DNA from: Desulfobulbus propionicus
Lineage (GTDB): Bacteria > Desulfobacterota > Desulfobulbia > Desulfobulbales > Desulfobulbaceae
Direction of reading: 5' to 3'
NCBI GenBank assembly: GCA_002747135.1
Contig: PDTE01000025.1
Coordinates: 1 to 64,000, forward strand
Length of the DNA: 64,000 bases
A program made the translations under genes and the position numbers. Of the stretch, positions 1-64,000 are shown piece by piece. Positions within the stretch are counted from its first letter, which is position 1. The number at the start of each line of letters is the position of its first letter. Below the pieces are notes generated by a model that searched no databases, was not told the origin of the DNA, and saw only the letters and a program-made list of their open reading frames with translations.

Positions 1-645
1 GGCCTGCATGGCGGCAAAGCCTAAGGGGTCAGGGAGCGTCGCGGCCTTGATCTGCCCGGCCAGTAACAGTTGCAAACGCTCTGGCAACACGGGAACGGAG
101 CGTGTCCTGATCTGACTTCTGGCCACGCCTCCCCTAGCGAGCAGCCGCTCGGTGACGTATTCTATGATGGTGTTTTTAGAAACCCCAATGGGCACGTCGG
201 CCAGCTCTGCTGTGGTGGTAATTCCAGACTCTGGTGCAGCCAGCACCCTGAATATCGGAGCTCCGTCTCCAGGAACGCGTGCACAGCAGACGATCTTGAG
301 CTGTACCGAGTCCCGATTGAACAGGGCTGCCCCTGAAACCTCATTGAGCATGCTGTCTATCCGTTTCGCCTGCATCAACTGGTCCCGTTCCACAGCACTT
401 CCAACCCGCAGCACCTCTACCACAAGCCCATCTTCGGCAAAGTAGCCGTTCTCTAAAGCCACATAGGCTGGCAATGCATCCAGAATAGGCAGCAAGGCGA
501 TGGTCAGACGGCTGTTATTGCTGGCATCCGCAGCACCTGCCAGGGAAGATCCAAGCAGGCTGGTGCAAGCAAGCAGGAGCATCATCAATTGTCGCAGGGG
601 TGCGCCCTGAAAGTGCCTTGTACTTCTTGCTGCAGGTTTTCTCAT
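1..645 (-). CDS. Periplasmic substrate-binding protein (SsuA/TauA/NMT1-like), C-terminus cut by window edge
   Basis: An open frame of 215 codons runs from an ATG at 645 to the window edge without a stop. Residues 1-39 look like a basic, then hydrophobic signal peptide. The mature part carries the pattern of ABC-importer binding proteins for nitrate, sulfonate, taurine or thiamine precursors: a first strand LTIALLPI, then AYVALENGYFAEDGLVVEV, typical of the NMT1/SsuA fold, and a later helix-strand unit IGVSKNTIIEYV. Such proteins capture a solute in the periplasm for an ABC permease. The permease and ATPase are not in the window and may lie beyond the left edge. It is divergent from the B12-riboswitch gene. 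The substrate cannot be read from the sequence. Confidence 0.82.
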   Translation of the reverse strand, partial: MRKPAARSTRHFQGAPLRQLMMLLLACTSLLGSSLAGAADASNNSRLTIALLPILDALPAYVALENGYFAEDGLVVEVLRVGSAVERDQLMQAKRIDSMLNEVSGAALFNRDSVQLKIVCCARVPGDGAPIFRVLAAPESGITTTAELADVPIGVSKNTIIEYVTERLLARGGVARSQIRTRSVPVLPERLQLLLAGQIKAATLPDPLGFAAMQA

Positions 646-668
646 TTTTTTCCTTTATATGGTGTTAA

Positions 669-780
669 AGACATAATTATTTCCAGATCACCCATTTTCG
701 GGCGATCACGATTGGTATCACGAAAGGGCTATAGCTGCCAATCACGCTTGCCCGCACATGCACAGCTGCTCTTGGAATTC
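669..780. repeat. Degenerate copy of the GTAAC-family element (R1 type)
   Basis: The core AGGGCTATAGCTGCCAATC and the neighbouring gcgatcacgattgg match the R1 repeat seen elsewhere in the window, but the GTAAC ends have been lost. It is the only recognisable content between the binding-protein gene and the promoter region near 930. Confidence 0.55.
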
Positions 781-928
781 AGGGTACAAAACAGGAAGAA
801 GGTTGTCAAAGACTTTAGCCAGGTTGAATTCAGCAAAAGACCGCGCACCTAATTTTTTAAAAATATCAATATATTGAACCATATTTTTCGTTTTTTTTCT
901 CATAAACACCGGCAATGATGATTTTTAG

Positions 929-956
929 TTGACATGTTCTGTCGACATGTTGTAAG
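929..956 (+). promoter_or_regulatory. Candidate sigma-70 promoter for the riboswitch transcript
   Basis: A perfect TTGACA at 929-934 is followed 16 bases later by TGTAAG at 951-956, a weak -10. The spacer contains the inverted repeat ACATGT...ACATGT, which could be an operator. It lies about 30 bases upstream of the cobalamin riboswitch and points the right way. Confidence 0.4.
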
Positions 957-984
957 CATGGCATATCTTTTCAAAAAAAATATA

Positions 985-1175
985 TATTGTAAACTGTGGG
1001 TGTCCGAGAGGACCTAACAGGGAATCCCGTTAAAGTCGGGAGCGGACCCGCCGCTGTAACACACAGGTCTTGTTTTATTACAGACCAGCTTTCCGGCAAG
1101 TTGCGTCACTGCTCTATTGTTGAGTGGGAAGACCGCCGGTGAGCGTGTGGAGCCAGAAGACCTGCCCATCTGAAG
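985..1175 (+). promoter_or_regulatory. Cobalamin (AdoCbl-type) riboswitch
   Basis: The 5' part has the conserved core: AACAGGGAA, then a GTTAAAGTCGGGAGCGG segment and CCCGCCGCTGTAA (about 1015-1062). The 3' part has GTGGGAAGACCGCC, then GAGCCAGAAGACCTGCC ending at 1166. This is the standard order of the B12 aptamer. A Rho-independent terminator follows at 1265-1302, before the DUF4198 gene, so control is probably by transcription attenuation: cobalamin bound, terminator formed, gene off. Between aptamer and terminator lies a perfect 10-bp AT-only inverted repeat (1218-1227 with 1232-1241), which may belong to the expression platform. Confidence 0.93.
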
Positions 1176-1264
1176 TGACGACAAATGTTTCCGGGTAGCT
1201 GAAACTGTCGTAAATATAATATATTATGTGAATAATATATTGTGTAAGGGATAAAATACGGTAT

Positions 1265-1302
1265 CCCCGCTTTCAAAGGTTTTGAAAGCGGGGTTTTTTT
1301 TT
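1265..1302 (+). terminator. Rho-independent terminator, expression platform of the B12 riboswitch
   Basis: A 13-bp perfect stem (CCCCGCTTTCAAA with TTTGAAAGCGGGG, loop GGT) is followed by a run of nine T. It lies 75 bases before the start of the DUF4198 gene and about 100 bases after the aptamer, as expected for an attenuating riboswitch. Confidence 0.93.
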
Positions 1303-1377
1303 CTGCAGAATCGTTTGCGAATAGGTTCATAAACGATCTGCAGATATTTCTTTCATCATCAGGAAAGGAGGATCAAA

Positions 1378-2115
1378 ATGGACGTCAAGAATTATTTTAA
1401 AGGGACTATGATCGTTGTACCAGCGCTATTGTTTCTGGCAACAACAGCCTGGGGGCATGGAGCATGGGTTGAAAAACGTCAGGATGACATCGTTGTTGTA
1501 TATGGACATGGCCCATCCGATGATGCCTATGCGCCTGAGAAAATCAAAAAAACAACCGCCTATGACTCTAGCGGCAACTCAATGAAATCAGGAGTAAAAG
1601 AGGCAAAAGGGGGGTATGTTCCGCTTGAGGTTGCCGAGGGAACTGCCATTGTAGCAGTTGACTTTGACAATGGCTTCTGGTCTGAAGATGCGGATGGCAA
1701 GTGGCATAATGTACCAAAAACAAAAGTCGCAAATGCTAAACAGGGAGGTCATTATGTAAAAAACGCCCTGGCTATTCTTGGTCATTTTGACACACTTCCC
1801 GAGTCTTTTGAACTCCCCCTGGTTATTCTTCCGCAAAGTGACCCCTTGAAGCTGAAAGCAGGCGACGACCTTCGTATTCAGGTACAATACAACGGTAAAC
1901 CGCTTCCCGAAAAAAATATCATTGGCGACTTTGTCAACCTGGACAGCACGGTTTCTGCGGTCACGGATGCACAAGGGTTCGCCACGATAAAGCTTCGTAA
2001 CCAGGGATTAAATGTCATTGCGGTGAGTGCTGAAGAAAAGTTCAAGGACAATCCTGATGCAGACAAACTGTCTATCATGACCACCTTGTCCTTTACCCTG
2101 AAGGGTTCGGAGTAG
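1378..2115 (+). CDS. DUF4198 periplasmic protein under B12 riboswitch, putative cobalt/nickel uptake component
   Basis: 245 residues. The signal peptide runs to about residue 26 and the mature protein starts HGAW, with histidine close to the new N-terminus as in DUF4198 (NikK/CbtK-like) proteins. The rest looks like two beta-sandwich halves (roughly 27-150 and 155-245), the second with a Big-like TVSAVTDAQGFATIKL stretch. DUF4198 proteins accompany energy-coupling-factor and other Ni/Co transporters; the riboswitch points to cobalt or corrinoid supply here. AAAGGAGGATCAAAATG gives a strong ribosome-binding site that fixes the start. No transporter subunit follows directly; the next gene is 490 bases on, after a mobile repeat. 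The metal assignment is inferred from the riboswitch. Confidence 0.82.
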   Translation: MDVKNYFKGTMIVVPALLFLATTAWGHGAWVEKRQDDIVVVYGHGPSDDAYAPEKIKKTTAYDSSGNSMKSGVKEAKGGYVPLEVAEGTAIVAVDFDNGFWSEDADGKWHNVPKTKVANAKQGGHYVKNALAILGHFDTLPESFELPLVILPQSDPLKLKAGDDLRIQVQYNGKPLPEKNIIGDFVNLDSTVSAVTDAQGFATIKLRNQGLNVIAVSAEEKFKDNPDADKLSIMTTLSFTLKGSE

Positions 2116-2247
2116 CACACGTTGTTTCAGCAAGGAATGTTCCTGTTTTATTGATATAGCACTGTCTTCGGCAAGATTTATTCTGCCTCTTTTTTGGTAT
2201 TTAGCGGGATGCGCTATAAAAATTTCCTTGCTGCCCACATCAGTGCC

Positions 2248-2288
2248 GGTCGTCGTTGAATGTTTGTTTAAGGTGTTTGACGGCGACC
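2248..2288. repeat. Imperfect hairpin, related to the one at 4472-4512
   Basis: GGTCGTCGTTGAA pairs with TTTGACGGCGACC around a 15-base loop, allowing G-U pairs. A sister hairpin with the same arm sequence lies after the polyferredoxin operon at 4472-4512. It may be a terminator-like structure for the DUF4198 gene or a small dispersed repeat; there is no long T run here. Confidence 0.5.
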
Positions 2289-2418
2289 GTCATCATAGCT
2301 TTCTAACGAGTACGGGCTGGACCAGACAGCCGCCAGCCACAGCAAAAAAAAGAACTCTGGAAATTTGGGACACGCTCTGCTGTCTCTGAATAGAGTTTCA
2401 CCTTATTTAGCAAAAGGC

Positions 2419-2570
2419 CTAACTCCTCACATCACCCCTCTATGAACGATCACGACCGCATAGAGGGGCTATAGCTGCCAATCGTGCTTGTCCAGATAGG
2501 GGCAGACTGAGAGCAGTTACACGTTTGAGGCAGGTACAATCAGAGCGTTACACACCCTGTGAGGAGGTAT
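2419..2570 (+). mobile_element. IS66-type MITE, R1 form, with 8-bp target duplication
   Basis: The ends are CTAACTCCTCAC and GTGAGGAGGTAT, imperfect inverted copies of each other. The element is flanked by the perfect direct repeat CAAAAGGC (2411-2418 and 2571-2578). The inside carries the shared core GAGGGGCTATAGCTGCC. Together with the hairpin at 2248 this accounts for most of the gap between 2116 and 2604. Confidence 0.85.
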
Positions 2571-2604
2571 CAAAAGGCTTTAAAATGGAGGAGGTTATAA
2601 ATAT

Positions 2605-3123
2605 ATGGACTTGAAAAAATCCAAAATAATGTCGGTATTTTTAGTGGCCGCTACAATAGGTATAGCAATATTGCTTGGTTTACTGAAAAATAAATACTAT
2701 GCCAATGAATATTCGACTGTTAACGCGCCGTTACCATCAGAACAGATAGAAGCACTAACATTGGACTTGAACAAACAGGGTATTTTCAAAAAAATCGGCC
2801 AGCCCCGAAAATTGTACTTAAGGGTCCGCAAGCTGCATAATACCAGCGATGAAGCAATGAGCTTGAGTTTTGATTTAATCGGCGACGAAAAGACGGCTGA
2901 AACAAGTATTAAAGTCGATTACAAACCTTTTGATATCGAAAAGGACACCTTTGATCTTGCTGCAGGAAAAAAGGCCAGTCTTAATCTTTATGTCAACCTT
3001 ACGAAAGAGGGGTATCAAAAAGGGCTCTGGAAAGGGCAGTTGCTTATTCGCGACGTCAAAAAGGACAATGAACTGATAGGACAGATCCCCATAGAAATAA
3101 CCAGGGAAGGGAGGCGCTCTTAA
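2605..3123 (+). CDS. Membrane-anchored protein with Ig-like exported domain, partner of the polyferredoxin
   Basis: 172 residues: one N-terminal membrane segment (about 9-26, IMSVFLVAATIGIAILLGLL), then an exported domain of alternating strands (LYLRVRKLHN, MSLSFDLIG, ASLNLYVNL, GQLLIRD, IPIEITR) typical of an Ig-like beta sandwich. GGAGGAGG ahead of the ATG sets the start. The stop overlaps the start of the next gene (TAATG), so the two are translationally coupled. FixG/CcoG polyferredoxins carry an Ig-like domain at their own C-terminus; here it may be a separate subunit. That is inference. No family name is recognised with confidence. Confidence 0.7.
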   Translation: MDLKKSKIMSVFLVAATIGIAILLGLLKNKYYANEYSTVNAPLPSEQIEALTLDLNKQGIFKKIGQPRKLYLRVRKLHNTSDEAMSLSFDLIGDEKTAETSIKVDYKPFDIEKDTFDLAAGKKASLNLYVNLTKEGYQKGLWKGQLLIRDVKKDNELIGQIPIEITREGRRS

Positions 3124-4028
3124 TGAAGAAAATAAACTATAAACAAAAAGCACATCGCTATTTCTGGCAAAGGATTCAATGGTATGCTTTTGGTTTCATT
3201 CTTTTTTATGCCCCTTTTATCTTGTTTGCCCGCGGCCTTGGAAAGATAGTGGGCGAAACCCCTAATGTCACCATCCATGACACCTGCCTTCGCATTCCAA
3301 TTCAAAACCTCCTCTCCGGGAAAGGGGTACAGCTTTTTTCAATCTGGGGGATCAGTTTAGTTCTTCTGGTTGTGTCAGCTTTACTGTTTGGCCCCTTTTT
3401 TTGCGGTAAACTATGCCCGGCAGGAGGTTTTTCAGAGCTGGTATCCCGTTATGTTCCCAAGCGTCTCAAGGTAGACTGGACAAGGTTCGTCAACCCGGCA
3501 CCTGTGCGTTATGGCTTCCTGGCAGGATTTGTTATCTCACCATTTGTAACAGGCAATCTGAACTGTTCATTCTGTGGCTTTTGGTTCCTCGAAAATTTGA
3601 TGAATGCCGGTTTCTGGGCTGAAATGGTATCGTTAAGTTCCTGTGCGATTTTAACTGGTCTTCTATGGCTGGTTATCTTCGGCATGTTTACCAAAGGAGG
3701 GAGAGGATATTGCAACTTCATGTGTCCTGTGGGTGCTTTCCAGAGCATCTTACATTTTTTTGGCCGTATGTTTAAGTGGACATTTAAATTAAAACTTGCG
3801 GAAGATAAATGTAATAATTGTGGAACGTGCGTAGAGGAGTGTCCGATGGGTGCACTGGAAAGAAACAGTGATGCGGGCCATGTGCAACATAATATTCATC
3901 ATTGCATAACCTGTTCTCAATGCGTTAACTCCTGCCCCCAGGGAGCGCTGTTTTATGGAACCGGTTATCATGGATTTTCTTGCCCCTCTTCTGAAACCTT
4001 GGCACCGTATACCAAGACACCGGCATAA
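3123..4028 (+). CDS. NapH/CcoG-like membrane polyferredoxin
   Basis: 301 residues. Four to five membrane segments (about 20-37, 70-93, 128-146, 168-190) carry the CxxxCP motifs of the NapH/NosR/MauN group at C94-C98 and C197-C201. A C-terminal cytoplasmic part has two classical 4Fe-4S clusters: C230, C233, C236, C240 and C261, C264, C267, C271. Such proteins pass electrons between a quinol or soluble donor and periplasmic or metal-handling partners. It is coupled to the upstream gene by a TAATG overlap, and a small Cys-containing membrane protein follows 33 bases later. No nap, nos or cco catalytic gene is near, so the acceptor is unknown. The metal/B12 surroundings suggest a reductive step in metal or corrinoid uptake; this is inference. 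Confidence 0.85.
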   Translation: MKKINYKQKAHRYFWQRIQWYAFGFILFYAPFILFARGLGKIVGETPNVTIHDTCLRIPIQNLLSGKGVQLFSIWGISLVLLVVSALLFGPFFCGKLCPAGGFSELVSRYVPKRLKVDWTRFVNPAPVRYGFLAGFVISPFVTGNLNCSFCGFWFLENLMNAGFWAEMVSLSSCAILTGLLWLVIFGMFTKGGRGYCNFMCPVGAFQSILHFFGRMFKWTFKLKLAEDKCNNCGTCVEECPMGALERNSDAGHVQHNIHHCITCSQCVNSCPQGALFYGTGYHGFSCPSSETLAPYTKTPA

Positions 4029-4061
4029 GGGTCTTTTAAATATCTGATAAAGGACTTATAC

Positions 4062-4325
4062 ATGAAAGAAATAATTAATTTAAGCAGGCATATAGAGCAG
4101 ATTAAAAACTGGACAAATGGAATTATCGTATTTGGAATAGCAAGTCTTGGGTCTTTAGGAAGTATTGGCACAAACTCGTGCTTAAGCGGAAGCTGCGGGT
4201 CAGGATGTGGATTTAAATGTATCGCTCTTTCAGTGCTGGCTTTCGTTTTGGCTTGCTTAAAATGTAAAAAAAAGGGTACAAATAAAGAGGTGACATATCC
4301 TGTGGGGAGTTACCAGCGAGATTGA
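4062..4325 (+). CDS. Small Cys/Gly-rich membrane protein, third gene of polyferredoxin operon
   Basis: 87 residues, family not recognised. The N-terminal helix is amphipathic (about 1-18). A hydrophobic Gly/Ser stretch follows (20-37), then the cysteine patch NSCLSGSCGSGCGFKC (about 39-54), a second hydrophobic helix (55-66) and a basic Cys-Lys tail (CLKCKKKG). Five to seven closely spaced cysteines suggest metal or Fe-S binding next to the membrane. It follows the polyferredoxin by 33 bases. The gene stops 10 bases before a mobile repeat; the last dozen residues are of low complexity and may have been altered by that insertion. Confidence 0.65.
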   Translation: MKEIINLSRHIEQIKNWTNGIIVFGIASLGSLGSIGTNSCLSGSCGSGCGFKCIALSVLAFVLACLKCKKKGTNKEVTYPVGSYQRD

Positions 4326-4334
4326 TCTTGCATC

Positions 4335-4457
4335 GTAACTCCTCACCCCTCTTTGCACGATCACGACCCGGCGCATAGAGGGGCTATAGCTGCCAATCAT
4401 GCTTGTCCAAATAGGGGCAACCTGAGAGCAGTTACACACCCAGCGAGTAGTAGTTAC
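4335..4457 (+). mobile_element. IS66-type MITE, R1 form, with perfect 8-bp target duplication
   Basis: The element begins GTAACTCCTCACCCC and ends GTAGTAGTTAC. It is bracketed by CTTGCATC at 4327-4334 and again at 4458-4465. This is one of the clearest copies: exact GTAAC/GTTAC termini and an intact duplication. Confidence 0.9.
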
Positions 4458-4471
4458 CTTGCATCAACGTG

Positions 4472-4512
4472 GGTCACCGTTGAACGTTATTTAAAAACGC
4501 TTAACGGTGACC
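4472..4512. repeat. Long hairpin, possible bidirectional terminator between convergent genes
   Basis: GGTCACCGTT pairs perfectly with AACGGTGACC, and the stem extends inward with few mismatches (GAACGTT with AACGCTT). It is followed by TTTCTTCT. It lies between the polyferredoxin operon and the convergent binding-protein gene, a natural terminator site. The arms resemble the hairpin at 2248-2288. Confidence 0.6.
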
Positions 4513-4567
4513 TTTCTTCTAACTGATTCTACGGTGTCAAACGGTTTGACCTGGGAACAGCGACTAC

Positions 4568-5584
4568 TTAATTACTAAAAGCCATAGACCATTGCAGCAG
4601 AATCTGCGGGAACTCCAGGACACTGGAGTCAACATAGAGAGGCAGGTGGAAAATGGCCTGATTCTTCAAGGCCGGCACCTCTGCCAGTGCCGGATTAGCG
4701 TTCAGATAATCGGCAAGAATTTTTTGCACAGCATAGGCATTTCCGGTAATGACGATAATTTCAGGCTTTGCCTTTAATAAAGGATCAAGCTTCATACCGT
4801 CTTTTGTCTTTTTGACCGGATAGTACCCTTTCATCATCTTACCATTTGCCGGTTTAAAGACATCGCCTGCATTAGTGCATCCCATTGGGGTCAGGAAAAA
4901 ACGATCAGAGTAAAGGCCGGGCGCTTCTACCCTAAGTGTTGGCTTGCCTGTACCCTGCTGATAGGTACCATTGAGAATAACAACTTTTTTCCCCAAATTT
5001 TTTGGCATCTTTTTCTTGGCCATGGAGAGCTCTTTGTTATATTTCTCAAGTACAGTATTAACCTTGTCTTCGCGACCGGTCAGCTTGGCAACCTGGCGAA
5101 CTGCTGATTCCAGACCGTCCTTAAAATCGACATATTCAACGGTCGCGGTCGAACCAGAATCTTTTAGAATCTCAGCAATAGATGCTGGTTTTACCTGAGG
5201 CTTGTAAAGACAGAAATCGTCTTTTTTTTCGGCAATAACCCGATTGAGACCAAATTTTTTCAGGGCATTGGGAATGGTTTCCTTCTTTTTTACAGTAGTA
5301 AAGTTTGGGCAGCCAAGAATCTGGCTGCTTAATCGAAGTTTTTTGGCCATCTCCCACATTGAACCGCGGACTGACATGGCCTGTGGCATGACTCCGAGAT
5401 TGTAGGCGATGTCCACTATGCGGTCTCCGACAATAATGGCATCAATTTTTTCCGGAGGAGGCGTTTTCATTCCAGCCATAGTAGCATCCAGGGTAAGCAG
5501 AGAAAAACTGACAAACACCGAAACTGCTACGATCCATACGGAGGATTTTCTGCGCCAAAAACGGGTGATACATACTTTCTTCAT
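4568..5584 (-). CDS. BtuF/TroA-like periplasmic substrate-binding protein
   Basis: 338 residues from the ATG at 5584, chosen because AAGGAG lies seven bases upstream; the frame is open 22 codons further but without a ribosome-binding site. Residues 1-37 form a signal peptide with a basic start. The mature protein has the two-lobe, helical-backbone pattern of cobalamin/siderophore/metal binding proteins: IDAIIVGDRIVDIAYNLGVMPQAM at the start of lobe 1 and EIIVITGNAYAVQKIL in lobe 2, with a long linker helix between. No permease or ATPase gene adjoins it. It lies in the B12/metal block, so a corrinoid or metal complex is the likely ligand, inferred from context. Confidence 0.8.
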   Translation of the reverse strand: MKKVCITRFWRRKSSVWIVAVSVFVSFSLLTLDATMAGMKTPPPEKIDAIIVGDRIVDIAYNLGVMPQAMSVRGSMWEMAKKLRLSSQILGCPNFTTVKKKETIPNALKKFGLNRVIAEKKDDFCLYKPQVKPASIAEILKDSGSTATVEYVDFKDGLESAVRQVAKLTGREDKVNTVLEKYNKELSMAKKKMPKNLGKKVVILNGTYQQGTGKPTLRVEAPGLYSDRFFLTPMGCTNAGDVFKPANGKMMKGYYPVKKTKDGMKLDPLLKAKPEIIVITGNAYAVQKILADYLNANPALAEVPALKNQAIFHLPLYVDSSVLEFPQILLQWSMAFSN

Positions 5585-5746
5585 ATTTACTTGCTCCTTA
5601 AAAGTGTAGTGGTTCAGACCCGATCTGACAGGTACGCTTTTTTTTCTCAAGGGCTGTTACTTGAGCTTCTGTCAGAATTCAGAATATGTCCATTTTGAGC
5701 ACCAGGCTCTTCAAGGGCCCGGAAACGATCTTTGAAACAGGCAAGA

Positions 5747-5833
5747 TTATGTCAAATAACAAAAAATACTGCCCAGGATGCTTTGTGGCGCAGGCTTTTC
5801 CTGCAAAAAAGGAGTAAACATATTAAGAGCCAT
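5747..5833 (-). CDS. Possible 28-residue small protein with strong ribosome-binding site
   Basis: ATG at 5833 is preceded by a near-perfect Shine-Dalgarno (ACAGGAGGTGTGCC). The frame encodes MALNMFTPFLQEKP and continues to residue 28. It lies upstream of the BtuF-like gene on the same strand, with about 160 bases between. It could be a leader peptide, a real small protein, or the stub of a lost gene. No family is recognised. The support is the ribosome-binding site alone. Confidence 0.35.
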   Translation of the reverse strand: MALNMFTPFLQEKPAPQSILGSIFCYLT

Positions 5834-5978
5834 TGGCACACCTCCTGTCTTTTTGTTTTTATGCACCAATAGCGTATCAAGTTTGGCATACGAAAACAAC
5901 TGAAAAAAGAGTAAAAAGTTTAGCGTTGATTTCTGGTAAACAATGTGTCCAGTCTGAGAGGAAATACATAAAAACATG

Positions 5979-6088
5979 TGCAGGCTTGCCCTGTGGCATA
6001 TAGCACTACTATGCAACGCAGGACAAGGCTCCATAAGGACAAGAAAAATCCGGGGCAATATCCTGACATTTCATCGTTGACAGGACAC
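5979..6088 (-). mobile_element. Truncated copy of hairpin MITE (family A)
   Basis: The segment matches the right two-thirds of the 162-bp element at 44405-44566, in opposite orientation, and ends in CGTTGACAGGACAC. The outer arm on the other side is missing. It directly abuts a fragment of element family B. Together with the small ORF it occupies most of the gap between 5585 and 6109. Confidence 0.75.
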
Positions 6089-6091
6089 GAG

Positions 6092-6130
6092 CCCGGATTT
6101 CTCATCAGCTCAGGCGGCATCATTTTCGGC
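6092..6130. mobile_element. Terminal fragment of element family B, overlapping the 3' end of yjbQ
   Basis: CCCGGATTTCTCATCAGCTCAGGCGG is shared with the left end of the complete family-B element at 25528-25748. The yjbQ stop codon (TGA) and its last few codons lie inside this fragment. Confidence 0.7.
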
Positions 6131-6529
6131 GGTAGCAATACAGTGCCACTCAAGCCGACGGTGGCGCGGGCCGTCATATTCGCAAAAAAAGATCCTCTGC
6201 CAGGTGCCAAGCAGCAAACGGCCATTTTTCATGGCAACGGTAACTGAACTGCCTGTCAGCATGGCCATCAGATGGGAGGGAGAGTTCCCTTCCATGTGCC
6301 TGTACGGGTAGGCCATGGGTACCATGTGCTTCAGCGCACCGACAAGGTCTTCTTTCACATGAGGATCGGCTCCTTCATTAATGGTAATCCCAGCTGTTGT
6401 ATGCGGGGTAAACAGGGTAAGCAGGCCATCGGTAATCCCCTGAACTGCGATGGCCTGTTCAACCTTCCCCGTAATATCAACAAGCTCCATGTGAGCTTTT
6501 GTATGTACAGCTAATTCTCCGGAAAGCAT
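6110..6529 (-). CDS. yjbQ: YjbQ family protein (UPF0047)
   Basis: 139 residues, the usual length. The family signature is clear: GLLTLFTPHTTAGITINEGADPHVKEDL in the first half, HMEGNSPSHLMAMLTGSSVTV with the conserved HxEGNxxAH-like histidines, and LGTWQRIFFCEYDGPR near the end. Members form trimers and have thiamine-phosphate synthase-like side activity; the physiological role is unclear. The C-terminal residues ENDAA and the stop come from an inserted element fragment. An IS66-type MITE starts 17 bases upstream of the start codon, so the native promoter may have been displaced. Confidence 0.93.
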   Translation of the reverse strand: MLSGELAVHTKAHMELVDITGKVEQAIAVQGITDGLLTLFTPHTTAGITINEGADPHVKEDLVGALKHMVPMAYPYRHMEGNSPSHLMAMLTGSSVTVAMKNGRLLLGTWQRIFFCEYDGPRHRRLEWHCIATAENDAA

Positions 6530-6546
6530 GGTAATTCTCTGGTAAG

Positions 6547-6654
6547 GTAACTGCTTTCAGGCTGCCCGGATTCGGGTAAGCGCGATTGGCAGCTATAGCC
6601 TCCCTGTGCGGTCGATAGCGATCACCTGGAGACAGGTGGCCTGGGAGCAGTTAC
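6547..6654 (-). mobile_element. IS66-type MITE, R1 form, near-perfect target duplication
   Basis: The termini are GTAACTGCTTTCAGGCTG and GGGAGCAGTTAC. Flanks are CTGGTAAG (6539-6546) and CTGGTAAC (6655-6662), 7 of 8 identical. It sits between yjbQ and the lipoprotein gene. Confidence 0.85.
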
Positions 6655-6663
6655 CTGGTAACT

Positions 6664-7113
6664 TTATTGCTGCAACTGCCAGTGACCAGCATTATCACGG
6701 CAGGCAGTAGTATATGTTGTCTCTGTCCTGCCATCGATAACCGCCTGGATTTCAGCTTTTCTGCAGATTTTTTGCGGAGCAGCCTGGTAGGCTGGCTGAG
6801 GTGTTACCGTATACTGGTTGCCGTTGTCCGGATTGACCCAGGCGGCGGGCTGATTAGAGACTCCCCGCTCATAGACATGGTTTAGCTGCTGACGGTCATA
6901 TTTGTCCATTTCATTACCGAAGATATAACCGACCATGGTTCCGACAGCTGCGCCGATAAGGGTGGCTTCCGTATTGTGGCCGATTGCCTGGCCGAGAAGA
7001 GCCCCTGCCGCAGCTCCACTGACAGCCCCTGCCTGCCCTTTTTGTCCCGGGGCAACAGCGCAGGCAGAAAGCAGCGTTGCCAGCAATAAGAGTATAAGCG
7101 CGAGATATTTCAT
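6664..7113 (-). CDS. Glycine-zipper outer-membrane lipoprotein
   Basis: 149 residues from the ATG at 7113, preceded by GGGGG; an upstream in-frame ATG (7137) would overlap the rmuC stop. The lipobox is LLSAC with Cys18. Residues 25-65 form a glycine zipper (GAVSGAAAGALLGQAIG, then IGAAVGTMVGYIFG), the membrane-inserting hairpin of the OmpA/SlyB/RcnB-like 17-kDa antigen group. The remainder is periplasmic, with a cysteine pair in KICRKAE and TTACRDN that may form a disulfide. It is probably an envelope lipoprotein of structural role. It follows rmuC by 13 bases and may share its transcript. Confidence 0.85.
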   Translation of the reverse strand: MKYLALILLLLATLLSACAVAPGQKGQAGAVSGAAAGALLGQAIGHNTEATLIGAAVGTMVGYIFGNEMDKYDRQQLNHVYERGVSNQPAAWVNPDNGNQYTVTPQPAYQAAPQKICRKAEIQAVIDGRTETTYTTACRDNAGHWQLQQ

Positions 7114-7126
7114 GGTTTCCCCCTGG

Positions 7127-8431
7127 TTACGGTTCATGTTTGATGACAGTTGTCAGCTCTTTGTCTGATTGCACGCCAAGTTCCTTTAAATGTTCGGCAC
7201 TGGTCAGCACATTTCCCCGGCCGGTGGCCAGCCGTTTCCTGGCAAGCTGCCAGGCCTGTTGCGACTGATTCAGCCTGATGCCAACTTCTTCAAACGATTC
7301 AACAAATCCAACCAGCTTATCATATATATTCCCTGCCTGTTTGGCAATACGTAAACCGTTCTGGTTTTGCTCTGCCCTCTTCCAGAGCGTGTGTACTGTA
7401 CGCAGGGTAGCCAGCAGGGTTGACGGGCAACACAGGATAATCTGCTTACCAAGAGCGTGGGTGAGCAGTGTCGGTTCATGGTGTACTGCCATCTGGAAAG
7501 CAGCTTCCACAGGGATAAAGAGAAAGACAAAGTCAAGAGTGGTGATGCCGCAGAGTCGATGATATCGCTTTTCCGATAAAATATTAATATGTTTTTTTAC
7601 AGAAGCTAGGTGTTTGCGGATATAAAAATTTCTTTTTTCATTATTTTTCTCTGCATATGCCAAGGTAAAGGCCTTGAGGGAAACCTTGGCATCAACGATG
7701 AGGTGTCTGTCTTCCGGCAGGCGGATGATAACATCAGGCTGCCTTCGCTGCCCTTTTTCTGTATACAGGGTTTCTTGAGTGGTATATTCCTTGCCTTTTC
7801 TCAGCCCCGACTCCTCCAGGATTCTTTCCAGAAGCATCTCGCCCCACTGGCCCTGAAGCTTGACTTTCCCCTGAAGTGCTTCAGTGAGATTGACCGCATC
7901 ACTTCGAAGCTGCTCATTGAGTTTTTTCAGCTGCTGGACTTCCAGAATGATTGCCTGGCGGTCTCTGGATTCCTGGTCATAGATGGCATCGACCCTTTGC
8001 TTAAATTCCTGAAGCTGATCTTTAAAGGGTTGAAGCAGCAGGTTCAGGGAAGATTCGTGGTGCTGGTTTATCAGGCTGCCTTTCTCGCTCAGAATTTCAC
8101 CGGCGAGGACCTCAAAGCGTTGCTCTATCTGCCTGCGACTAGCCTCGAGAAAGATATCACGCTCTTTAAGTTGGCGGTCCATGGCAGCACATTTTGCCTG
8201 CAATGCAGCATTTTCTCTGTGCACTTTCTCGGTAAGGGCCGCCTGCTCTCTTGCGGCGGTCTCCGTCTGTTCCAGACGAAGTTTCGCAATAAGCAGTTTT
8301 TTTTGCTGGCGGCTGAGCAGGATAAAGGCAAGGATAATCGTCAGCAATGATCCCAGGAAAAAAGACAGGAGAATATCCTGGTTGCTCAGTAATTGAGAAA
8401 TATTATGGAGGGACAAGGAAAGGGTCTGCAC
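7127..8431 (-). CDS. rmuC: RmuC family DNA recombination protein
   Basis: 434 residues starting at a GTG. There is an N-terminal membrane helix (about 20-40), then a long coiled coil (45-200) rich in Glu, Gln and Arg, then the RmuC domain with its nuclease-like core: WGEMLLERILEESGL, RQPDVIIRLPEDRHLIVDAKVSLKAF and DFVFLFIPVEAAF. The D-V-I...D-A-K arrangement is that of a PD-(D/E)xK fold. RmuC limits inversions and tandem-repeat rearrangements in Escherichia coli. In a genome full of inverted repeats this is a fitting but not special neighbour. Confidence 0.93.
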   Translation of the reverse strand: MQTLSLSLHNISQLLSNQDILLSFFLGSLLTIILAFILLSRQQKKLLIAKLRLEQTETAAREQAALTEKVHRENAALQAKCAAMDRQLKERDIFLEASRRQIEQRFEVLAGEILSEKGSLINQHHESSLNLLLQPFKDQLQEFKQRVDAIYDQESRDRQAIILEVQQLKKLNEQLRSDAVNLTEALQGKVKLQGQWGEMLLERILEESGLRKGKEYTTQETLYTEKGQRRQPDVIIRLPEDRHLIVDAKVSLKAFTLAYAEKNNEKRNFYIRKHLASVKKHINILSEKRYHRLCGITTLDFVFLFIPVEAAFQMAVHHEPTLLTHALGKQIILCCPSTLLATLRTVHTLWKRAEQNQNGLRIAKQAGNIYDKLVGFVESFEEVGIRLNQSQQAWQLARKRLATGRGNVLTSAEHLKELGVQSDKELTTVIKHEP

Positions 8432-8488
8432 AGTATCCGTGTCAAAGCAGCGTGGTTAAGTTGCAGCAGGAGCATGTCTGAAAAAAAC

Positions 8489-8641
8489 GTAACTGCTCCC
8501 GGCTCGCCCTTCTTCTGGCGATCGCGATTGGCTGCATAGGGGCTGTAGCTGCCAATCGTGCTTGTCCAAATATGGGCAGCCTGAGAGCAGGTACACGTTT
8601 GAGGCATGTACAACCAGAGAGTTACACACCCAGTAAGTAGT
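8489..8641 (+). mobile_element. GTAAC-family element, R1 form
   Basis: Starts GTAACTGCTCCCGGCTCGCCC, contains GGGGCTGTAGCTGCCAATCG and ends near ACCCAGTAAGTAGTTTC, an eroded GTTAC end. No target duplication is visible. It fills the gap between rmuC and moaA and ends at the moaA stop codon. Confidence 0.75.
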
Positions 8642-8642
8642 T

Positions 8643-9686
8643 TCAACCGCCGATCCTCGACATAACTCCATGGCAGTTGTAACCGGAAGCTTCCAGTCGC
8701 TCTTTCATCTGGTGTCCCTGAGGTTTGTTGATGGTTGCCTGCACAAAGGCCCTGATAATATCCTCATCACTGCCTCCCTGCCTGATAACTTGTGCAAGAT
8801 CAAACTCTTTATCATGGAGCAGACAAGAACGCAAAGTGCCGGCAGAAGTAAGACGAAGGCGATTGCATCGATCACAAAAATGATGCGTCACCGGGCTGAT
8901 CAACCCAAGGGTGCCGACAGCATCTTCTCCCATTCGATACACCTGCGCCGGCCCGTCAGTCCGTTTCGGATGAAGGGGTAGCAGTTGGCCAATCTGTTCC
9001 AGCTGTTTTTTAATTTCATCAGAGGAAATAAAGGTGTGTCTATTCCATGAAGTAGAAATGCCAACAGGCATAAATTCAATGAAGCGTACCTGAACAGGCA
9101 TAATTCTGGTCAGGCGGACAAAATCGGCTACTTCGTCATCGTTCACGCCCCGCATTGCCACAACATTAATTTTGACGGGTTGAAATCCTGTTGAAAGCGC
9201 TTTTTCTATACCTTGCCAGACAACATCAAAGCAGTCAATCCCGGTAATCTGTTGATATCGGTCAGCCTTAAGGGTATCAAGACTGACGTTTACCTTGGTC
9301 ACCCCGGAAGCAAACAGTTCTCCGGCATATTTACCAAGCAAAACCCCGTTTGTTGTCAACCGGATATCATCCAGATTATCTATTTTTGCCATCTCCTGAA
9401 CAAACTGCACCATGTTACGGCGCAGAAGCGGCTCACCCCCTGTAAGTCGTATCTTTGAGATACCAAGACCTGCGGCCACTCGTACCACTCTGAGCAACTC
9501 TTCGTAGGTGAGCATATCCACGTGCCGCAATTTTGCAGGAGCCCCTTCTCCCCCGCCATCAGCGACACAATATATACAGCGTAGATTGCATCGATCGGTT
9601 ATGCTTAAACGCAGGTAAGAAATGGATCTTGAAAACAGGTCTACAAGTGAGCTGTCACTCAGGGTGCTGGCTATTTCTTTATTCAT
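8643..9686 (-). CDS. moaA: GTP 3',8-cyclase MoaA
   Basis: 347 residues. The radical-SAM cluster ligands are C33, C37 and C40 (DRCNLRCIYC), and the second, substrate-binding cluster ligands are C271, C274 and C288. The SAM site LTGGEP and the conserved C-terminal GG, needed for catalysis, are present. MoaA with MoaC turns GTP into cyclic pyranopterin monophosphate, the first step of molybdopterin synthesis. A Mo/W enzyme is encoded 7 kb away at 16390. Other moa genes are not in the window. It is divergent from tsaD. Confidence 0.96.
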   Translation of the reverse strand: MNKEIASTLSDSSLVDLFSRSISYLRLSITDRCNLRCIYCVADGGGEGAPAKLRHVDMLTYEELLRVVRVAAGLGISKIRLTGGEPLLRRNMVQFVQEMAKIDNLDDIRLTTNGVLLGKYAGELFASGVTKVNVSLDTLKADRYQQITGIDCFDVVWQGIEKALSTGFQPVKINVVAMRGVNDDEVADFVRLTRIMPVQVRFIEFMPVGISTSWNRHTFISSDEIKKQLEQIGQLLPLHPKRTDGPAQVYRMGEDAVGTLGLISPVTHHFCDRCNRLRLTSAGTLRSCLLHDKEFDLAQVIRQGGSDEDIIRAFVQATINKPQGHQMKERLEASGYNCHGVMSRIGG

Positions 9687-9770
9687 GGATTAGTATGCCC
9701 AAGGGTAAACCAAGGAAATGTTCCCGATCAATAACACTGAACAGTTTAAATTGCAACATATCGGCACGTA

Positions 9771-10787
9771 ATGCGAATACTTGCCCTTGAAAGCTCCTGC
9801 GACGATACTGCTGCTGCAGTTTTTGATACGGAGCACTATACAGTGCTGGCGAATACGGTCAGTTCACAAAATGAAATACATGCCAGGTTCGGCGGCATAG
9901 TCCCTGAACTTGCCTCACGCAGGCACATTGAGATGATCTGGCCCATGGTAACCTCTGCCCTGGATCAGGCGCAAACAACACTCAGCAGCATTGATCTTGT
10001 CGCCGCCACACAAGGCCCCGGGCTTGTCGGTTCTCTGCTTGTTGGCTTTACTTTTGCAAAATCCCTGGCCCTGGTTCAGAACATTCCCTGTGTAGGGGTC
10101 GATCATATGGCAGGTCACCTGCTCTCTTGCCTGCTGGAAGAAGACAAACCTGATTTTCCCTATACAGCACTTGTAGTCTCCGGGGGGAACACCTCGCTTT
10201 ATTCTGTTGCCGGTCCTGTGACCTCTACCCGTATGGGAAAAACCAGAGACGATGCGGCAGGAGAAGCCTTTGACAAGGTCGCTAAAATGCTTGACCTGGG
10301 ATATCCAGGCGGCCCGGTAATCAGCAGGCTTGCCAGGGAGGGAGACCCGAAGGCGATACACTTTCCGCGCTCCTGGCTTGATAAAGATGCCTTTGATTTC
10401 AGTTTCAGCGGCTTAAAGACTTCGGTGATGAATTTCATCCGCAAGGAACAGGTAAAAACAATATCCCTGCCTCCAAAAAAAATCGCAGATATCTGTGCTT
10501 CCTTTCAGGAGGCGGTGACAGAAGTACTGACGAAAAAAACAATTATGGCGGCACAGTACAATAAACATAAGCGGATTGCGCTTGGAGGAGGAGTAGCAGC
10601 CAACGTACATCTGCGAAACGCCCTGGAAAAAGAGTGCGCCCATCACGGCTTTTCCCTTTTTGTTCCACGCCCTGCTTACTGCACTGATAACGCAGCCATG
10701 ATTGCCATAGCTGGCTGGTATCATTACCAGCATGGACACCGCACAGCCCTGGATGATGACGCCTACTCCCGCTCGTTGCTCGCTTAA
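9771..10787 (+). CDS. tsaD: tRNA N6-adenosine threonylcarbamoyltransferase TsaD
   Basis: 338 residues, normal length. The family start LALESSCDDTAAAV, the metal-site histidines in DHMAGH (H112, H116), the nucleotide loop VSGGNTSLY and ALGGGVAANVHLR are all present. With TsaB and TsaE it places threonylcarbamoyl on A37 of ANN-decoding tRNAs. It leads a tight operon: rsmA starts 18 bases after its stop, then the DUF2062 gene and the alcohol dehydrogenase. Confidence 0.97.
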   Translation: MRILALESSCDDTAAAVFDTEHYTVLANTVSSQNEIHARFGGIVPELASRRHIEMIWPMVTSALDQAQTTLSSIDLVAATQGPGLVGSLLVGFTFAKSLALVQNIPCVGVDHMAGHLLSCLLEEDKPDFPYTALVVSGGNTSLYSVAGPVTSTRMGKTRDDAAGEAFDKVAKMLDLGYPGGPVISRLAREGDPKAIHFPRSWLDKDAFDFSFSGLKTSVMNFIRKEQVKTISLPPKKIADICASFQEAVTEVLTKKTIMAAQYNKHKRIALGGGVAANVHLRNALEKECAHHGFSLFVPRPAYCTDNAAMIAIAGWYHYQHGHRTALDDDAYSRSLLA

Positions 10788-10805
10788 CCTCAACTCATTT
10801 CATTT

Positions 10806-11672
10806 ATGGTCTATCAGCAAACCAGAACACTTCTCAAGAAAGAGAAACTTGCCCCTAAAAAAAAACTTGGTCAAAATTTTCTGCTGCACGAACATACTGC
10901 ACGCCGAATCGCCGATGTTGCCGGAATAAAACCGACTGACACCATCGTTGAAATTGGTGTTGGTCTTGGTGCCTTGACCCGGCCTCTTGCGGTAATGGCA
11001 GACAGGGTGATAGGGATAGAGGCTGATTCGGGTATCGTTCGTATGCATCAGGAAAAAGGTAATTTACCCGATAATGTTATACTGCGTCACGGAGACATTC
11101 TGAAAACCGATCTGACAGCACTCTCAGAAGAGACAGGCGGCAAACTGAAAATTACCGCCAACCTGCCCTACTCTATCTCCACTCCCTTCCTTTTTTACCT
11201 TATTGATCATTTTCAGGTTATACGCTCAGCTGTTATCATGCTGCAGAAAGAGGTTGCCAGGCGTCTACTGGCAAAACCAGGAACCAGGGAATACGGGATA
11301 CCAACGGTGATGCTTGCCAGCTGCGCTTCCACTGAACTGCTGCTGCACATTCCTCCCACGGAATTTCATCCACAGCCAAAGGTAGACTCAACAGTTATCG
11401 GCATAACTTTTGAGCCAATGCCCGACCATGTTCGACGCCTCGGAACTTTTGATAGAAGAATATTGGCAAAAGTGGTAAATGCAGCCTTTGGTCAACGAAG
11501 AAAAACGTTACTTAACAGCATTTCATCTGTTTTAACGCAATTGAATAAAAAACAACTCACCGTGCTCCTGGAACAATGCGGCATTCCTCCATCCATTCGG
11601 GCAGAAAAACTGGAACTGGAGGATTTTATACGTATAACAAAAAAGCTGCAGGCAGGCACTAATAACGCTTAA
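10806..11672 (+). CDS. rsmA: 16S rRNA dimethyladenosine transferase RsmA (KsgA)
   Basis: 288 residues. N-terminal KKLGQNFL, SAM-binding EIGVGLGALT and the catalytic NLPYSISTP match the KsgA/Dim1 family, which dimethylates A1518 and A1519 of 16S rRNA. The C-terminal helical domain includes NAAFGQRRKTLLNSI. It is in an operon with tsaD, and its stop is directly followed by the GTG of the DUF2062 gene. Confidence 0.97.
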   Translation: MVYQQTRTLLKKEKLAPKKKLGQNFLLHEHTARRIADVAGIKPTDTIVEIGVGLGALTRPLAVMADRVIGIEADSGIVRMHQEKGNLPDNVILRHGDILKTDLTALSEETGGKLKITANLPYSISTPFLFYLIDHFQVIRSAVIMLQKEVARRLLAKPGTREYGIPTVMLASCASTELLLHIPPTEFHPQPKVDSTVIGITFEPMPDHVRRLGTFDRRILAKVVNAAFGQRRKTLLNSISSVLTQLNKKQLTVLLEQCGIPPSIRAEKLELEDFIRITKKLQAGTNNA

Positions 11673-12185
11673 GTGAAAATACGACGTATTCCTAAATATT
11701 ATCTTCTCAGACTGAAACGTTTAAAAGGAACACCCAGATCGCTGGCCAAATCATGTGCCATCGGTGCCGGGCTGGGAATAACGCCTACCCTTCCATTTCA
11801 CACGGTGATGATCCTCACTGCCTCGTTTGTTTTCCGTCTCAATCCTTTTGCCGGGATTCTAGCTGCCACCATCGTCAGCAATCCCCTGACTTTTGTTCCT
11901 CATTACTATGCCGCCTGGTGGCTTGGGAGCCTTCTTTTTCCTGACAGACTGGACTGGAATCAAATTGAGACCCTGTTATACCAGCTTAGACACGAGGGGT
12001 TCTGGCACAGCACTCAACTGCTCTACGAGGTTGGCTACAGCACACTTTTGATCATGTCTGTCGGCGGTGCTCTGCTTGGCCTGATAACCGGAGTGTTCAC
12101 CTTTATGCTTTCTCTTCGTTTCTTCAATGCCATAGAACGAAAAAAACGGGAGAAACGGCTGCTCAACAACAAAAAAAAGGTCTGA
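11673..12185 (+). CDS. DUF2062 membrane protein
   Basis: 170 residues from a GTG immediately after the rsmA stop. It has the DUF2062 features: a basic N-terminal stretch with KGTPRSLA, a first membrane span containing GAGLGITPTLPFHT, a second with NPFAGILAATIVSNPLT, and a third near 125-148, then a Lys/Arg-rich tail. DUF2062 proteins are small inner-membrane proteins of unknown function, sometimes near glycosyltransferases. Its place between rsmA and a dehydrogenase gives no further clue. Confidence 0.88.
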   Translation: MKIRRIPKYYLLRLKRLKGTPRSLAKSCAIGAGLGITPTLPFHTVMILTASFVFRLNPFAGILAATIVSNPLTFVPHYYAAWWLGSLLFPDRLDWNQIETLLYQLRHEGFWHSTQLLYEVGYSTLLIMSVGGALLGLITGVFTFMLSLRFFNAIERKKREKRLLNNKKKV

Positions 12186-12194
12186 CAGCAGAAA

Positions 12195-13370
12195 ATGCAC
12201 AACTTTGTTTTCCATAATCCCACGAAAGTCATTTTCGGCAAAGGTTCTCTTGACGTTGTCGGTAAAGAAAGCAGCGCATTGGGGAAAAAAGCCCTGCTGG
12301 TCTATGGTATGTCCAGCATAAAACAATCTGGCCTGTATGACTGTATTCAAGCCAATCTTGCTGGGGAGATGGCTGAAGTTATTGATTTTGGGGGAACCAG
12401 GCCAAATCCAGTCCTTTCCCATGTACACAAGGGGATTGAAATTGTAAAAAAAAATAATATTGAGGTCATTGTCGGAGCTGGAGGCGGCTCAGTCATTGAT
12501 ACGGCCAAGGCCATTTCTGCCGGAGCTGTTGTTAACCACGATGTCTGGAAATTCTTTACCGGGAAAAAAAGTGTCAAAGCTGCTTTGCCCGTTCTTACGG
12601 TGCTCACCCTGCCCGGATCAGGCAGTGAAATGAACTCGGGAATGGTACTGACCGACGAAAAGACAGGGAAAAAACTTGGTTTTGGTCATCGCTGCCTGTT
12701 TCCTGCGACCTCAATTCTTGATCCTGAAATAACGTTCACTGTCCCTGAAAATCTTACCGCTTTTGGCAGCATTGACGCAATGTCTCACCTCCTGGAAATC
12801 TATCTTTCAACCCGTGAAGAAGACATCCCCATTCAAAAACGATTGATGGAAAATTTAATCTGTACGATCATGTCTTCTTGTGAGCGCTGTCTGGCAGAAC
12901 CCCGGGATTATGGAGGGAGGGCAAGTCTTATGTGGGCTGCGTCTCTGGCGTTAAGCGGCTTTACTTCCTCCGGGTTAGGCAGGCTTCATTTTGGCATGCA
13001 TCTGGTGGAACACTCAATCAGCGGGCTGTACAACACCCCGCACGGAGCAGGACTCGCAGCAATCATGTCTGGATGGCTCACGTGGTACGCAAAGAAAAAA
13101 CCGACTCGTCTGGCAAGGCTTGGAACAATTCTTTTTCCCGATTTGGGTAAAGGGTCAGGAAACCAGTATGAACAGGCAGCACGTTGCATTGAACAGCTGT
13201 CAGCCTGGATGAAAAAAACGGGTGCCCCTGCCTGCCTGAACGATTTGAACATCCCTTATGATGCCATTGATGCCATCGCAGAACATAGTGCAGAACAGGC
13301 CAGGACATGGCGGATGCGGGAGTTCACACCGGCAAGGGTAAAGGAAATACTTCAGGGGTGCTTTCTCTAG
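12195..13370 (+). CDS. Iron-containing alcohol dehydrogenase (BdhA/YqhD type)
   Basis: 391 residues. Group III alcohol dehydrogenase: N-terminal FHNPTKVIFGKGSL, dinucleotide loop GAGGGSVIDTAKAI, GSGSEMN, and the metal-ligand histidines in the region GMHLVEHSISGLYNTPHGAG. Such enzymes reduce aldehydes to alcohols with NAD(P)H. It is last in the tsaD operon, nine bases after the DUF2062 gene. The TAG stop adjoins a hairpin MITE that begins at the last base of the gene. Confidence 0.93.
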   Translation: MHNFVFHNPTKVIFGKGSLDVVGKESSALGKKALLVYGMSSIKQSGLYDCIQANLAGEMAEVIDFGGTRPNPVLSHVHKGIEIVKKNNIEVIVGAGGGSVIDTAKAISAGAVVNHDVWKFFTGKKSVKAALPVLTVLTLPGSGSEMNSGMVLTDEKTGKKLGFGHRCLFPATSILDPEITFTVPENLTAFGSIDAMSHLLEIYLSTREEDIPIQKRLMENLICTIMSSCERCLAEPRDYGGRASLMWAASLALSGFTSSGLGRLHFGMHLVEHSISGLYNTPHGAGLAAIMSGWLTWYAKKKPTRLARLGTILFPDLGKGSGNQYEQAARCIEQLSAWMKKTGAPACLNDLNIPYDAIDAIAEHSAEQARTWRMREFTPARVKEILQGCFL

Positions 13371-13513
13371 TGTCCTGTCAACGCTGAAATGTCAGGATAT
13401 TGCGCCGGATTTTTCTTGTCCTGCGCTGCATAGTAGTGCTATGTAACCCAGGGCAAGGCTGCATAAGGGCTGAAAAAGACAAGCAGGACGACAGTGCAGC
13501 GTTGACAGGACAC
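13370..13513 (+). mobile_element. Hairpin MITE (family A)
   Basis: Ends GTGTCCTGTCAACGCTG and CAGCGTTGACAGGACAC are perfect 17-bp inverted repeats. The inside pairs with itself (GCATAGTAGTGCTATG at the tip), so the whole 144 bp can fold into one long hairpin. It starts at the stop codon of the alcohol dehydrogenase gene. Compared with the 162-bp copies it lacks about 18 bases inside one arm. Confidence 0.88.
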
Positions 13514-13514
13514 T

Positions 13515-13638
13515 GGTAATCGGCTGCATAGAGAGGCTATAGTTGTCCAGCGCGTTTACCCGAATCCGGGCAGCCTGAAAGCAGCTACAGGCGTAAAGCA
13601 AGTTAAACCAAGGTGGTACCTGCCCTATGAGTAGTTAC
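13515..13638 (+). mobile_element. GTAAC-family element, R1 form, left end lost
   Basis: Contains CGGCTGCATAGAGAGGCTATAG and AAAGCAGCTACAGGCG and ends in GAGTAGTTAC at 13638. The left terminus is missing, replaced by the abutting hairpin MITE. Confidence 0.65.
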
Positions 13639-13738
13639 AAATCTGAAGCATCTGTGACCAGTGACACATCAGAAACAGAGAATAACCGGAAGTACTACCC
13701 TCTGGTCGGTTATACAGGTGCTCGTAGTTACTTTATAT

Positions 13739-13896
13739 GTAACTCCTCACCGCTCACCCCTCTTTGAACGATCACGACCCGCCGCATAGAGGGGCTATAG
13801 CTGCCAATCGTGCTTGTCCAGACAGGGGCAGCCTGAGAGCAGTTACACCTTTGAGGCAGGTACAATCAGAGCGTTACACACCCAGTGAGTCGTTAC
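13739..13896 (+). mobile_element. IS66-type MITE, R1 form, full length
   Basis: GTAACTCCTCACCGC to CAGTGAGTCGTTAC. The direct repeat CTTTATAT occurs at 13731-13738 and 13896-13903, sharing one base with the terminus. Elements cover most of 13371-13929; between them (13639-13738) nothing is recognised. Confidence 0.85.
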
Positions 13897-13929
13897 TTTA
13901 TATTATAATAAGTGTACAATCGGTAACAA

Positions 13930-15429
13930 GTGATGCCCGCAAAAGTTGCATTCGTCAATCCCCCTTTCATTGCGAAATTTTCCCGTTCGCAGCGCAGTCC
14001 TGCTGTCACCAAAAGCGGCACCCTGTATTATCCCATGTGGCTGGCATATGCAGCGGGCGTATCAAAACAGGCAGGCCATGACATTGATCTTATAGATGCG
14101 CCAGCAGATGGATTGAATCAAGCTGCCACCCTGGCAAGAATTTGCAGATTCTCTCCGCAACTTGTTGTTGTCGACACCAGCACGCCAAGCATTCACAGCG
14201 ATGTCGATTTCTGCGCCCACCTCAAAAAGGCACTGCCTTCCGCTCATGTTGTCCTGGTTGGCCCCCATGTTTCATCCTTACCTGAAGAGACCTTGAGGCT
14301 GAGTGAGGCTGTAGACGGAATAGCAGTTGGGGAATACGACTACACCATACGTGAGTTGGCCGATCTGCTTGCTGCCGGTGAGAAGATAGAAGCTGTTAAA
14401 GGATATTACGCTCGCTCGATCAACAATAAAATAATTACCTTCGGCCCGAGGAAATATTGCCGGGACCTGGACCAGATCCCCAAGGTCAGCTCCATTTACA
14501 AACGCTTTCTGGATATTTCACAGTACTTCAATCCAAATGCCCTGTTTCCCATGGTGACGATTACCACGAGCAGAGGCTGCCCGCACCGATGTATTTTCTG
14601 TGTCTACCCTCAGGTCATGACAGGGCACGCCCTTCGTCTTCGCAGCGTGGAAAATGTCGTCGATGAGATTGAATATATCTCAACGCACTTTCCGGAAGCC
14701 AGGGCTGTTTTTTTTGAAGATGATACCTTCCCGGCAATCAAAAAGCGTTGTCTGGATATATGCAATGAAATTATACGAAGGGATATACACATTTCCTGGA
14801 CTGCCAATGCCAGAGTTGATGTGGATGCAGAAACCCTTGCTGTCATGAAAAAGGCTGGATGCCGAAGCCTGTGTGTTGGCTTTGAGTCTGGAAGCCAACA
14901 TCTACTTGATAACATAAAGAAAAAAATAACGATAACGCAAGCCAGGAGCTTCATGAACGCAGCCAGAAAAGCAAACATTCTGGTGCATGGCTGCTTTATC
15001 TTTGGTTTGCCCGGAGAAACCAGACAAACCATGGACGAGACACTTAAGCTGGCGCTTGAGTTAAACCCCGACACGGCCCAGTTCTATCCAGTAATGGTTT
15101 ATCCAGGAACAGAAGCGTATCAATGGTATCATGACAAAGGGCTGATTAACACTGATGACTTCAGGCAGTGGGTAACGCCTTCCGGTCAGCACAATACTGT
15201 TATCCGGGCGGAAGACATTACCTCTGAAGAGCTGGTCAGGTTTTGTGATGAGGCTCGACGTCGTTTTTATCTTCGTCCTCGATATATTGCCTACAAGGCG
15301 CTCCAGTTGCTGCGTCATCCCCAGGAGATCAGGCGGACTGTAAAGTCAGCCCGCACTTTCTTTCTTCACCTGGCTCGTGGAACTGATTCAACTACCTGTC
15401 AAACCGGATCATGTCAGCCGCAGCCGTAA
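13930..15429 (+). CDS. B12-binding-type radical SAM enzyme, first gene of polysaccharide locus
   Basis: 499 residues from the GTG at 13930 or the ATG at 13933. The N-terminal 150 residues form a Rossmann-like cobalamin-binding-type domain (KVAFVNPPF, LAYAAGVSKQAGHDIDLID, LVVVDTSTPS, VVLVGPHVS), without a clear base-off DxHxxG motif. The radical-SAM core follows, with C217, C221 and C224 (RGCPHRCIFC), and GCRSLCVGFESG and GCFIFGLPGET. This is the methyltransferase/rearrangement group (class B-like). Its stop overlaps the GT2 gene by 19 bases, so it belongs to the polysaccharide operon and probably modifies the sugar or a lipid carrier. The actual substrate is unknown. Confidence 0.87.
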   Translation: MMPAKVAFVNPPFIAKFSRSQRSPAVTKSGTLYYPMWLAYAAGVSKQAGHDIDLIDAPADGLNQAATLARICRFSPQLVVVDTSTPSIHSDVDFCAHLKKALPSAHVVLVGPHVSSLPEETLRLSEAVDGIAVGEYDYTIRELADLLAAGEKIEAVKGYYARSINNKIITFGPRKYCRDLDQIPKVSSIYKRFLDISQYFNPNALFPMVTITTSRGCPHRCIFCVYPQVMTGHALRLRSVENVVDEIEYISTHFPEARAVFFEDDTFPAIKKRCLDICNEIIRRDIHISWTANARVDVDAETLAVMKKAGCRSLCVGFESGSQHLLDNIKKKITITQARSFMNAARKANILVHGCFIFGLPGETRQTMDETLKLALELNPDTAQFYPVMVYPGTEAYQWYHDKGLINTDDFRQWVTPSGQHNTVIRAEDITSEELVRFCDEARRRFYLRPRYIAYKALQLLRHPQEIRRTVKSARTFFLHLARGTDSTTCQTGSCQPQP

Positions 15430-16388
15430 GCGTCATCGTTCCTGCCTATAATGCTGAGAAAACCCTGGACAGGTGTCTGGGTGCTCTTTCCAGGCAGACA
15501 TATACAAAAAAGCTGACAGAAGTTATTGTTGTTGATGACGGTTCAACCGACAGCACCGCAGCAATCGCCAGTAAATATCCTGTCCAGCTCATATCTCAAA
15601 AAAACATGGGACCGGCGACAGCAAGAAACAACGGCGCCTTTGCCTGCACAGGAGAAATTATCCTGTTCACCGATGCGGACTGCGTACCTATGGAAAACTG
15701 GGTCGAAGAAATGGCCCGCTTGTTTACAGATAAACAGGTTGCAGCCGTCAAGGGAGCATATCGGACCAGGCAACCCCACATCACGGCCCGTTTTGCCCAG
15801 ATAGAATTTGAAGAACGTTTTGATCTACTTGAAAAGGCCGGTTACACTGACATGGTAGACACCTATTCCGCCGGATATCGAAGAAGCATATTTGTAAGGC
15901 TCGGGGGATTTGACACTCGTTTTCCTGTCGCCAATAATGAAGACACCGAGCTTTCCTATCGCATGGCCGCACAAAAAATGACCATGTTGTTCAATCCGAA
16001 AGCCATAGTGTATCACCTGGGGCACCCGGATTCTGTTTTTCGCTATGCCAGACTGAAGTTCAGCAGAGGGTATTGGCGAATGATTGTGTACAGGCAATTT
16101 CCAGAAAAAATGCTTCAGGATGTGTACACGCCTAAATCTTTGAAAATACAAATTTTGTTGTTTTTTCTCATGCTGGGGGTCCTGCCGCTTGTTTTTCTGC
16201 CAGCTGACTGGGGGAAATCTCTTTTTCTGTTTACTGCTTTTTGGTATTGCTGCTCTCTGCTACCTGGTCTCGTGACCATATGGAAAAAAGATAGGGTGGT
16301 TTGCCTTGTTGCCCCGTTACTGCTTACTGTACGGGCAGCATCTCTTGGTCTGGGGGCAATTCTGGGAAAATTGAGAGGAAAACTGTGA
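15411..16388 (+). CDS. Membrane glycosyltransferase family 2
   Basis: 325 residues. GT-A fold: VSVIVPAYNAEKTL, VVDDGST, metal-binding DAD at 88-90 (TDADC), then GFDTRFPVANNEDTELSYR with the acceptor-site ED. Three hydrophobic segments at the C-terminus (about 240-262, 265-285, 298-320) anchor it in the inner membrane. It transfers a sugar from a nucleotide donor to a lipid-linked acceptor. It overlaps the radical-SAM gene and is followed by the Mo/W enzyme one base after its stop region. Confidence 0.92.
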   Translation: MSAAAVSVIVPAYNAEKTLDRCLGALSRQTYTKKLTEVIVVDDGSTDSTAAIASKYPVQLISQKNMGPATARNNGAFACTGEIILFTDADCVPMENWVEEMARLFTDKQVAAVKGAYRTRQPHITARFAQIEFEERFDLLEKAGYTDMVDTYSAGYRRSIFVRLGGFDTRFPVANNEDTELSYRMAAQKMTMLFNPKAIVYHLGHPDSVFRYARLKFSRGYWRMIVYRQFPEKMLQDVYTPKSLKIQILLFFLMLGVLPLVFLPADWGKSLFLFTAFWYCCSLLPGLVTIWKKDRVVCLVAPLLLTVRAASLGLGAILGKLRGKL

Positions 16389-16389
16389 C

Positions 16390-18492
16390 ATGAAAGAGTT
16401 TCGAAGTGTCTGCAGGATATGTCACGGGGGCTGCGGGGCCCTGGTTACTGTTAAAAACGGCAAGGTAGTCCGGGTAACCGGTGACCCGGATTCGCCCATG
16501 AGCAAAGGCTGGATGTGCGTCAAGGGAATAAACAGCGTACATATAGCCAACCATCCTGATCGTTTACAATACCCTTTGAAACGTAATCGTACAACCGGTG
16601 CGTGGGATCGTCTAAGCTGGGATGATGCCCTTGGACAGATCGCCGCAAAAATAAAGAAAATCCAGGCAGAAACCGGCCCTGAATCCATTGCTTTGGGGCA
16701 GGGAACAGGGCGGCATCATTACATGCATACGGTGCGCTTTGCCAATGCCCTTGGTACGCCAAACTGGTATGAACCGGGACTGGCCCAGTGTTTCATTCCC
16801 AGGATTACGGTGAGCAACCTTACCTATGGCGGTTTTGTTACCGCCGATTACTATGGAGACATCGCTCCCCGGTGTATCCTCTTTTGGGGCCATAATCCCC
16901 TGGTAAGCAGCCCGGATGGAGAGTTGGGCATTGCCGTTAAGCGGGCACTGAAAAAAGGGGCTGTTGGCATTGCCATTGATCCCCGGCAATCAGAGACGGC
17001 ACAACAATGCTCGTTATGGCTTCCGGTTCGTCCTGGCACGGATGCAGCCCTTGCTCTTGCCATGGCCCATCACATTATCTTTGCTGATCTGCTGGATCAC
17101 GACTTTGTCTCCAACTGGACATCAGGCTTTGACGAATTCAAAACACATCTTACCCCCTTGACCCCTGATTGGGCGGAACATATCACCGGTGTGCCTGCCA
17201 GTGATATTAAAAAAGCTGCTGCGATGTATGCCACCAGCAAACCTGCCATACTTGACTGGGGCCTTGCCATTGAACAGCACAGCAATTGCCTGCAGACTGT
17301 TCGGGCCATAGCCTGCCTGCGAGCTCTTACCGGAAATATAGATGTCCCGGGAGGAGATATTCTGGGAATGAACATCTTACGCAGTTATCCGACCCTTGCT
17401 GATAAGCTGCCCAAAGGTACGATCAAAAAAAGATTCGGAGCTGACCGGTTTAAATTGCTGGGCGGCTGGCGGGCTTTTATGCCGTCAGCACATATCCCTA
17501 CCCTCTTTCAGGCAATGCGCACAAAAAAACCCTACCCGGTCAACGGCCTTCTTATTTTTGGCAGTAACCCGCTGACGACGCTGGCAAACAGCAGACAGAT
17601 TCAGCAAAGCCTGCAATGCCTTGACCTGCTTGTTGTGAGCGACCTCTTTATGACACCGACTGCCCGGATGGCAGACTATGTTCTCCCGGCAGCATTCTGG
17701 ACAGAAGTCGATCAGGTAATTGGTTATCCGCTGGTTGCAGAAAACATGGTGTACTGCCAGCAAAAACTTGTTCAGACTGGCCAGTGCAGACAGGATGAAT
17801 GGATCATGGATCAACTCAGTCTGAAACTCAACCTGCCCAATTGCTCTGAGACCCTGGAAGATGTTATGCGTCAGCGGCTTGAACCGCTGGGAATCAGCCT
17901 CGAAGAGTTGAGAGAAAAGACCTGGATTGCGCCTGAGCACGAATATTACAAGTACAAAAAAAACGGTTTCAGGACACCTTCAAAAAAGATCGAATTGTAC
18001 TCCAAATCGCTCAAGCGGCTTAAATATGCCCCTCTTCCTTCTTTTGTAGAGCCCTATGAAAGCCCTGTGAGCAGAAGTGATCTGCACCGACAGTTTCCCT
18101 ATATTCTGACAACAGGAAGCAGACGACGAGAATTTTTTCACAGCGAACATCGACAGGTTGCGCCGCTAAGAAAGCTCAGGCCAGAACCACTGGTTGAGAT
18201 ACATCCTGCAACTGCTGCCCGAAATCATATTGAGGAGGGAGATTGGGTCAGGATCTCTTCTCCTCGCGGATCAATACGCATGAAAGCACTTCTCACCAAT
18301 ACTATTCGTAAAGATGTTATCAACGTTGAACATGGCTGGTGGTTTCCGGAAAGGAAAGGGGAGGACATGGGTGTCTGGGAATCAAACGCCAACCTGCTCA
18401 CCTGCGATGCTCCGCCTTATGATCCGGCATTTGGTACATACCAGCTCAGAGGGTTGCTGTGCGCGATTGCAAAGGACACAGGAAAAAGTTGA
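16390..18492 (+). CDS. Mo/W-bis-PGD oxidoreductase (DMSO reductase superfamily) within polysaccharide locus
   Basis: 700 residues. N-terminal 4Fe-4S ligands C8, C11, C15 and C43, then VKGINSVHIANHPDRLQYPLK, molybdopterin-binding stretches (FWGHNP, IDPRQSET, PVRPGTDAALALAM) and a C-terminal Molydop_binding domain (TTGSRRREFFHSEHR...VEIHPATA). The likely metal ligand is C134 (LAQCF), as in the cysteine-ligated branch that includes acetylene hydratase and several catabolic enzymes. There is no Tat signal, so it should be cytoplasmic, and no electron-transfer subunit adjoins it. It begins two bases after the GT2 stop. Its substrate is unknown; a tungsten or molybdenum enzyme inside a polysaccharide operon is unusual. 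Confidence 0.9.
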   Translation: MKEFRSVCRICHGGCGALVTVKNGKVVRVTGDPDSPMSKGWMCVKGINSVHIANHPDRLQYPLKRNRTTGAWDRLSWDDALGQIAAKIKKIQAETGPESIALGQGTGRHHYMHTVRFANALGTPNWYEPGLAQCFIPRITVSNLTYGGFVTADYYGDIAPRCILFWGHNPLVSSPDGELGIAVKRALKKGAVGIAIDPRQSETAQQCSLWLPVRPGTDAALALAMAHHIIFADLLDHDFVSNWTSGFDEFKTHLTPLTPDWAEHITGVPASDIKKAAAMYATSKPAILDWGLAIEQHSNCLQTVRAIACLRALTGNIDVPGGDILGMNILRSYPTLADKLPKGTIKKRFGADRFKLLGGWRAFMPSAHIPTLFQAMRTKKPYPVNGLLIFGSNPLTTLANSRQIQQSLQCLDLLVVSDLFMTPTARMADYVLPAAFWTEVDQVIGYPLVAENMVYCQQKLVQTGQCRQDEWIMDQLSLKLNLPNCSETLEDVMRQRLEPLGISLEELREKTWIAPEHEYYKYKKNGFRTPSKKIELYSKSLKRLKYAPLPSFVEPYESPVSRSDLHRQFPYILTTGSRRREFFHSEHRQVAPLRKLRPEPLVEIHPATAARNHIEEGDWVRISSPRGSIRMKALLTNTIRKDVINVEHGWWFPERKGEDMGVWESNANLLTCDAPPYDPAFGTYQLRGLLCAIAKDTGKS

Positions 18493-18504
18493 ACCAAGGC
18501 GAAC

Positions 18505-18555
18505 GTAACTGATCACGGGCACTGCGTCTTTGCCCGATCACCCTTTCCCGTGTTA
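18505..18555 (+). mobile_element. Partial GTAAC-family element, R3 form
   Basis: GTAACTGATCACGGGCACTG matches the left end of the R3 elements at 38728 and 54542. The right half is missing. It separates the Mo/W enzyme gene from the sugar transferase gene. Confidence 0.65.
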
Positions 18556-18572
18556 GAAAAGGATTAAACTCG

Positions 18573-20018
18573 ATGGCTTACAAAACAAAAAAATACTGGC
18601 ACAAAGCACTGCCCGCTTTTTTTGTACGACATTACAGACGCTTCATGGTTTTTTGTGAAGTTGTCAGCGATCTGTCAGCCATATTTCTTGGTGTGTTTGC
18701 AGGACGTTTTCTGTATGCATCTTTTCATGAAAGCTGCTTTGTCTGGTCATCTTCATTCTATATGGCCGGGACGCTTGCTCTGTGTGGTTCTCTCTTGTTT
18801 GAACGTTTAGGCTTGTATCAAAAACAAATAAGCCTTATGAACCTGATTGAGGTACGGAAAATTATTCGTTCCTTGTGCCTTCTCTTTGTCCTGCTTCTTC
18901 TTTACTCGGTTTATGTCAACAATAAGCCTTCAGAGCTTATCTTATATGCCTTTGCCTTCACCTTGTTGTTTGTGCTCTCGGAAAGAATGCTTTTTTTTAA
19001 ACTACAGCAGGCCTTACACAAAAAAGGGGTCAATGTCAGGCGCGTGCTGATTTTGGGTGCCGGAAAAACCGGGAGATTACTGTATCAGAATCTCATGGAT
19101 AACCCAAAGCTTGGCTGCAGAGTGGTCGGCTTTCTGGACGAAGATAAAGACACTTTGGAGGCGGCCAGAAAGAGCCTGAAAAAGGACAATAACAACTTGT
19201 ATTTATTCGACAACTTTGATAACCTTCCCCGCCTTCTCCAGCAGTCAGAAGCTGAGGAAGTATACTTGTGCAACCCTCTGTTGGGAGGAAATTATTCTGA
19301 ACTTCGAACATTATCAACAATATGTAAAGAAAATGGTGCCCGGTTTTATTTTTCCCCTTATTTGCGTGGTGTGTATGGAAAACGTCTGAAAATTTTTGAT
19401 ATTGGCGGGCTCCCCATGATTGCAATAGAAGAATCACCCATGAGCCAGGCCGAAGTGATAAGTAAACGGGTGTTTGATTTCCTGTTGTCCTTGCTGGCAC
19501 TGGTTGTTCTTGCTCCAGTGCTGGTGATTATCGCCTGCAAAATTCGCAAGGATTCGCCGGGACCTGTCATTTTTTCCCAGGACCGGGTCGGCAAGGATGG
19601 AATCATCTTTTCAATGTATAAATTTCGAACAATGTATACAGACACCCCCGTTTACAGCAAGTCACCTCGTTCGTCCCAGGACCCAAGGATTACAAAAGTT
19701 GGCCGAATATTACGCAAAATCAGTCTGGATGAACTGCCCCAGCTCTTCAACGTATTAAAAGGAGAGATGAGCCTGGTAGGCCCACGTCCGGAAATGCCCT
19801 TTATCGTCGAAAACGAATACGATGATCTCTGCAGGGAAAGGCTGCGGGTCAAGCCAGGTATCACCGGGATATGGCAAATCAGTGGGGACAGAACCCGTGA
19901 AATACATGAAAATATCTCGTATGACATTTTTTATATTGAAAACAGGTCATTTCTCCTTGATATTATCATTCTGGCTCGTACCTTGATTTTTGGCATAATG
20001 GCCATGAAAACCCATTAA
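18573..20018 (+). CDS. Polyprenyl-phosphate sugar-1-phosphate transferase (WbaP/WcaJ type)
   Basis: 481 residues. Four membrane segments (about 28-120), a Rossmann domain with ILGAGKTGRLL (about 154-164), a re-entrant helix near 300-315, and the catalytic bacterial sugar transferase domain: DSPGPVIFSQDRVG, MYKFRTM, SLDELPQLFNVLKGEMSLVGPRP and KPGITGIWQISG. It starts each repeat unit by moving a sugar-phosphate from a UDP-sugar to undecaprenyl phosphate in the inner membrane. This is the initiating enzyme of the locus; the flippase, polymerase and length-control genes are in the convergent block. AAAGGA precedes the ATG. Confidence 0.95.
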   Translation: MAYKTKKYWHKALPAFFVRHYRRFMVFCEVVSDLSAIFLGVFAGRFLYASFHESCFVWSSSFYMAGTLALCGSLLFERLGLYQKQISLMNLIEVRKIIRSLCLLFVLLLLYSVYVNNKPSELILYAFAFTLLFVLSERMLFFKLQQALHKKGVNVRRVLILGAGKTGRLLYQNLMDNPKLGCRVVGFLDEDKDTLEAARKSLKKDNNNLYLFDNFDNLPRLLQQSEAEEVYLCNPLLGGNYSELRTLSTICKENGARFYFSPYLRGVYGKRLKIFDIGGLPMIAIEESPMSQAEVISKRVFDFLLSLLALVVLAPVLVIIACKIRKDSPGPVIFSQDRVGKDGIIFSMYKFRTMYTDTPVYSKSPRSSQDPRITKVGRILRKISLDELPQLFNVLKGEMSLVGPRPEMPFIVENEYDDLCRERLRVKPGITGIWQISGDRTREIHENISYDIFYIENRSFLLDIIILARTLIFGIMAMKTH

Positions 20019-20176
20019 GTGATTGCGCACAGGGCATGCAGCACCTTGGTTTCATTTGCTTTACGTCTGTATCTGCTTTCAGCCCGCCGGGAACCGGGCA
20101 AGCGCGGTTGGCAGCTATACCCCCTCTATGCGGCTAATCGTGATCGCCCTGAGATGAATGAGGCGGGAGCGGTTAT
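20019..20176 (-). mobile_element. GTAAC-family element, R1 form, reversed
   Basis: Contains GCACAGGGCATGCAGCACC, TTGGCAGCTATACCCCCTC and ends near GGGAGCGGTTATC, an eroded GTTAC. It separates the sugar transferase gene from the ligase gene. Confidence 0.7.
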
Positions 20177-20220
20177 CCTCTTAACTCTATATATTGGCAA
20201 CAGAACAGGATATCTATATC

Positions 20221-21750
20221 ATGGAGAGTTCTTTTTTTTCCCTCAACACTGCACTGGAAAGATTTGCAGCAAAACAACCAGATAAAACCTTTATTGCTTC
20301 CAGAAAAAATACGTTTTCCTACGCAGAGGTAAAGCAGTATGTTGACGGCCTTGCCTCTTTTTTTGTTCAGACCGGCGTGATCAAAGGAGACAAAATTTGT
20401 TTAATGCTTCCTCGAACTCCCGAGTTGATCATTACCTATCTTGCTGCAACCAGGATTGGCGCTCTGCCTGTGCCAGTGAATTACCTTTTGCCCCCTCAAA
20501 CCATCAATGCCTTCATAGATGAAATAGAGCCAAAAGTACTCGTAGCCAATGCAAAACTGGGAAGTATTCTCAGGGAAACAGGGAGTGCTGTTGCTCGGAG
20601 CGTAATCCGCATTGATACTGATGGACGCCTGCCCCATTGGCATGACTGGTCGCGTATCTGCGTTGCATCGAATTACTCTGACAGGGGGTTTGTCCAGGAC
20701 GACAGGCACAGCGTGAATTACCTTAATTACACAACAGGTTCCAGCGGCAAACCTAAAGCTGCCTTTTCTACCAACCAGAATCTTTACTGGAACACACGGT
20801 CTCTGGTCGAATATTTCAATATTACTGAAGATGATATCCATCTCTGTATGTTTGGTTCATTTGCCCATCCCCATGAGCTTTTTGTCCGGGCACTCTATAC
20901 TGGCGGGTCAATTGTTCTTCTGCAGGAGATTAATCCCAAGACAATAATCAAAACGATTAATGCTCATGAAATAACCTGTATAATGGGGCTGGCGCCTATG
21001 TACGAGGCAATGGCTGAGCATTGCAGCCAGATGAGCATTGACAGTATAAAGATTGTAGAAAGCGGCGGCATGTATACCCGGCAGGAAGTAAACCAAAAAT
21101 TTTTCAAGACCTTTGGCAAGCCTATTTTATCTGTGTGGGGAAGCACTGAAACAAACGGTGTTGCCCTTGCCAATGCTCCAGATGACTATCTTCAGGATGG
21201 CGCAATGGGAAAGCCCTGTCCCTATTATCAAGTTAAACTGATGGAAAATGGAAGAGAAGTTGCTCCCGGGAAACCAGGCGAGATGTTTATCAAAGGGCCA
21301 GGCGTCATACCCGGCTATGAAGGATACCCTCCCTTGCTCGACCAGGACGGGTGGTATGCCAGTGGAGACATCGTCAGGCAGGGTGAGAACGGTTTTTATT
21401 ATTTTATGGACCGTAAAAGCGGTATGATAAAATATACCGGCCTGAAAATATATCCCCTGCAAATTGAGCTGGTGATGCTCAAGCACCCAAAAATAATTGA
21501 AGCTGCTGTTATTGGGGTTGAAGATTACAAAAAGGGAAGCGCTCCTAAAGCATATATTGTAACGTTAAATAATGAACTGATATCCAGTTGGGATATCAGG
21601 GAGTTTTGCAAGGATCACCATCTCCCCGGTTACATGATACCAAAAGATGTTGTAATCGTGGATAGTCTGCCTAAAATAGGCAGTGGCAAGATTGATAAAA
21701 AGGCTATTGCTGAAGGCATGGCAAAGGGTAACAGGAACAAAAAACAATGA
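20221..21750 (+). CDS. AMP-forming acyl/aryl-CoA ligase-type enzyme
   Basis: 509 residues from the ATG at 20221; an in-frame TTG 27 bases earlier lacks support. ANL-superfamily motifs: YTTGSSGKPK (about 170-179), WGSTETNG, YASGDIVRQ and the catalytic C-terminal lysine region KIGSGKIDKKA. Such enzymes adenylate a carboxylate and pass it to CoA, a carrier protein or an amine. The nearest look is benzoate-CoA-ligase/OSB-ligase style. It overlaps the zinc dehydrogenase by four bases (ATGA), so the two probably act on related intermediates, for example activating an acid that decorates the polysaccharide. No carrier protein gene is seen. Confidence 0.9.
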   Translation: MESSFFSLNTALERFAAKQPDKTFIASRKNTFSYAEVKQYVDGLASFFVQTGVIKGDKICLMLPRTPELIITYLAATRIGALPVPVNYLLPPQTINAFIDEIEPKVLVANAKLGSILRETGSAVARSVIRIDTDGRLPHWHDWSRICVASNYSDRGFVQDDRHSVNYLNYTTGSSGKPKAAFSTNQNLYWNTRSLVEYFNITEDDIHLCMFGSFAHPHELFVRALYTGGSIVLLQEINPKTIIKTINAHEITCIMGLAPMYEAMAEHCSQMSIDSIKIVESGGMYTRQEVNQKFFKTFGKPILSVWGSTETNGVALANAPDDYLQDGAMGKPCPYYQVKLMENGREVAPGKPGEMFIKGPGVIPGYEGYPPLLDQDGWYASGDIVRQGENGFYYFMDRKSGMIKYTGLKIYPLQIELVMLKHPKIIEAAVIGVEDYKKGSAPKAYIVTLNNELISSWDIREFCKDHHLPGYMIPKDVVIVDSLPKIGSGKIDKKAIAEGMAKGNRNKKQ

Positions 21751-22913
21751 AGGCATTCAGAGTTGAAGCCGAATGGGCACCCAAAAAAGAATGTATAGTA
21801 ACTGCAAATGAAGAAAAAATAAAAAGGGCTTCCTGTGGCAGCGATGTCTGGAAAAATCCGGTCTTCACCATGCAGGATGTTTCTGTTCCTGCCATAGGTG
21901 ACGACGACCTGCTGGTACGGGTCAAGCGTTGCGGTATATGCGGCTCTGACACGCACCTGTATGAAACTGACAATGACGGCTATATTATTTTTTCCGGGCC
22001 GGTGAAGCTGCCCTGCACCATTGGTCATGAATACAGCGGTATTGTGGAAGAAACTGGCCGTAATGTGCGGAATTTTGCTGTCGGTGACCTTGTCGCCGCA
22101 GAAAGCATTGTCTGGTGCGGCAGATGCGAGGCATGCAGAAGCGGGGCAGTGAATCAATGTTATAACGTCGAGCTGGCAGGCATCACCGTTGACGGCGCCC
22201 TGGCAGACTTTGTCCAGGTAAGCGCCCTGCAATGCTGGAAAATCAATGATCTGGCTGAAGCATATTCAGAAGAGAAAGCCTTTGATCTCGGGGCGCTCAT
22301 TGAACCGTTGGGGTGCGCCTATAATGGTATATTTGTCAGTGCCGGCGGGTTCATGCCCGGCTCAACTGTTGTGGTGCATGGAGTCGGTCCGATAGGACTT
22401 GGAGCTGTCGCCCTGACCAGGCTTGCCGGAGCTGAAAAGATTATTGCCTTTGATATAAACGATGCCAGGCTGGAGCTGGCAAAACAGCTGGGAGCAGATT
22501 TTGTCTACAATGTACATGCTCTAAAAAAACAGACTGTTCGGCCCCGGGATATCGTCCTTGAACTCAGTAAAGGGAAAGGGGCAGCGGTGCAAATTGAGGC
22601 TGCAGGTGCCGCTTCTGCAACTATTCCAGAGATGGAGACCACGCTTGGCGTGAATGGTACCATTATTTATCTTGGCAGGGCTGCGACCCATACTCCAATA
22701 ATGCTCAATAACCTGGTATCCGGTGCCAATGCTATTGTTGGTTCCCGTGGTCATTCGGGCTACGGGATCTATGCAAATCTAATACGCCTTCTGAAAAGCG
22801 GCAGACTGGACGCAGCAAAAATTATCACCTCTTCTTTTGCCTTCCCTGAAACGTTTGCTGCTCTTCAACAGTCAGTGACCAGAAACGATGGTAAAATCAT
22901 GGTGAACGTATAA
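21747..22913 (+). CDS. Zinc-dependent MDR dehydrogenase (sorbitol/threonine dehydrogenase-like)
   Basis: 388 residues. Catalytic zinc: C65 in GICGSDTH and H94-E95 (GHEYSG). Structural zinc: C124, C127, C130 and C138. NAD-binding GVGPIGLG and the proton-relay part ALIEPLGCAYNG are present. The protein has a roughly 40-residue N-terminal extension (PKKECIVTANEEKIKRASCGSD) compared with short members, as in polyol and inosose dehydrogenases. It is translationally coupled to the ligase (ATGA) and probably oxidises a sugar or cyclitol hydroxyl. The stop is followed at once by a decayed R3 element. Confidence 0.9.
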   Translation: MKAFRVEAEWAPKKECIVTANEEKIKRASCGSDVWKNPVFTMQDVSVPAIGDDDLLVRVKRCGICGSDTHLYETDNDGYIIFSGPVKLPCTIGHEYSGIVEETGRNVRNFAVGDLVAAESIVWCGRCEACRSGAVNQCYNVELAGITVDGALADFVQVSALQCWKINDLAEAYSEEKAFDLGALIEPLGCAYNGIFVSAGGFMPGSTVVVHGVGPIGLGAVALTRLAGAEKIIAFDINDARLELAKQLGADFVYNVHALKKQTVRPRDIVLELSKGKGAAVQIEAAGAASATIPEMETTLGVNGTIIYLGRAATHTPIMLNNLVSGANAIVGSRGHSGYGIYANLIRLLKSGRLDAAKIITSSFAFPETFAALQQSVTRNDGKIMVNV

Positions 22914-23009
22914 AACATATCTGCTGCCACTTTCTTGCCCAACACCCTGGTCATGCCAATTACACATCGGAAACAGGAAATAACAGGAAAACACAGATCC
23001 CGTGATTGG
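22914..23009 (+). mobile_element. Eroded GTAAC-family element, R3 form, between convergent gene blocks
   Basis: The right half is clear (ACAGATCCCGTGATTGGTTAC ends at 23009); the left half is weak. Flanks resemble each other (ATAAAACA and ATAAAAAT). A small GC hairpin CCGCC-TTTTC-GGGCGG at about 23039-23055 may stop transcription between the two blocks. Confidence 0.6.
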
Positions 23010-23072
23010 TTACATAAAAATGGTATGCTCCCGGATTACCGCCTTTTCGGGCGGACTGAAACCAGGCTTCAC

Positions 23073-24317
23073 TTATTTAATGTTTCCTGTATTACGAAGT
23101 ATCTCATCATATTGTTTTATCTGTTCTTCAAAATAGCCTAATTCTCCATCCAGCTCTATTGCCTTTTCCGGACAAATACAAAAACAGTACAGACACTGGA
23201 TGCAGTGCTTCATCTTTTTGTTGGCAAACGACTCTGGCAAGGTGAGACCCACCGGACAATACTCCTGACAGCGGCCACAGAAACTGCATTTTTCAGGATG
23301 AAAGATGAGAGCATTCAATTTCATTTCCTCATTGATAAAAACATCCTGACGGAGATTGGTAAGATAGAGGAGGTGCCCGACCAGACCAGTGTTGCAAAGT
23401 GCATTGAAAAAGCGGGTGTTACGAATTGCCAAAAAGAATTTCTGCCTTTTGGGGTGATGAATGAACTCGGCAATGGGACCTGCTTTTGGTGGTGCAAAAG
23501 GTTTTACTTCGGGCGCAGGCGGCTTGCTGTGCAGAAATTCATGATGTCTTTTTGTCAGAAATCCTTTTTTTTCTGCCACCACAAGCGGTGCTATCGTATG
23601 ATGCTGGACCCCGGCAAATTTTGCCGCATAAAGGTCAAGGAGATAGGGGTCATCGCCCAGTATAACACAGTTAGTTTTGACAGGCGTCCCCTTGGTCGGG
23701 CCAAGCCCTTCCATGGCCCAGATGGCATCAATTACATGCAGGTGTGGGTTGATATTCTCTGTAAGGTGGACAATATTAGCAGCCAGAGAATCATGAGTTT
23801 TTTTCTTGTTTTCCTGGCCCACCAGACAACCTATCAGGTTTTTCAAACAGACGCTCATCCCCGCTTCAAAGTGGGTTTTCAGCTTCGGCAGATTAATAAA
23901 AAAATCGGCCTCCATACATTCCTTCGCAACTCCTGCAGAAAGGCCATTTTCAAACTGAATAAACACCGGCTTGCTCTGATTGAGGTCAATACAGTGCACC
24001 CCGTAATATTTAGCCAGCTCATCTACCTTGAGTCTTGATATGACACTGATGCCGGTCCTGTAAAAACCGCTGTTGGTTCCTTCAGCTATGGTTATACTGG
24101 TATACCCTTGCTCTTTCAAAAACAGTATCAAGGCTGCCATGATTCTCAAGTCAGTGGTGTTACCGGTCAAGGCATTCATATTACTGTTGAGATTTGGCTT
24201 AAGAAGAATCCGGCTTGACCTGTCTTGCGGAAAAAGTGACTTAAGGCGGGACAAGCCGGCAAAAAGCTGTTTGTGTATTTCCTGGAACGATGAACACTGC
24301 AAATAATCAACAAACAT
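23073..24317 (-). CDS. DUF362 protein with C-terminal ferredoxin domain
   Basis: 414 residues from the ATG at 24317; a TTG four codons earlier lies in a repeat. The DUF362 domain spans about 5-250, with LLKPNLN, VDELAKYYGVHCIDLNQ, FFINLPKLKTHFEAGMSVCLKNLIG and VIDAIWAMEGLGP. The C-terminal part holds two 4Fe-4S motifs: CSFCGRCQEYCPVG and CIQCLYCFCICPE. The family role is unproven; it is common in anaerobes. It ends the minus-strand polysaccharide block, directly after GT9. No ribosome-binding site is visible because an R3 fragment runs up to the start codon. Confidence 0.88.
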   Translation of the reverse strand: MFVDYLQCSSFQEIHKQLFAGLSRLKSLFPQDRSSRILLKPNLNSNMNALTGNTTDLRIMAALILFLKEQGYTSITIAEGTNSGFYRTGISVISRLKVDELAKYYGVHCIDLNQSKPVFIQFENGLSAGVAKECMEADFFINLPKLKTHFEAGMSVCLKNLIGCLVGQENKKKTHDSLAANIVHLTENINPHLHVIDAIWAMEGLGPTKGTPVKTNCVILGDDPYLLDLYAAKFAGVQHHTIAPLVVAEKKGFLTKRHHEFLHSKPPAPEVKPFAPPKAGPIAEFIHHPKRQKFFLAIRNTRFFNALCNTGLVGHLLYLTNLRQDVFINEEMKLNALIFHPEKCSFCGRCQEYCPVGLTLPESFANKKMKHCIQCLYCFCICPEKAIELDGELGYFEEQIKQYDEILRNTGNIK

Positions 24318-24321
24318 TATT

Positions 24322-24370
24322 GTAACCAATCACGGGGTCTGTACTTCTTTGTTATTCTCTGCTTCTGACT
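24322..24370 (-). mobile_element. Half GTAAC-family element, R3 form, providing the GT9 stop codon
   Basis: GTAACCAATCACGGGGTCTG plus TTCTTTGTTATTCTCTGCTT matches the left part of the R3 copies at 28986 and 58143. The last dozen codons and the stop of the GT9 gene lie inside it. Confidence 0.75.
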
Positions 24371-25511
24371 TCTTTTTGATACATATCAGTTCATCAATGG
24401 CCTGATTTACATCAGCAATTTCAATGTCAAGCATGCAGTGATGAAAGGGGAGACTCTGACACCTGTTCTCATCGCATGAACCACGACAGGAAACGTCTTT
24501 TTCGACAATCCTGTGCACATTTCCATATGGTCCGGTTTCAACGGACGTAGATGGGCCAAAGATTGCGACAATTTTTGTCTTCATGGCAGCGGCGATGTGC
24601 ATGGGAGCGCTGTCATTACAGACAAATAGTTCAGCTTCTCCCAGAAGAGCAGCCAGTTCTCTCAAGGTAACTTTCCCGGCCAGAATAGAGGCTGAATTGG
24701 TCATTTTTTCTTGAATGAACTCCACCAGCGGCAATTCGCTGGATGCGCCGATAAAAACAATTTGTCGCTGATAGGTATTAACAATATAATCGCAAACCTG
24801 TGCAAACCGTTCTGCCGGCCACCGTTTTAATTCAAGACGGGAGCCTGGATGAATGGCAACAAAAGGGCCGATAATACCGCTTTCCTGAAGCATTTGTTGG
24901 CTACGCTTTTTTTCATCCGGTAAAAGATGAATGGGAGCAGCGGTTTGGTCATCCCTGCAACCAAGATATCTGCCAATGTTCTTATGATAATCAACTTTAT
25001 GGCCCTGCCCGGGGTAAGGTACCACATGGGAAAGCACATAGGCACCTCCGCCAACGGCATAACTCACTTTTATGCTGGATCTGGTAAAAAAGACAAGAAG
25101 GAGCAGATCACGGATATCAGCCCGTGCTTCAATGACCAGATCAAAGCGCATGCGCCTCAATCGTTTCACAAAGCTCAGCCATCTGCTGATACTTGTCTGG
25201 AAAAACCAGAAAGGATCATAAAGCAGCAGGTTATCGACAAACGGATTGTTCTCAACAATGCCCTTTGCTGAACTGGAGGTGAGAAAAGTTAGTTTTGCCT
25301 CAGGGTAGGTTGCCTTAAGCATTTGCACAAGGGGCAGGGTCATCACCACATCGCCGATATATGCTGTTCGTATGACCAGAATAGAGGATATTCTGGCGTC
25401 TGCTATTTCCTTTTGCTGACGAAAGAGGGAAGGGATAAAGAAAAGCAGTTTGCCAAGTGTGTCAAGAACAATAGTGGCAATCAGTTTCTTTTTATTTACA
25501 ATTTTATACAC
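24330..25511 (-). CDS. Glycosyltransferase family 9 (heptosyltransferase-like)
   Basis: 393 residues, GTG start. GT-B fold of the ADP-heptose:LPS heptosyltransferase group: ILVIRTAYIGDVVMTLPLV near residue 45, then VAIHPGSRLELKRWPAERFAQV, ELFVCNDSAPMHIAAAMKTKIVAIFGPS. A Cys-rich loop (CRGSCDENRCQSLPFHHC) near 355-372 is like the Cys loop in WaaF/WaaQ relatives. It probably adds a heptose or similar sugar in the cytoplasm. The C-terminal tail (SEAENNKEVQTP) is read from a mobile-repeat fragment, so the native end has been replaced. The start region lies just inside a family-B element's flank. Confidence 0.92.
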   Translation of the reverse strand: MYKIVNKKKLIATIVLDTLGKLLFFIPSLFRQQKEIADARISSILVIRTAYIGDVVMTLPLVQMLKATYPEAKLTFLTSSSAKGIVENNPFVDNLLLYDPFWFFQTSISRWLSFVKRLRRMRFDLVIEARADIRDLLLLVFFTRSSIKVSYAVGGGAYVLSHVVPYPGQGHKVDYHKNIGRYLGCRDDQTAAPIHLLPDEKKRSQQMLQESGIIGPFVAIHPGSRLELKRWPAERFAQVCDYIVNTYQRQIVFIGASSELPLVEFIQEKMTNSASILAGKVTLRELAALLGEAELFVCNDSAPMHIAAAMKTKIVAIFGPSTSVETGPYGNVHRIVEKDVSCRGSCDENRCQSLPFHHCMLDIEIADVNQAIDELICIKKKSEAENNKEVQTP

Positions 25512-25527
25512 AGCCTGTTCCGTTTAG

Positions 25528-25748
25528 CCCGGATTTCTCATCAGCTCAGGCGGTACCAGGTTCGGTAGTTTCTGGTAACTCATTATACCGTTGTATATGT
25601 GTTGCCAGAATACTGCCGAAGATGGTGCCGCCTGGGCTGACCTCTGGTGAACATTCTGGCCAAATCTGAGACTGCTTACGAACATCACCTATATCTGTTT
25701 TTATGTGTTTCTTTTCAAATCAGACAACATGTTTATGAGAAATCCGGG
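25528..25748. mobile_element. Element family B (MITE-like), 221 bp with TTAG target duplication
   Basis: The ends CCCGGATTTCTCAT and ATGAGAAATCCGGG are perfect 14-bp inverted repeats. TTAG stands on both outer sides (25524-25527 and 25749-25752). There is no coding capacity. It lies between GT9 and the acyltransferase; the right TTAG contains the acyltransferase stop codon. A fragment of the same element ends yjbQ. Confidence 0.85.
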
Positions 25749-26687
25749 TTAGGCGGTGGATTCTGTGACACACAAAAAACCATCCTCAAATTCTTCCCAG
25801 AAATCCCATAGATGTGGATAACTGCGCACTTTTTTTTCCAGTTCCTGGCAGTAACGTTTTATCGGATCAGTTTCAAGGGAAGACTTTTGCGGCTGGATCG
25901 GCTCTTCAAAAATAACCCTGTGCCCCGTACCTTCACGGATAACAAAGACTGGAATTATAGTGGCTCCGGTTCTTGCAGAGAGCATTCCGGCTCCTGTGGG
26001 GAAAAGCATATTCTGGCCGAGAAAGCTGTAAGGCTTATACGACGCATCCACTAATTCCTCAATGCCGCTGCCATCGCCAGCTACAATGAGTATTTCATTG
26101 TTAATCAGGCATTCCAGCGTCTTGCGTTGAAAAGAAGTGGCTTCGATAAAGGTTATCGGTAACCTGCTTTCAATCTTTTTCCTGAGCCGTTGGGAAACGT
26201 GCTGTTGAACAAAGGTAAGTGCAGTACCGGCAACATGGTGGTTTATCTGATTAATTGCGTACCCTTCCCGCCCCAGAAAAATCTGCAGAAGCTGCTTGGC
26301 ACCAAAATGAGCTGTCATCAGTATCACTCCGCTGCCACGTTCCAGGGCGGTATCAAGCCTTTCTCTGTTTTCACAGACAATTATTCGTCGCAGGAACTGG
26401 CAGTCCATGCCAGGATACCTGATAAGCTCCAGGGTGTTTGCATAATGATGGATAAGGTTTTGCTTAACAATCTTATTCGCTTCAGAATTCCTGCAGCCAA
26501 TGGCGCCCTGAACTGCCCTGCCAACTCTGCGTAGACGATCTTTTTGCAGAAAAAGATAGTCAAAGCTGCCGAGGAAACCGGCAATATACATGAGTGAAGA
26601 GTAAGGTAGAGCAAGAACCATCCATCTCAATGGATACCAGAACAGAATCCTGCCAATATCTTTTGTTACGCTGGAGCTAATTATCAT
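25749..26687 (-). CDS. LPLAT/LpxL-superfamily acyltransferase, atypical active site
   Basis: 312 residues with an N-terminal hydrophobic stretch (about 14-40). The LpxL/HtrB-type layout is present: VILMTAHFGAKQ with H127, later GDGSGIEEL, FPTGAGMLSARTGATIIPVFVIREG and HRVIFEEPI, and a C-terminal PHLWDFWEEF as in family members that end with a PxxWxW-like motif. In LpxL the active-site His is followed five residues later by Glu; here it is Gln132. It probably transfers a fatty acyl group to a lipid or sugar in the inner membrane, if active. A second such gene is at 32136. Confidence 0.85.
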   Translation of the reverse strand: MIISSSVTKDIGRILFWYPLRWMVLALPYSSLMYIAGFLGSFDYLFLQKDRLRRVGRAVQGAIGCRNSEANKIVKQNLIHHYANTLELIRYPGMDCQFLRRIIVCENRERLDTALERGSGVILMTAHFGAKQLLQIFLGREGYAINQINHHVAGTALTFVQQHVSQRLRKKIESRLPITFIEATSFQRKTLECLINNEILIVAGDGSGIEELVDASYKPYSFLGQNMLFPTGAGMLSARTGATIIPVFVIREGTGHRVIFEEPIQPQKSSLETDPIKRYCQELEKKVRSYPHLWDFWEEFEDGFLCVTESTA

Positions 26688-26749
26688 GGGGATTTCAGAT
26701 GAATAAAACAGCCGGAGTCACTACTCACAAGGTATCTGGCACCCGTTGG

Positions 26750-28882
26750 TTACCTTGCTACTTCAATAAAAACCGGGTGCTGGGTAATCAACAGCGAGAG
26801 GTTGCCGGCACTATCGCTTCTTCTTCTGGATTGAATTCCTTTAGAGCTGGTGAGTTTGACTTCTCTTGCCGCACCCACATTAAGGGAAATTCTTGTTGTC
26901 GGGCCATGGCGATGCATATTCCAGGGGATGAAGGCTGCAAACAGACGATCTCCCTTCATGTTAGAAAATTCCTCAACCCACGGCTGACTACTGTTCACCT
27001 GGCCCATAACAGTTCCCTTATACTCAGGATACCTTGCCAGTATAGTCATCATGGTGCGAAAGGCATAATACCCTTCCCTGAGCTGATAGCTTTCTCCAAG
27101 ATCGGCTATACCAACAGAGAAGGCCGGGAAATCTGGCTGAGGAGGATCCTTTCTGTCTACATTCAGGCTTTCATCGTTTCCTGGAATCTTTTCGGTAAAC
27201 TTTCTGGAACCGCTGAGCTGAGAAAGCACCCAGCCGCGAACCTTGTTTCGAGCTGCCTGGGTCCGTACAAAAATTACTTTTTGCAGCAGCTCTACATCCT
27301 GAAGCCCCCCGTGAGTAACCTGGCTTTCCGTAACAAAAATAGGGAGATCCCTGTATCCGTTTGTATCAAGAATATTTCGCCAGATATCATAGGCATCATG
27401 ATATGAACTAAAACTGTATTCATTGTGGTTTTTCTGATGAGGGAGTGTTGTAAAAGGGTTGCCGCTGCCATGAAAAGTTTCATGCACCCCCAGGAAATCA
27501 AATTTTGGTTTTGGCGATTCCTGAAAATAGGCTTTGACAAAATTATTGAGTCGACGGGTAAACTTTTCAAATACTTCAGGGGGGGCTTCGGCCAGTATCC
27601 CAGGGAGATTAAAGGTGGTAGAACTGATCATGACTTCAGGATACTTGGCCTTGACGCGGTCATACGCCAGATTTTCCGCTTGCTTGAGCTGCCTGGGGGT
27701 AATATCAATAAAACAATTCCAGGACTTGTCCTTATCTATCATGACAGAAACTTCATTATCCAGCTCGGCAAAGGCAACATCTACTCCCGCTTTTTTCAAA
27801 AAATCGATTACAGAAAAGACGTACTCCGCATATTCTTCAGGGGCAGGTGCTAAAAACTGACCCCACCTGGAGCGAGGCCCGTCACATTGATTCCTGTCAG
27901 CAGGGATATGTCTGCGTTTTCCCCAGGGCATGAAAAGATCAAAATACGGTATGACCGAAAGCTCATACTTCAGGGCCAGAGAAATGACATGTTCAACATC
28001 CAGAAAGGCCTGGTCTTTCCATCTCCACTTATTGTTACCTGGTTCCACATACCCCCACTTAAATTCGACCTTTATATAGCGAACACCAAGATTTTTGACC
28101 AGACGAAAGGCCCTGTCGAGTTCTTCGTTGGAGTACAGGCCCCTGCCAATCCAGGCGCCATAAATAAAGGGAGGGGAAACCGGTTGTTGCATGATGTCAG
28201 GCAGGAGTGTCCCTGATGAACGAGTATGGCTGGCATGAGCAAAAACGGGTTTACCTGGCATTGACTTGTAAGCAACGTGGTGAGGCGGGTTAAGGTGTTG
28301 TCCCTCAGGTTTTTTCCCTCCATTTCCTGGTAAAAAGACAGCGTTGTCTCTCTCTGGCAGAACAATCAGTTTTACCGGAAACAGCTGCGCCCTTTCTCCA
28401 ACAGATACTGTTGATATATCAAGAGGATACTCTTTGATTACCATGGTATCGGGCGAGGTTTGCAAAGATAAGGTCTCGCCGGAATCCTGCAGCAAGGAAA
28501 GAGGGTGTTTGCGGGCAATAATTCCAATATGCACCTTGTTGTCTTCTCTTCCTGAAAAGAGATGCTTCGGCATGGGCTTGATCATAGCCTCAGCAACAAT
28601 AACCTTGACCTTGACAGATTGCCCTTCAGAAAACCCCATAACCCGCACACGATCACCCGGGTTCAGCTCATCAAGCGAAGCATGTTCTGAACGAACGCAT
28701 GGCATGTTCTCGTTACATGTAACCTCCTGGATTCTCTTGTCGCTTTGCAAGAGAGTCAGTGTCTTGCCGGATATTTTGGTTATTTCGGCAGTCCTGAGCA
28801 TGTCAGGCGGCTGACAATACCCTGTTAATGGTGTCTGTGAGATCAGGATAAAACAGATACTGAAGAGTGGAATAAAACGCAT
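26750..28882 (-). CDS. Secreted clan GH-A glycoside hydrolase-like protein
   Basis: 710 residues with a signal peptide to about 23. Residues 30-170 hold two small beta domains (ITKISGKTLTLL, DRVRVMGF) like DUF5666 repeats. From about 235 there is a TIM barrel: AFRLVKNLGVRYIKVEFKWGYVEPG, then FAELDNEVS with the acid/base candidate N376-E377, and IFVTESQ with the nucleophile candidate E519. An Asn-Glu after strand 4 and a Glu after strand 7 define clan GH-A, close in look to GH39/GH42-type enzymes. Periplasmic hydrolases in such loci trim or recycle the polymer. It sits among assembly genes, so it probably acts on the locus's own product. Confidence 0.82.
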   Translation of the reverse strand: MRFIPLFSICFILISQTPLTGYCQPPDMLRTAEITKISGKTLTLLQSDKRIQEVTCNENMPCVRSEHASLDELNPGDRVRVMGFSEGQSVKVKVIVAEAMIKPMPKHLFSGREDNKVHIGIIARKHPLSLLQDSGETLSLQTSPDTMVIKEYPLDISTVSVGERAQLFPVKLIVLPERDNAVFLPGNGGKKPEGQHLNPPHHVAYKSMPGKPVFAHASHTRSSGTLLPDIMQQPVSPPFIYGAWIGRGLYSNEELDRAFRLVKNLGVRYIKVEFKWGYVEPGNNKWRWKDQAFLDVEHVISLALKYELSVIPYFDLFMPWGKRRHIPADRNQCDGPRSRWGQFLAPAPEEYAEYVFSVIDFLKKAGVDVAFAELDNEVSVMIDKDKSWNCFIDITPRQLKQAENLAYDRVKAKYPEVMISSTTFNLPGILAEAPPEVFEKFTRRLNNFVKAYFQESPKPKFDFLGVHETFHGSGNPFTTLPHQKNHNEYSFSSYHDAYDIWRNILDTNGYRDLPIFVTESQVTHGGLQDVELLQKVIFVRTQAARNKVRGWVLSQLSGSRKFTEKIPGNDESLNVDRKDPPQPDFPAFSVGIADLGESYQLREGYYAFRTMMTILARYPEYKGTVMGQVNSSQPWVEEFSNMKGDRLFAAFIPWNMHRHGPTTRISLNVGAAREVKLTSSKGIQSRRRSDSAGNLSLLITQHPVFIEVAR

Positions 28883-28985
28883 AATATCTCCCCCATTATT
28901 TCATAACACAGTGACAGGGCTATTTTGGTAGTACGTTGTGATTGCCATATGTCCTTTTGTTGTATCTGTGTTGATACTGCGTAAC

Positions 28986-29142
28986 GTAACCAATCACGGG
29001 GGCTGTACTTCTGCCTTATTCTCTGCTTCTGACGTGTAACTGCTCACGGGTGCTTCAGCTGTGTGCAGGCCCTGTTTTTTGCTGTGCAAGACTGTGCGGA
29101 GAATTGTGATCGTGTAAGGATAAGGCGCCCGTGACTGGTTAC
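28986..29142 (-). mobile_element. GTAAC-family element, R3 form, overlapping the 3' end of the polymerase gene
   Basis: GTAACCAATCACGGGGGCTG at the left and GCGCCCGTGACTGGTTAC at the right. The last 32 codons and the stop of the Wzy-like gene lie inside it. No clean 8-bp duplication is visible. Confidence 0.82.
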
Positions 29143-30606
29143 TGATTCAACAGCACGCAACCTTGTTGTGACAGCCAGGATTACCCCCAGTAAAATCCAG
29201 AAAAAAGGGAAGCAAAACTCTGCCATTACCAAACCATTTATCAGGCTGGCAACGAGCGCTCCTGAAAAACATGACAAAAAATTTTTCATATACCTGCTCG
29301 GCGTTGTTCTTATACAGGTAATTAATAGCTTGGCAATATACAGGATAATACCCAAGTAGAGGGCCAGACCAATAATTCCCAGATCAAGAATCGCTGAAAA
29401 ATAAAAGCTGTGCATATGGGGCAGGGTTTTTGCTTTTTCTGCTGAAGTCCCCAGACCATAACCAAAAAACAGCGACAGACTGTTGTCAGACTCCTCAAAT
29501 CCACGCTTCCAGATATCCACTCGTGCAGATAACGACCGGTTAGTCATTTCAGATGACTGCCCACTTCTGGCTGCCTCAGAAAGTCTCCCCTCTCCCAGCA
29601 TCAAGGCAATGATAATTGAGCATATTATCACAACGCCAAACAAAATATTCCAGGATATTCTGCTTCCCCTGATAGCCGGGTTGGCAAGCAGGATGACAGC
29701 CAGACCAATAAGCATGGAACCGACCCCGCCTTTGGAACCAGTCAAAATAAGGGATATGATCATAAGCATGACCAGCAGCAGGTAAAGGCCCTTTTTCAGC
29801 ATGGTTCTGGCATTGAAGACTGCAGCGATAACAGTAAAGATAAAAATATTCAGGCCAAAGGCGGCGTGATTTGCTGGCGCAAACCCTGCGGCACGCATGT
29901 TGTCCATATTTAGATTTAAGGCGAGATTGTCGCCTCCAACTGCCATTATCAAACGCCAGTCAATATCACTGAAAGTAAAGCGATATTCATATTCATAGAG
30001 GTACCATTTTGAGCCTATTGTGGTCAGGCTGAGGATCAGGCCAAGCACTATCAGGAAGCGGAGAAGGCTGTAAATATCTTGTTGAGACTGAACCAATACA
30101 CACAGCATCTGCACGAGCAGCAGGTTGATTCCCATGGAGAAAAGCATGTTCAAGCCGTGGTTGAGATTTTTTGACCAGAGCAGGGTGATACATGCCCAGG
30201 ATATGAAGAAGAAAAACAGGATATTGAGAGGATTATGTCCTGTCCCAGCTTCCAGTCTTGCTGCTTTCCTGAATTGCCACACCAAAAAGGTGACCACAAT
30301 GAGCCCGCTGCTGCCGGCATAGATTACTTCAGCAAATTTTTGCCCGGACGGAAAAGCCAGCAGATCAAGACGAAAAAGGAGGAAAAAGAAAAAAATGGAA
30401 GCAAGTATACCAAATTCCAGCTTGAAAAAAATGACCGTACAGAGCAACAGACCAGTAAGAAATACAATGACTGAAATCGGAAAGCCAATTGTTCCGACGG
30501 CTAACAAAGCTGTCAGTAACACTATACAGCTCATCCATATCCAGAAGTAATGGACATCCCTGGTCGGGGACATGGTCTGTCGAAATGTCGTCAGGATGTT
30601 TTTCAT
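29044..30606 (-). CDS. O-antigen ligase/polymerase-like membrane protein (Wzy/WaaL type)
   Basis: 520 residues with about 11-12 membrane spans. A large periplasmic loop follows the middle spans, and the Wzy_C-type segment carries GSKGG, WKRGFEESDN and LFFGYGLGTS...MHSFYFSAILDLGIIGLALY. This fits O-antigen polymerases and ligases, which join lipid-linked repeat units in the periplasm. The C-terminal 32 residues (from VTSHGRLIL to KHP) are encoded by a mobile element; the native protein probably ended near RLRAVES or soon after. Its neighbours are the flippase, 19 bases upstream in the operon, and the hydrolase downstream. Confidence 0.88.
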   Translation of the reverse strand: MKNILTTFRQTMSPTRDVHYFWIWMSCIVLLTALLAVGTIGFPISVIVFLTGLLLCTVIFFKLEFGILASIFFFFLLFRLDLLAFPSGQKFAEVIYAGSSGLIVVTFLVWQFRKAARLEAGTGHNPLNILFFFFISWACITLLWSKNLNHGLNMLFSMGINLLLVQMLCVLVQSQQDIYSLLRFLIVLGLILSLTTIGSKWYLYEYEYRFTFSDIDWRLIMAVGGDNLALNLNMDNMRAAGFAPANHAAFGLNIFIFTVIAAVFNARTMLKKGLYLLLVMLMIISLILTGSKGGVGSMLIGLAVILLANPAIRGSRISWNILFGVVIICSIIIALMLGEGRLSEAARSGQSSEMTNRSLSARVDIWKRGFEESDNSLSLFFGYGLGTSAEKAKTLPHMHSFYFSAILDLGIIGLALYLGIILYIAKLLITCIRTTPSRYMKNFLSCFSGALVASLINGLVMAEFCFPFFWILLGVILAVTTRLRAVESVTSHGRLILTRSQFSAQSCTAKNRACTQLKHP

Positions 30607-30624
30607 GGTACTAGGGGCTGCCAG

Positions 30625-32136
30625 TTACGATTTTTTCTTTCCTGCCTTTTTCAAAACGAGGGTATCCTTTATCCTCTGCAGCTCCACCGGGGAAAACACC
30701 CTGAAAAGGATGAGTAACAGCAGGTATCCAGTTCCTCCTGCAATGCATCTTGCCAAGAGTGTGATGAAATCATTAGAGAAGTTAAGCAGGGTGATACAGA
30801 GCAAAATCAAACAAATGCTTAATAATTTCAAAGCTGTTTTTAAATGGTTGTAATGAATACCCTGTTTTTTTATGAAACTGGCCGTCATGTACATAAAAAT
30901 AAAGTAGGAGAGCAAAGTGGCAATGCTGGCTCCTATATATGAGTAAGAGGGAATGAGAAGTACATCCAAAACTATGTTTACTACCAGGGAAATGCCAACA
31001 GCAAAGGTGCTTAATCGTTGCTGTTTTACTGCGAGTAAAAGAGACGTTTGCAGCTGTATCAGAAAAAGAAAAACAACAATTGGCGCCATGATCTGCATGG
31101 ATATGACCGCATCGTCAAATTCATTGCCTAAGAGTAAAAAAATGAGAGGTTTACCAGCAGTAAAGACAACTATGGTTCCCAGCACGCCTGACACAAGCAA
31201 AAATTTATAGGTGGTATCATAATAGGCCTTGAGCAAATTTTTTTTACCTTCAGCAAACGCCCTTGAAAGAATCGGGAGAACGGAAAAGGTGATAGTGGTC
31301 GCCAGCACCTGCGTTAGTGATAATAATCGGTGTGGGCCTTCATATAGGGCCACTTCCTCGGCAGTTTTCAACCATCCCAGCAAAAACACGTCCACTTTAA
31401 AAATGAGCCCCAGGAGCATGGAAAAGGCCATGACCGGAAAGGATTCAGTAATGATATATTTTGCGTAGTTCAGCTTGAAATCAAGCTTTGGTGCTAAGAA
31501 TAATGTGTAGGTCAGAACCATTGAGATAATAAGAAAAAATATGGATGCTGCAAATCTGGCCCAGAATATACCAACAATTCCTTCATCAAAAAAAACTGCA
31601 CCAAGAACCAGGCCAAACAGACTCAGTTGATGGACAAAGCTTGCCAGAGTGTCGAATTCCATTTTTTCAAAACCCCTGATCACTGCCAGGTACATCTGGC
31701 CTATACAAAAAAAAAGCTGTTCTGAAATACCAAGCATCAGCGCAAGATTTATCTGACGTTCCCAGGGAGAGAATACGTGGATCAAAATAATGGAGCCTGT
31801 AATAAGCACAAGAGATAAAAGGAGTGCTATTACTATAGAAGTACTGAAAAAAGTGTCAGGATTCTTTTGTGTCGTTGCCATTTCTCTGCTTAAGATCCGT
31901 TCAGCACCAAAATTAGCGATGAGAGAAAATGACATGGATATAGCCAGAATAAGGGTAAAAACCCCAAAAGATTGCAGGCCAAGATATCTGGCAATTATGG
32001 GAAAAATAGCCAGTCGGGTGATAATTCCTGATCCAGTTGAGCCCAGCAGAAAAAAAGAATTTCGGGTTACCCTGCGGGCAACGTTCAGCACTTTTGGCTT
32101 ACGAGATGGCAATACATTGATATATTTATTTTTCAT
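30625..32136 (-). CDS. Polysaccharide flippase (Wzx, MOP superfamily)
   Basis: 503 residues with 12-14 membrane spans spread evenly. The start is NSFFLLGSTGSGIITRLAIFPIIARYLG, with the typical AxFGAERILSREMA loop and LAEGKKNLLKAYY in the mid-cytoplasmic loop. It flips undecaprenyl-linked repeat units across the inner membrane, after the initiating transferase and the glycosyltransferases have acted. The start codon overlaps the stop of the upstream acyltransferase gene by one base, giving tight coupling. Confidence 0.93.
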   Translation of the reverse strand: MKNKYINVLPSRKPKVLNVARRVTRNSFFLLGSTGSGIITRLAIFPIIARYLGLQSFGVFTLILAISMSFSLIANFGAERILSREMATTQKNPDTFFSTSIVIALLLSLVLITGSIILIHVFSPWERQINLALMLGISEQLFFCIGQMYLAVIRGFEKMEFDTLASFVHQLSLFGLVLGAVFFDEGIVGIFWARFAASIFFLIISMVLTYTLFLAPKLDFKLNYAKYIITESFPVMAFSMLLGLIFKVDVFLLGWLKTAEEVALYEGPHRLLSLTQVLATTITFSVLPILSRAFAEGKKNLLKAYYDTTYKFLLVSGVLGTIVVFTAGKPLIFLLLGNEFDDAVISMQIMAPIVVFLFLIQLQTSLLLAVKQQRLSTFAVGISLVVNIVLDVLLIPSYSYIGASIATLLSYFIFMYMTASFIKKQGIHYNHLKTALKLLSICLILLCITLLNFSNDFITLLARCIAGGTGYLLLLILFRVFSPVELQRIKDTLVLKKAGKKKS

Positions 32137-33110
32137 CAGTTCAGCTCGTCAGCCAGCCCAGGAGCACTGATATCCTTATAATCATCAAAAAACGGATGAT
32201 CGTCCTTACCGGCTTGAACACGCATTTCATAAAGAAAATATCCAAAATTAGTAGGGTATTCTCTGACATATGCTTCAAGGAGGAAAATATATTGCTGCAA
32301 AAGGTCTTCTGCCGTAGTGCTTTTCGAGACCTGAAGGGGAGAATCGATGACGATCCTGGTTATCGGGTTAGCGTTCAAGGCAAAAACCGGTAGAAGGGGA
32401 GTGCCCGTTTTGAGGGCCAATCGAAAAGGTATCAGGGAGAAACAGGCTGTTCTTCCCAAAAAAGGCATCTTTTTCCAGGATTTCCCTGCACGACCTGTGG
32501 ATGAGAAGAAAACAACCTGATTATTATTGAGCGTTTGTATTACAGTTCGGATAACCATGGGATTATCAGAGGCATTAATAAAAGAAGCGGGTATTTTTTT
32601 TTCTATGGCTTGAAATTTGGCATCATACACCAGCTTCCTCAGTCCCGTACGCACTCCAAAAATATCTCTTTCGCTTATCATGGCCACCTGGTGCACCGAA
32701 AAATTCCTGTGTCCCAATGCTGGTAAAGCAAAAAGAAAAGGGCCGAAGTGAGGATTCAGCATGATGGCTCCATTTCCCTGAGAAAGGGCTGAGGTAAGGA
32801 ATGAAAGGCCATCAACAGGCAGATAATGGTCGACAGTATTTGAATGTATTGCAGGCAGCAGACACTTTTTTGCCCATCTAATTCGCTGAGTATAAAAAGC
32901 TCCGTATACTCGTTTCAACGGAAAAATTTTACCTTCGGCCAGCCCGGAATTTTTTAATTCCTCGGCCATTTTTTTTGTTTTTCCTGGAGATACTGATACC
33001 TGAACGAAATTAAATGTATGGATAAGGCTATTGATAAACCAGATCGGCAGTTTGGACATAGCCGGCCTGAGATATTGCCAAAACAGCAATTTAAAGAGGT
33101 TACCAAGCAT
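32136..33110 (-). CDS. Second LPLAT/LpxL-superfamily acyltransferase, atypical active site
   Basis: 324 residues. Shares the layout of the LpxL group: IMLNPHFGPFLFALP with H121, VVFFSSTGRAG, FSLIPFRLALKTGTPLLPVFALN and ITRIVIDSPL, followed by LEAYVREYPTNFGYFLYEMR. The residue five after the active-site His is Leu126 rather than Glu. It lies between the Wzc-like and flippase genes, so a role in acylating the exported glycan or its lipid anchor is plausible. The two acyltransferases of the locus are clearly diverged from each other, not a recent duplication. Confidence 0.83.
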   Translation of the reverse strand: MLGNLFKLLFWQYLRPAMSKLPIWFINSLIHTFNFVQVSVSPGKTKKMAEELKNSGLAEGKIFPLKRVYGAFYTQRIRWAKKCLLPAIHSNTVDHYLPVDGLSFLTSALSQGNGAIMLNPHFGPFLFALPALGHRNFSVHQVAMISERDIFGVRTGLRKLVYDAKFQAIEKKIPASFINASDNPMVIRTVIQTLNNNQVVFFSSTGRAGKSWKKMPFLGRTACFSLIPFRLALKTGTPLLPVFALNANPITRIVIDSPLQVSKSTTAEDLLQQYIFLLEAYVREYPTNFGYFLYEMRVQAGKDDHPFFDDYKDISAPGLADELN

Positions 33111-33128
33111 AAATTATAATGGGTAAGA

Positions 33129-35192
33129 TTAATAACAGGCAGTAGTTTTGTTAAAAATAACTCCGGCAAGATTTATCTGCGCCTTATCCAGCAGCGACTT
33201 TGTCTGGGTCAGTTTGTTCGGCGTAACATGACCTGCTCCTATGACCCAGATGACGGCATCCATTAACTGGCCTAGATAGACAGCCTCGTAATCCGGTAAC
33301 AATGAAGAACTGTCGATTATAACAGCATCAAAATGCTGTTTGGTTTCATCCAGAAACGCTCCAGAGTAAAGAGCTTCCCTCCATTGCAAAGAATCCCGTG
33401 CAGATGAGCCGGAAGGCAGCACGGAAAGGGAGGAACCTGGTATCGAACAAATTCCTTCCTCCAAAGCAGCTTTACCGGTCACGACCTGCAGGGCTCCAGT
33501 CTTATTCTGGAGGCTGAAAATTTTGTGAATCGAAGGATGATTCAGATCCAGGTCTACCAATAAGACCTTTTGTCCCATCTGACTCAAAGCGAGAGCAAAA
33601 TTTGCCGCCAGGCAGGTCTTCCCTTCCTTTTCTGTTGCACTCGTGATCATGATTGTCTTGTGAGGGTCGTGAGGAAGAGAGAACCTGGCCTTGTTGGCGA
33701 ATGAACGAAGATGTTTTGCTGCCAGGCTATGGAACGGCATGTTGAGAAGCGTCATCTTTCTTTGAATCATTCTGAGGCGGGGAATGTCGTCTATGATATT
33801 CAAAGAGATTACTTTTTCCAGGTCATCAGGAGTCTTGATAGTGATATCAATATAATCTACCAGAAAAGCCAGCCCCAATGCCCAAAAGGCACCAGGTAAA
33901 CCTGCAAGAAGCAGTATTATAATTTTTTTGGGGAATTCGGCTTCATCTGGAATCGTTGCTGATTCAACAAGATGGATGTTTCCCAGGGTCACAGACTCGG
34001 CAATGTTTACATTGGCTTTGTACTCAAGAAGTTGTTCATATGTTTCCTGCGCTACTGTACTTTTTGAAGCCAGAAGAGCGTTTTCCACTTGCTTCACGGT
34101 AAATTGCATCAATCTTTCCTGATACTTGTCTATATAAGACAACCAAAGTTTTCTTTTTGCCCTGGAGACCTCCTTTTCAACCAGGTTGTCGATCAATGTC
34201 GAGCGTAAGTTTTCATACACAGGATCAGCAGAAATTAATTGCTTGGAAACAGTGAGTCTTTCCTTGTCCTTGATCAAATCCGAGGCTTTTTTCAGCTTTG
34301 CTTCAAGCATGAGGTAATCCGGATGATCTGTCTCAAGCTCCACTTCACTGGCGGCAATGGATACCAGGTAATCATTGACAGACGACTCCAGTGACTGCAC
34401 CATATCGTTTAATGAAAGCTCTTTTGAATCCAGTTTGTATTGTTCAATTGTTGATAGTTTTGCCTGTATTTGAGTTATAGTATCATCAAGAGATATTATA
34501 TTTCGCTCATTTTCCTCATAATTTGCTCTGATCTCATATATCACGTTGAGCAGTTTTTCTGCTTCTGAGTCCAGGTCGACAATACCCTCCTTGCCCTTGA
34601 ACTCCCTGATTTCACTAAGTATGGTAAAATAATCCTGTCTGACTTTCTTGAGTTTATCGTTTATAAAATTTCGTGCTTCTTTATACTCATCCTTAATGAG
34701 TTCGACCTGGGCCTCCATATACATCCCTGCAAAGACATTCGCCATCTGGGCAGCCTCCTCGGGCACCGTCGAACTTGCAATAATTTCAATGATGTGCGAA
34801 TCTTCATACTGCTCAATTTCAATGGATGGCTGGGGGAAGAACTTATTGAGCAGAGAGGGATCAGTCAGTTCATTTGCATCGACTTGTTCTCCTGACCGAT
34901 CTTTCAAGGCAAGAGAGGTAATAAAGTCTTCAACGAGTGGCCGGACAGTGGCCAGGGCAATTTCAGTTTCAAATTCATAATCGTCGTCAAACGCTTTGTC
35001 GCCGGTTAGGTCCAGGATTGTTTTCAGATGATCCAGAGCCTGATTCTTTTTAAAAAGGATCTTGGCGTTGGCCTCGTAGGTTTCAGTGACCATATTCAAA
35101 CCCAGTACAACTATAAAGAAGAAAAGGAGAAACACGCCAATGACAATCCATTTCCTTCGTACTATTATTTCCCAGATTTTCAAAAATTCCAT
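33129..35192 (-). CDS. Wzc/Wzz-like chain-length determinant with P-loop ATPase domain
   Basis: 687 residues. Wzz domain with membrane spans at about 15-33 and 423-446, and a long periplasmic coiled coil (145-370) between. The cytoplasmic BY-kinase-type domain has Walker A SATEKEGKT (518-526), Walker A' VLLVDLDLN (543-551) and Walker B FDAVIID (621-627). The usual C-terminal tyrosine cluster is missing; only one Tyr ends the protein (TTACY). It sets polymer length and helps export. It is the first gene of the minus-strand block, so the promoter of the block lies in 35193-35356, where an AT-rich stretch with no strict consensus is seen. Confidence 0.92.
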   Translation of the reverse strand: MEFLKIWEIIVRRKWIVIGVFLLFFFIVVLGLNMVTETYEANAKILFKKNQALDHLKTILDLTGDKAFDDDYEFETEIALATVRPLVEDFITSLALKDRSGEQVDANELTDPSLLNKFFPQPSIEIEQYEDSHIIEIIASSTVPEEAAQMANVFAGMYMEAQVELIKDEYKEARNFINDKLKKVRQDYFTILSEIREFKGKEGIVDLDSEAEKLLNVIYEIRANYEENERNIISLDDTITQIQAKLSTIEQYKLDSKELSLNDMVQSLESSVNDYLVSIAASEVELETDHPDYLMLEAKLKKASDLIKDKERLTVSKQLISADPVYENLRSTLIDNLVEKEVSRAKRKLWLSYIDKYQERLMQFTVKQVENALLASKSTVAQETYEQLLEYKANVNIAESVTLGNIHLVESATIPDEAEFPKKIIILLLAGLPGAFWALGLAFLVDYIDITIKTPDDLEKVISLNIIDDIPRLRMIQRKMTLLNMPFHSLAAKHLRSFANKARFSLPHDPHKTIMITSATEKEGKTCLAANFALALSQMGQKVLLVDLDLNHPSIHKIFSLQNKTGALQVVTGKAALEEGICSIPGSSLSVLPSGSSARDSLQWREALYSGAFLDETKQHFDAVIIDSSSLLPDYEAVYLGQLMDAVIWVIGAGHVTPNKLTQTKSLLDKAQINLAGVIFNKTTACY

Positions 35193-35356
35193 GTTTGACT
35201 ATCTCTTCCTTGCCTGTTTGAAGACGTTGTGTATCAAAGATTACGGATATATCCTTTTATTACAATAACTTATATGTCAAAGCCTCACAACAGCGGAAGT
35301 TTTCGCATGGTAAAGCATGTAAAGAAGTTACAGATTTTGCACCTGTAAAGAGAAGT

Positions 35357-35508
35357 AAACCGATCACGGGGGGGTACCGTTGCGTTATTTTCTGTTTCTG
35401 AGGTATACCTGGTCACGGGTGCGTCCTTGCGCAGGCAGGGTTTCTCATTATCCACAACTATGGGGGAGATTGTGATCGGGCAAAGATAAAGTGTCTGTGA
35501 TCAGGTAC
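35357..35508 (-). mobile_element. IS66-type MITE, R3 form, with perfect 8-bp target duplication
   Basis: AAACCGATCACGG at the left and GTGATCAGGTAC at the right. AGAGAAGT flanks it at 35349-35356 and 35509-35516. It lies upstream of the Wzc-like gene, between that gene and the IS remnant. Confidence 0.82.
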
Positions 35509-35589
35509 AGAGAAGTGCTTATTGCCTTTTGTATCATCTCAACCTCTCAATATCTATACAAACAGTTATTTCTTGACACAGGACACGGG

Positions 35590-35758
35590 CCAATGTCAAC
35601 CATCAGATTAAACAGCTTACGTATCCTGCTTGTCTTTTTCAGCCCTTATGCAGCCTTGCCCTGGGTCACAGAGCACTACTGGGCAACGCAGGACAAGACT
35701 CCATAAGGACAAGAAAAATCCGGCGCAATATCCTGACATTTCAGCGTTGACAGGACAC
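35590..35758 (-). mobile_element. Hairpin MITE (family A), one arm eroded
   Basis: Matches the 162-bp family from TATCCTGCTTGTCTTTTTCAG to CAGCGTTGACAGGACAC, in opposite orientation. The left outer arm has an extra stretch and mismatches. It directly precedes the ISL3-like transposase remnant. Confidence 0.8.
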
Positions 35759-35764
35759 GAGAAA

Positions 35765-35910
35765 AGTTAAGGCGACATCGCAGCTTGGCCGAGCTGAAAA
35801 AAATCGCACGAATCACTCGGGAACATAAGGAACTCATCCTCAACTATTTCCGGGTAAAAAAGGAGTATTCATCCGGTATCGTGGAGGGGGTTAATAACAA
35901 AGATACTCAC
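35765..35910 (+). pseudogene. Remnant of ISL3-family transposase
   Basis: The frame encodes KKIARITREHKELILNYF followed by RVKKEYSSGIVEGVNNK, which is the conserved C-terminal DDE region of ISL3 transposases (family pattern: LILN-F, then SSG-VEG-NNK with the catalytic Glu). After NNK the reading changes to unrelated sequence. No start, N-terminus or inverted repeats remain. It abuts the hairpin MITE, which may have inserted into the dead IS. Confidence 0.8.
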
Positions 35911-35971
35911 CTGCCATTTACAGGCAGTCGAGCCAAACGTGACCTTTACTCTGATATGGGTGAGCGGTTAC

Positions 35972-36008
35972 AAAAAAGGGTTGACAGCCGCAGCTGCCAA
36001 CCCTTTTT
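35972..36008 (-). terminator. Rho-independent terminator of dsrC
   Basis: On the minus strand GGGTTGGCAGC pairs with GCTGTCAACCC (one mismatch, loop of four) and runs into six T. It starts 25 bases after the dsrC stop. The flanking A and T runs also make it work in the opposite direction. Confidence 0.88.
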
Positions 36009-36032
36009 AAACAACTGACGTGCGAATGATAC

Positions 36033-36353
36033 TTATACACAGCCGGTCGGTTTTGGCAAACCTGCCATTTTACAAGCACCCTTGCCTGGTCCAGAGGGAA
36101 ACAGTTCATAGATCCGCTTCAGGGGGAAGCCGGTGGTCTTGGAAAGAATACGGACCATGGGCGCAATACCGTTTTTCTTATAGTACTCTTGAAGAGCATC
36201 AATTACCTTTTGATGTTCATCGGTAATTTCAGAAATACCTTCAACGCCTTTTACGTAATCTACCCAATTTTCATCCCAGTCAGCATCTCCCTTGAGCAGG
36301 AAGCCGTCTTCATCAACCTCGTACGAACTGCCGTTGTGTTCAACTGTTGCCAT
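36033..36353 (-). CDS. dsrC: DsrC, dissimilatory sulfite reductase-linked sulfur carrier protein
   Basis: 106 residues. TusE/DsrC/DsvC family with both redox cysteines: C94 (GACKMAG) and penultimate C105 (TGCV), spaced 11 apart as in true DsrC. TusE and regulatory homologues lack one of them. DsrC carries a sulfur atom as a trisulfide from DsrAB to the membrane DsrMKJOP complex in sulfate reducers, or the reverse in sulfur oxidisers. It stands alone, with its own promoter, a strong ribosome-binding site (AAGGAGG) and a terminator, as is usual in Desulfobacterota. It is the best clue to the organism's metabolism. Confidence 0.97.
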   Translation of the reverse strand: MATVEHNGSSYEVDEDGFLLKGDADWDENWVDYVKGVEGISEITDEHQKVIDALQEYYKKNGIAPMVRILSKTTGFPLKRIYELFPSGPGKGACKMAGLPKPTGCV

Positions 36354-36427
36354 GTGTTTCCTCCTTGGCCAATATTAATATGAACGGGTATTGTAATCTC
36401 AACTCAACATAACAGTAAATAAACAGA

Positions 36428-36456
36428 TTTTTACTATAGTGACCAGGGTTTGTCAA
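36428..36456 (-). promoter_or_regulatory. Sigma-70 promoter of dsrC
   Basis: On the minus strand a perfect TTGACA (36451-36456) is followed after 17 bases by TAAAAA (36428-36433). Transcription would start near 36420, giving a leader of about 65 bases. The strong -35 and strong ribosome-binding site fit the high expression known for DsrC. Confidence 0.65.
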
Positions 36457-36474
36457 CAAGTTATCTTTTCTCTT

Positions 36475-36530
36475 TGTAACTACTCCCGGCTGACCCATTC
36501 TGGGGCGGTCACGGCAAAATTCATTTTTCA
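36475..36530 (+). mobile_element. Truncated GTAAC-family element, R1 form
   Basis: GTAACTACTCCCGGCTGACCC followed by GGGGCGGTCACGG matches the first third of R1 elements such as that at 8489. The right part is missing. It lies just upstream of the dsrC promoter. Confidence 0.6.
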
Positions 36531-36566
36531 CTGGTAAGTTGTGCAGAAATTAATCATAATAAGACC

Positions 36567-36723
36567 GTAACGACTCACAGGGCCTGTATCACCCTGGCTT
36601 CCCTTGCTTTACGCCTGTAACTGCTTTCAGCCTGCCCAGATTCGGGCAAGCACGATTGGCAGCTACAGCCCCTCTATGCGGCGGATCGTGATCGCTCAAG
36701 ATGGGTGACCTGAGAGCAGTTAC
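36567..36723 (-). mobile_element. GTAAC-family element, R1 form, full length
   Basis: GTAACGACTCACAGGGCCTG to CTGAGAGCAGTTAC. Flanks ATAAGACC and ATACAACC agree in 6 of 8 positions, perhaps a decayed duplication. With the truncated copy it explains most of the dsrC-ppiD gap; the promoter of ppiD must lie in the last 57 bases or inside the element. Confidence 0.8.
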
Positions 36724-36780
36724 ATACAACCTTTCGCGCAATAACATACTCTTTTACGCAAATCAGGGATTTTTATAGCT

Positions 36781-38655
36781 ATGTTGAATATTTTACGGAA
36801 AAGGGCTCAGTCCATTATTATTCAGGTCATGGTTGGCTTGATAGCGGTCGTTTTTATTTTTTGGGGTGTTGGCACCAATTTGAGCGGCAACCGATCTTCT
36901 GCTGCAGTTGTGAATGGAGAGGAAATCTCACTGCAACAGTATCAAAAAAGCTACCAACAGGCTGTGGATCGTTACCAGCAGCAGTTTGGCGGCCAAATGC
37001 CCAAAGGATTTCTCGAAAATATCGGGTTGAGTCGTCAGGTGCTCAATCAGCTCATTGAGGCAGAGCTTCTTCGCCAGGGAGCCTCAGCAGTCGGGTTGAA
37101 CGTGAGCAGGGAGGCAGTCAGAAGAAAGGTGCAGGAGATGGAGGTGTTTAAGGTAAACGGCAGTTTTGATCTGGGAAAATACAAAACTATTCTCAGCCAG
37201 AACAGGCTTACTCCGAAAACCTTTGAGGCCAGCCTGCAAAATGATTTGATGACCACCTGGATGGTAAAGGGTATCGGCAGCTTTGCCGCAGTTCTACCCC
37301 AGGAGATACAGGCTTGGGACGCCTTTTATTCATCAGAGATAAAGATTGCCTGGCGTTCTTTCTCCGGTGAGGAGTTTATTGACCAGGTTCACGTTGATGA
37401 GCAGGAACTTGCTGACTGGTTTAAAAAAAAGCAGGCCGACTACGTCTCTGAGCCACAGGTAAAACTGGATTATTATCTGTATCTGTTCAGTGAGGATATG
37501 GACGAAGTACATGTCAGTACGGCGGAAACCAGTAAGTATTATACTGACAACATTGATCAATATGCGACTCCTGAGAAACGGCATGCGCGGCACATCTTGC
37601 TCAAACTGGGGCAAAATAATACTGCTGAGCAGAAAAAGGAACTGGAAGAAAAGGCAAGGATTATTCTTGCAAAGGCCCAAAAAGGCGAAGATTTTGCCGC
37701 ATTAGCGCAACAATATTCAGAGGGGCCCAGCAAGTCTTCTGGCGGTGATCTTGGTTTTTTTACAAAGGGGCAGATGGTGCCTGCCTTTGACAAAGCGGTT
37801 TTCTCAATACAACCCGGTGAAGTTACCGGTCCTGTTCTGACATCCTTTGGCTACCATATTATTAAGCTGGAAGAGATACAGCCAGCGGTTACCAGGTCTC
37901 TTGAGCTGGTGCAGGATGAGATAAAAAAAGAGATCAGGAAGAAAAAAGTCCGGAGCCTTACTTTTGCCAGGGCTTCAAAAGCCTACGAGGAAATCATTCG
38001 AGCGGGCAGCCTTGCCAAATTTAGTGAATCCGGCGGTGCCAAAGCAAATGTGACTGACTTTTTTATGAAAAGTTCGCCACCTCAAGCCCTTGCCAATTTT
38101 TCTCCACTTCTTAAGGTCGTTTTTGACTTGCATAAAGGAGAGTTGAGTTCTCTGATTGATATGGATTCAGGGTATGCAATTGCCTATGTAAGTGATACCA
38201 AGGAACCTCAGGTGCCAGACTTTAATGATGTCCGTGAGCAGGTGATAAAGGATTTTTCTGCCGCACAAAGTGAGAAACGTGCCCAAAAGGCCGCTGAAGA
38301 TGCGCTGGCTGCTGCCACGAAAGCAGGCTCCCTTTCTGGTCAGGACGGGACAAAAGAGACCACCTACCTCAAACGCTACAGTGCTTCAGGGGATGTACCC
38401 CAGGAGGTTGTGTCTGCAGCCTTTTCCCATTCAGGTTCCAGGGTTGTCGGCAAGAAAGTGATCCATGCTGGAAATGCTTTGTATATCTATGAAGTTCTTG
38501 ATACCCGGCAGAAGGCCTCGGAGATAACAAGGGAGCAGGAAAAACGCCTTGCTGATCGCTTGCTGGCTACGCAGCAAAGTCAGTTCGTCAGCGCAGTGGT
38601 CAGGCACTTGACGACTGACGCCAGAATCTGGATCAATGAGCAAATCATGCCGTAG
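36781..38655 (+). CDS. ppiD: PpiD-type periplasmic peptidyl-prolyl isomerase
   Basis: 624 residues. One N-terminal membrane anchor (about 15-31, VMVGLIAVVFIFWGVG), then the SurA_N-type chaperone domain (VNGEEISLQQYQKSYQ...LNQLIEAELLRQGA), and a parvulin domain at about 262-362 (RHARHILLKL...DFAALAQQYSEGPSKSSGGDLGFFTKGQMVPAF). A C-terminal region after it repeats helical chaperone features. It assists folding of proteins leaving the Sec translocon. Length and order match PpiD well. It stands as a single gene between two mobile elements. Confidence 0.95.
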   Translation: MLNILRKRAQSIIIQVMVGLIAVVFIFWGVGTNLSGNRSSAAVVNGEEISLQQYQKSYQQAVDRYQQQFGGQMPKGFLENIGLSRQVLNQLIEAELLRQGASAVGLNVSREAVRRKVQEMEVFKVNGSFDLGKYKTILSQNRLTPKTFEASLQNDLMTTWMVKGIGSFAAVLPQEIQAWDAFYSSEIKIAWRSFSGEEFIDQVHVDEQELADWFKKKQADYVSEPQVKLDYYLYLFSEDMDEVHVSTAETSKYYTDNIDQYATPEKRHARHILLKLGQNNTAEQKKELEEKARIILAKAQKGEDFAALAQQYSEGPSKSSGGDLGFFTKGQMVPAFDKAVFSIQPGEVTGPVLTSFGYHIIKLEEIQPAVTRSLELVQDEIKKEIRKKKVRSLTFARASKAYEEIIRAGSLAKFSESGGAKANVTDFFMKSSPPQALANFSPLLKVVFDLHKGELSSLIDMDSGYAIAYVSDTKEPQVPDFNDVREQVIKDFSAAQSEKRAQKAAEDALAAATKAGSLSGQDGTKETTYLKRYSASGDVPQEVVSAAFSHSGSRVVGKKVIHAGNALYIYEVLDTRQKASEITREQEKRLADRLLATQQSQFVSAVVRHLTTDARIWINEQIMP

Positions 38656-38727
38656 AGGCAGTAGGTGTTCAGGTTGAGCAGCTACTCACAGGGCAGGTGC
38701 CGCCCTGGTTGCACCTGCCTCCAATCT

Positions 38728-38911
38728 GTACCTGATCACGGGCACTTTATCTTTGCACGAGCACCATTTCCCGCCTGCTTTTGCGCACGCAAGGCTCACT
38801 TCGCCTGCCTGCCTACTCGAAATCGTGCCTGCAAAACTCTGTTGCACCCCTGACCAGTTACACACCAGAACCAGAGAATAACGCAGAGGCACAGACCCCG
38901 TGATCGGTTAC
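38728..38911 (+). mobile_element. GTAAC-family element, R3 form, containing the start codon of the SNF2 gene
   Basis: GTACCTGATCACGGGCAC at the left and GACCCCGTGATCGGTTAC at the right; inside lies an inverted region around TTTCCCGC. Just upstream (38686-38720) is an R1-like end (TACTCACAGGGCAGG). The GTG start of the SNF2 helicase lies in its right terminus. Confidence 0.82.
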
Positions 38912-41900
38912 GAAAAAAACTTTATTCTGGAACTTGAAGATCGCCCTTTCCTGGAAAAAGTGCTTTTGCAGCTGGTTTCTATTATTTATGAGCCTGTCTC
39001 CAAAACCTTTTTGACAAAATGTATTGCCAGGCTCGCCGACCAGCTTTTTCCCGGTAAACGGCCCGTCAAGGAGGAAATTACCGAAGCCTTGAACAGGCTG
39101 CGGAGCAACGGCTGTCTTTCGTCAAAAAATCAATGTGATCCTGTTGTTGCGGAACATTTAATCAGACAGGCTGTTCGAGAAGGGCGTTTTGCCCCTTTTG
39201 CCGCATTAATTGAGCGTGAAGCCCCGGTATCTTATCAGTATGGTAAAAAAAACACACGCTGTTGGCGGGCATTAAGGCAGTTTCGTATAGGAGTGTATTC
39301 ACAGGATTTTGGCCGTATTGATGAGGCATCGTCCTTCCTGGAGGAAGAATACGATGCGTGTATCGAATCAGCACCCCCTGCAGTTATTGTTACTGCCCAT
39401 GCCTTTGACCCAGACTGGTTGAAAACCCTTCCCGGCTCAATGCAGTTTTATCTTCTGGAACAGGTCGTTCGCTACTCCCTGGAAAACCTGGTTCATTTCC
39501 CTGATGTCATCCGTTATCTCGAAGATGAAGTGGCTTTGTCTATTTCAAAAACGGAAATAGTGCCCTTTCATCGTCTGTTGGCTAATTATTACCTGTTGCA
39601 GGGACGTTTTGCAGAAATTGAAGAGCTGCTTGATCTACACCCGGATTCCTTTCAGGGATCAGGTGTTGCCGGGAGTGTTGCTTTTCTCTTAAGAGAGGAA
39701 AATGAGGCCCTGGAACATTTTGAAAAAGACCTCAAACTCCTGCAGAATTATGCCGGGGATGCCCCAACTTTTTTTTACGGGATAGCTGGATTGTTCTGTA
39801 TCTTTTCCTTACTTACCCGCAACAGGGAAGGTGATACCCAACAGATTCACCTGGCTGTCAATACGGTTTTGCAGCGTTATCAGGGATGCCCTGAAGAGGT
39901 GCCGTTTCGTTTCCTGGACGCTGTTGCCAGTGCGCCAGAAGGAAAATTACCGGACATGATGGCCCTGACAGAGCTGTTTGCCGCTGAGGACCGCAGTCTG
40001 ACCACAATGATTGCGGTTTTGGCCCTGTACTGGATAGGAGTGGAAATCCCCCGTGATTACCAGAGCTCACTACTTGCTCTCCATTATCAGGCAAAAAACA
40101 ATTGTTTTGACTGGCTGGCGATGGAAACGGCTGAGCTTCTGGCTGCCCTGGGCCAAAAGGCGGAAGAGATGAAAGCTGTAGCCGGCGAACTCTCAGCACG
40201 ATTGCAGTGTCGTTTTCTGACACATACCATACAGCCTCCTCACTCCTGGAAGAAAAGTCTGCAAGAGCTGATAAGGGTAACGCGAAAAGTTGGTGAACCA
40301 AGACAAAATATCCGGTTGGCATGGATCGTCTCATACAGCAGCAACACCCTGACCGTTGTCCCCAAAGAACAGAGGAGAATGGCTTCGGGTGGATGGAGCA
40401 AGGGAAGGGTCATTGCCCTCAACCGCCTGATAAACCCGAAAGATTTTTCATATCTGTCCAGCCAGGATCGCCGGATATGCGCAACAATCAGGCACACAGG
40501 CGAGCCTTCAGGGAAAAATGGCGGCTGTGATATTGATTATGAACAGGCCCTGTTTTTATTTGTTGGTCACCCCTGCCTGTTCAGCGAGGCAGCACCAAAG
40601 ACACCGGTTGAGATCGTTGAGGGAGAACCGGAACTGATGGTAGAGCAAAAAGGAGACACCCTGTATATCCATTTTGCCCAGGAACTAGGCAGCGGCAACT
40701 ATGCCGTCTGGAAAGAGACCTCAACACGTTTCCGGGTTATCAGGATCACTGACGATCACAGAAAAATTGCTGCCATCACGGGTAAAAATGGTTTGCAGTT
40801 CCCGGTGGAGGCCAGTCAGCAGGTATTAGATCTCATCGGTAATATCGCCTCGTTTATGACCGTTCACTCTTCCATTGATGTAGTGGGAGAAGATGAGGAA
40901 ACAGAGTCTGTTGAAAGTGATCCGACCATACATATCCATGTCATTCCTTATGGCAGCGGCTTTCGCCTTGAAATGTTTGTCAGGCCGTTTTCTGATAGCG
41001 GCCCCTACCTGAAACCTGGTGCTGGTGCTGCCAATGTGATGGCGGAAATTCGGGGAAAACGCCTGCAAACTCGTCGTAATCTGCTCCTTGAAGAACAGAA
41101 AGCCCGTGAAGTTGAAGAAAATTGTCCTATCCTTGATCTGGCTGTTGACCTTGAGCAGGAGGAAAAAAGGGAATGGCACCTTTTTGATCCGGAAGAGTGT
41201 CTCCAGGCACTGCTTGAACTGGAATCGATTCGGGATATGATTGTCCTTGAATGGCCTGAAGGAGAACGACTGGCAGTTCGGCGTCAGATCGGAGCGAACA
41301 GGCTCAACCTGAATATCCGCACCAACCAGCAGGACTGGTTTGCTCTTTCAGGCCATCTGGAAATCGATCAGGATGAAGTGATTGAGCTGAAGACACTTCT
41401 GGATATGTTGCGCAAGGCGAAAAGCCGGTTTATCCCCCTGGGGAACGGGCAGTTTATTGCCCTGACTCAGGAATTTCGTAATCGACTTGAAGAGCTGATT
41501 CTTTATGGCAATTCCTCTGCAAACGAGGGAGATGAACTGACGATTCATCCTCTGGCCGTTATAGCACTCAATGATTTTGCCGGGCAGACAACTATTGATG
41601 CGGACAGCGGCTGGCAAAGACAACTTGCCGCCATTGACAATGCCCAGAAAAGTGTTCCCCAGGTGCCCTCTACCCTGAAAGCAGAATTGCGGGATTATCA
41701 GCAGGAAGGATTTATCTGGATGAGCCGGCTGGCTGATCTGGGAATTGGGGCATGCCTGGCAGATGACATGGGATTGGGAAAAACCCTGCAGGCGATTGCG
41801 GTCATCCTGAATCTGGCAAGTCAGGGGCCAACACTGGTCGTAGCCCCGACTTCGGTGTGCATGAACTGGGAAGCTGAAGTGAATCGTTTTGCCCCAACGC

Positions 41901-43054
41901 TTATACTTCATCAGTTCTCTGGACACAACAGGCAGATGATGATTAATCAGCTGGGAAAATATGATCTGCTTGTGACAAGCTATACCCTTCTTCAGCAGGA
42001 GATAGATATCCTGGAGAAAATACAATGGCAATCAGTTGTGCTGGATGAGGCCCAAGCCATAAAAAACATGGCAACAAAGCGTTCACAGGCGGCAAAAAAA
42101 CTCAACGCCCGCTTTAAGCTGATTACTACGGGTACGCCTATCGAAAATCATCTGGGTGAACTCTGGAATCTGTTTAGTTTTATTAATCCAGGATTACTTG
42201 GTTCCTACAAGCAGTTTAATCGACGTTTTGGCATTCCCATTGAAAAATATCGGGATCGGGGTGCCAGGCGATCTTTAAAAAAGCTGATTCGTCCATTTAT
42301 GTTGCGGCGGATCAAGTCCCAGGTACTCGACGAGCTGCCACCGAGAACAGAAATAGTGCTTCGGGTGGAAATGCAGCCTGAAGAGATGCGGTTTTATGAA
42401 GCTTTAAGACAGCAGGCTATTGAAAATATTGAAGGAAATGCTGAGCGAAACGGACGGCACCTTCGTATCCTGGCTGAAATTATGCGCCTTCGTCGAGCCT
42501 GCTGCAATCCAAAACTGATACATGAGCATGTGGATATTGCCTCGGCCAAGCTGCAGGTCTTTAAGGAAGTTGTTGCCGAGCTTCTGGGAGGCAAACATAA
42601 AGCCCTGGTGTTTAGTCAGTTTACTGGTCATTTAGCGTTGATACGCTCTTTTCTCGATAAAGAAAAAATCGCATACAAGTACCTGGACGGAACAACTCCA
42701 ACCAGGGAACGTCAGCATCAGGTTGAGAGTTTTCAGGCCGGAGAAGGAGATCTTTTTCTCATTAGTTTGAAGGCGGGAGGGTTGGGGCTTAACCTGACTG
42801 CAGCTGACTATGTTATCCATATGGACCCCTGGTGGAATCCGGCAGTAGAAGATCAGGCTGCAGATCGAGCCCACCGGATAGGACAGAAACGCCCAGTCAC
42901 CGTGTATCGTCTGGTAACGGCCAACACCATTGAAGAAAAAATAGTAAGGCTTCACCAGGAAAAACGTGATTTAGCCAACTCTTTGCTGGAAGGGGCAGAT
43001 GTAAGTGCCAGAATCAGCGCTGAAGAGTTGCTTGAGTTGATACGAAATAACTGA
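38900..43054 (+). CDS. SNF2-family helicase-like ATPase with very long N-terminal region
   Basis: 1384 residues. The C-terminal 460 form a complete SNF2 motor: Walker A DMGLGKT (K961), DEAQ box (1049-1052), TGTPIENHLGELW, FSQFTGHL, SLKAGGLGLNLTAADYV and DRAHRIGQKRPV. Before it lie about 900 residues of helical repeats and beta segments with several Glu-rich stretches, like the long RapA/HepA-related helicases in deltaproteobacteria. The likely role is moving proteins on DNA; the target is unknown. The only start in the open frame is the GTG at 38900 inside a mobile-element end, so the original start has been lost or replaced. Confidence 0.9.
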   Translation: MIGYEKNFILELEDRPFLEKVLLQLVSIIYEPVSKTFLTKCIARLADQLFPGKRPVKEEITEALNRLRSNGCLSSKNQCDPVVAEHLIRQAVREGRFAPFAALIEREAPVSYQYGKKNTRCWRALRQFRIGVYSQDFGRIDEASSFLEEEYDACIESAPPAVIVTAHAFDPDWLKTLPGSMQFYLLEQVVRYSLENLVHFPDVIRYLEDEVALSISKTEIVPFHRLLANYYLLQGRFAEIEELLDLHPDSFQGSGVAGSVAFLLREENEALEHFEKDLKLLQNYAGDAPTFFYGIAGLFCIFSLLTRNREGDTQQIHLAVNTVLQRYQGCPEEVPFRFLDAVASAPEGKLPDMMALTELFAAEDRSLTTMIAVLALYWIGVEIPRDYQSSLLALHYQAKNNCFDWLAMETAELLAALGQKAEEMKAVAGELSARLQCRFLTHTIQPPHSWKKSLQELIRVTRKVGEPRQNIRLAWIVSYSSNTLTVVPKEQRRMASGGWSKGRVIALNRLINPKDFSYLSSQDRRICATIRHTGEPSGKNGGCDIDYEQALFLFVGHPCLFSEAAPKTPVEIVEGEPELMVEQKGDTLYIHFAQELGSGNYAVWKETSTRFRVIRITDDHRKIAAITGKNGLQFPVEASQQVLDLIGNIASFMTVHSSIDVVGEDEETESVESDPTIHIHVIPYGSGFRLEMFVRPFSDSGPYLKPGAGAANVMAEIRGKRLQTRRNLLLEEQKAREVEENCPILDLAVDLEQEEKREWHLFDPEECLQALLELESIRDMIVLEWPEGERLAVRRQIGANRLNLNIRTNQQDWFALSGHLEIDQDEVIELKTLLDMLRKAKSRFIPLGNGQFIALTQEFRNRLEELILYGNSSANEGDELTIHPLAVIALNDFAGQTTIDADSGWQRQLAAIDNAQKSVPQVPSTLKAELRDYQQEGFIWMSRLADLGIGACLADDMGLGKTLQAIAVILNLASQGPTLVVAPTSVCMNWEAEVNRFAPTLILHQFSGHNRQMMINQLGKYDLLVTSYTLLQQEIDILEKIQWQSVVLDEAQAIKNMATKRSQAAKKLNARFKLITTGTPIENHLGELWNLFSFINPGLLGSYKQFNRRFGIPIEKYRDRGARRSLKKLIRPFMLRRIKSQVLDELPPRTEIVLRVEMQPEEMRFYEALRQQAIENIEGNAERNGRHLRILAEIMRLRRACCNPKLIHEHVDIASAKLQVFKEVVAELLGGKHKALVFSQFTGHLALIRSFLDKEKIAYKYLDGTTPTRERQHQVESFQAGEGDLFLISLKAGGLGLNLTAADYVIHMDPWWNPAVEDQAADRAHRIGQKRPVTVYRLVTANTIEEKIVRLHQEKRDLANSLLEGADVSARISAEELLELIRNN

Positions 43055-43099
43055 GTAACGGATAAAGGGTCACTGCTGCAACAGATTGTAAACAAGGAG

Positions 43100-43870
43100 C
43101 TACATTCCTTGCGAAAAGTCGCACAGGTTGTTGATTTTACAGGCTGCGCAGGCTGCACCAAAGCCATTGTCAATATTGACAACACTTATCCCGGCGGCAC
43201 AGGATGTCAGCATCCCCAGAAGTGCCGAAATTCCTGAGAAGTTAGCACCATAGCCGATGGAGGTCGGCACGGCAATGATCGGTTGTTGAACCAGCCCGCC
43301 GATGACGCTTGCCAGAGCCCCTTCCATACCGGCGATAACAATCAAAACACTTGCCTTGCGGATAGCGTCAAGCTGGTCAAAAAGTCGATGGATACCAGCA
43401 ACTCCGACATCAGAGTAGATTACTGCCTTGCTGCCCAACATGGTGCAGGTAACCCTGGCCTCTTCGGCCACAGCTAGATCCGAGGTGCCGGCAGTAATGA
43501 TGGCCACTTCCTTTTTCCGGTAAACAATTTCATCTTTAATGTAAGACAGAGTACGTCCCTGTTTATTGTATGTTGCTTGCGGGCAGTTTTCCAACACCAG
43601 CTCTGCCATGTCGGCGGAAACCCTGGTCGCAAGAATATTGGTATGCGCCTGCATACGTTCAAATATTTCCACAACCTGTTCCGGCTGTTTTCCCTCGGCA
43701 TAGATCACTTCAGGAAAACCATTTCTAAGTGATCGGTGCAGGTCAATCTTGGTGTGGCCGATGTCCAGAAAAGGCAGGTCACGCAGCTCACTTAATGCTT
43801 CTTCAACCTCAAGCCTGCCCGCCCGCACATTATGCAGCAGTATCTTCAGCTTTTCATGAGTACTCATCAT
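43100..43870 (-). CDS. larB: LarB, pyridinium-3,5-biscarboxylic acid mononucleotide synthase
   Basis: 256 residues from the ATG at 43870; an in-frame ATG at 43912 lies inside a repeat and is not used. N-terminal LRDLPFLDIGHTKIDLHRSLR and EVIYAEGKQPEQVVEI, then a PurE-like domain with ITAGTSDLAVAEEA, YSDVGVAGIHRL, VIAGMEGALASVIGGLV and VPTSIGYG, all typical of LarB. It carboxylates nicotinic acid adenine dinucleotide, the first step of the nickel-pincer cofactor of lactate racemase-type enzymes. LarC, LarE and LarA are not in the window. A Cys-rich end (AACAACKINNLC) is common in the family. Confidence 0.95.
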   Translation of the reverse strand: MMSTHEKLKILLHNVRAGRLEVEEALSELRDLPFLDIGHTKIDLHRSLRNGFPEVIYAEGKQPEQVVEIFERMQAHTNILATRVSADMAELVLENCPQATYNKQGRTLSYIKDEIVYRKKEVAIITAGTSDLAVAEEARVTCTMLGSKAVIYSDVGVAGIHRLFDQLDAIRKASVLIVIAGMEGALASVIGGLVQQPIIAVPTSIGYGANFSGISALLGMLTSCAAGISVVNIDNGFGAACAACKINNLCDFSQGM

Positions 43871-43889
43871 GACCATTGGTTCTATTGAG

Positions 43890-44046
43890 GTAACTGCTCC
43901 CAGCCCGCCCATCGTATGGTGCGATCACGACCCGCCGCAGAGAGGGGCTGCAGCTGCCACGCGCGCTTGCCCAAACCTGGCCAGGCTGAAAGCAGCTGCA
44001 GACGTAAGGCAAGTAACATAAAGAGGTTGCATACCCTGTGAGGAGT
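43890..44046 (+). mobile_element. GTAAC-family element, R1 form, upstream of larB
   Basis: GTAACTGCTCCCAGCCCGCC at the left, GAGGGGCTGCAGCTGCC inside, and CCCTGTGAGGAGTC at the right; the right terminus has lost GTTAC. It replaces the native larB upstream region from 20 bases before the start codon. Confidence 0.75.
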
Positions 44047-44157
44047 CAATGTCATCAACTCAAGGGAGCGCACCTCTAACAAATTAAAATAATTTAACAA
44101 TATTGAAATCTTCAAGTCAACATGTTCTATTCTGCTTTAATAATCACAACAAAATAT

Positions 44158-44315
44158 GTACCTACTCACTGGGTGTGTACCTCTCTGGTTTTACCTGCCT
44201 CAAACGTGTAATTGCTCTCAGGCTGCCCCTATCTGGACAAGCACGATTGGCAGCTATAGCCCCTCTATGCGGCGGGTCGTGATCGTTCAAAGAGGGGTGA
44301 GCTGTGAGGAGGTCG
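44158..44315 (-). mobile_element. GTAAC-family element, R1 form, reversed
   Basis: GTACCTACTCACTGGGTG at the left, GATTGGCAGCTATAGCC inside, GAGCTGTGAGGAGGTC at the right. Ends are mutated at one or two bases each. No duplication is visible. Confidence 0.75.
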
Positions 44316-44404
44316 TTTTTTTTAAGTTGCAGGCTTCCCGGGATTTTTTTGACCTGATTTTTTGTTTTTAATCTCGTGATGCTCAGTGCTCAATCAAGAC
44401 TCTA

Positions 44405-44566
44405 GTGTCCTGTCAACGCTGAAATGTCAGGATATTACGCCGGATTTTTCTTGTCCTTATGGAGTCTTGTCCTGCGCTGCATAATAGTGCTCTGTGACAC
44501 AGGGCAAGGCTGCATAAGGGCTGAAAAAGACAAGCAGGATACGACAGAGCAGCGTTGACAGGACAC
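44405..44566 (+). mobile_element. Hairpin MITE (family A), reference copy
   Basis: Perfect 17-bp terminal inverted repeats, GTGTCCTGTCAACGCTG and its complement; 18 bp if the adjacent A/T is counted. The two halves pair over much of their length (CTTATGGAGTCTTG with CAAGGCTGCATAAG), and the tip is GCATAATAGTGCTCTG. No coding capacity. The gap 43871-44648 is filled by this element, two R1 copies and an R3 end; 44047-44157 shows nothing recognisable. Confidence 0.9.
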
Positions 44567-44609
44567 TCAGGCTCTTTTGAGTTGTAAAAACTTCACCCAA
44601 TCTGCGAGC

Positions 44610-44652
44610 GGTTACGATTGCCTGCACAAAGGAGCTGTCCGTGATCAGTTAC
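44610..44652 (-). mobile_element. R3-type terminal fragment supplying the dprA stop codon
   Basis: The stretch ends TGTCCGTGATCAGTTAC, the right terminus of the R3 elements. The dprA stop TAA (44649-44651 on the minus strand) is formed by the GTTAC terminus itself. Confidence 0.7.
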
Positions 44653-45767
44653 TGAATTTTTTCATACTGCTGGCCAGCCACCTGACGGATGCGTCCCTTC
44701 AGCTCCAGCTGCAGGAGGACGCCGTGTATTTCACTGGCAGCGATTCCAGACACCCGGGAAATGGTGTCAATATCAACAGGATAGGCGTCCAGAGTGGACA
44801 GTACCTTCTGCTCAGAATCACTGAACCAGGAATCTTCAGCTAAAGGGTCTTTTTCGGTTTTTTCCCGGGCTTTTTTCAGGGACAATGTTTCCAGCACATC
44901 TTCAACTGACTGCACCAGCAGTGCTCCCTGCTGTATCAGCCGATGACAGCCATAGCTTTTGGGGGAATCAATTCGGCCTGGCACGGCAAAAAGATCTCTG
45001 CCCTGATCCAGAGCAAGTCGTGCCGTAATAAGTGCCCCGGATCTTAACGATGCTTCCACCACAATAATCCCGGCAGCAAGACCGCTGATAATCCTGTTAC
45101 GTTCAGGGAAGCGGAACCCTTCCGGTTTCGTGCCAAGCGGGTATTCAGAAACAACAGCTCCGCTCCTCTCTATTTCTGTAAAAAGCTGTCGATTGGGTTT
45201 TGGGTACACCACATCAATGCCGCAGCCAAAAACCGCAATGGTCAAGCCATTTTTATTAAGAACCCCGCGGTGTGCGGCTGTATCAACACCGTAAGCACCT
45301 CCAGAAACAACGGCTATGCCGCTTTGTGTTAACTGACCGGCCAGGTTGCTGGCAGTTCTTTTCCCATATTCAGTGGCAGCCCGTGAACCGACAATGGCAA
45401 TAACAGGGCAGGTTATTGCCGGAAGCATACCCTTATAATACAAAATGGGCGGAGGATCGGCTATTTCCTTTAACAGTGGGGGGTAGCGGGAGCATTGACG
45501 AGAGACAAGCGATACGCCAAGGGCCTGGATCCGCTCAAGCTCCCGAACTGCTTTCGCTTCGCTCTGTTTTCCTGATCTTTCGTCTGAGATGCTCCGAATG
45601 GCGCATGTTCGCAGACCTGTTTGCGCCAGAACATCATCTGCAGCGTGCAGTATCGCCCGGGGTGAATGAAAATGATCGACAAGCCGGTTAATACGTACAG
45701 GCCCTAAACCGGGCATAAACATGAGCGTCAGCCATTCTTTTGCCTGCGGACAAAGATACGGTGACAT
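44649..45767 (-). CDS. dprA: DNA-processing protein DprA
   Basis: 372 residues. N-terminal helix-hairpin-helix-like part (MPGLGPVRINRLVDHF), central Rossmann domain with VGSRAATEYGKR, VSGGAYGVDTAAHRG, FGCGIDVVYPKPN, FPERNRIISGLAAGIIVVEAS and SGALITARLALDQGRDLFAVPG, and a C-terminal winged helix (about 315-370). DprA loads RecA on incoming single-stranded DNA during transformation. The SGGAYG variant of the usual SGLARG loop is mild. The stop codon comes from a mobile-element terminus, so the native end may have been a few residues longer. Confidence 0.96.
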   Translation of the reverse strand: MSPYLCPQAKEWLTLMFMPGLGPVRINRLVDHFHSPRAILHAADDVLAQTGLRTCAIRSISDERSGKQSEAKAVRELERIQALGVSLVSRQCSRYPPLLKEIADPPPILYYKGMLPAITCPVIAIVGSRAATEYGKRTASNLAGQLTQSGIAVVSGGAYGVDTAAHRGVLNKNGLTIAVFGCGIDVVYPKPNRQLFTEIERSGAVVSEYPLGTKPEGFRFPERNRIISGLAAGIIVVEASLRSGALITARLALDQGRDLFAVPGRIDSPKSYGCHRLIQQGALLVQSVEDVLETLSLKKAREKTEKDPLAEDSWFSDSEQKVLSTLDAYPVDIDTISRVSGIAASEIHGVLLQLELKGRIRQVAGQQYEKIQ

Positions 45768-45790
45768 AATTATCCAGCAGCTGAATTATT

Positions 45791-45973
45791 GCAACCGATC
45801 ACGGGGGCAATGCTTACCCGTTACTCCCTGTTTCTGACATGTAATTGATCACGACTGCTTCACATTTGGCCAAGCACCATTTCCCGCAGGTAAGCAAGCG
45901 AAGTGAGACTCCGTGTACAAGAGTATGCGGTAAATGGTGATCATGCCAGAATAAAGAGCCTGTGATCAGGTAC
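45791..45973 (+). mobile_element. IS66-type MITE, R3 form, inserted at the rpoD stop codon
   Basis: GCAACCGATCACGGGGGC to GTGATCAGGTAC, with GAATTATT on both sides (45783-45790 and 45974-45981). Internal inverted segments CCATTTCCCGC and GCGGTAAATGG form a stem. The duplicated target contains the rpoD stop codon. Confidence 0.9.
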
Positions 45974-45976
45974 GAA

Positions 45977-47593
45977 TTATTCGCTGACAAAGGCGTGAAG
46001 ATCGGAGCTTCTTGACGGGTGCCGCAATTTTTTTATGGCCTGGGCTTCAATCTGCCGGATCCGCTCCCTGGTCACGGAGAAACACTGCCCAACCTCTTCC
46101 AGGGTATGGTCACAGCCAATTTCAATACCATAACGCATCCTCAGCACCTTTTCCTCACGCGGTGTAAGTGACCCCATCACCTTGCATAAACAGCGTTTCA
46201 GGCTTTCTGTCATCGAATTTTCCTGAGGATCAGGGTGGGCATGATCCATGATAAAATCACTGAGCAATGCGTCTTCTTCATCACTGACTGGCGCATCAAG
46301 CGAAATGGCATCCTTGGCGGTTTTCAGGGCGATGTTTACTTTTTCAACATCAGTACCCAGCTGCTCCGCCATTTCCTCAACAGAGGGATCACGACTCTCA
46401 AATCTTTGGAAATCCTTAATAAAGCGGAGCATACGATTGATGGTTTCTATCATATGCACAGGCAGACGAATGGTACGTCCCTGATCAGCGATACCTCTGG
46501 TTATGGCCTGTCTGATCCACCAGGTGGCATAGGTCGAAAATTTATAGCCACGTTTATAATCGTACTTTTCTACAGCCTTCATCAGGCCAATGTTCCCTTC
46601 CTGGATGAGATCAGGAAGTTGTACCCCCCTGTTGAGAAACCTCTTTGACACTGAAATAACCAGACGCAGATTTGATCGCACCAGGGCCTCCTTGGCCTGC
46701 CTGACCATTTCTTTTCCTACCTCGATATCCTGCTGCACCGCTATAAACGCAGGCCAGCTCACCCCGATAGTCTCGGCAAGCTCAAGGGTTATCCTTCTTT
46801 CAATCTCTGCCTGATCTATCCCCTGTTCCTCCTGGCCGGCAACCATTTTCCTTCTTGCCGCGAGAATTTCCCGTTGCTGGGCAACCACACGTACCCTGTT
46901 AAATTTCTGGCTTAACTCCTTAACGGCATCCGCCACAGACATCAACCCTTTTGAGCACAGCCTGTTCTCTCGAAACAGGGCGGAGATATCACGCCCAGTC
47001 TTGATTATCTGCTTAACAATACCCTCTTCCTGCTCAGGCTTTCCTGAACATTCCTTTAACTCGGCAAAAAGGACCCTGCGCTTATCATCAAGGACATTGG
47101 CCTCCTCAATCCGGTCCAGCAGGGAGTCGCGAAGGATTTCCAGTTCTTTATTATCACGATCTGAAACGCCTCGTATTACCGTACTTATCCGAATGCTGCC
47201 CCGAAGAAGGTTTTCAGCAAGATCATTTAACGCGGTTACGCCAAGGGTTAACCTGAGCACGGCATGCTGTATTTTTGTTTCTCCCTCTTCAACCATTTTT
47301 GCCAGTTCAATTTCTTCTTCATGGCTGAGCAAACGCTGACTCCCCATTTCACGAAGATATATATTCATGGGGTCAGTTGAGGTTCCCTTTCCCCTGCGAT
47401 CATTACTCCGCCGGTCGACGCCGGAACGTCTGTCAGAACTTGTTCTTCTTTCGCTTCCAGTTTCAGTTTCAGTTTCGATATTTTCCGGTTCTTCGGACAT
47501 CAATTCATCCTCGGCGAGTTCATTCTCGTCCTGATGCGCATCATCGTGCCTTATAGCCAGTTCTTCTCTACACTCATACTCTACACGATCCAT
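45977..47593 (-). CDS. rpoD: RNA polymerase primary sigma factor RpoD
   Basis: 538 residues. An acidic N-terminal part (region 1.1 is short or absent) with a charged [22 protein letters not shown] stretch, region 1.2 ([26 protein letters not shown]), region 2 ([36 protein letters not shown]), region 3 and region 4 ([35 protein letters not shown]). The last 15 residues follow the usual LRHPSRS. It is the housekeeping sigma factor, encoded downstream of dnaG as in many bacteria, although an R1 element now lies between them. Confidence 0.97.
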
Positions 47594-47742
47594 CGTCTCT
47601 CTCCCAAAAGCAGCAAAACCAACTGAAACTGCGTGTACCGCTCAATGTGTTCCAAAGCGGCTCAGCTGCTATGCAGTATCCTTGTAAGCCTAACAGATTT
47701 ATTTATTTATTCAACGTGTTATATCACTTATTAACATTTTTC

Positions 47743-47850
47743 ATAACTCCTCACAGCTCACCCCTCTTTGAACGATCACGACCCGCCGCATAGAGGGGCT
47801 ATAGCACCAGGCCGCGCCTGCCCAACCCTGGGCACCCTGAAAGAAATTGC
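47743..47850 (+). mobile_element. GTAAC-family element, R1 form, between dnaG and rpoD
   Basis: ATAACTCCTCACAGCTCACC at the left and the shared core CATAGAGGGGCTATAGC inside; the right end is eroded near 47850. It fills the middle of the 311-base gap between rpoD and dnaG. The rpoD promoter probably lies at 47600-47740, an AT-rich stretch. Confidence 0.75.
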
Positions 47851-47904
47851 AAAAAAATCAAGTGAAAACAAATCAATAGATCCGTGCGAACAGTTACCAT
47901 TTTT

Positions 47905-49698
47905 TCAATATCCGGTTCTTTTTTTCTCTGCATCAAGTTTTTGCTGAAGCAGCTTCATGAGCAGGTCGGTGTCACCCTGCTTTTCAGCATCATGAATACG
48001 CTGCTGCAACAATGCTCCCTGTTGCCGCTCTCCTGCACCATGAAGCCATTGAAGGATCTCCTCCTTCTGTTTTTGCATCAAGTCATCATCGTCATCTCCT
48101 TCTTCAGCTTCATTGTGCAGGCTCATAAGTAACCTGGCCACATACTGGCGGTCTTCCTCTTTATCGAGCAATGACAAGAGCTGTTCAGGGGTATAGTTTC
48201 CTTCATGCTGCAGCTGCTGGAGCAAGACAATAATATTTTCCCCAAACGATGAATGAATAACCCTCTTCATGCCAGCAGCCAAAAATTCATCAATACTCTC
48301 TGGATACATAATAACAAAATCCAGCAGCTGGCGTTCTCTTTTTGCCATTTGCGGCACAGAAGACCTGGGCTGCAACTGCCCACTCGCCGGTTGCCTCCTG
48401 GTTACTTGGCCAAACTGATCCGGAGAGATTCCCAGCTTCTCGCAAAAATGGGCCGTCATCAACGTTTTCTGGGTTTGATCGCCAGCCTCATCGACCAGCG
48501 GCCTCAACTCTGCAAGTATCCTGTTTTTCCCATGCAGCGTCAATCCATACTCCTGCACCAGAGATTCAAAGACAAATTCTGGCAGGGGCCTTGCATTTTC
48601 TGTCTGACGAATTATAGCGGCTCCCCCCTGTTCTCGTACAAGGCTGTCAGGATCATGTCCCCTGGGCAAAAGAGCCACCCGGCAGTCAAGCCGTTCCGCC
48701 AGAAAAAAGGGAATACTGCGCATGGCCGCTTTCAGCCCTGCTGTATCAGCGTCAAAAAGAAGCACCACTTCACGGCAGTACCTGCGAAGCAATTTCACAT
48801 GCTGACGAGTGAGGGAGGTCCCCAGCGGGGCGACGGCATTGTCAATTCCATGAACCGCCAGTGATAACAGATCAAAATTACCTTCAACAACCAGTGCGGT
48901 TCGTTTTTTACGAATCGAGTGTTTATGCTGAAACAACCCAAAAAGCAGGCGGCTTTTATCAAAAACAGGGCTTTCCGGTGAGTTCATATACTTGGGCTTG
49001 CCTTCTCCCAAAATACGACCGCCAAAAGCGACGACCCTTCCGGTCAGGTCAAGGATCGGAAACATCACCCGTTCACGAAACCGGTCATAATATCCCCCGC
49101 GCTCTCTTTTTACAGCAAGTCCGGCTTTTTCAATAACCTCTGCTGTCTGAAAACGGCTTCTTAAATAATCGGTCAGGATACTCCAGCCAGCCTGTTCCGG
49201 TGCAGGAGCATAGCCCAGCTGATAATTACGGATACATTCTTCTGAAATTTTTCTCTGGTGCAGCAAATACGCCCTTGCTGATTTTGCCTGGGGATCAGTA
49301 AACAGGCGCCGTGAAAAAAACTCGGCTGCGGCCTGATTCACTGCGTACAATTGTTCTGTTTCCTGCATCCTCCTTTGTTCGGCAGGAGTCATATCCCGTT
49401 GCGGCAGCTGGATATGATACTTATCGGCAAGGGTTTTCAGTGCTTCAGGAAATTCCATATGATGATATTTCATCACAAAGGAAAAGACATCACCCGAAGC
49501 GCCGCAGCCAAAGCAATAAAAAAACTGGCGGTCAGGAGTAACCGAAAAAGAGGGAGTTTTTTCACCATGAAAAGGGCAAAGACCAACCAGCCTGCTGCCT
49601 GCTTTTTTCAACATCACATATTCGCCAATAACTTCGACAATATCTGCGGCCTGACGGACAGTTTCTTTTACCGCTTCCCTGGCTGTCTTACTGGTCAT
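47905..49698 (-). CDS. dnaG: DNA primase DnaG
   Basis: 597 residues. CHC2 zinc finger with C41, H44, C62 and C65, then the catalytic core and Toprim domain (VVEGNFDLLSLAVHGIDNAVAPLGTS; LLFDADTAGLKA), and a C-terminal helicase-binding region of helices (about 430-590). It makes RNA primers for replication. The order dnaG-rpoD is the classical macromolecular-synthesis arrangement. A Ca2+/Na+ antiporter gene is divergent from it, 197 bases away. Confidence 0.97.
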   Translation of the reverse strand: MTSKTAREAVKETVRQAADIVEVIGEYVMLKKAGSRLVGLCPFHGEKTPSFSVTPDRQFFYCFGCGASGDVFSFVMKYHHMEFPEALKTLADKYHIQLPQRDMTPAEQRRMQETEQLYAVNQAAAEFFSRRLFTDPQAKSARAYLLHQRKISEECIRNYQLGYAPAPEQAGWSILTDYLRSRFQTAEVIEKAGLAVKRERGGYYDRFRERVMFPILDLTGRVVAFGGRILGEGKPKYMNSPESPVFDKSRLLFGLFQHKHSIRKKRTALVVEGNFDLLSLAVHGIDNAVAPLGTSLTRQHVKLLRRYCREVVLLFDADTAGLKAAMRSIPFFLAERLDCRVALLPRGHDPDSLVREQGGAAIIRQTENARPLPEFVFESLVQEYGLTLHGKNRILAELRPLVDEAGDQTQKTLMTAHFCEKLGISPDQFGQVTRRQPASGQLQPRSSVPQMAKRERQLLDFVIMYPESIDEFLAAGMKRVIHSSFGENIIVLLQQLQHEGNYTPEQLLSLLDKEEDRQYVARLLMSLHNEAEEGDDDDDLMQKQKEEILQWLHGAGERQQGALLQQRIHDAEKQGDTDLLMKLLQQKLDAEKKRTGY

Positions 49699-49895
49699 GA
49701 CACTCTTTGCGCTGCATATGGCTGTCGCGGATCACTCTTTTCCACAGCAATATCTTTTCCCTGCGAGGTATATTGCAAAAAACAGTTGTACTTGCCGAAG
49801 AGCTCATTTACAGTCCACAGCTGGTGCACCACAAGAAACAAGTGCGTGCATGGGCGAAATAACCTCGATCATCACAGACAAAAGACATAACAAAA

Positions 49896-50843
49896 ATGAC
49901 ATCTCCACTCATACCCGCTTCATTCACTGTTGTTCTGGGCCTGGTAATGCTCGTTTTCGGTGGCGAACTCCTGATTCAGCAGGCCAGCAGACTTGCCCGA
50001 AGACTTGGCATGACGCCTTTTGTCATCGGCCTGACCATCGTTGCATTCGGCACCTCGGTGCCAGAACTGTTTATCAGTCTTACCGCCTCCCTGCAGGGGC
50101 ATCCCGGCATCATGATTGGCAACATCATCGGCAGCAATATTGCCAATGTTGGCCTGATTCTTGGGTGCTGTTCCCTGCTCGCGCCACTTTCCTTCCAGTT
50201 CAAAAAAATTCGTACAGAGCTGTTTATTGTCCTCTCTGCCAGCGTCATTGTCATGCTCTGCAGCAGGTACGGCCTTTTCCCGCGCATGGTCGGCATCCTC
50301 TTTGTCCTCACCTTGCTCTCTTATATATTTTTCACCTACCTGAATCATCACAACGACCAGCATACAAGCAAGACAGACACAAAAGAGCAAACCATGCTCA
50401 GCCGGATACCTGCAATCATTTTACTCATGGTTGTCGGCCTGGCACTGCTTGGCCTTGGCTCCACCACCTTCATCCAGGGAGCGGTCACCATTGCCCGGTA
50501 TTTTGACGTCAGCGAACTCGTCATAGGTCTCACCCTTGCGGCGGTTGGTACTTCTCTTCCTGAACTTGCCTCCAGCATAGCAGCCCTCAGACAAAAACAG
50601 GCAGGTATGCTCATCGGCAATGTGGTCGGCTCAAACATGTTCAACCTGCTCATGGTCCTGGGTCTTGCCGGTACAGCCAGCCCTTTTTCCCTGGAGAAAG
50701 CCCTTCTCGGCAGAGATCTGCCGATTATGTTTGCTTATACAGCCATCCTTGTCCCCATGCTTCATCCGGGGGGAGAGATCAAGCGCTGGCACGGTCTTGT
50801 CCTGCTTGGCTCTTATATAGTGTATTGTCTCAGCCTGTTATAG
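49896..50843 (+). CDS. Ca2+/Na+ antiporter family protein (YrbG-like, CaCA superfamily)
   Basis: 315 residues with ten membrane spans. The two alpha repeats of the CaCA superfamily are evident: GLTIVAFGTSVPELFISLTASLQG with GNIIGSNIANVGLILG, and GLTLAAVGTSLPELASSIAALR with GNVVGSNMFNLLMVLG. The acidic ion ligands (E in SVPELF and SLPELA) are conserved. It exchanges Ca2+ for Na+ or H+ across the inner membrane. Its stop is 16 bases from the stop of the convergent diadenylate-cyclase-domain gene, and the DUF1538 antiporter genes follow. Confidence 0.95.
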   Translation: MTSPLIPASFTVVLGLVMLVFGGELLIQQASRLARRLGMTPFVIGLTIVAFGTSVPELFISLTASLQGHPGIMIGNIIGSNIANVGLILGCCSLLAPLSFQFKKIRTELFIVLSASVIVMLCSRYGLFPRMVGILFVLTLLSYIFFTYLNHHNDQHTSKTDTKEQTMLSRIPAIILLMVVGLALLGLGSTTFIQGAVTIARYFDVSELVIGLTLAAVGTSLPELASSIAALRQKQAGMLIGNVVGSNMFNLLMVLGLAGTASPFSLEKALLGRDLPIMFAYTAILVPMLHPGGEIKRWHGLVLLGSYIVYCLSLL

Positions 50844-50859
50844 GCAGCAGCACTCGAAC

Positions 50860-52311
50860 CTACGATCCAACCCAGGAATCAAGCCGATCCAGGGGAAAGA
50901 CACTGTTTCTCGGCAAAATCATGGCACAGGAACCCTGCACATCCATACCTTTATGAATGACTGAGACCGGTCGATCCGATGAAACCACAACCACTATGAG
51001 ATTATCATGTTCTGCCGTAAAACGAAGCGCGGAGTTGTAACGCGCGCCCCGCGCTCTGTCCTCACCTGCAAATGCCTTGCCGTCCAGCAGACAGGAAAAG
51101 CCGTGCAGGTGCATATCCCCGCCTATATGTAAAGCACCGTCTACCCTTGCCAGAGATTTTGCCAGATTAAGGGTATGCGCCTTACGTATATCCAGGGGAG
51201 GCTGAATCTTCTGCCCTGAAATATATATCGGTTTCCGGTTGAGATCGAGCACAATGGTGCAGCCGTACTTACCTATCTGGGCATGATGCACCAGGCTGGA
51301 AACAATCTTGAACAGAAAAAAGCTGTCTGTTCTGTGCAGCCTTGAATCAAGCAGCAATTCCTCCAGCAGTACCAGTTTCGCCTGGTGAGTGGAGGAACTG
51401 AAACGACCGTCAGCAAAACTACAGACCTTGTTCTTGTTCACTTTCAGGAAACCATGCTGCCCCCTAAAGTCGGCCCGGATAGAAAACCTTGGCAACACAG
51501 CATCACAAATTCCCAGGATAAACCTGCCGTCACTTACCAGGCGCCGGCTTGAACTTTCCACTGCCAGCAGCAGTTTGCGCACATGTTTGGTGTTTGCCAG
51601 CTGCGGACGCTCTGAAGCCTTGAACTTCACCAGGTAATGCAGCGACCCAACCATTTCCGGGTCAACAAACATCAGCTGTCCTTTTGGCCAGTTCCCTTCT
51701 TCCAGGGTGCCGGATATCTTGAGGACAGCGTCCATCATGGGATATATCCGCATCAATGAATCCATGCCAAGGTGCCGGTTCATTTCATCGACTATATGAT
51801 CACGAACTGCATGGGTCGCATATTCTTTTAAAAAGTATCCAGAAATGCCGGTATACAATTCATTTTCATTGGCAAGGTCATGGGACAGCCGCCAGGTTGC
51901 ATGCTCAAGCCAACGCTCGGTCGGGCCGGTTGAGCAGATGTCAGGATGATGTTCGGTAAACCAGCGTTGAAAAAATACTGAACCGGAATAGCCGCCATAA
52001 GAAAGAAGCCCGGCCAGGTGAATGTCTTCAAGCGGAGTTATTTCAGCAAACCGGCGTTTATCCGGCGTCACTGCAACCGCTGACCGCCAGGCCTCGCTGG
52101 CAACATACAGAGAGTTGAAAATCGGCTCATGCCCTTTGAGCAGGTTCTGGGGATCACACAGCATCAGGGGATCATCGGCTTTTAGGGCAAAAAGAACGGC
52201 GCTTCGACTGGTACCGGAGAAAAGCGTCAACCCTTCAGTCAGTCCGTTTACGATGTCGCTCACGCAACGCCTGAGAAAGGAAAAGGGCATATCGAAGGTC
52301 ATATGAGCCAT
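50860..52311 (-). CDS. Protein with C-terminal DAC (diadenylate cyclase-like) domain
   Basis: 483 residues. Residues 1-330 are not recognised (two mixed alpha/beta parts, no membrane span). Residues 340-460 match the DisA_N/DAC fold in order: GCTIVLDLNRKPIYISG, then the ATP-site DGA (391-393), then RGARYNSALRFTAEHDNLIVVVVSSDRPVSVIHKG. In DisA, CdaA and CdaS the second motif is RHR; here it is RYN (424-426). This resembles the DACNV-type domains described by computational surveys as relatives of diadenylate cyclases. It may make or sense cyclic di-AMP or another nucleotide. It is convergent with the Ca2+/Na+ antiporter and divergent from the DUF1538 operon, suggesting a link with cation balance. 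Confidence 0.78.
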   Translation of the reverse strand: MAHMTFDMPFSFLRRCVSDIVNGLTEGLTLFSGTSRSAVLFALKADDPLMLCDPQNLLKGHEPIFNSLYVASEAWRSAVAVTPDKRRFAEITPLEDIHLAGLLSYGGYSGSVFFQRWFTEHHPDICSTGPTERWLEHATWRLSHDLANENELYTGISGYFLKEYATHAVRDHIVDEMNRHLGMDSLMRIYPMMDAVLKISGTLEEGNWPKGQLMFVDPEMVGSLHYLVKFKASERPQLANTKHVRKLLLAVESSSRRLVSDGRFILGICDAVLPRFSIRADFRGQHGFLKVNKNKVCSFADGRFSSSTHQAKLVLLEELLLDSRLHRTDSFFLFKIVSSLVHHAQIGKYGCTIVLDLNRKPIYISGQKIQPPLDIRKAHTLNLAKSLARVDGALHIGGDMHLHGFSCLLDGKAFAGEDRARGARYNSALRFTAEHDNLIVVVVSSDRPVSVIHKGMDVQGSCAMILPRNSVFPLDRLDSWVGS

Positions 52312-52442
52312 TTCATATACAAAAAAATTATTATCTGCGGCTTCATGTTGCTGACAAAGGCAATGAAACCGGGTAAAGTTGAGTGTATCCAGTCACCTGT
52401 CAAAGATATTATGCAAAATTAAAACCAGTTTCATTTATCGTT

Positions 52443-52637
52443 ATGGAAGAAAAAATCGCCAGAGAACTGGTCGCTGTTCTGCACGCCAGGGAGCGTTCTG
52501 ATCATGACAATGCTTTTGAACGGGCTTTTGAGCTGACCAGGGCCTACGCGGGCTCTGCCAATGCGCAGCCTTCAGCCATCCCCACAGTGTTTGAAAAACT
52601 GTTTGAACTGTTTGTAACAGGAAAAGTAACGACCTGA
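52443..52637 (+). CDS. Small helical protein of unknown function, first gene of DUF1538 operon
   Basis: 64 residues from the ATG at 52443. Predicted all-helical: MEEKIARELVAVLHARERSD, then ERAFELTRAYAG and a second helix VFEKLFELFVTG. No family is recognised. Its stop is nine bases before the first DUF1538 gene, so it is co-transcribed; the frame is also open for 20 codons upstream, but that part lacks a ribosome-binding site. It could be a small partner of the antiporter. Confidence 0.6.
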   Translation: MEEKIARELVAVLHARERSDHDNAFERAFELTRAYAGSANAQPSAIPTVFEKLFELFVTGKVTT

Positions 52638-52646
52638 CTGCTCCCC

Positions 52647-53411
52647 ATGAAGCCTTCAGACAAAATTTTGACTTTTTTACTCTCTGTAACCAAGAAACAC
52701 TGGACAGCCCTGACTGACCTGCTGCCCATAGTACTGGTTATTCTTTTTTTTCAGCTGCTTGTTTTCCGTCAGCCTCTGCCGCAAACTGGCGAACTTCTCG
52801 CAGGCGGGATACTGGTAGTTACAGGGCTGAGCCTCTTTGTCCAGGGACTGGAAACCGGCCTGTTCCCCATTGGTGAAACCATGGCCTTCAGTCTTGCCCG
52901 GAAAGGAAACCTGTTCTGGCTGCTTCTTTTTTCCTTTTTGCTGGGATTTTCCACTACAGTGGCAGAGCCGGCGCTTATTGCCGTGGCTGATGAAGCAGCT
53001 GAAATAGCAGCTGGCGGAGGCCTGATTGATGGTACTGAAAAGGCTCAGTCCAGCTACGCCGCCGGGCTCAGGTTATCAGTGGCCCTTTCTGTGGGCTTTG
53101 CCATCCTCATTGGTGTACTGCGCATTATCAAGGGGTGGCCTGTTCACTATCTCATTATTGGCGGCTATGTAATGGTCATGATTATGACAATGATCGCGCC
53201 GCAGGAAATTATCGGCATTGCCTATGACACGGGCGGCGTTACGACCTCAACCATTACAGTGCCTCTGGTCGCTGCGCTCGGCATCGGTCTGGCCTCTATT
53301 ATCAGGGGAAGAAATCCGCTTACAGACGGTTTTGGTCTCATAGCATTTGCCTCGCTCATGCCCATGATCTTTGTCATGGGCTATGGTCTTGTTCTCTTTA
53401 ACCAGCCATGA
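52647..53411 (+). CDS. DUF1538 membrane protein, first subunit (UmpA-like)
   Basis: 254 residues with six to seven membrane spans. DUF1538 features: [62 protein letters not shown] and the Gly/Thr stretch [25 protein letters not shown] with [12 protein letters not shown]. Paired DUF1538 proteins (UmpAB of a halophile) have been reported as a Na+(K+)/H+ antiporter. The acidic residue in TVAEPAL and the [10 protein letters not shown] loop are good candidates for the ion path. Its stop overlaps the start of the second subunit (ATGA). Confidence 0.9.
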
Positions 53412-54181
53412 ACGTATCAAATCTGCCAACTGCCATTGCTGTCACCTTCTGGGAGACCTGCCGTGATATTGCTCCAATCATTGGCCTTGTTGTCATTTTT
53501 CAACTCCTGATTGTAAGGCAGCCTGTGGCAAGTCTGAAAAAACTGCTTTCCGGGACCATGTATGTCATCTGCGGCCTGACCCTCTTTCTGGTGGGGCTGG
53601 AAACAGCCTTGTTCCCGCTGGGTGAAATCATGGCATACCAGCTTGCTGACCCGCAATTCATAAAACAGGCAGCTGAGAGTGCCCGCTGGTATGATTACTA
53701 TTGGGTATACATTTTTGCAGCCATGATCGGTTTTGCCACCACCATTGCCGAGCCCTCTTTACTTGCGGTCGCCATCAAGGCCAATGAAGTCTCCGGCGGC
53801 ACGATCAGTCAACGCGGACTGCGAATCACTGTCGCCGCCGGTGTGGCACTGGGAATAAGCCTTGGCACCTTTCGGATCGTCACAGGCACTCCACTCTCCA
53901 TGTATATACTGGCGGGGTATATCATCGTCACCATCCAGACATTTTTTGCTCCAAAAAACATCATCGCCCTCGCCTATGACTCAGGAGGGGTGACAACCTC
54001 CACGGTGACGGTTCCCATTGTTGCTGCCCTGGGCCTTGGCCTTTCCGCCTCAATCCCTGGGCGTAACCCCGCCCTTGACGGCTTTGGCCTTATTGCCTTT
54101 GCCAGCCTGTTTCCCATTATTTCCGTGTTGGGATACGCCCAGCACGCAAGCATAGCCAAAACAAGAAAAAAGGATAGATGA
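53408..54181 (+). CDS. DUF1538 membrane protein, second subunit (UmpB-like)
   Basis: 257 residues, homologous to the preceding gene over its full length: [66 protein letters not shown] and [12 protein letters not shown]. It was probably made by an old tandem duplication, with both copies kept as a heterodimer. Coupled on both sides: ATGA overlap with the first subunit and again with the PII-like gene. Confidence 0.9.
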
Positions 54182-54534
54182 TGGAATTTAAAGTGATCAT
54201 TGCCTCGGTTAAACAGGAGTACACGGATCAGGTTGTCGATGCCGCCAAAAACGCAGGAGCAACCGGAGCGACCATCATCCATGCCAGGGGAACCGGCATA
54301 AGAGAGGCAAAAACGTTTTTTGGCCTTTCCCTGGAAGCCCAGACTGACATCATCCTGTTCTTAACTGAGAGGCACTGCGTTGCCCCCATTCTTGAAGCGA
54401 TCAACACGGCTGGAGAATTCCACAAACCCGGCACCGGCATAGCCTTTGTTCTGCCGGTAGAGCAGGTGATCGGGCTGGAAACCCAGCTGAAAAAGTTACA
54501 GGAAAGTATTGATCAGGGTGAACAACAAGGGTAG
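54178..54534 (+). CDS. PII-like (GlnB-related) regulatory protein of the DUF1538 antiporter
   Basis: 118 residues with the PII ferredoxin-like fold: KVIIASVKQEYTDQVVDAAKNAGATGATIIHARG, the T-loop region (about 37-55, GIREAKTFFGLSL), then ILFLTERHCVAPILEAI and GTGIAFVLPVEQVIGL. The GATGATIIHARG stretch matches the PII-NG/PII-like group that is linked to transporters. No conserved T-loop Tyr is seen. Such proteins bind nucleotides and gate transporters. It is the last gene of the coupled set, which makes it a likely regulator of the antiporter pair. Confidence 0.85.
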   Translation: MMEFKVIIASVKQEYTDQVVDAAKNAGATGATIIHARGTGIREAKTFFGLSLEAQTDIILFLTERHCVAPILEAINTAGEFHKPGTGIAFVLPVEQVIGLETQLKKLQESIDQGEQQG

Positions 54535-54541
54535 TTATCAC

Positions 54542-54727
54542 CTAACTGATCACGGGCACTTCATCCTTGCACGATCACTCTTTCCCGTATACTCCTGGAC
54601 ACAACAGTCTCACTTCGCCTGCTTGCCTGCCCAAAAGAGTGCCTGCCCAATTCTGTCGCACCCGTGACCCCAGTTACACATCAGAACCAGAGAGCAACAC
54701 AGAAGTACAGCCTCTGTGACTGGTTAC
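54542..54727 (+). mobile_element. IS66-type MITE, R3 form, truncating the MscS-type gene
   Basis: CTAACTGATCACGGGCAC to CCTCTGTGACTGGTTAC, with GTTATCAC on both sides (54534-54541 and 54728-54735). It lies in the 3' end of the mechanosensitive-channel gene and just after the PII-like stop codon. Confidence 0.92.
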
Positions 54728-57037
54728 GTTATCACGATTCCTGACAGTCACCTCCCGCTGGGGAAAGGGGATATCAACAGCATGCTCGCGAAACAGCCGC
54801 TCAATCTCAAAATTGATCTCACTGCGTGCGCTTGTACTGCTGTTTATGTCCCTTAAATAACAGTAGAGCGAAAAATTCAATGAACTGTCGCCAAACTCAA
54901 GAAAGAAGACCCGGGGCCGAAACCGCGACGAATTATTGATCACACGAGGGTTGGCACGAGCGATCTCCAGCAGCAGCTTTTCTACCAGCCGGGGATCGGT
55001 ACCATAGGCAACGCCAATGGGAATCTTCAACCGACCCAGGGTATTGTCACGAGTGATATTGGTTACCTTAGCAGATATAAGCTCGGAGTTGGGCACAATC
55101 ACATCCTCCTTGTCAAAGGTCTGAATCACCGTGGAACGAATACTTATCTGTTTGACATACCCCTGCTCATCGCCTACCCTCACCCAGTCTCCCAGACGAA
55201 CAGGCTGCTCAAACATCAAGATCAGGCCGGAGATAAAATTATTAACCACATTCTGCAAACCAAAACCTATACCCACAGAAAACGCGCCCAGAACAATGCT
55301 CAAACCGGTTAATTTCAACCCGGCAACACTCAGGGCGACAAGGATCAAGAGGGCATAGCCAAGATAACTGGCAAGGGTCAGTACCGTCTCCCTTGAATTA
55401 CGGGAAATCTCGGAATCATGCAGCCAAAACTGCTGAGCGAGCCGCCGCAGATAGCTCATTATGGCAAAACCTGCCAGCAGCAAGACCACAGCCATAATCA
55501 ACCGGGCAGGATAAAAAGAAAAACCGCCAAGCTGAGTACCCCGGGTAAAGACCTGAAAGAAAATGCCTGGCTGCGTCACTGCTCCCCACACCGCAATCAG
55601 CAGGCAGAAAAACACAAAATAAAGCAGTAATTTCAGGGTAAAGTTTAAGAGACGGAGAGCCTTGTCCGGCGGTGCAGCTGCCTCCTCATCTTCCTCTCGG
55701 GCAAGACGACCAAAGACAGCACCGCTCACTTTCGCCACGACACACATAACCAGATCAATCAGATCACTGAAAAAAAGAAGCAGTGCCAAGACAATCACCG
55801 TCTTACTTATCCCTGTCAGGAGATACTCCGTCAGATTATGGTAACCCGCCGCCTCAACAACAAAAAGGACAAGAGAGACAAGCAACACGGCACGTACAAG
55901 CAGACTGCCGACAGGAGAGGTCAAATATTCCCGCCGCAGAACATACGTCACTCGCCATACAGCAAAAAGGGTAAAGGCCAAAAAGAGCAGGCGAGAAAGA
56001 TAAAAAATATCCTGCTGTAAAAAACAAAAGAGCAGTTTATCGAAATGGAGCAGGAGCATGGCGCAGAGCAGATAGAAAAGGGCGCGAAAAAAACGTGCCT
56101 TGTTCTTTTCGTCAATCCTGTCAACGGAAATTTTCGAATAAGCCAGACGATAATAAACCGCCTGGAAGGCAAAGGGTGCCGCCAGCAAATAAAAAAGAGA
56201 AAACGCTCCCCAGCATAACAGCAGAGAGACAAGATCGTTTTGTAAATACAACCAGCTTCCCACAGCAAAAGAAGCGGCAAGAGCAAGTAAAAAATTTGGC
56301 CCAATACCCCGCCCCAGCAAAAAAAGATCAAAATAACAGAGCAGATTCCCCTTTTCTCCATAGCGTTCGACAAGACGGCAGACCACCTTGCGAAATACCA
56401 CGAGAAACAGCATAAACATTGCTGGCAGCAGCAGAAAATAGTCTGGTGCGACCTTGGCAAAATCATCTTTTTTCAGCCCGTCTTTCCACTGCTCTTGCAG
56501 AAAAAAACGCCTGCCTTTTTCCACATCCTCGTCCAAAAGGTTTGCCGCCATACGCCGGACAAGGGTTATGCCGTCATCACCACGATAGATCAGTTTATGC
56601 GCCACTCTTCTTTTGCGGGCATTATCAAGCAAGGCCAGTTTCTCCTTGCAGATAAGTGCCAGCAGGGTATAAGCGGCAAGATCAGCCTCCTTTTTCTCCT
56701 TACTACGCTGAATTTCCGGGTTCGATATACTTTGCGCAGAACTGTTCCCGCTCTCCACCTCACTCTGCCGATGGGTGGCAAGATCAAGCCGACTAATCCC
56801 CTCCTCCAGTTCGACAATCCGTTCCCTGACCTCACTGGCAATCCGTTCAACCTCCTGACGCATGGCAGCGAGATCATCCAGGGAGGTGCTGGGAGTTAAA
56901 CGGGAGAGAACAGCTTCTACTTCCGCACTTTTTTTATCAACATCAATAACAGCGATGCTTCCCTTTCCCATCACGGGAAAAGAAAAACACAAGACCATAA
57001 AGAGAGAAAAGCTGAGCAGACGGCAATAATAGTTCAT
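54674..57037 (-). CDS. Large MscS-type mechanosensitive channel (MscK-like), 3' end altered by MITE
   Basis: 787 residues from the ATG at 57037; the frame is open to 57313 but lacks a signal there, whereas this start gives a clean signal peptide (about 1-24). A periplasmic coiled-coil region (30-170) is followed by about ten membrane spans, and the C-terminal MscS domain: GLSIVLGAFSVGIGFGLQNVVNNFISGLILMFEQPVRLGDWV and IVPNSELISAKVTN. It releases solutes on hypo-osmotic shock. The last residues (VTSHRGCTSVLLSGSDV) are read from an R3 element. Before the insertion the protein would have ended with about six other residues, overlapping the PII-like gene's end. Confidence 0.93.
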   Translation of the reverse strand: MNYYCRLLSFSLFMVLCFSFPVMGKGSIAVIDVDKKSAEVEAVLSRLTPSTSLDDLAAMRQEVERIASEVRERIVELEEGISRLDLATHRQSEVESGNSSAQSISNPEIQRSKEKKEADLAAYTLLALICKEKLALLDNARKRRVAHKLIYRGDDGITLVRRMAANLLDEDVEKGRRFFLQEQWKDGLKKDDFAKVAPDYFLLLPAMFMLFLVVFRKVVCRLVERYGEKGNLLCYFDLFLLGRGIGPNFLLALAASFAVGSWLYLQNDLVSLLLCWGAFSLFYLLAAPFAFQAVYYRLAYSKISVDRIDEKNKARFFRALFYLLCAMLLLHFDKLLFCFLQQDIFYLSRLLFLAFTLFAVWRVTYVLRREYLTSPVGSLLVRAVLLVSLVLFVVEAAGYHNLTEYLLTGISKTVIVLALLLFFSDLIDLVMCVVAKVSGAVFGRLAREEDEEAAAPPDKALRLLNFTLKLLLYFVFFCLLIAVWGAVTQPGIFFQVFTRGTQLGGFSFYPARLIMAVVLLLAGFAIMSYLRRLAQQFWLHDSEISRNSRETVLTLASYLGYALLILVALSVAGLKLTGLSIVLGAFSVGIGFGLQNVVNNFISGLILMFEQPVRLGDWVRVGDEQGYVKQISIRSTVIQTFDKEDVIVPNSELISAKVTNITRDNTLGRLKIPIGVAYGTDPRLVEKLLLEIARANPRVINNSSRFRPRVFFLEFGDSSLNFSLYCYLRDINSSTSARSEINFEIERLFREHAVDIPFPQREVTVRNRDNVTSHRGCTSVLLSGSDV

Positions 57038-57247
57038 AGAAAAAAATAATAAACAGGGTAGATGATAGCCTCCCGGCGGAAGTGATACACGTTCCCGGCC
57101 AAGCTGAAGGGCTTTTTCATGGATTGTCGGCAGCTGGCAAACCGTAACTGTCTCCAGGTCACGACTCTTCGGGCAGGCAGAAAACAGGTACAAGCAGAGA
57201 ATCGAATTTTCGAGTATACCACCCGGTACTGTGTCAGCAATATATTT

Positions 57248-57341
57248 GTAACCAGTCACGGAGTATGTGCTGTACGTGTTGCTCCCTGTTTCTGACGTGT
57301 AACGGTGCTTCATCTTTGCCCGAGCACCCGTGACCAGTTAC
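57248..57341 (+). mobile_element. IS66-type MITE, short R3 form, with perfect 8-bp target duplication
   Basis: GTAACCAGTCACGGAGTATG to CACCCGTGACCAGTTAC. ATATATTT stands at 57240-57247 and 57342-57349. With 94 bp it is a short internally deleted version. The rest of the gap 57038-57531 shows no recognisable gene. Confidence 0.9.
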
Positions 57342-57531
57342 ATATATTTCGAGGGTGAAGTCTTTCACCAACCGGGGATATGCCATTGAGTTGAGAGCGG
57401 CTTCTTTGTTTTTCCCCGCAACTATGCTGTTCTTGCCGAGTAATTGTTCCCAGGGTATCTCTCTTCGGGTGCGCTTAAAGCAGGTACCTTGCCGGCAAAA
57501 TGAGGTATTACAGGAATCAGGAGCCCCTGCC

Positions 57532-58141
57532 ATGAAAAAGCTGCCCATCGGCATTCAGACCTTTGGTGAAATCAGAAAAAATAAGTATGTGGGTCAAGGA
57601 AACCTGGAAACATCATCAAAAACAGGTGGTTATTCTCATTGACGAAGATAACAAGCCCATTTCAGACAATATGGATCAGCCCCAGATGGCAAAGGAAGCC
57701 GGCAAAACCCTGAAAGCCTTTTACACTCTCATCAAGGACAACGACGCCCATATACGTGTTGCCTTTCTTGCCGGCGTGACCAAATTCTCCAAGGTATCAG
57801 TTTTCTCAGGCATCAACAATATTGAAGACATCTCCCCTGCCTCCCGAATTTGCCACCATCTGCGGCTATCCCCAGCATGATCTGGAAACAGTGTTTGCAG
57901 AGCACCTGCAAGGCGCGGACATGGCCGAGGTAAGGCGATGGTACAACGGCTATAATGCGGAGATGGACGATTTTATCTATCTGATTGAATTCAAGGTGGA
58001 TATGCCAGGGGAAAAGGCCCTTGCCCAACTCAAAGCCAGGGGCTGTGCAGAATAATACAGGGCCAAGGGCAAAAAGATCATGCTGGCCGGCATTGGCTTT
58101 TCCAGCGCAGAAAACAACGTGACCGAATTTATCTGGGAAGA
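57532..58141 (+). pseudogene. Decayed AAA-ATPase/PD-(D/E)XK nuclease family gene (DUF1703 type)
   Basis: Fragments in different frames match one family in order: MKKLPIGIQTFGEIRKNKYV at the start after AGGAG, VVILIDEDNKPI (Walker B-like), AGKTLKAFYTLIKDNDAHIRVAFLAGVTKFSKVSVFSGINNIEDIS, then ATICGYPQHDLETVF, RRWYNGYN and, at the end, YLIEFKVD with ALAQLKARG and IMLAGIGFSS. At least two frameshifts, a stop and a large internal deletion (the Walker A region is missing) are evident. These genes are often multicopy in anaerobe genomes. A MITE end directly follows it. Confidence 0.85.
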
Positions 58142-58142
58142 G

Positions 58143-58193
58143 GTAACCAATCACAGGGTCTGTACTTCTACGTTATTCTCTGCTTCTGACGCG
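58143..58193 (+). mobile_element. Partial GTAAC-family element, R3 form
   Basis: GTAACCAATCACAGGGTCTG and TTATTCTCTGCTTCTGACG match the left third of R3 elements. It lies right behind the nuclease pseudogene. Confidence 0.65.
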
Positions 58194-58242
58194 CAGCTGG
58201 CCACAGTGAATGTACCCTGCTTATTTGACCCGATTTTTCCTT

Positions 58243-58325
58243 GTAACCGCTTTCAGGTTGCCCAGATCCGGGTAAACGCGATTGGCAGCTACAGCCCCTC
58301 TATGCCGCCAATCGTGCTCGATTAC
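58243..58325 (-). mobile_element. Partial GTAAC-family element, R1 form
   Basis: GTAACCGCTTTCAGGTTGCC, then ATTGGCAGCTACAGCCCC, and an end CGATTAC. One side is shortened. It fills the gap before the HPF-cold-shock gene. Confidence 0.65.
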
Positions 58326-58352
58326 AGTTTCGGAAATAACAATGCCTGATGT

Positions 58353-58898
58353 TTACGTTGCAGCACTCTTCACCCATGCGGCCTGGGGACCTTTTTCGCC
58401 ATTTTCGATCACACAGGTTACGGCGTCTCCCTCATCAAGCTCGGTAATGGAGATATCCCGGAGGACTCCCGCATGAAAAAAAACCTCCTGTTCGTCACCA
58501 GTCAGGATAAAGCCATATGACTCATCAGGAAACAACTTCCTGATCACCCCGGATGCAGGCCCGTCAACAACCGCCCCGTTTGCCTTAACTGCCTTATTTT
58601 TCTGCTTTTTTTTGCGTACAATTTCTTTGAGCTGTTGACCGAGGACATCAAAGGTTTCAACCAGAAGCGGTCGCACCTTCTCGCCCCAGCGCTTGACCAC
58701 AACCGTATCCTGCGGAACTGACGCGATCAGATGGACTTCATACCCTCCTTCCTTATATCCGGGAGTGGCCTCGATCTTCACTCGAAGATGAAGAACAAAA
58801 TTGGCATAATTGCGAACCAGTTTTGCCCGTTCTCCTTCAATTTTATCTTGCCAGCTTTTTCGTATATCAAGGTTTTTGGCTTCGATCTTCAGTTCCAT
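58353..58898 (-). CDS. HPF/RaiA-like ribosome-associated domain fused to a cold-shock domain
   Basis: 181 residues. Residues 1-95 have the ribosome hibernation-factor fold (beta-alpha-beta-beta-beta-alpha): ELKIEAKNLDIRKSWQDKI, FVLHLRVKIEAT, YEVHLIASVP and VVKRWGEKVRPLLVETFDVLGQQL. A basic linker (KKKQKNKAVK) joins it to a C-terminal cold-shock domain (115-180: GVIRKLFPDESYGFILTGDEQEVFFHAGVL), with the RNP-like aromatic residues YGFI and VFFH. It probably binds ribosomes and RNA under stress. GGAGGAG eight bases before the ATG fixes the start. An IS66-type MITE lies 30 bases upstream of the gene. Confidence 0.9.
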   Translation of the reverse strand: MELKIEAKNLDIRKSWQDKIEGERAKLVRNYANFVLHLRVKIEATPGYKEGGYEVHLIASVPQDTVVVKRWGEKVRPLLVETFDVLGQQLKEIVRKKKQKNKAVKANGAVVDGPASGVIRKLFPDESYGFILTGDEQEVFFHAGVLRDISITELDEGDAVTCVIENGEKGPQAAWVKSAAT

Positions 58899-58928
58899 AC
58901 GCTCCTCCGAAGGTTATTAAGTTGACAG

Positions 58929-59037
58929 GTAACTGCTCTCAGGTCACCCATCTTCTGGCGATCGCGACCCGCCGCATAGAGGGGCTATAGCTGCCAATCG
59001 CGCTTGCCCGAATCTGGATAACCTGGTGAGTAGTTAC
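58929..59037 (+). mobile_element. IS66-type MITE, R1 form, with perfect 8-bp target duplication
   Basis: GTAACTGCTCTCAGGTCACC to CTGGTGAGTAGTTAC. GTTGACAG stands at 58921-58928 and 59038-59045. Exact termini and duplication make it probably a recent insertion. Confidence 0.93.
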
Positions 59038-59271
59038 GTTGACAGTGTTATAACTGACGGCCCTTGACCGGACATGATCATGGCATCCGTCCATCAATTT
59101 TTTCACGTATCAGCCCCGTCATCAAATAAAGTACAGCTATGCATAAAAAGTTGTAAGAAAAAAAGAGGAAGGATGGTAAAGAATACAACATGACCATACA
59201 GTAATTATACTCATTTGAACGGGGGTAAATCAAGTATGTCCAGGACAATTTATCTTGGAGAGCCTGGGCTC

Positions 59272-59343
59272 GTAACTGATCACGGGCTCTTCATCTTTGC
59301 AGGATCACACTAACAGGAAAACACAGACCCCGTGACTGGTTAC
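59272..59343 (+). mobile_element. Minimal GTAAC-family element, R3 form
   Basis: GTAACTGATCACGGGCTCTT to GACCCCGTGACTGGTTAC, 72 bp in all, both termini exact. It is the shortest complete copy. No target duplication is visible. Confidence 0.82.
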
Positions 59344-59439
59344 ATGAAAGCCCTTCACTTCGGCAGGGGGGGGTATCACTTCCACTGAAGAGACTTTCGG
59401 ATAAACGTCTTGCTTCGCCTGCTTACCTGCTCAAACCTC

Positions 59440-59601
59440 GTGTCATGTCAACGATGAAATGTCAATATATTGCGCCGGATTTTTCTTGTTCTTATGCAGC
59501 CTTGTCCTGCGCTGCATCGTAGTGCTATGTGACCCAGGGCAAGGCTGCATAAGGGCTGAAAAAGACAAGCAGGATACGACAGAGCAGCGTTGACAGGACA
59601 C
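59440..59601 (+). mobile_element. Hairpin MITE (family A)
   Basis: GTGTCATGTCAACGATG to CAGCGTTGACAGGACAC, 162 bp, two mismatches between the arms. The inside is nearly identical to 44405-44566. The gap 58899-59687 holds this element, two GTAAC elements and an AT-rich stretch (59046-59271) in which no gene is seen. Confidence 0.88.
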
Positions 59602-59687
59602 GAGTGCATCTTGAGCCAGTTACACCTTAGGAGCGGGAAATGAGTAGCGAAAAAAAACGTTACAGGTTACCAAGACAGCATTGACTT

Positions 59688-60662
59688 ATGAAAGATAAAA
59701 ATACTATCGGCGTCATCCTGCTCAACCTGGGAGGCCCGGAACGGCTTGAAGATGTCGAGCCTTTTTTGTTCAATCTTTTTTCCGACAGGGCTCTTATCAG
59801 GCTAGGTCCTGCTTTTCTTCAAAAGCCTCTGGCCAGACTCATTGCCAGAAAAAGAGCCCCTAAAAGCAAAAAAAATTATCAACAGATAGGAGGCGGCTCT
59901 CCCTTGCTCACAATCACCAGCCAGCAGGCACATGAGCTCGAAAGGCTGCTGGCACAGGACGGTTCTTATCTGGTACGCCCCTGCATGCGTTACTGGCACC
60001 CCTTTGCCCATGAAGTATTACCGGAAATACTGCAAAAAAATATACAAAAACTTATCGCCCTCCCCCTCTATCCCCACTACTCCATAGCTACGTCCGGTTC
60101 ATCCTTTGCTGATCTGAAGGCAGCCACCAGCAGACTGGACTCCACCGTGCATATCAAGACAATTCCTTCATGGCCGACGGAGCCTGACTATATAGCAAGC
60201 CTGGTTGAGAAAATTGAGGAAACTGTCAGCCAGTTTGACGGCGAACCAGTACAGATAGTATACAGCGCCCACAGCCTTCCTGTCCGTTTTATTGAGGAGG
60301 GTGACCCTTATGTTAAAGAGCTGCAGCAAACGATTAAGGCACTCGAAAAGAAGACGCACCGGCAGGGTGTACTCTGTTACCAGAGCAGAAGCGGCCCTGT
60401 TAAGTGGCTGGAACCTTCCCTCCAGGAAATGCTGGAAAAATTAGCCAATCAGCGATGCAAAAATCTGGTAGTGGTACCAATTTCCTTTGTTTCCGATCAT
60501 GTGGAAACACTTTATGAACTGGAGATCGAGTACAGAGAAGTCGCCGAACACCTCGGTATGCGCTACAAAGTAACGGGAGGGTTGAATTCATCCCCGAAAT
60601 TTATTGAGGGCCTGCGTAAACTCGTACTCAGAGCGTCTGAAATCGCCGCATACGAATATTGA
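59688..60662 (+). CDS. hemH: Ferrochelatase HemH
   Basis: 324 residues. GVILLNLGGPERLEDVEPFLFNLFSD at the start, YSAHSLPVRFIEEGDPY with the catalytic His, CYQSRSGPVKWLEPS and PISFVSDHVETLYELEIEY with the conserved Glu identify it. It inserts Fe2+ into protoporphyrin IX, or into coproporphyrin in some lineages. Its last 35 bases overlap the 3' end of the convergent rodA gene. No upstream hem genes are in the window. Confidence 0.96.
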   Translation: MKDKNTIGVILLNLGGPERLEDVEPFLFNLFSDRALIRLGPAFLQKPLARLIARKRAPKSKKNYQQIGGGSPLLTITSQQAHELERLLAQDGSYLVRPCMRYWHPFAHEVLPEILQKNIQKLIALPLYPHYSIATSGSSFADLKAATSRLDSTVHIKTIPSWPTEPDYIASLVEKIEETVSQFDGEPVQIVYSAHSLPVRFIEEGDPYVKELQQTIKALEKKTHRQGVLCYQSRSGPVKWLEPSLQEMLEKLANQRCKNLVVVPISFVSDHVETLYELEIEYREVAEHLGMRYKVTGGLNSSPKFIEGLRKLVLRASEIAAYEY

Positions 60663-61734
60663 TCAGGATACCAACGGCTGTCATGGTGGTTATAAGTGAT
60701 GACCCCCCATAGCTGAACAGGGGAAGAGGGATACCCACCACCGGTAAAAATCCCATTATCATAAACAGATTGATCACGGCCTGCCAGAAAATCATCATCA
60801 CCAACCCGTAGGCCAGGAGTACTCCAAATTTGTCCCGGGCACTCAAGGCAATGTTCATTCCCCATATAAGCAGAAAAAAATAACAGCCCAAAAAAAACAG
60901 GCTCCCGGCAAATCCCCACTCCTCTGACCACACGGCAAAGGCAAAGTCAGTATGCCGCTCAGGAAGAAAGTGCAGATGTCCCTGGGTGCCCTCCATAAAT
61001 CCCTTGCCAAAAGTCTGGCCACTGCCAACTGCAATTTTCGACTGCATGATCTGATAGCCGTGATTCATCGGGTCTCCCTCAGGATTGAGAAAGGTTTCAA
61101 TACGCCGGCGCTGGTAGTCCTTTAACAGGTATTTCCAACCAATGAAAACACTGCCAAGAGCTGCCCCCCCCAGGAGGAGTATGGTCTCCCGGCGAAGCTT
61201 GACAAACAGGGTCATGGAAATGAAAAGAATAGCGAGCATAAGGGCAGTACCTAAGTCCGGCTGAATCAGAATAAGTACAAAGGGGATGGCTGTCAGTATT
61301 CCAGGCCGGATAATATCCAGCAAACAACACCCCTTTCTGATTTCCATTTTGCTGTAGCATGAGGCAAGCACCAAGACCAGAACAAGTTTAGCCGGTTCAG
61401 AGGGCTGCAGCCTGAAAAAGCCAAGATCAATCCAGCGCTGAGTACCAGCCACTGTATCGACGAACAGATTTGAATACAAAAGAAGAACAACTATCCCCGC
61501 ATACATGACATAACTGAACCCTGAGAGATTATCGTAATCAAATAATATAAAAAGCAGGGTCAGGGCCATCCCTCCCACAAAGATAATGAGCTGTTTGTAA
61601 AATATTGAGGATGCCCCTGCTGCCGTCCAGGTTGAGCTGTAGAGGTTAGTAAGGGCCATTGCTGAGACCAGCACCAGCATCAGGAGCATCACCCAGTCAA
61701 AATGATGGATTAACCTGCGGTCAAAACGAAGCAT
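60628..61734 (-). CDS. rodA: Peptidoglycan glycosyltransferase RodA (SEDS family)
   Basis: 368 residues with ten membrane spans. SEDS motifs: GTQRWIDLGFFRLQPSEPAKL, LILIQPDLGTALMLAILF, GYQIMQSKIAVGSGQTFGKGF, HLHFLPERHTDFAFAVWSEEWGF and LPLFSYGGSSLITTMTAVGIL. With PBP2 it builds the lateral wall. It is the second gene after mrdA, but an R3 element lies between them and reaches to within five bases of the ATG, so there is no recognisable native ribosome-binding site. Convergent with hemH, with a 35-base overlap. Confidence 0.96.
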   Translation of the reverse strand: MLRFDRRLIHHFDWVMLLMLVLVSAMALTNLYSSTWTAAGASSIFYKQLIIFVGGMALTLLFILFDYDNLSGFSYVMYAGIVVLLLYSNLFVDTVAGTQRWIDLGFFRLQPSEPAKLVLVLVLASCYSKMEIRKGCCLLDIIRPGILTAIPFVLILIQPDLGTALMLAILFISMTLFVKLRRETILLLGGAALGSVFIGWKYLLKDYQRRRIETFLNPEGDPMNHGYQIMQSKIAVGSGQTFGKGFMEGTQGHLHFLPERHTDFAFAVWSEEWGFAGSLFFLGCYFFLLIWGMNIALSARDKFGVLLAYGLVMMIFWQAVINLFMIMGFLPVVGIPLPLFSYGGSSLITTMTAVGILINIRMRRFQTL

Positions 61735-61739
61735 AATAC

Positions 61740-61923
61740 GTAACCAATTTCGGGGTCTGTGTTTCCCCGTTATCCTCTGTTTTCGACGTATAACTGGTCA
61801 CAGGTGCAACAGAACTGGACAGGCACCATTTCCCGCAGGTAAGCAGGCGAAGTGAGGCGTTCGTGAACAAGAGTATGCGGGCCATGGTGATCGTACAAAG
61901 ATGAAATGCCTGTGATCAATTAC
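61740..61923 (-). mobile_element. GTAAC-family element, R3 form, between mrdA and rodA
   Basis: GTAACCAATTTCGGGGTCTG to GCCTGTGATCAATTAC. The inner stem CCATTTCCCGC is like the copy at 45791. No duplication is visible. It separates two genes that are normally overlapping or nearly so in an operon. Confidence 0.82.
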
Positions 61924-61931
61924 ATACTATC

Positions 61932-63965
61932 CTATGGAAGTTGTGATGACTGATGACGGGGCACGCCACCAGAGATATCCTGTCTCATCAGCTGTGATGT
62001 TCCAGGGGCACTGTCGTCCAGGACAACGGTCGCCACCTTACCCCTTTTAGCCTTGGAAGCAAAATATTGTTCAAGAACGGCTCCGGCGACAGGGGCGGCT
62101 GCGCTGCCGCCATGCAGACCATGTTCAACGACAACGGCAACAACAATCTCGGGATTAACTGCCGGGGCAAAACAAACAAACAAGGCGTGATCACGAAATT
62201 TATAGGGTATATCCTCTTCCTTCAGGTGTTTATACTGCTTTACTCTGACCACCTGGGCGGTACCGGTCTTGCCGCCTACAACAATTGATTTATCAGACAC
62301 CCTTGCCCTTCTCCCTGTTCCCCGTCTGCCATTCACGGCCTCCACCATACCGTCACGTACCAGTTTAAGATTACGTGACTGACCGGTAAGACGATGCAGA
62401 ATGTGTGGCTTGAAAGACTCCAGCACCCTGCCGTCAGGATCTTTGACCTCTTCAATCAGGGTTGGCTTATACAGGGTACCGCCATTTGCAATGGCAGCTG
62501 TCATTAAAGCCAGCTGCACAGGGGTGGCCAAATTAAACCCCTGACCAATGGCAACAGAGAGCGTCTCTCCTTCCTGCCATTTTTGGCCATGATGCCTTTT
62601 TTTCCAGTCTGCCGTAGGTATCAGGCCTGGTTTTTCGTGCTCCATTTCAATGCCGGTACGCTGCCCGAGCCCAAAAAGCCTGGCATATTTTGCCAATCGA
62701 TCCACTCCCAGCCGTTGACCAACCTGATAGAAATACACATCACAGGACTCTGAAAGGGCGCGCTGCAAATTTACCGCCCCATGTCCCCCTCTCTTCCAGC
62801 ACCTGTAGGTTCTGTTGCCGACCCGGTAGTATCCCGGACAGTAGAACACTGTTTCAGGAGAAACAACACGCTCTGCCAACCCCGCCAAGGCCGTGACAGG
62901 TTTATAGGTGGAACCGGGAGGGTACTGTCCCTGCACCAGTTTGTTCAGGAGAGGATTGTGCGGATTATCCAGCATGGCCTTCCAGGCTTTAATGGAAATA
63001 CCACCGACAAAATCATCCAGATGCAGTGCTGGCGAGCTGGCAAGGACAAGCAACCGTCCGGAATTAGGATCCAATGCCACCACCGCCCCTGCCCTGTCCT
63101 CCTTTTCCATAATATCTTCGGCCGCCTTTTGCAGCTCCATATCAACAGTCAGATACAGATCGTTACCAGGTAACGGTTCGAGTCCCTTAAGGTTTCTCTG
63201 TTCAAAGCCAAGGGAGTTGACCTCCATGGAGTGCAGGCCTTTTTCACCGCGAAGGTCCTTTTCCCTGAGTCGCTCAAGCCCCATTTTACCGATCATATCT
63301 CCGCGCCGGTATATATCGGCTTTATCTGCATCGAGCTCCTTTTGACTTACCTCTCCCAGATATCCAATCATGTGGGAGGCAAGATTTCCCCAGTGGTAGA
63401 CTCTGAGCGGGGCGACTTCAATCTTTATACCGGGCAGCTCCATACGATTGTTCTCAACCCGTGCAACGGTCTCCCAGTCCACATCTGCAGCCAGGCGTAT
63501 CGGGATATGCCCCTGGGTATGCGCCATTTTTCGTATTTTTTCCAGAAGCTCGGAAATATCTATCTTCAAGATACGGGTCACTCTTTTCAACCAGTCATCA
63601 TCAACCTTGTTATCCTCGCGTACCCAGACCACATTAAAAGACGGACGATTGGTCACTATTTCCCTGCCAAACCTGTCGTAAATATTCCCGCGCGGCGCAG
63701 TGACCTTCAGAGAACGAACCCGATTGGTATCAGCCAGCTTTTTATAACACTCACCCTTGTGTATCTGCAGATACCACAAACGACTGACAATGACCGCAAA
63801 AAAGAAAATCAGCACAAAAGAGGCATGCAAGGCTCTTTTCTTGTAGCCGTCTAATTCATAATCATCATGAGGGGTCAGTTTGGTTACCCCGTTTTCTCTG
63901 CTTCTCTCGGAATCAGGGAAAGATTCAGGTCGTCTTCTGTTTTTTTTACGCCGTACGTTTTTCAT
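61932..63965 (-). CDS. mrdA: Penicillin-binding protein 2 (MrdA), elongation transpeptidase
   Basis: 677 residues from the ATG at 63965; a frame start seven codons earlier lies in a repeat. One membrane anchor (about 45-63), PBP dimer domain with TAPRGNIYDRFGREIVTNRPSFNV, and the transpeptidase domain with active-site S352 and K355 (GSTYK), SCD (the SxN motif variant) and KTGTAQ. It makes cross-links in the side wall together with RodA. A basic cytoplasmic N-terminus (RRKKNRRRP) is typical. A GTAAC-family terminus begins six bases upstream of the start codon. Confidence 0.96.
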   Translation of the reverse strand: MKNVRRKKNRRRPESFPDSERSRENGVTKLTPHDDYELDGYKKRALHASFVLIFFFAVIVSRLWYLQIHKGECYKKLADTNRVRSLKVTAPRGNIYDRFGREIVTNRPSFNVVWVREDNKVDDDWLKRVTRILKIDISELLEKIRKMAHTQGHIPIRLAADVDWETVARVENNRMELPGIKIEVAPLRVYHWGNLASHMIGYLGEVSQKELDADKADIYRRGDMIGKMGLERLREKDLRGEKGLHSMEVNSLGFEQRNLKGLEPLPGNDLYLTVDMELQKAAEDIMEKEDRAGAVVALDPNSGRLLVLASSPALHLDDFVGGISIKAWKAMLDNPHNPLLNKLVQGQYPPGSTYKPVTALAGLAERVVSPETVFYCPGYYRVGNRTYRCWKRGGHGAVNLQRALSESCDVYFYQVGQRLGVDRLAKYARLFGLGQRTGIEMEHEKPGLIPTADWKKRHHGQKWQEGETLSVAIGQGFNLATPVQLALMTAAIANGGTLYKPTLIEEVKDPDGRVLESFKPHILHRLTGQSRNLKLVRDGMVEAVNGRRGTGRRARVSDKSIVVGGKTGTAQVVRVKQYKHLKEEDIPYKFRDHALFVCFAPAVNPEIVVAVVVEHGLHGGSAAAPVAGAVLEQYFASKAKRGKVATVVLDDSAPGTSQLMRQDISGGVPRHQSSQLP

Positions 63966-63970
63966 AAACT

Positions 63971-64000
63971 GTAACTCACAGGGCATGTATCACCCTGGTT
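63971..64000 (-). mobile_element. Edge of a GTAAC-family element upstream of mrdA
   Basis: GTAACTCACAGGGCATGTATC and ACCCTGGTT match the end of the element at 36567. The remainder lies beyond the window. Confidence 0.65.

Follow-up and report, generated by a model that had tools for sequence, protein, structure and literature searches.

Short intergenic repeats of Desulfobulbus propionicus as probable IS66-type MITEs with a covarying predicted hairpin

The DNA analysed here, a stretch of 64,000 nucleotides from Desulfobulbus propionicus (the window), is rich in short repeats that typically measure about 158 bp and carry no transposase gene. It is quite probable, in our estimation, that they are mobile elements which depended for movement on a transposase supplied in trans, namely that of a single-gene (ISBst12-group) IS66 element with the same 12-bp ends as one of their two types, R1. 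They have the general features of MITEs, being short and geneless with inverted ends and many dispersed copies, and the MITE reading proposed earlier from the sequence alone is borne out by 8-bp target duplications, an empty target and a high copy number. A covarying predicted hairpin occupies 108 of the approximately 158 bp, and many relatives in the window's order have elements of the same length with the same predicted hairpin. The mobiliser and the role of the hairpin proposed below are deduced from sequence comparison.

Elements of the window and their target duplications

The sequence-only reading had counted more than twenty elements, and 27 distinct places were found in the window, 14 of type R1 and 13 of type R3, with fragments counted. 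The ends follow the pattern GTAA[C/G]NNNTCA[C/G], and the layout has two parts. The first is an imperfect hairpin of 108 bp, with the end as its foot and an internal inverted copy of that end in its far arm; the second is a module of ~50 bp terminated by the outer end. R1 and R3 had been described as two internal types sharing termini; the termini are indeed shared, but the interiors are related through a common hairpin, and judged by sequence R1 and R3 are one family.

Four R1 elements lie within repeats named in that reading. The element at 2419-2570 (152 bp, + strand; profile 149.4 bits, covariance model 42.3 bits) has the mutated ends CTAAC and ATACC and is flanked by exact copies of CAAAAGGC (2411-2578 in all). 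An internally shortened element at 4335-4457 (123 bp, +) has exact GTAAC/GTTAC ends and the 8-bp repeat CTTGCATC (4327-4465), and a short form at 58929-59037 (109 bp, +) combines exact ends and the repeat GTTGACAG (58921-59045) with the best covariance model score of the window, 70.4 bits. At 13739-13896 (158 bp, +; profile 176.5 bits; 13731-13903 with repeats), the repeat CTTTATAT includes the terminal C, leaving 7 bp outside. Flanks identical at 7/8 positions accompany a short form comprising the hairpin module only (6547-6654, 108 bp, -; CTGGTAAG/CTGGTAAC; covariance model 53.6 bits) and, by flank comparison, the element at 47743-47897 (+; CATTTTTC/CATTTTTT; 47735-47905). No duplication was detected at the R1 elements at 8489-8642 (+, near full length; profile 146.0 bits, covariance model 61.1 bits), 20024-20175 (-; profile 96.3 bits), 36567-36723 (157 bp, -; profile 142.5 bits, covariance model 65.4 bits), 43890-44046 (+; profile 105.8 bits) and 44158-44312 (-; profile 173.0 bits). 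R1 fragments stand at 674-766 (+, 48.1 bits by profile), 13519-13638 (+, 87.8 bits) and 58202-58324 (-, 80.0 bits).

Exact 8-bp repeats likewise bound four R3 elements: 35357-35508 (-; AGAGAAGT; 35349-35516), which lacks GT at its left end; 45791-45973 (183 bp, -; GAATTATT; 45783-45981), in which an inserted small hairpin is present; 54542-54727 (186 bp, +; GTTATCAC; 54534-54735); and an internally deleted R3-type element at 57248-57341 (94 bp; ATATATTT; 57240-57349). Three others, with no detected duplication, lie at 28986-29141 (-, without the inserted small hairpin; profile 115.5 bits, covariance model 31.4 bits), 38728-38911 (184 bp, +; 124.1 and 31.5 bits) and 61740-61923 (184 bp, -; 134.9 and 47.0 bits). 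An R3 fragment at 13637-13712 (profile 43.4 bits) and R3 end fragments at 18505-18553 (38.9 bits), 22955-23013 (37.8 bits), 24322-24369 (31.9 bits), 58143-58206 (42.2 bits) and 59272-59310 (26.8 bits) complete the set.

All eight 8-mers named in the sequence-only reading begin where it placed them, and every one of them recurs without mismatch further downstream. The repeat lies fully outside the element in six cases (2411, 4327, 45783, 54534, 57240 and 58921), and that at 13731 overlaps the C of GTTAC. The GTAAC/GTTAC ends are exact in three of the eight elements and within one mismatch each in five; the left end at 35349 is the one without GT. No pair with exact ends and a duplication appeared in 20 dinucleotide shuffles of the window, or in 5 further shuffles with one mismatch allowed per end.

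Duplications were tabulated over 686,701 bp, or 53% of the 1,302,452 bp of this genome. An exact 8-bp duplication was present at 34 of 417 GTAAC...GTTAC pairs, and none appeared when the flanks were read at any of eight wrong offsets; exact duplications of 7 bp occurred in 1 pair, of 4 bp in 6, and of 9 to 12 bp in none. Among 151 full-length profile matches, flank identity was 8/8 in 47, at least 7/8 in 67 and below 6/8 in 71, with only 56 of 22,650 non-self flank pairs (0.25%) reaching at least 7/8 in the control. Duplications also extend beyond the genus, being found at 26/47 and, in a second set, 19/34 loci of other genera, for which offset controls were run.

Uninterrupted targets provide further evidence of movement. 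The element at C50:144180-144337 (TTTATCTG) is inserted into another repeat, and its joined flanks align without gaps to uninterrupted copies such as those at C40:35952-36098 (91% over 147 bp) and, within the window, at 25608-25751 (89.6% over 144 bp). In a second occupied/empty pair, C40:10121-10278 corresponds to C50:103131-102957 (85.8% over 176 bp, one gap), where the element is absent. Where the sequence-only reading had proposed a comparison with related strains, the empty targets seen here are copies inside the one genome.

The profile search of the 686,701 bp returned 335 places, one per 2.05 kb and 6.1% of bases, and duplication-delimited elements span 94 to 242 bp. For annotation, this means that one family makes up about 6% of the analysed 687 kb. 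Several contig ends carry elements, and the family therefore likely breaks assemblies.

The predicted hairpin and its possible role

Compensatory changes on both sides were observed at 24 of the 41 pairs of the hairpin, and cells with both-side changes numbered 187, whereas shuffled alignments gave 64.7 +/- 7.5 and slid controls 17 to 38. The covariance model matched 83 of the 145 genomes searched as relatives (39/51 genera), and in a sample of the phylum its matches fell only within the window's order. The hairpin is far more widely spread than this TnpC (39/51 genera vs 8/45 at E <= 1e-20). No Rfam family corresponds to it: the sole Rfam match in the window was a cobalamin riboswitch elsewhere, the element at 13739-13896 had no match, and the match of the L212 element, mir-1451 at 31.5 bits, was below the gathering score of 85. 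Base pairing thus conserves the interior of this MITE in many genera, beyond the usual conservation of termini, which raises the question of what the fold does.

The hairpin would be retained for its ability to fold, most likely as single-stranded DNA during transposition, given that its foot is the transposase end and that the boundary of one 108-bp element falls precisely on the internal copy of the end. The next-best reading, which we consider possible though on the unlikely side, is that the hairpin acts as RNA within transcripts of neighbouring genes, influencing their processing, stability or attenuation, with selection on the host or on tolerated insertion maintaining it. Consistent with this, of the 140 places in this genome that lie between co-directional ORFs (simple calls, minimum 100 codons), 97 hold the element in the same orientation (66:30 for R1 and 13:31 for R3, whose profile is reversed), and mismatches are strand-asymmetric, with A-C at 76 vs G-T at 49 (29 from one fixed pair), and at 59 vs 46 in a second set (30 from the same fixed pair). 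However, the elements in other genera have no orientation bias (7 same vs 11 opposite), no Rfam family was matched, and the strand on which A-C exceeds G-T is the one that is usually sense, which points to folding of the other strand.

Slightly less probable still is a hairpin without function, in which template switching at quasi-palindromes recopies one arm onto the other and so maintains complementarity. Template switching of this kind is a known mutational process that can likewise alter both partners of a pair, and the arms are near-palindromes of some length. Such recopying would nonetheless erase interruptions, yet unpaired columns and a bulged A are kept across genera and 29 of 36 sequences have G-T at the same pair. 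Moreover, among 34 loci that were selected without regard to the apex, 22 have CGCATAG...CTATAGCG without change, though the letters of the loop vary.

The candidate IS66-family partner

The window yielded no IS66 transposase, in agreement with the earlier statement that it holds no autonomous IS66. A PF03050 search of the whole genome (assembly 68.8% complete) gave 0 matches and thus no intact IS66 transposase of any type, and the sole match to a tnpC query was a relic on contig C44, consisting of three TnpC pieces and the right end GTAACTACTCACCCC. Since MITEs can outlive their partner IS, membership of an IS66-derived MITE family does not require an intact partner in the same genome. With the source IS decayed, spreading has likely stopped here, unless an intact copy lies in the missing third of the assembly.

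In relatives, IS66 transposases (PF03050, and NF033517 for the closest partner) are located inside elements that begin with GTAA and lie between exact 8-bp duplications. The partner IS has one long open frame between its ends and an element length of 1,698 bp. In genome G015, locus L178 carries GTAACTACTCAC at both ends of an element with a single 504-codon open frame that scores 243.9 bits for NF033517 (cut-off 180) and also matches PF03050; the partner transposase, P0001, is above the cut-off for both models. Genome G071 contains 28 candidate IS copies. Each of the 13 that were scored has an open frame of 507 codons, and three copies that were read measured 1,692 bp, with GTAACTACTCAC ends and exact 8-bp duplications. 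The commonest outer end of R1 is identical to these IS ends at 12/12 bases, and 23 of 72 R1 ends are identical to GTAACTACTCAC, 56 of 72 lying within one mismatch. An IS66 element with matching ends, which the sequence-only reading proposed to look for, is thus intact in two family members and a relic in the genome itself. Because IS66 elements of relatives have GTAA ends and 8-bp duplications, and one lineage has the 12-bp end of R1, the original assignment to IS66 is supported. The interiors of MITE and IS have only short words of chance length in common, indicating that the elements are not plain deletion derivatives of the IS.

The agreement of ends varies among elements and genomes. R3 ends lie at a mean of 2.69 mismatches of 12 from the ISBst12-type end, with 1 of 42 exact, and can be called a loose match. 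In G003, all ends of one MITE (7/8 flanks) and of an IS relic are GTAACTACTCAC. G091 pairs MITE and IS through a different shared end: the IS has GTAACTATCCAG ends with an exact duplication, and the MITE, whose two loci look like one copy, has GTAACTATCCAG and GTAACTGTCCAG with an 8/8 duplication. The ends thus match an autonomous IS in R1, G003 and G091. They do not in G065, where MITEs with at least 7/8 flanks stand at 3 or 4 mismatches from the IS end, or in G002 (3 and 6 mismatches). The match is loose in G004, with 2 to 6 mismatches at flanks of at least 7/8, and 1 and 2 in one MITE with 6/8 flanks; other genera are mixed. G071, which is IS-rich, and G015 gave model matches at 4 places and 1, respectively, and no delimited MITE.

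Alternatively, the movers might be the larger, GTAAG-ended type of IS66 element, which at 2.2-2.45 kb is of three-gene size, an explanation we regard as improbable. Relatives do contain such elements with exact 8-bp duplications (L153, L154, L156, L173 and L174, placed in the three-gene class by size alone), and GTAAG is the usual hairpin-side end outside the genus. There, this end differs on average at 3.0 positions from the closest GTAAG-type IS end, that of L156 or of L157 (undelimited), vs 3.7 from the best ISBst12-type end. In those genera, however, the outer end is closer to the ISBst12 type (2.8) than to the GTAAG type (4.0), and MITE and ISBst12-type ends are paired within one genome in G003 and G091. 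In the window, R1 differs by a mean of 1.1 mismatches of 12 from the ISBst12-type lineage, against 4.9 to 6.8 from duplication-delimited GTAAG elements and 4.1 from L157, so that the apparent fit of R1 to the single-ORF ISBst12 group is supported. That the repeats are static, REP-like sequences or RNA genes, as their intergenic position, hairpins and number per genome might suggest, is contradicted by the 34 exact duplications absent at all wrong offsets, by their counterparts in other genera and by the uninterrupted target, and can hardly be maintained.

Under the preferred explanation, TnpC of an ISBst12-type IS would bind both ends of the element and insert it via an 8-bp staggered cut, with the hairpin folding as single-stranded DNA during transposition. 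We further propose, tentatively and at rather less than even confidence, an order-wide MITE family of fixed length (~158 bp) with its own selected fold, that is, a 108-nt hairpin with a near-constant apex, a foot that is the transposase end and an inner arm that is a second usable end. As the family passed through dozens of genera, its 12-bp ends would have been retuned to local IS66 transposases, and the hairpin would be a working part of minimal-element IS66 transposition, or else a mobile RNA part.

Comparison with known systems

REPs are linked to RAYT/Y1 transposases, and we know of no 8-bp duplications of this kind in them. REPs and REPINs are also palindromic, extragenic and present in high copy, with REPs given as 20-40 bp in the available text of the sources (PMC3116915, PMC3733652). 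The present family is set apart from ERIC by its 8-bp duplications, its ISBst12-type ends and its different host group. ERIC makes TA-type duplications and has, to our knowledge, no link to IS66. It is otherwise similar: ERIC and RU-1 (127 bp; PMC2759123) are intergenic repeats of enterobacteria that are MITE-like, palindromic, of fixed length and present in several genera.

Among the closest known systems are the ISBst12-group IS themselves. According to the available part of PMC12898284, ISDge4 is a transposing member of this group that has GTGACTACTCAGCA/GTAACTGCTCAGCA as its ends and is accompanied by an 8-bp repeat; the group shares the imperfect GTAACTNCTCA ends and 8-bp target duplication seen here, and IS66 transposition is termed insufficiently characterised. 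A natural substrate of 158 bp in hundreds of copies, together with the intact, identically ended IS elements of a related complete genome, would make end recognition by an ISBst12-type transposase directly testable. The MITEs differ from ISBst12-group IS in having no transposase gene, a length of about 158 bp vs about 1.7 kb and an unrelated interior.

Within the literature text covered by our search, no report of an IS66-derived MITE was found. MITEPsy1/2 (PMC3189936) and the Cardinium IS982-derived MITE (PMC9769881) are likewise short and geneless, with IS-like ends and several to many copies, and the accessible portions of these sources assign them to IS5 (queried), Tn3-family-IS-like ends and IS982. 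The family described here differs from them in belonging, on the evidence of its ends, to IS66, and in having an interior that forms one covarying predicted fold across many genera. A covarying hairpin as part of a MITE family, with duplications in other genera too, is new here.

Target duplications and interrupted repeats in the host genome

The sequence-only reading described more than twenty short, non-coding elements with GTAAC...GTTAC ends in the window, eight of them between perfect 8-bp repeats. Each of the eight 8-mers was found with an exact second copy. We extended the analysis by a blind scan of ten contigs (686,701 bp) of the Desulfobulbus propionicus assembly (G000; 1,302,452 bp in 67 contigs, 68.8% complete, with the window at C50:1-64000), which yielded 417 GTAAC...GTTAC pairs spanning 60-300 bp. 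Exact direct repeats of 8 bp flanked 34 of these, of 7 bp one and of 4 bp six, with none longer, while at wrong offsets of 1, 2, 3, 5, 7, 10, 15 and 20 bp none of the 417 pairs had an 8-bp repeat, bearing out the proposed excess of 8-bp duplications. When the ends were allowed one mismatch each, 58 duplication-bearing elements were obtained from the same contigs: 36 of the R1 form, 24 of them exactly 158 bp; eight of the R3 form (183-197 bp) into which a small hairpin is inserted; and a remainder of 14, comprising seven R3-like elements lacking the inserted hairpin (156-162 bp) and seven that are shorter, longer or, in one case, outside the family.

Sequence profiles built from the duplication-delimited elements matched 335 distinct places (here and in the joined-flank analysis, overlapping matches were merged across both strands), or one every 2.05 kb, together covering 6.1% of the sequence, with 27 places in the window itself. 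Among 151 full-length matches, the flanks were identical at 8/8 positions in 47 (R1, 33/101; R3, 14/50) and at ≥7/8 in 67, the chance level for ≥7/8 being 0.25% (56 of 22,650 non-self flank pairs). The duplicated 8-mers are A+T rich (34.6% G+C), and the median identity of the 158-bp R1 copies is 91%. A search of 687 kb of this genome for longer, autonomous elements (300 bp-12 kb) that share these ends and carry an exact duplication found none, and no larger element starting with the hairpin was found in the ten contigs or in 48 related stretches from contig records. A search of viral contigs with a 19-base core of the element returned no matches, and thus no viral carriage was found. The ends of contigs C43, C17, C48, C39 and C50 also coincide with elements or have one no more than ~20 bp away, so that the family likely breaks up the assembly. 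An R1 fragment at window positions 674-766 is followed downstream by a cobalamin riboswitch (RF00174, 78.9 bits) at 981-1183.

To find uninterrupted targets, the flanks of 81 sites were joined with one repeat copy removed, and only matches crossing the junction were counted, leaving out those to the element itself or to family copies and those starting ~15-30 bp before the junction. The clearest empty target was that of the element at C50:144180-144337 (TTTATCTG), both sides of which belong to the same other repeat family; its joined flanks give gap-free alignments of 142-147 bp, 85-91% identical, with six uninterrupted copies of that repeat, one of them in the window (25608-25751), and further uninterrupted copies align less well than these best six. 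The element at C40:10121-10278 has one uninterrupted counterpart, C50:102957-103131, where no element is present (85.8% over 176 bp, with one gap). The R3 site C3:1184, which abuts an R1 copy and whose alignment reaches only 25 bp past the junction, was rejected as a second empty site. Because of the duplications and the empty target, a static RNA or REP repeat was ruled out.

Two other dispersed elements were observed. One (~165 bp) has long inverted ends (GTGTCCTGTCAACGCTG...) and lies at window positions 44400-44566, 59435-59601, 13365-13514, 35620-35762 and 5979-6091; alignment picked up 49 similar pieces across the ten contigs. The other, of ~228 bp (window 25524-25752) with ends like AGCCCGGATTTCTCAT/AACCCGGATTTCTCAT, gave 38 pieces in contigs of this genome, and a member of its family elsewhere in the genome carries an inserted R1 copy.

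A common plan and a covarying hairpin

The sequence-only reading distinguished two internal types with common termini, a separation that did not hold up. R1 and R3 are similar along their whole length, and a covariance model of the hairpin, built from contig records none of which is known to be from this genome, matches both R1 (window 58928-59037, 36617-36724 and others) and R3 (61790-61924, 54541-54677, 45841-45974 and others). By these sequence comparisons, they are one family rather than two. In their common plan, one end is followed by a 108-bp hairpin, whose far arm contains an inverted copy of that end, and then by a ~50-bp module that terminates in the outer end. Some copies are shorter, at 108-109 bp, and C48:27890-27997 ends exactly at the internal end copy and has an exact repeat of its own, GATTTACG.

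In the R3-184 copies (window 45791-45973 and 54542-54727), the apex carries an inserted hairpin of ~22-28 nt, GGTAAGC...GAGACT, and all nine matches to this pattern in the contigs of this genome fall inside R3-184 elements. A small hairpin like this one also appears in other genera, twice within one element (L067, genome G023) and seemingly alone at another locus (L066, genome G010), so that it may be independently mobile.

A 21-base apex pattern retrieved 48 stretches from contig records, among which those of this or very near genomes may be missing; all derive from Desulfobulbaceae, Desulfobulbus, Desulfocapsa, 'Deltaproteobacteria' or BMS3Bbin14 records. Of 46 extracted cores, 38 were aligned (alignment A1), and eight were omitted because they carried a small hairpin insertion or had an arm that was missing or out of register; three further cores at edges stayed outside A1. 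In the aligned cores, 24 of 41 hairpin pairs changed on both sides, and paired cells amounted to 90.4%, compared to 31-38% when slid. Cells with both-side changes numbered 187, compared to 64.7 ± 7.5 in shuffles, a contrast inflated by the relatedness of the rows; slid controls gave 17-38. Stronger evidence for the fold comes from this slid control and from the distribution across genera. The constancy of the apex pairs is uninformative in this set because the apex pattern chose it. In a second set, for which the model supplied a single element per genome from 34 genomes, 22/34 elements had an exact CGCATAG...CTATAGCG while the loop letters vary; because the model guided alignment A2, its counts lean towards the fold.

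Duplications of ≥7/8 flanked 26 of 47 testable elements (first set) and 19 of 34 (second set), the sets overlapping in genomes, and these elements are mostly 156-159 bp long. Six wrong offsets gave 0, 0, 0, 4, 2 and 0 of 47 and 0, 1, 3, 1, 0 and 0 of 34, respectively; the non-zero counts may stem from a second TTAC ~20 bp inside the true end. Under strict filters, the model (E ≤ 1e-5) matched 83 of the 145 genomes in the search of relatives, a set that includes this genome, in 39 of 51 genera, and 6 of 297 genomes in a phylum-wide draw, all six, this genome among them, in the window's order. No Rfam family fits the hairpin.

We favor the interpretation that the hairpin would have a part in transposition, because the foot of its stem coincides with the element end and its inner arm with a second end used by one short copy. 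It is possible, though doubtful, that the hairpin instead acts as RNA in transcripts of neighboring genes: in this genome, 97 of the 140 copies located between co-directional ORFs have the same sense, and its mismatches are strand-asymmetric, but the asymmetry points to the usually antisense strand, and in other genera the orientation is unbiased. Slightly less probable still is a functionless hairpin whose arms are kept alike by template switching, given that interruptions in the stem persist.

Candidate mobilizers among IS66 elements

The sequence-only reading called for an IS66 element with matching ends; such elements were found in relatives (genomes G015 and G071), while in the assembly of this genome only a relic was found, on contig C44, three pieces of the transposase TnpC followed by a right end GTAACTACTCACCCC. 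PF03050 (IS66) had no match in this genome but was found in 22 of the 37 genomes in the search of relatives, a set that includes this genome. IS66 elements of relatives with GTAA ends and exact 8-bp duplications are five elements of 2.2-2.45 kb with GTAAG-type ends (L153, L154, L156, L173 and L174, one L173 end being GTAAC) and one with ends GTAACTGTTCAG (L177). In G015, a single open frame of 504 codons, IS66 by NF033517 and PF03050, lies between two ends GTAACTACTCAC, the right one coinciding with the contig end, where the duplication is unreadable. With this TnpC as query, 16 of 115 genomes matched at E ≤ 1e-20 (own included). In the complete genome G071, 13 IS copies were scored of 28 candidates, at 78-79% identity, and the three copies read have the 12-bp ends of the G015 element and exact duplications CAAAAAAC, CCTTTGGA and ACGTTTTG. 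Altogether, G071 (L182, L197, L206) has 13 or more almost equal copies, with open frames, of this 1.69-kb ISBst12-type IS, which is likely an active element. Same-genus genomes G002, G003, G004 and G005 retain TnpC in broken pieces, and more distant single-ORF relatives end in GTAACTACTCAG, GTAACTATTCAG or GTAACTATCCAG. Derivation of the MITE interior from the IS was rejected.

R1 ends are identical to GTAACTACTCAC in 23 of 72 cases and within one mismatch in 56 of 72, and GTAACTACTCAC is the commonest R1 outer end (19/36). Their mean mismatch is 1.1 to this ISBst12-type lineage, compared to 4.9-6.8 to duplication-delimited GTAAG elements and 4.1 to L157, which has no duplication; R3 ends are farther from the lineage (mean 2.69; 21 of 22 non-R1 elements, leaving out C48:62231, judged outside the family by eye). 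In G003, a MITE and an IS relic both end in GTAACTACTCAC, and in G091 the IS ends in GTAACTATCCAG and the MITE in GTAACTATCCAG/GTAACTGTCCAG with an 8/8 repeat, its two loci looking like a single copy split by contig ends. G025 has MITEs with GTAACTATCCAG, yet is absent from the 16 genomes with such a TnpC. No clean pairing of MITE and IS ends was found in G065, G002 or G004, and G071 and G015 contain the IS and no delimited MITE.

It is unlikely that GTAAG-type IS66 elements, rather than the ISBst12 group, move the MITEs; as the source of R1 the GTAAG type was rejected for its poor end match. TCA at positions 9-11 also occurs in L156 and L157 and is thus no peculiarity of the ISBst12 type, which adds some weight to the GTAAG reading. 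In other genera, 26 elements delimited by duplications have a hairpin-side end closer to the GTAAG type (3.0 vs. 3.7) and an outer end closer to the ISBst12 type (2.8 vs. 4.0), so that either IS66 group may move them there.

Among the matches listed in the open literature, neither an IS66-derived MITE nor a MITE in Desulfobulbaceae was found. For ISDge4, a transposing ISBst12-group element, GTGACTACTCAGCA/GTAACTGCTCAGCA are reported as the ends together with a repeat of 8 bp (PMC12898284), providing a printed anchor for the ISBst12-group signature.
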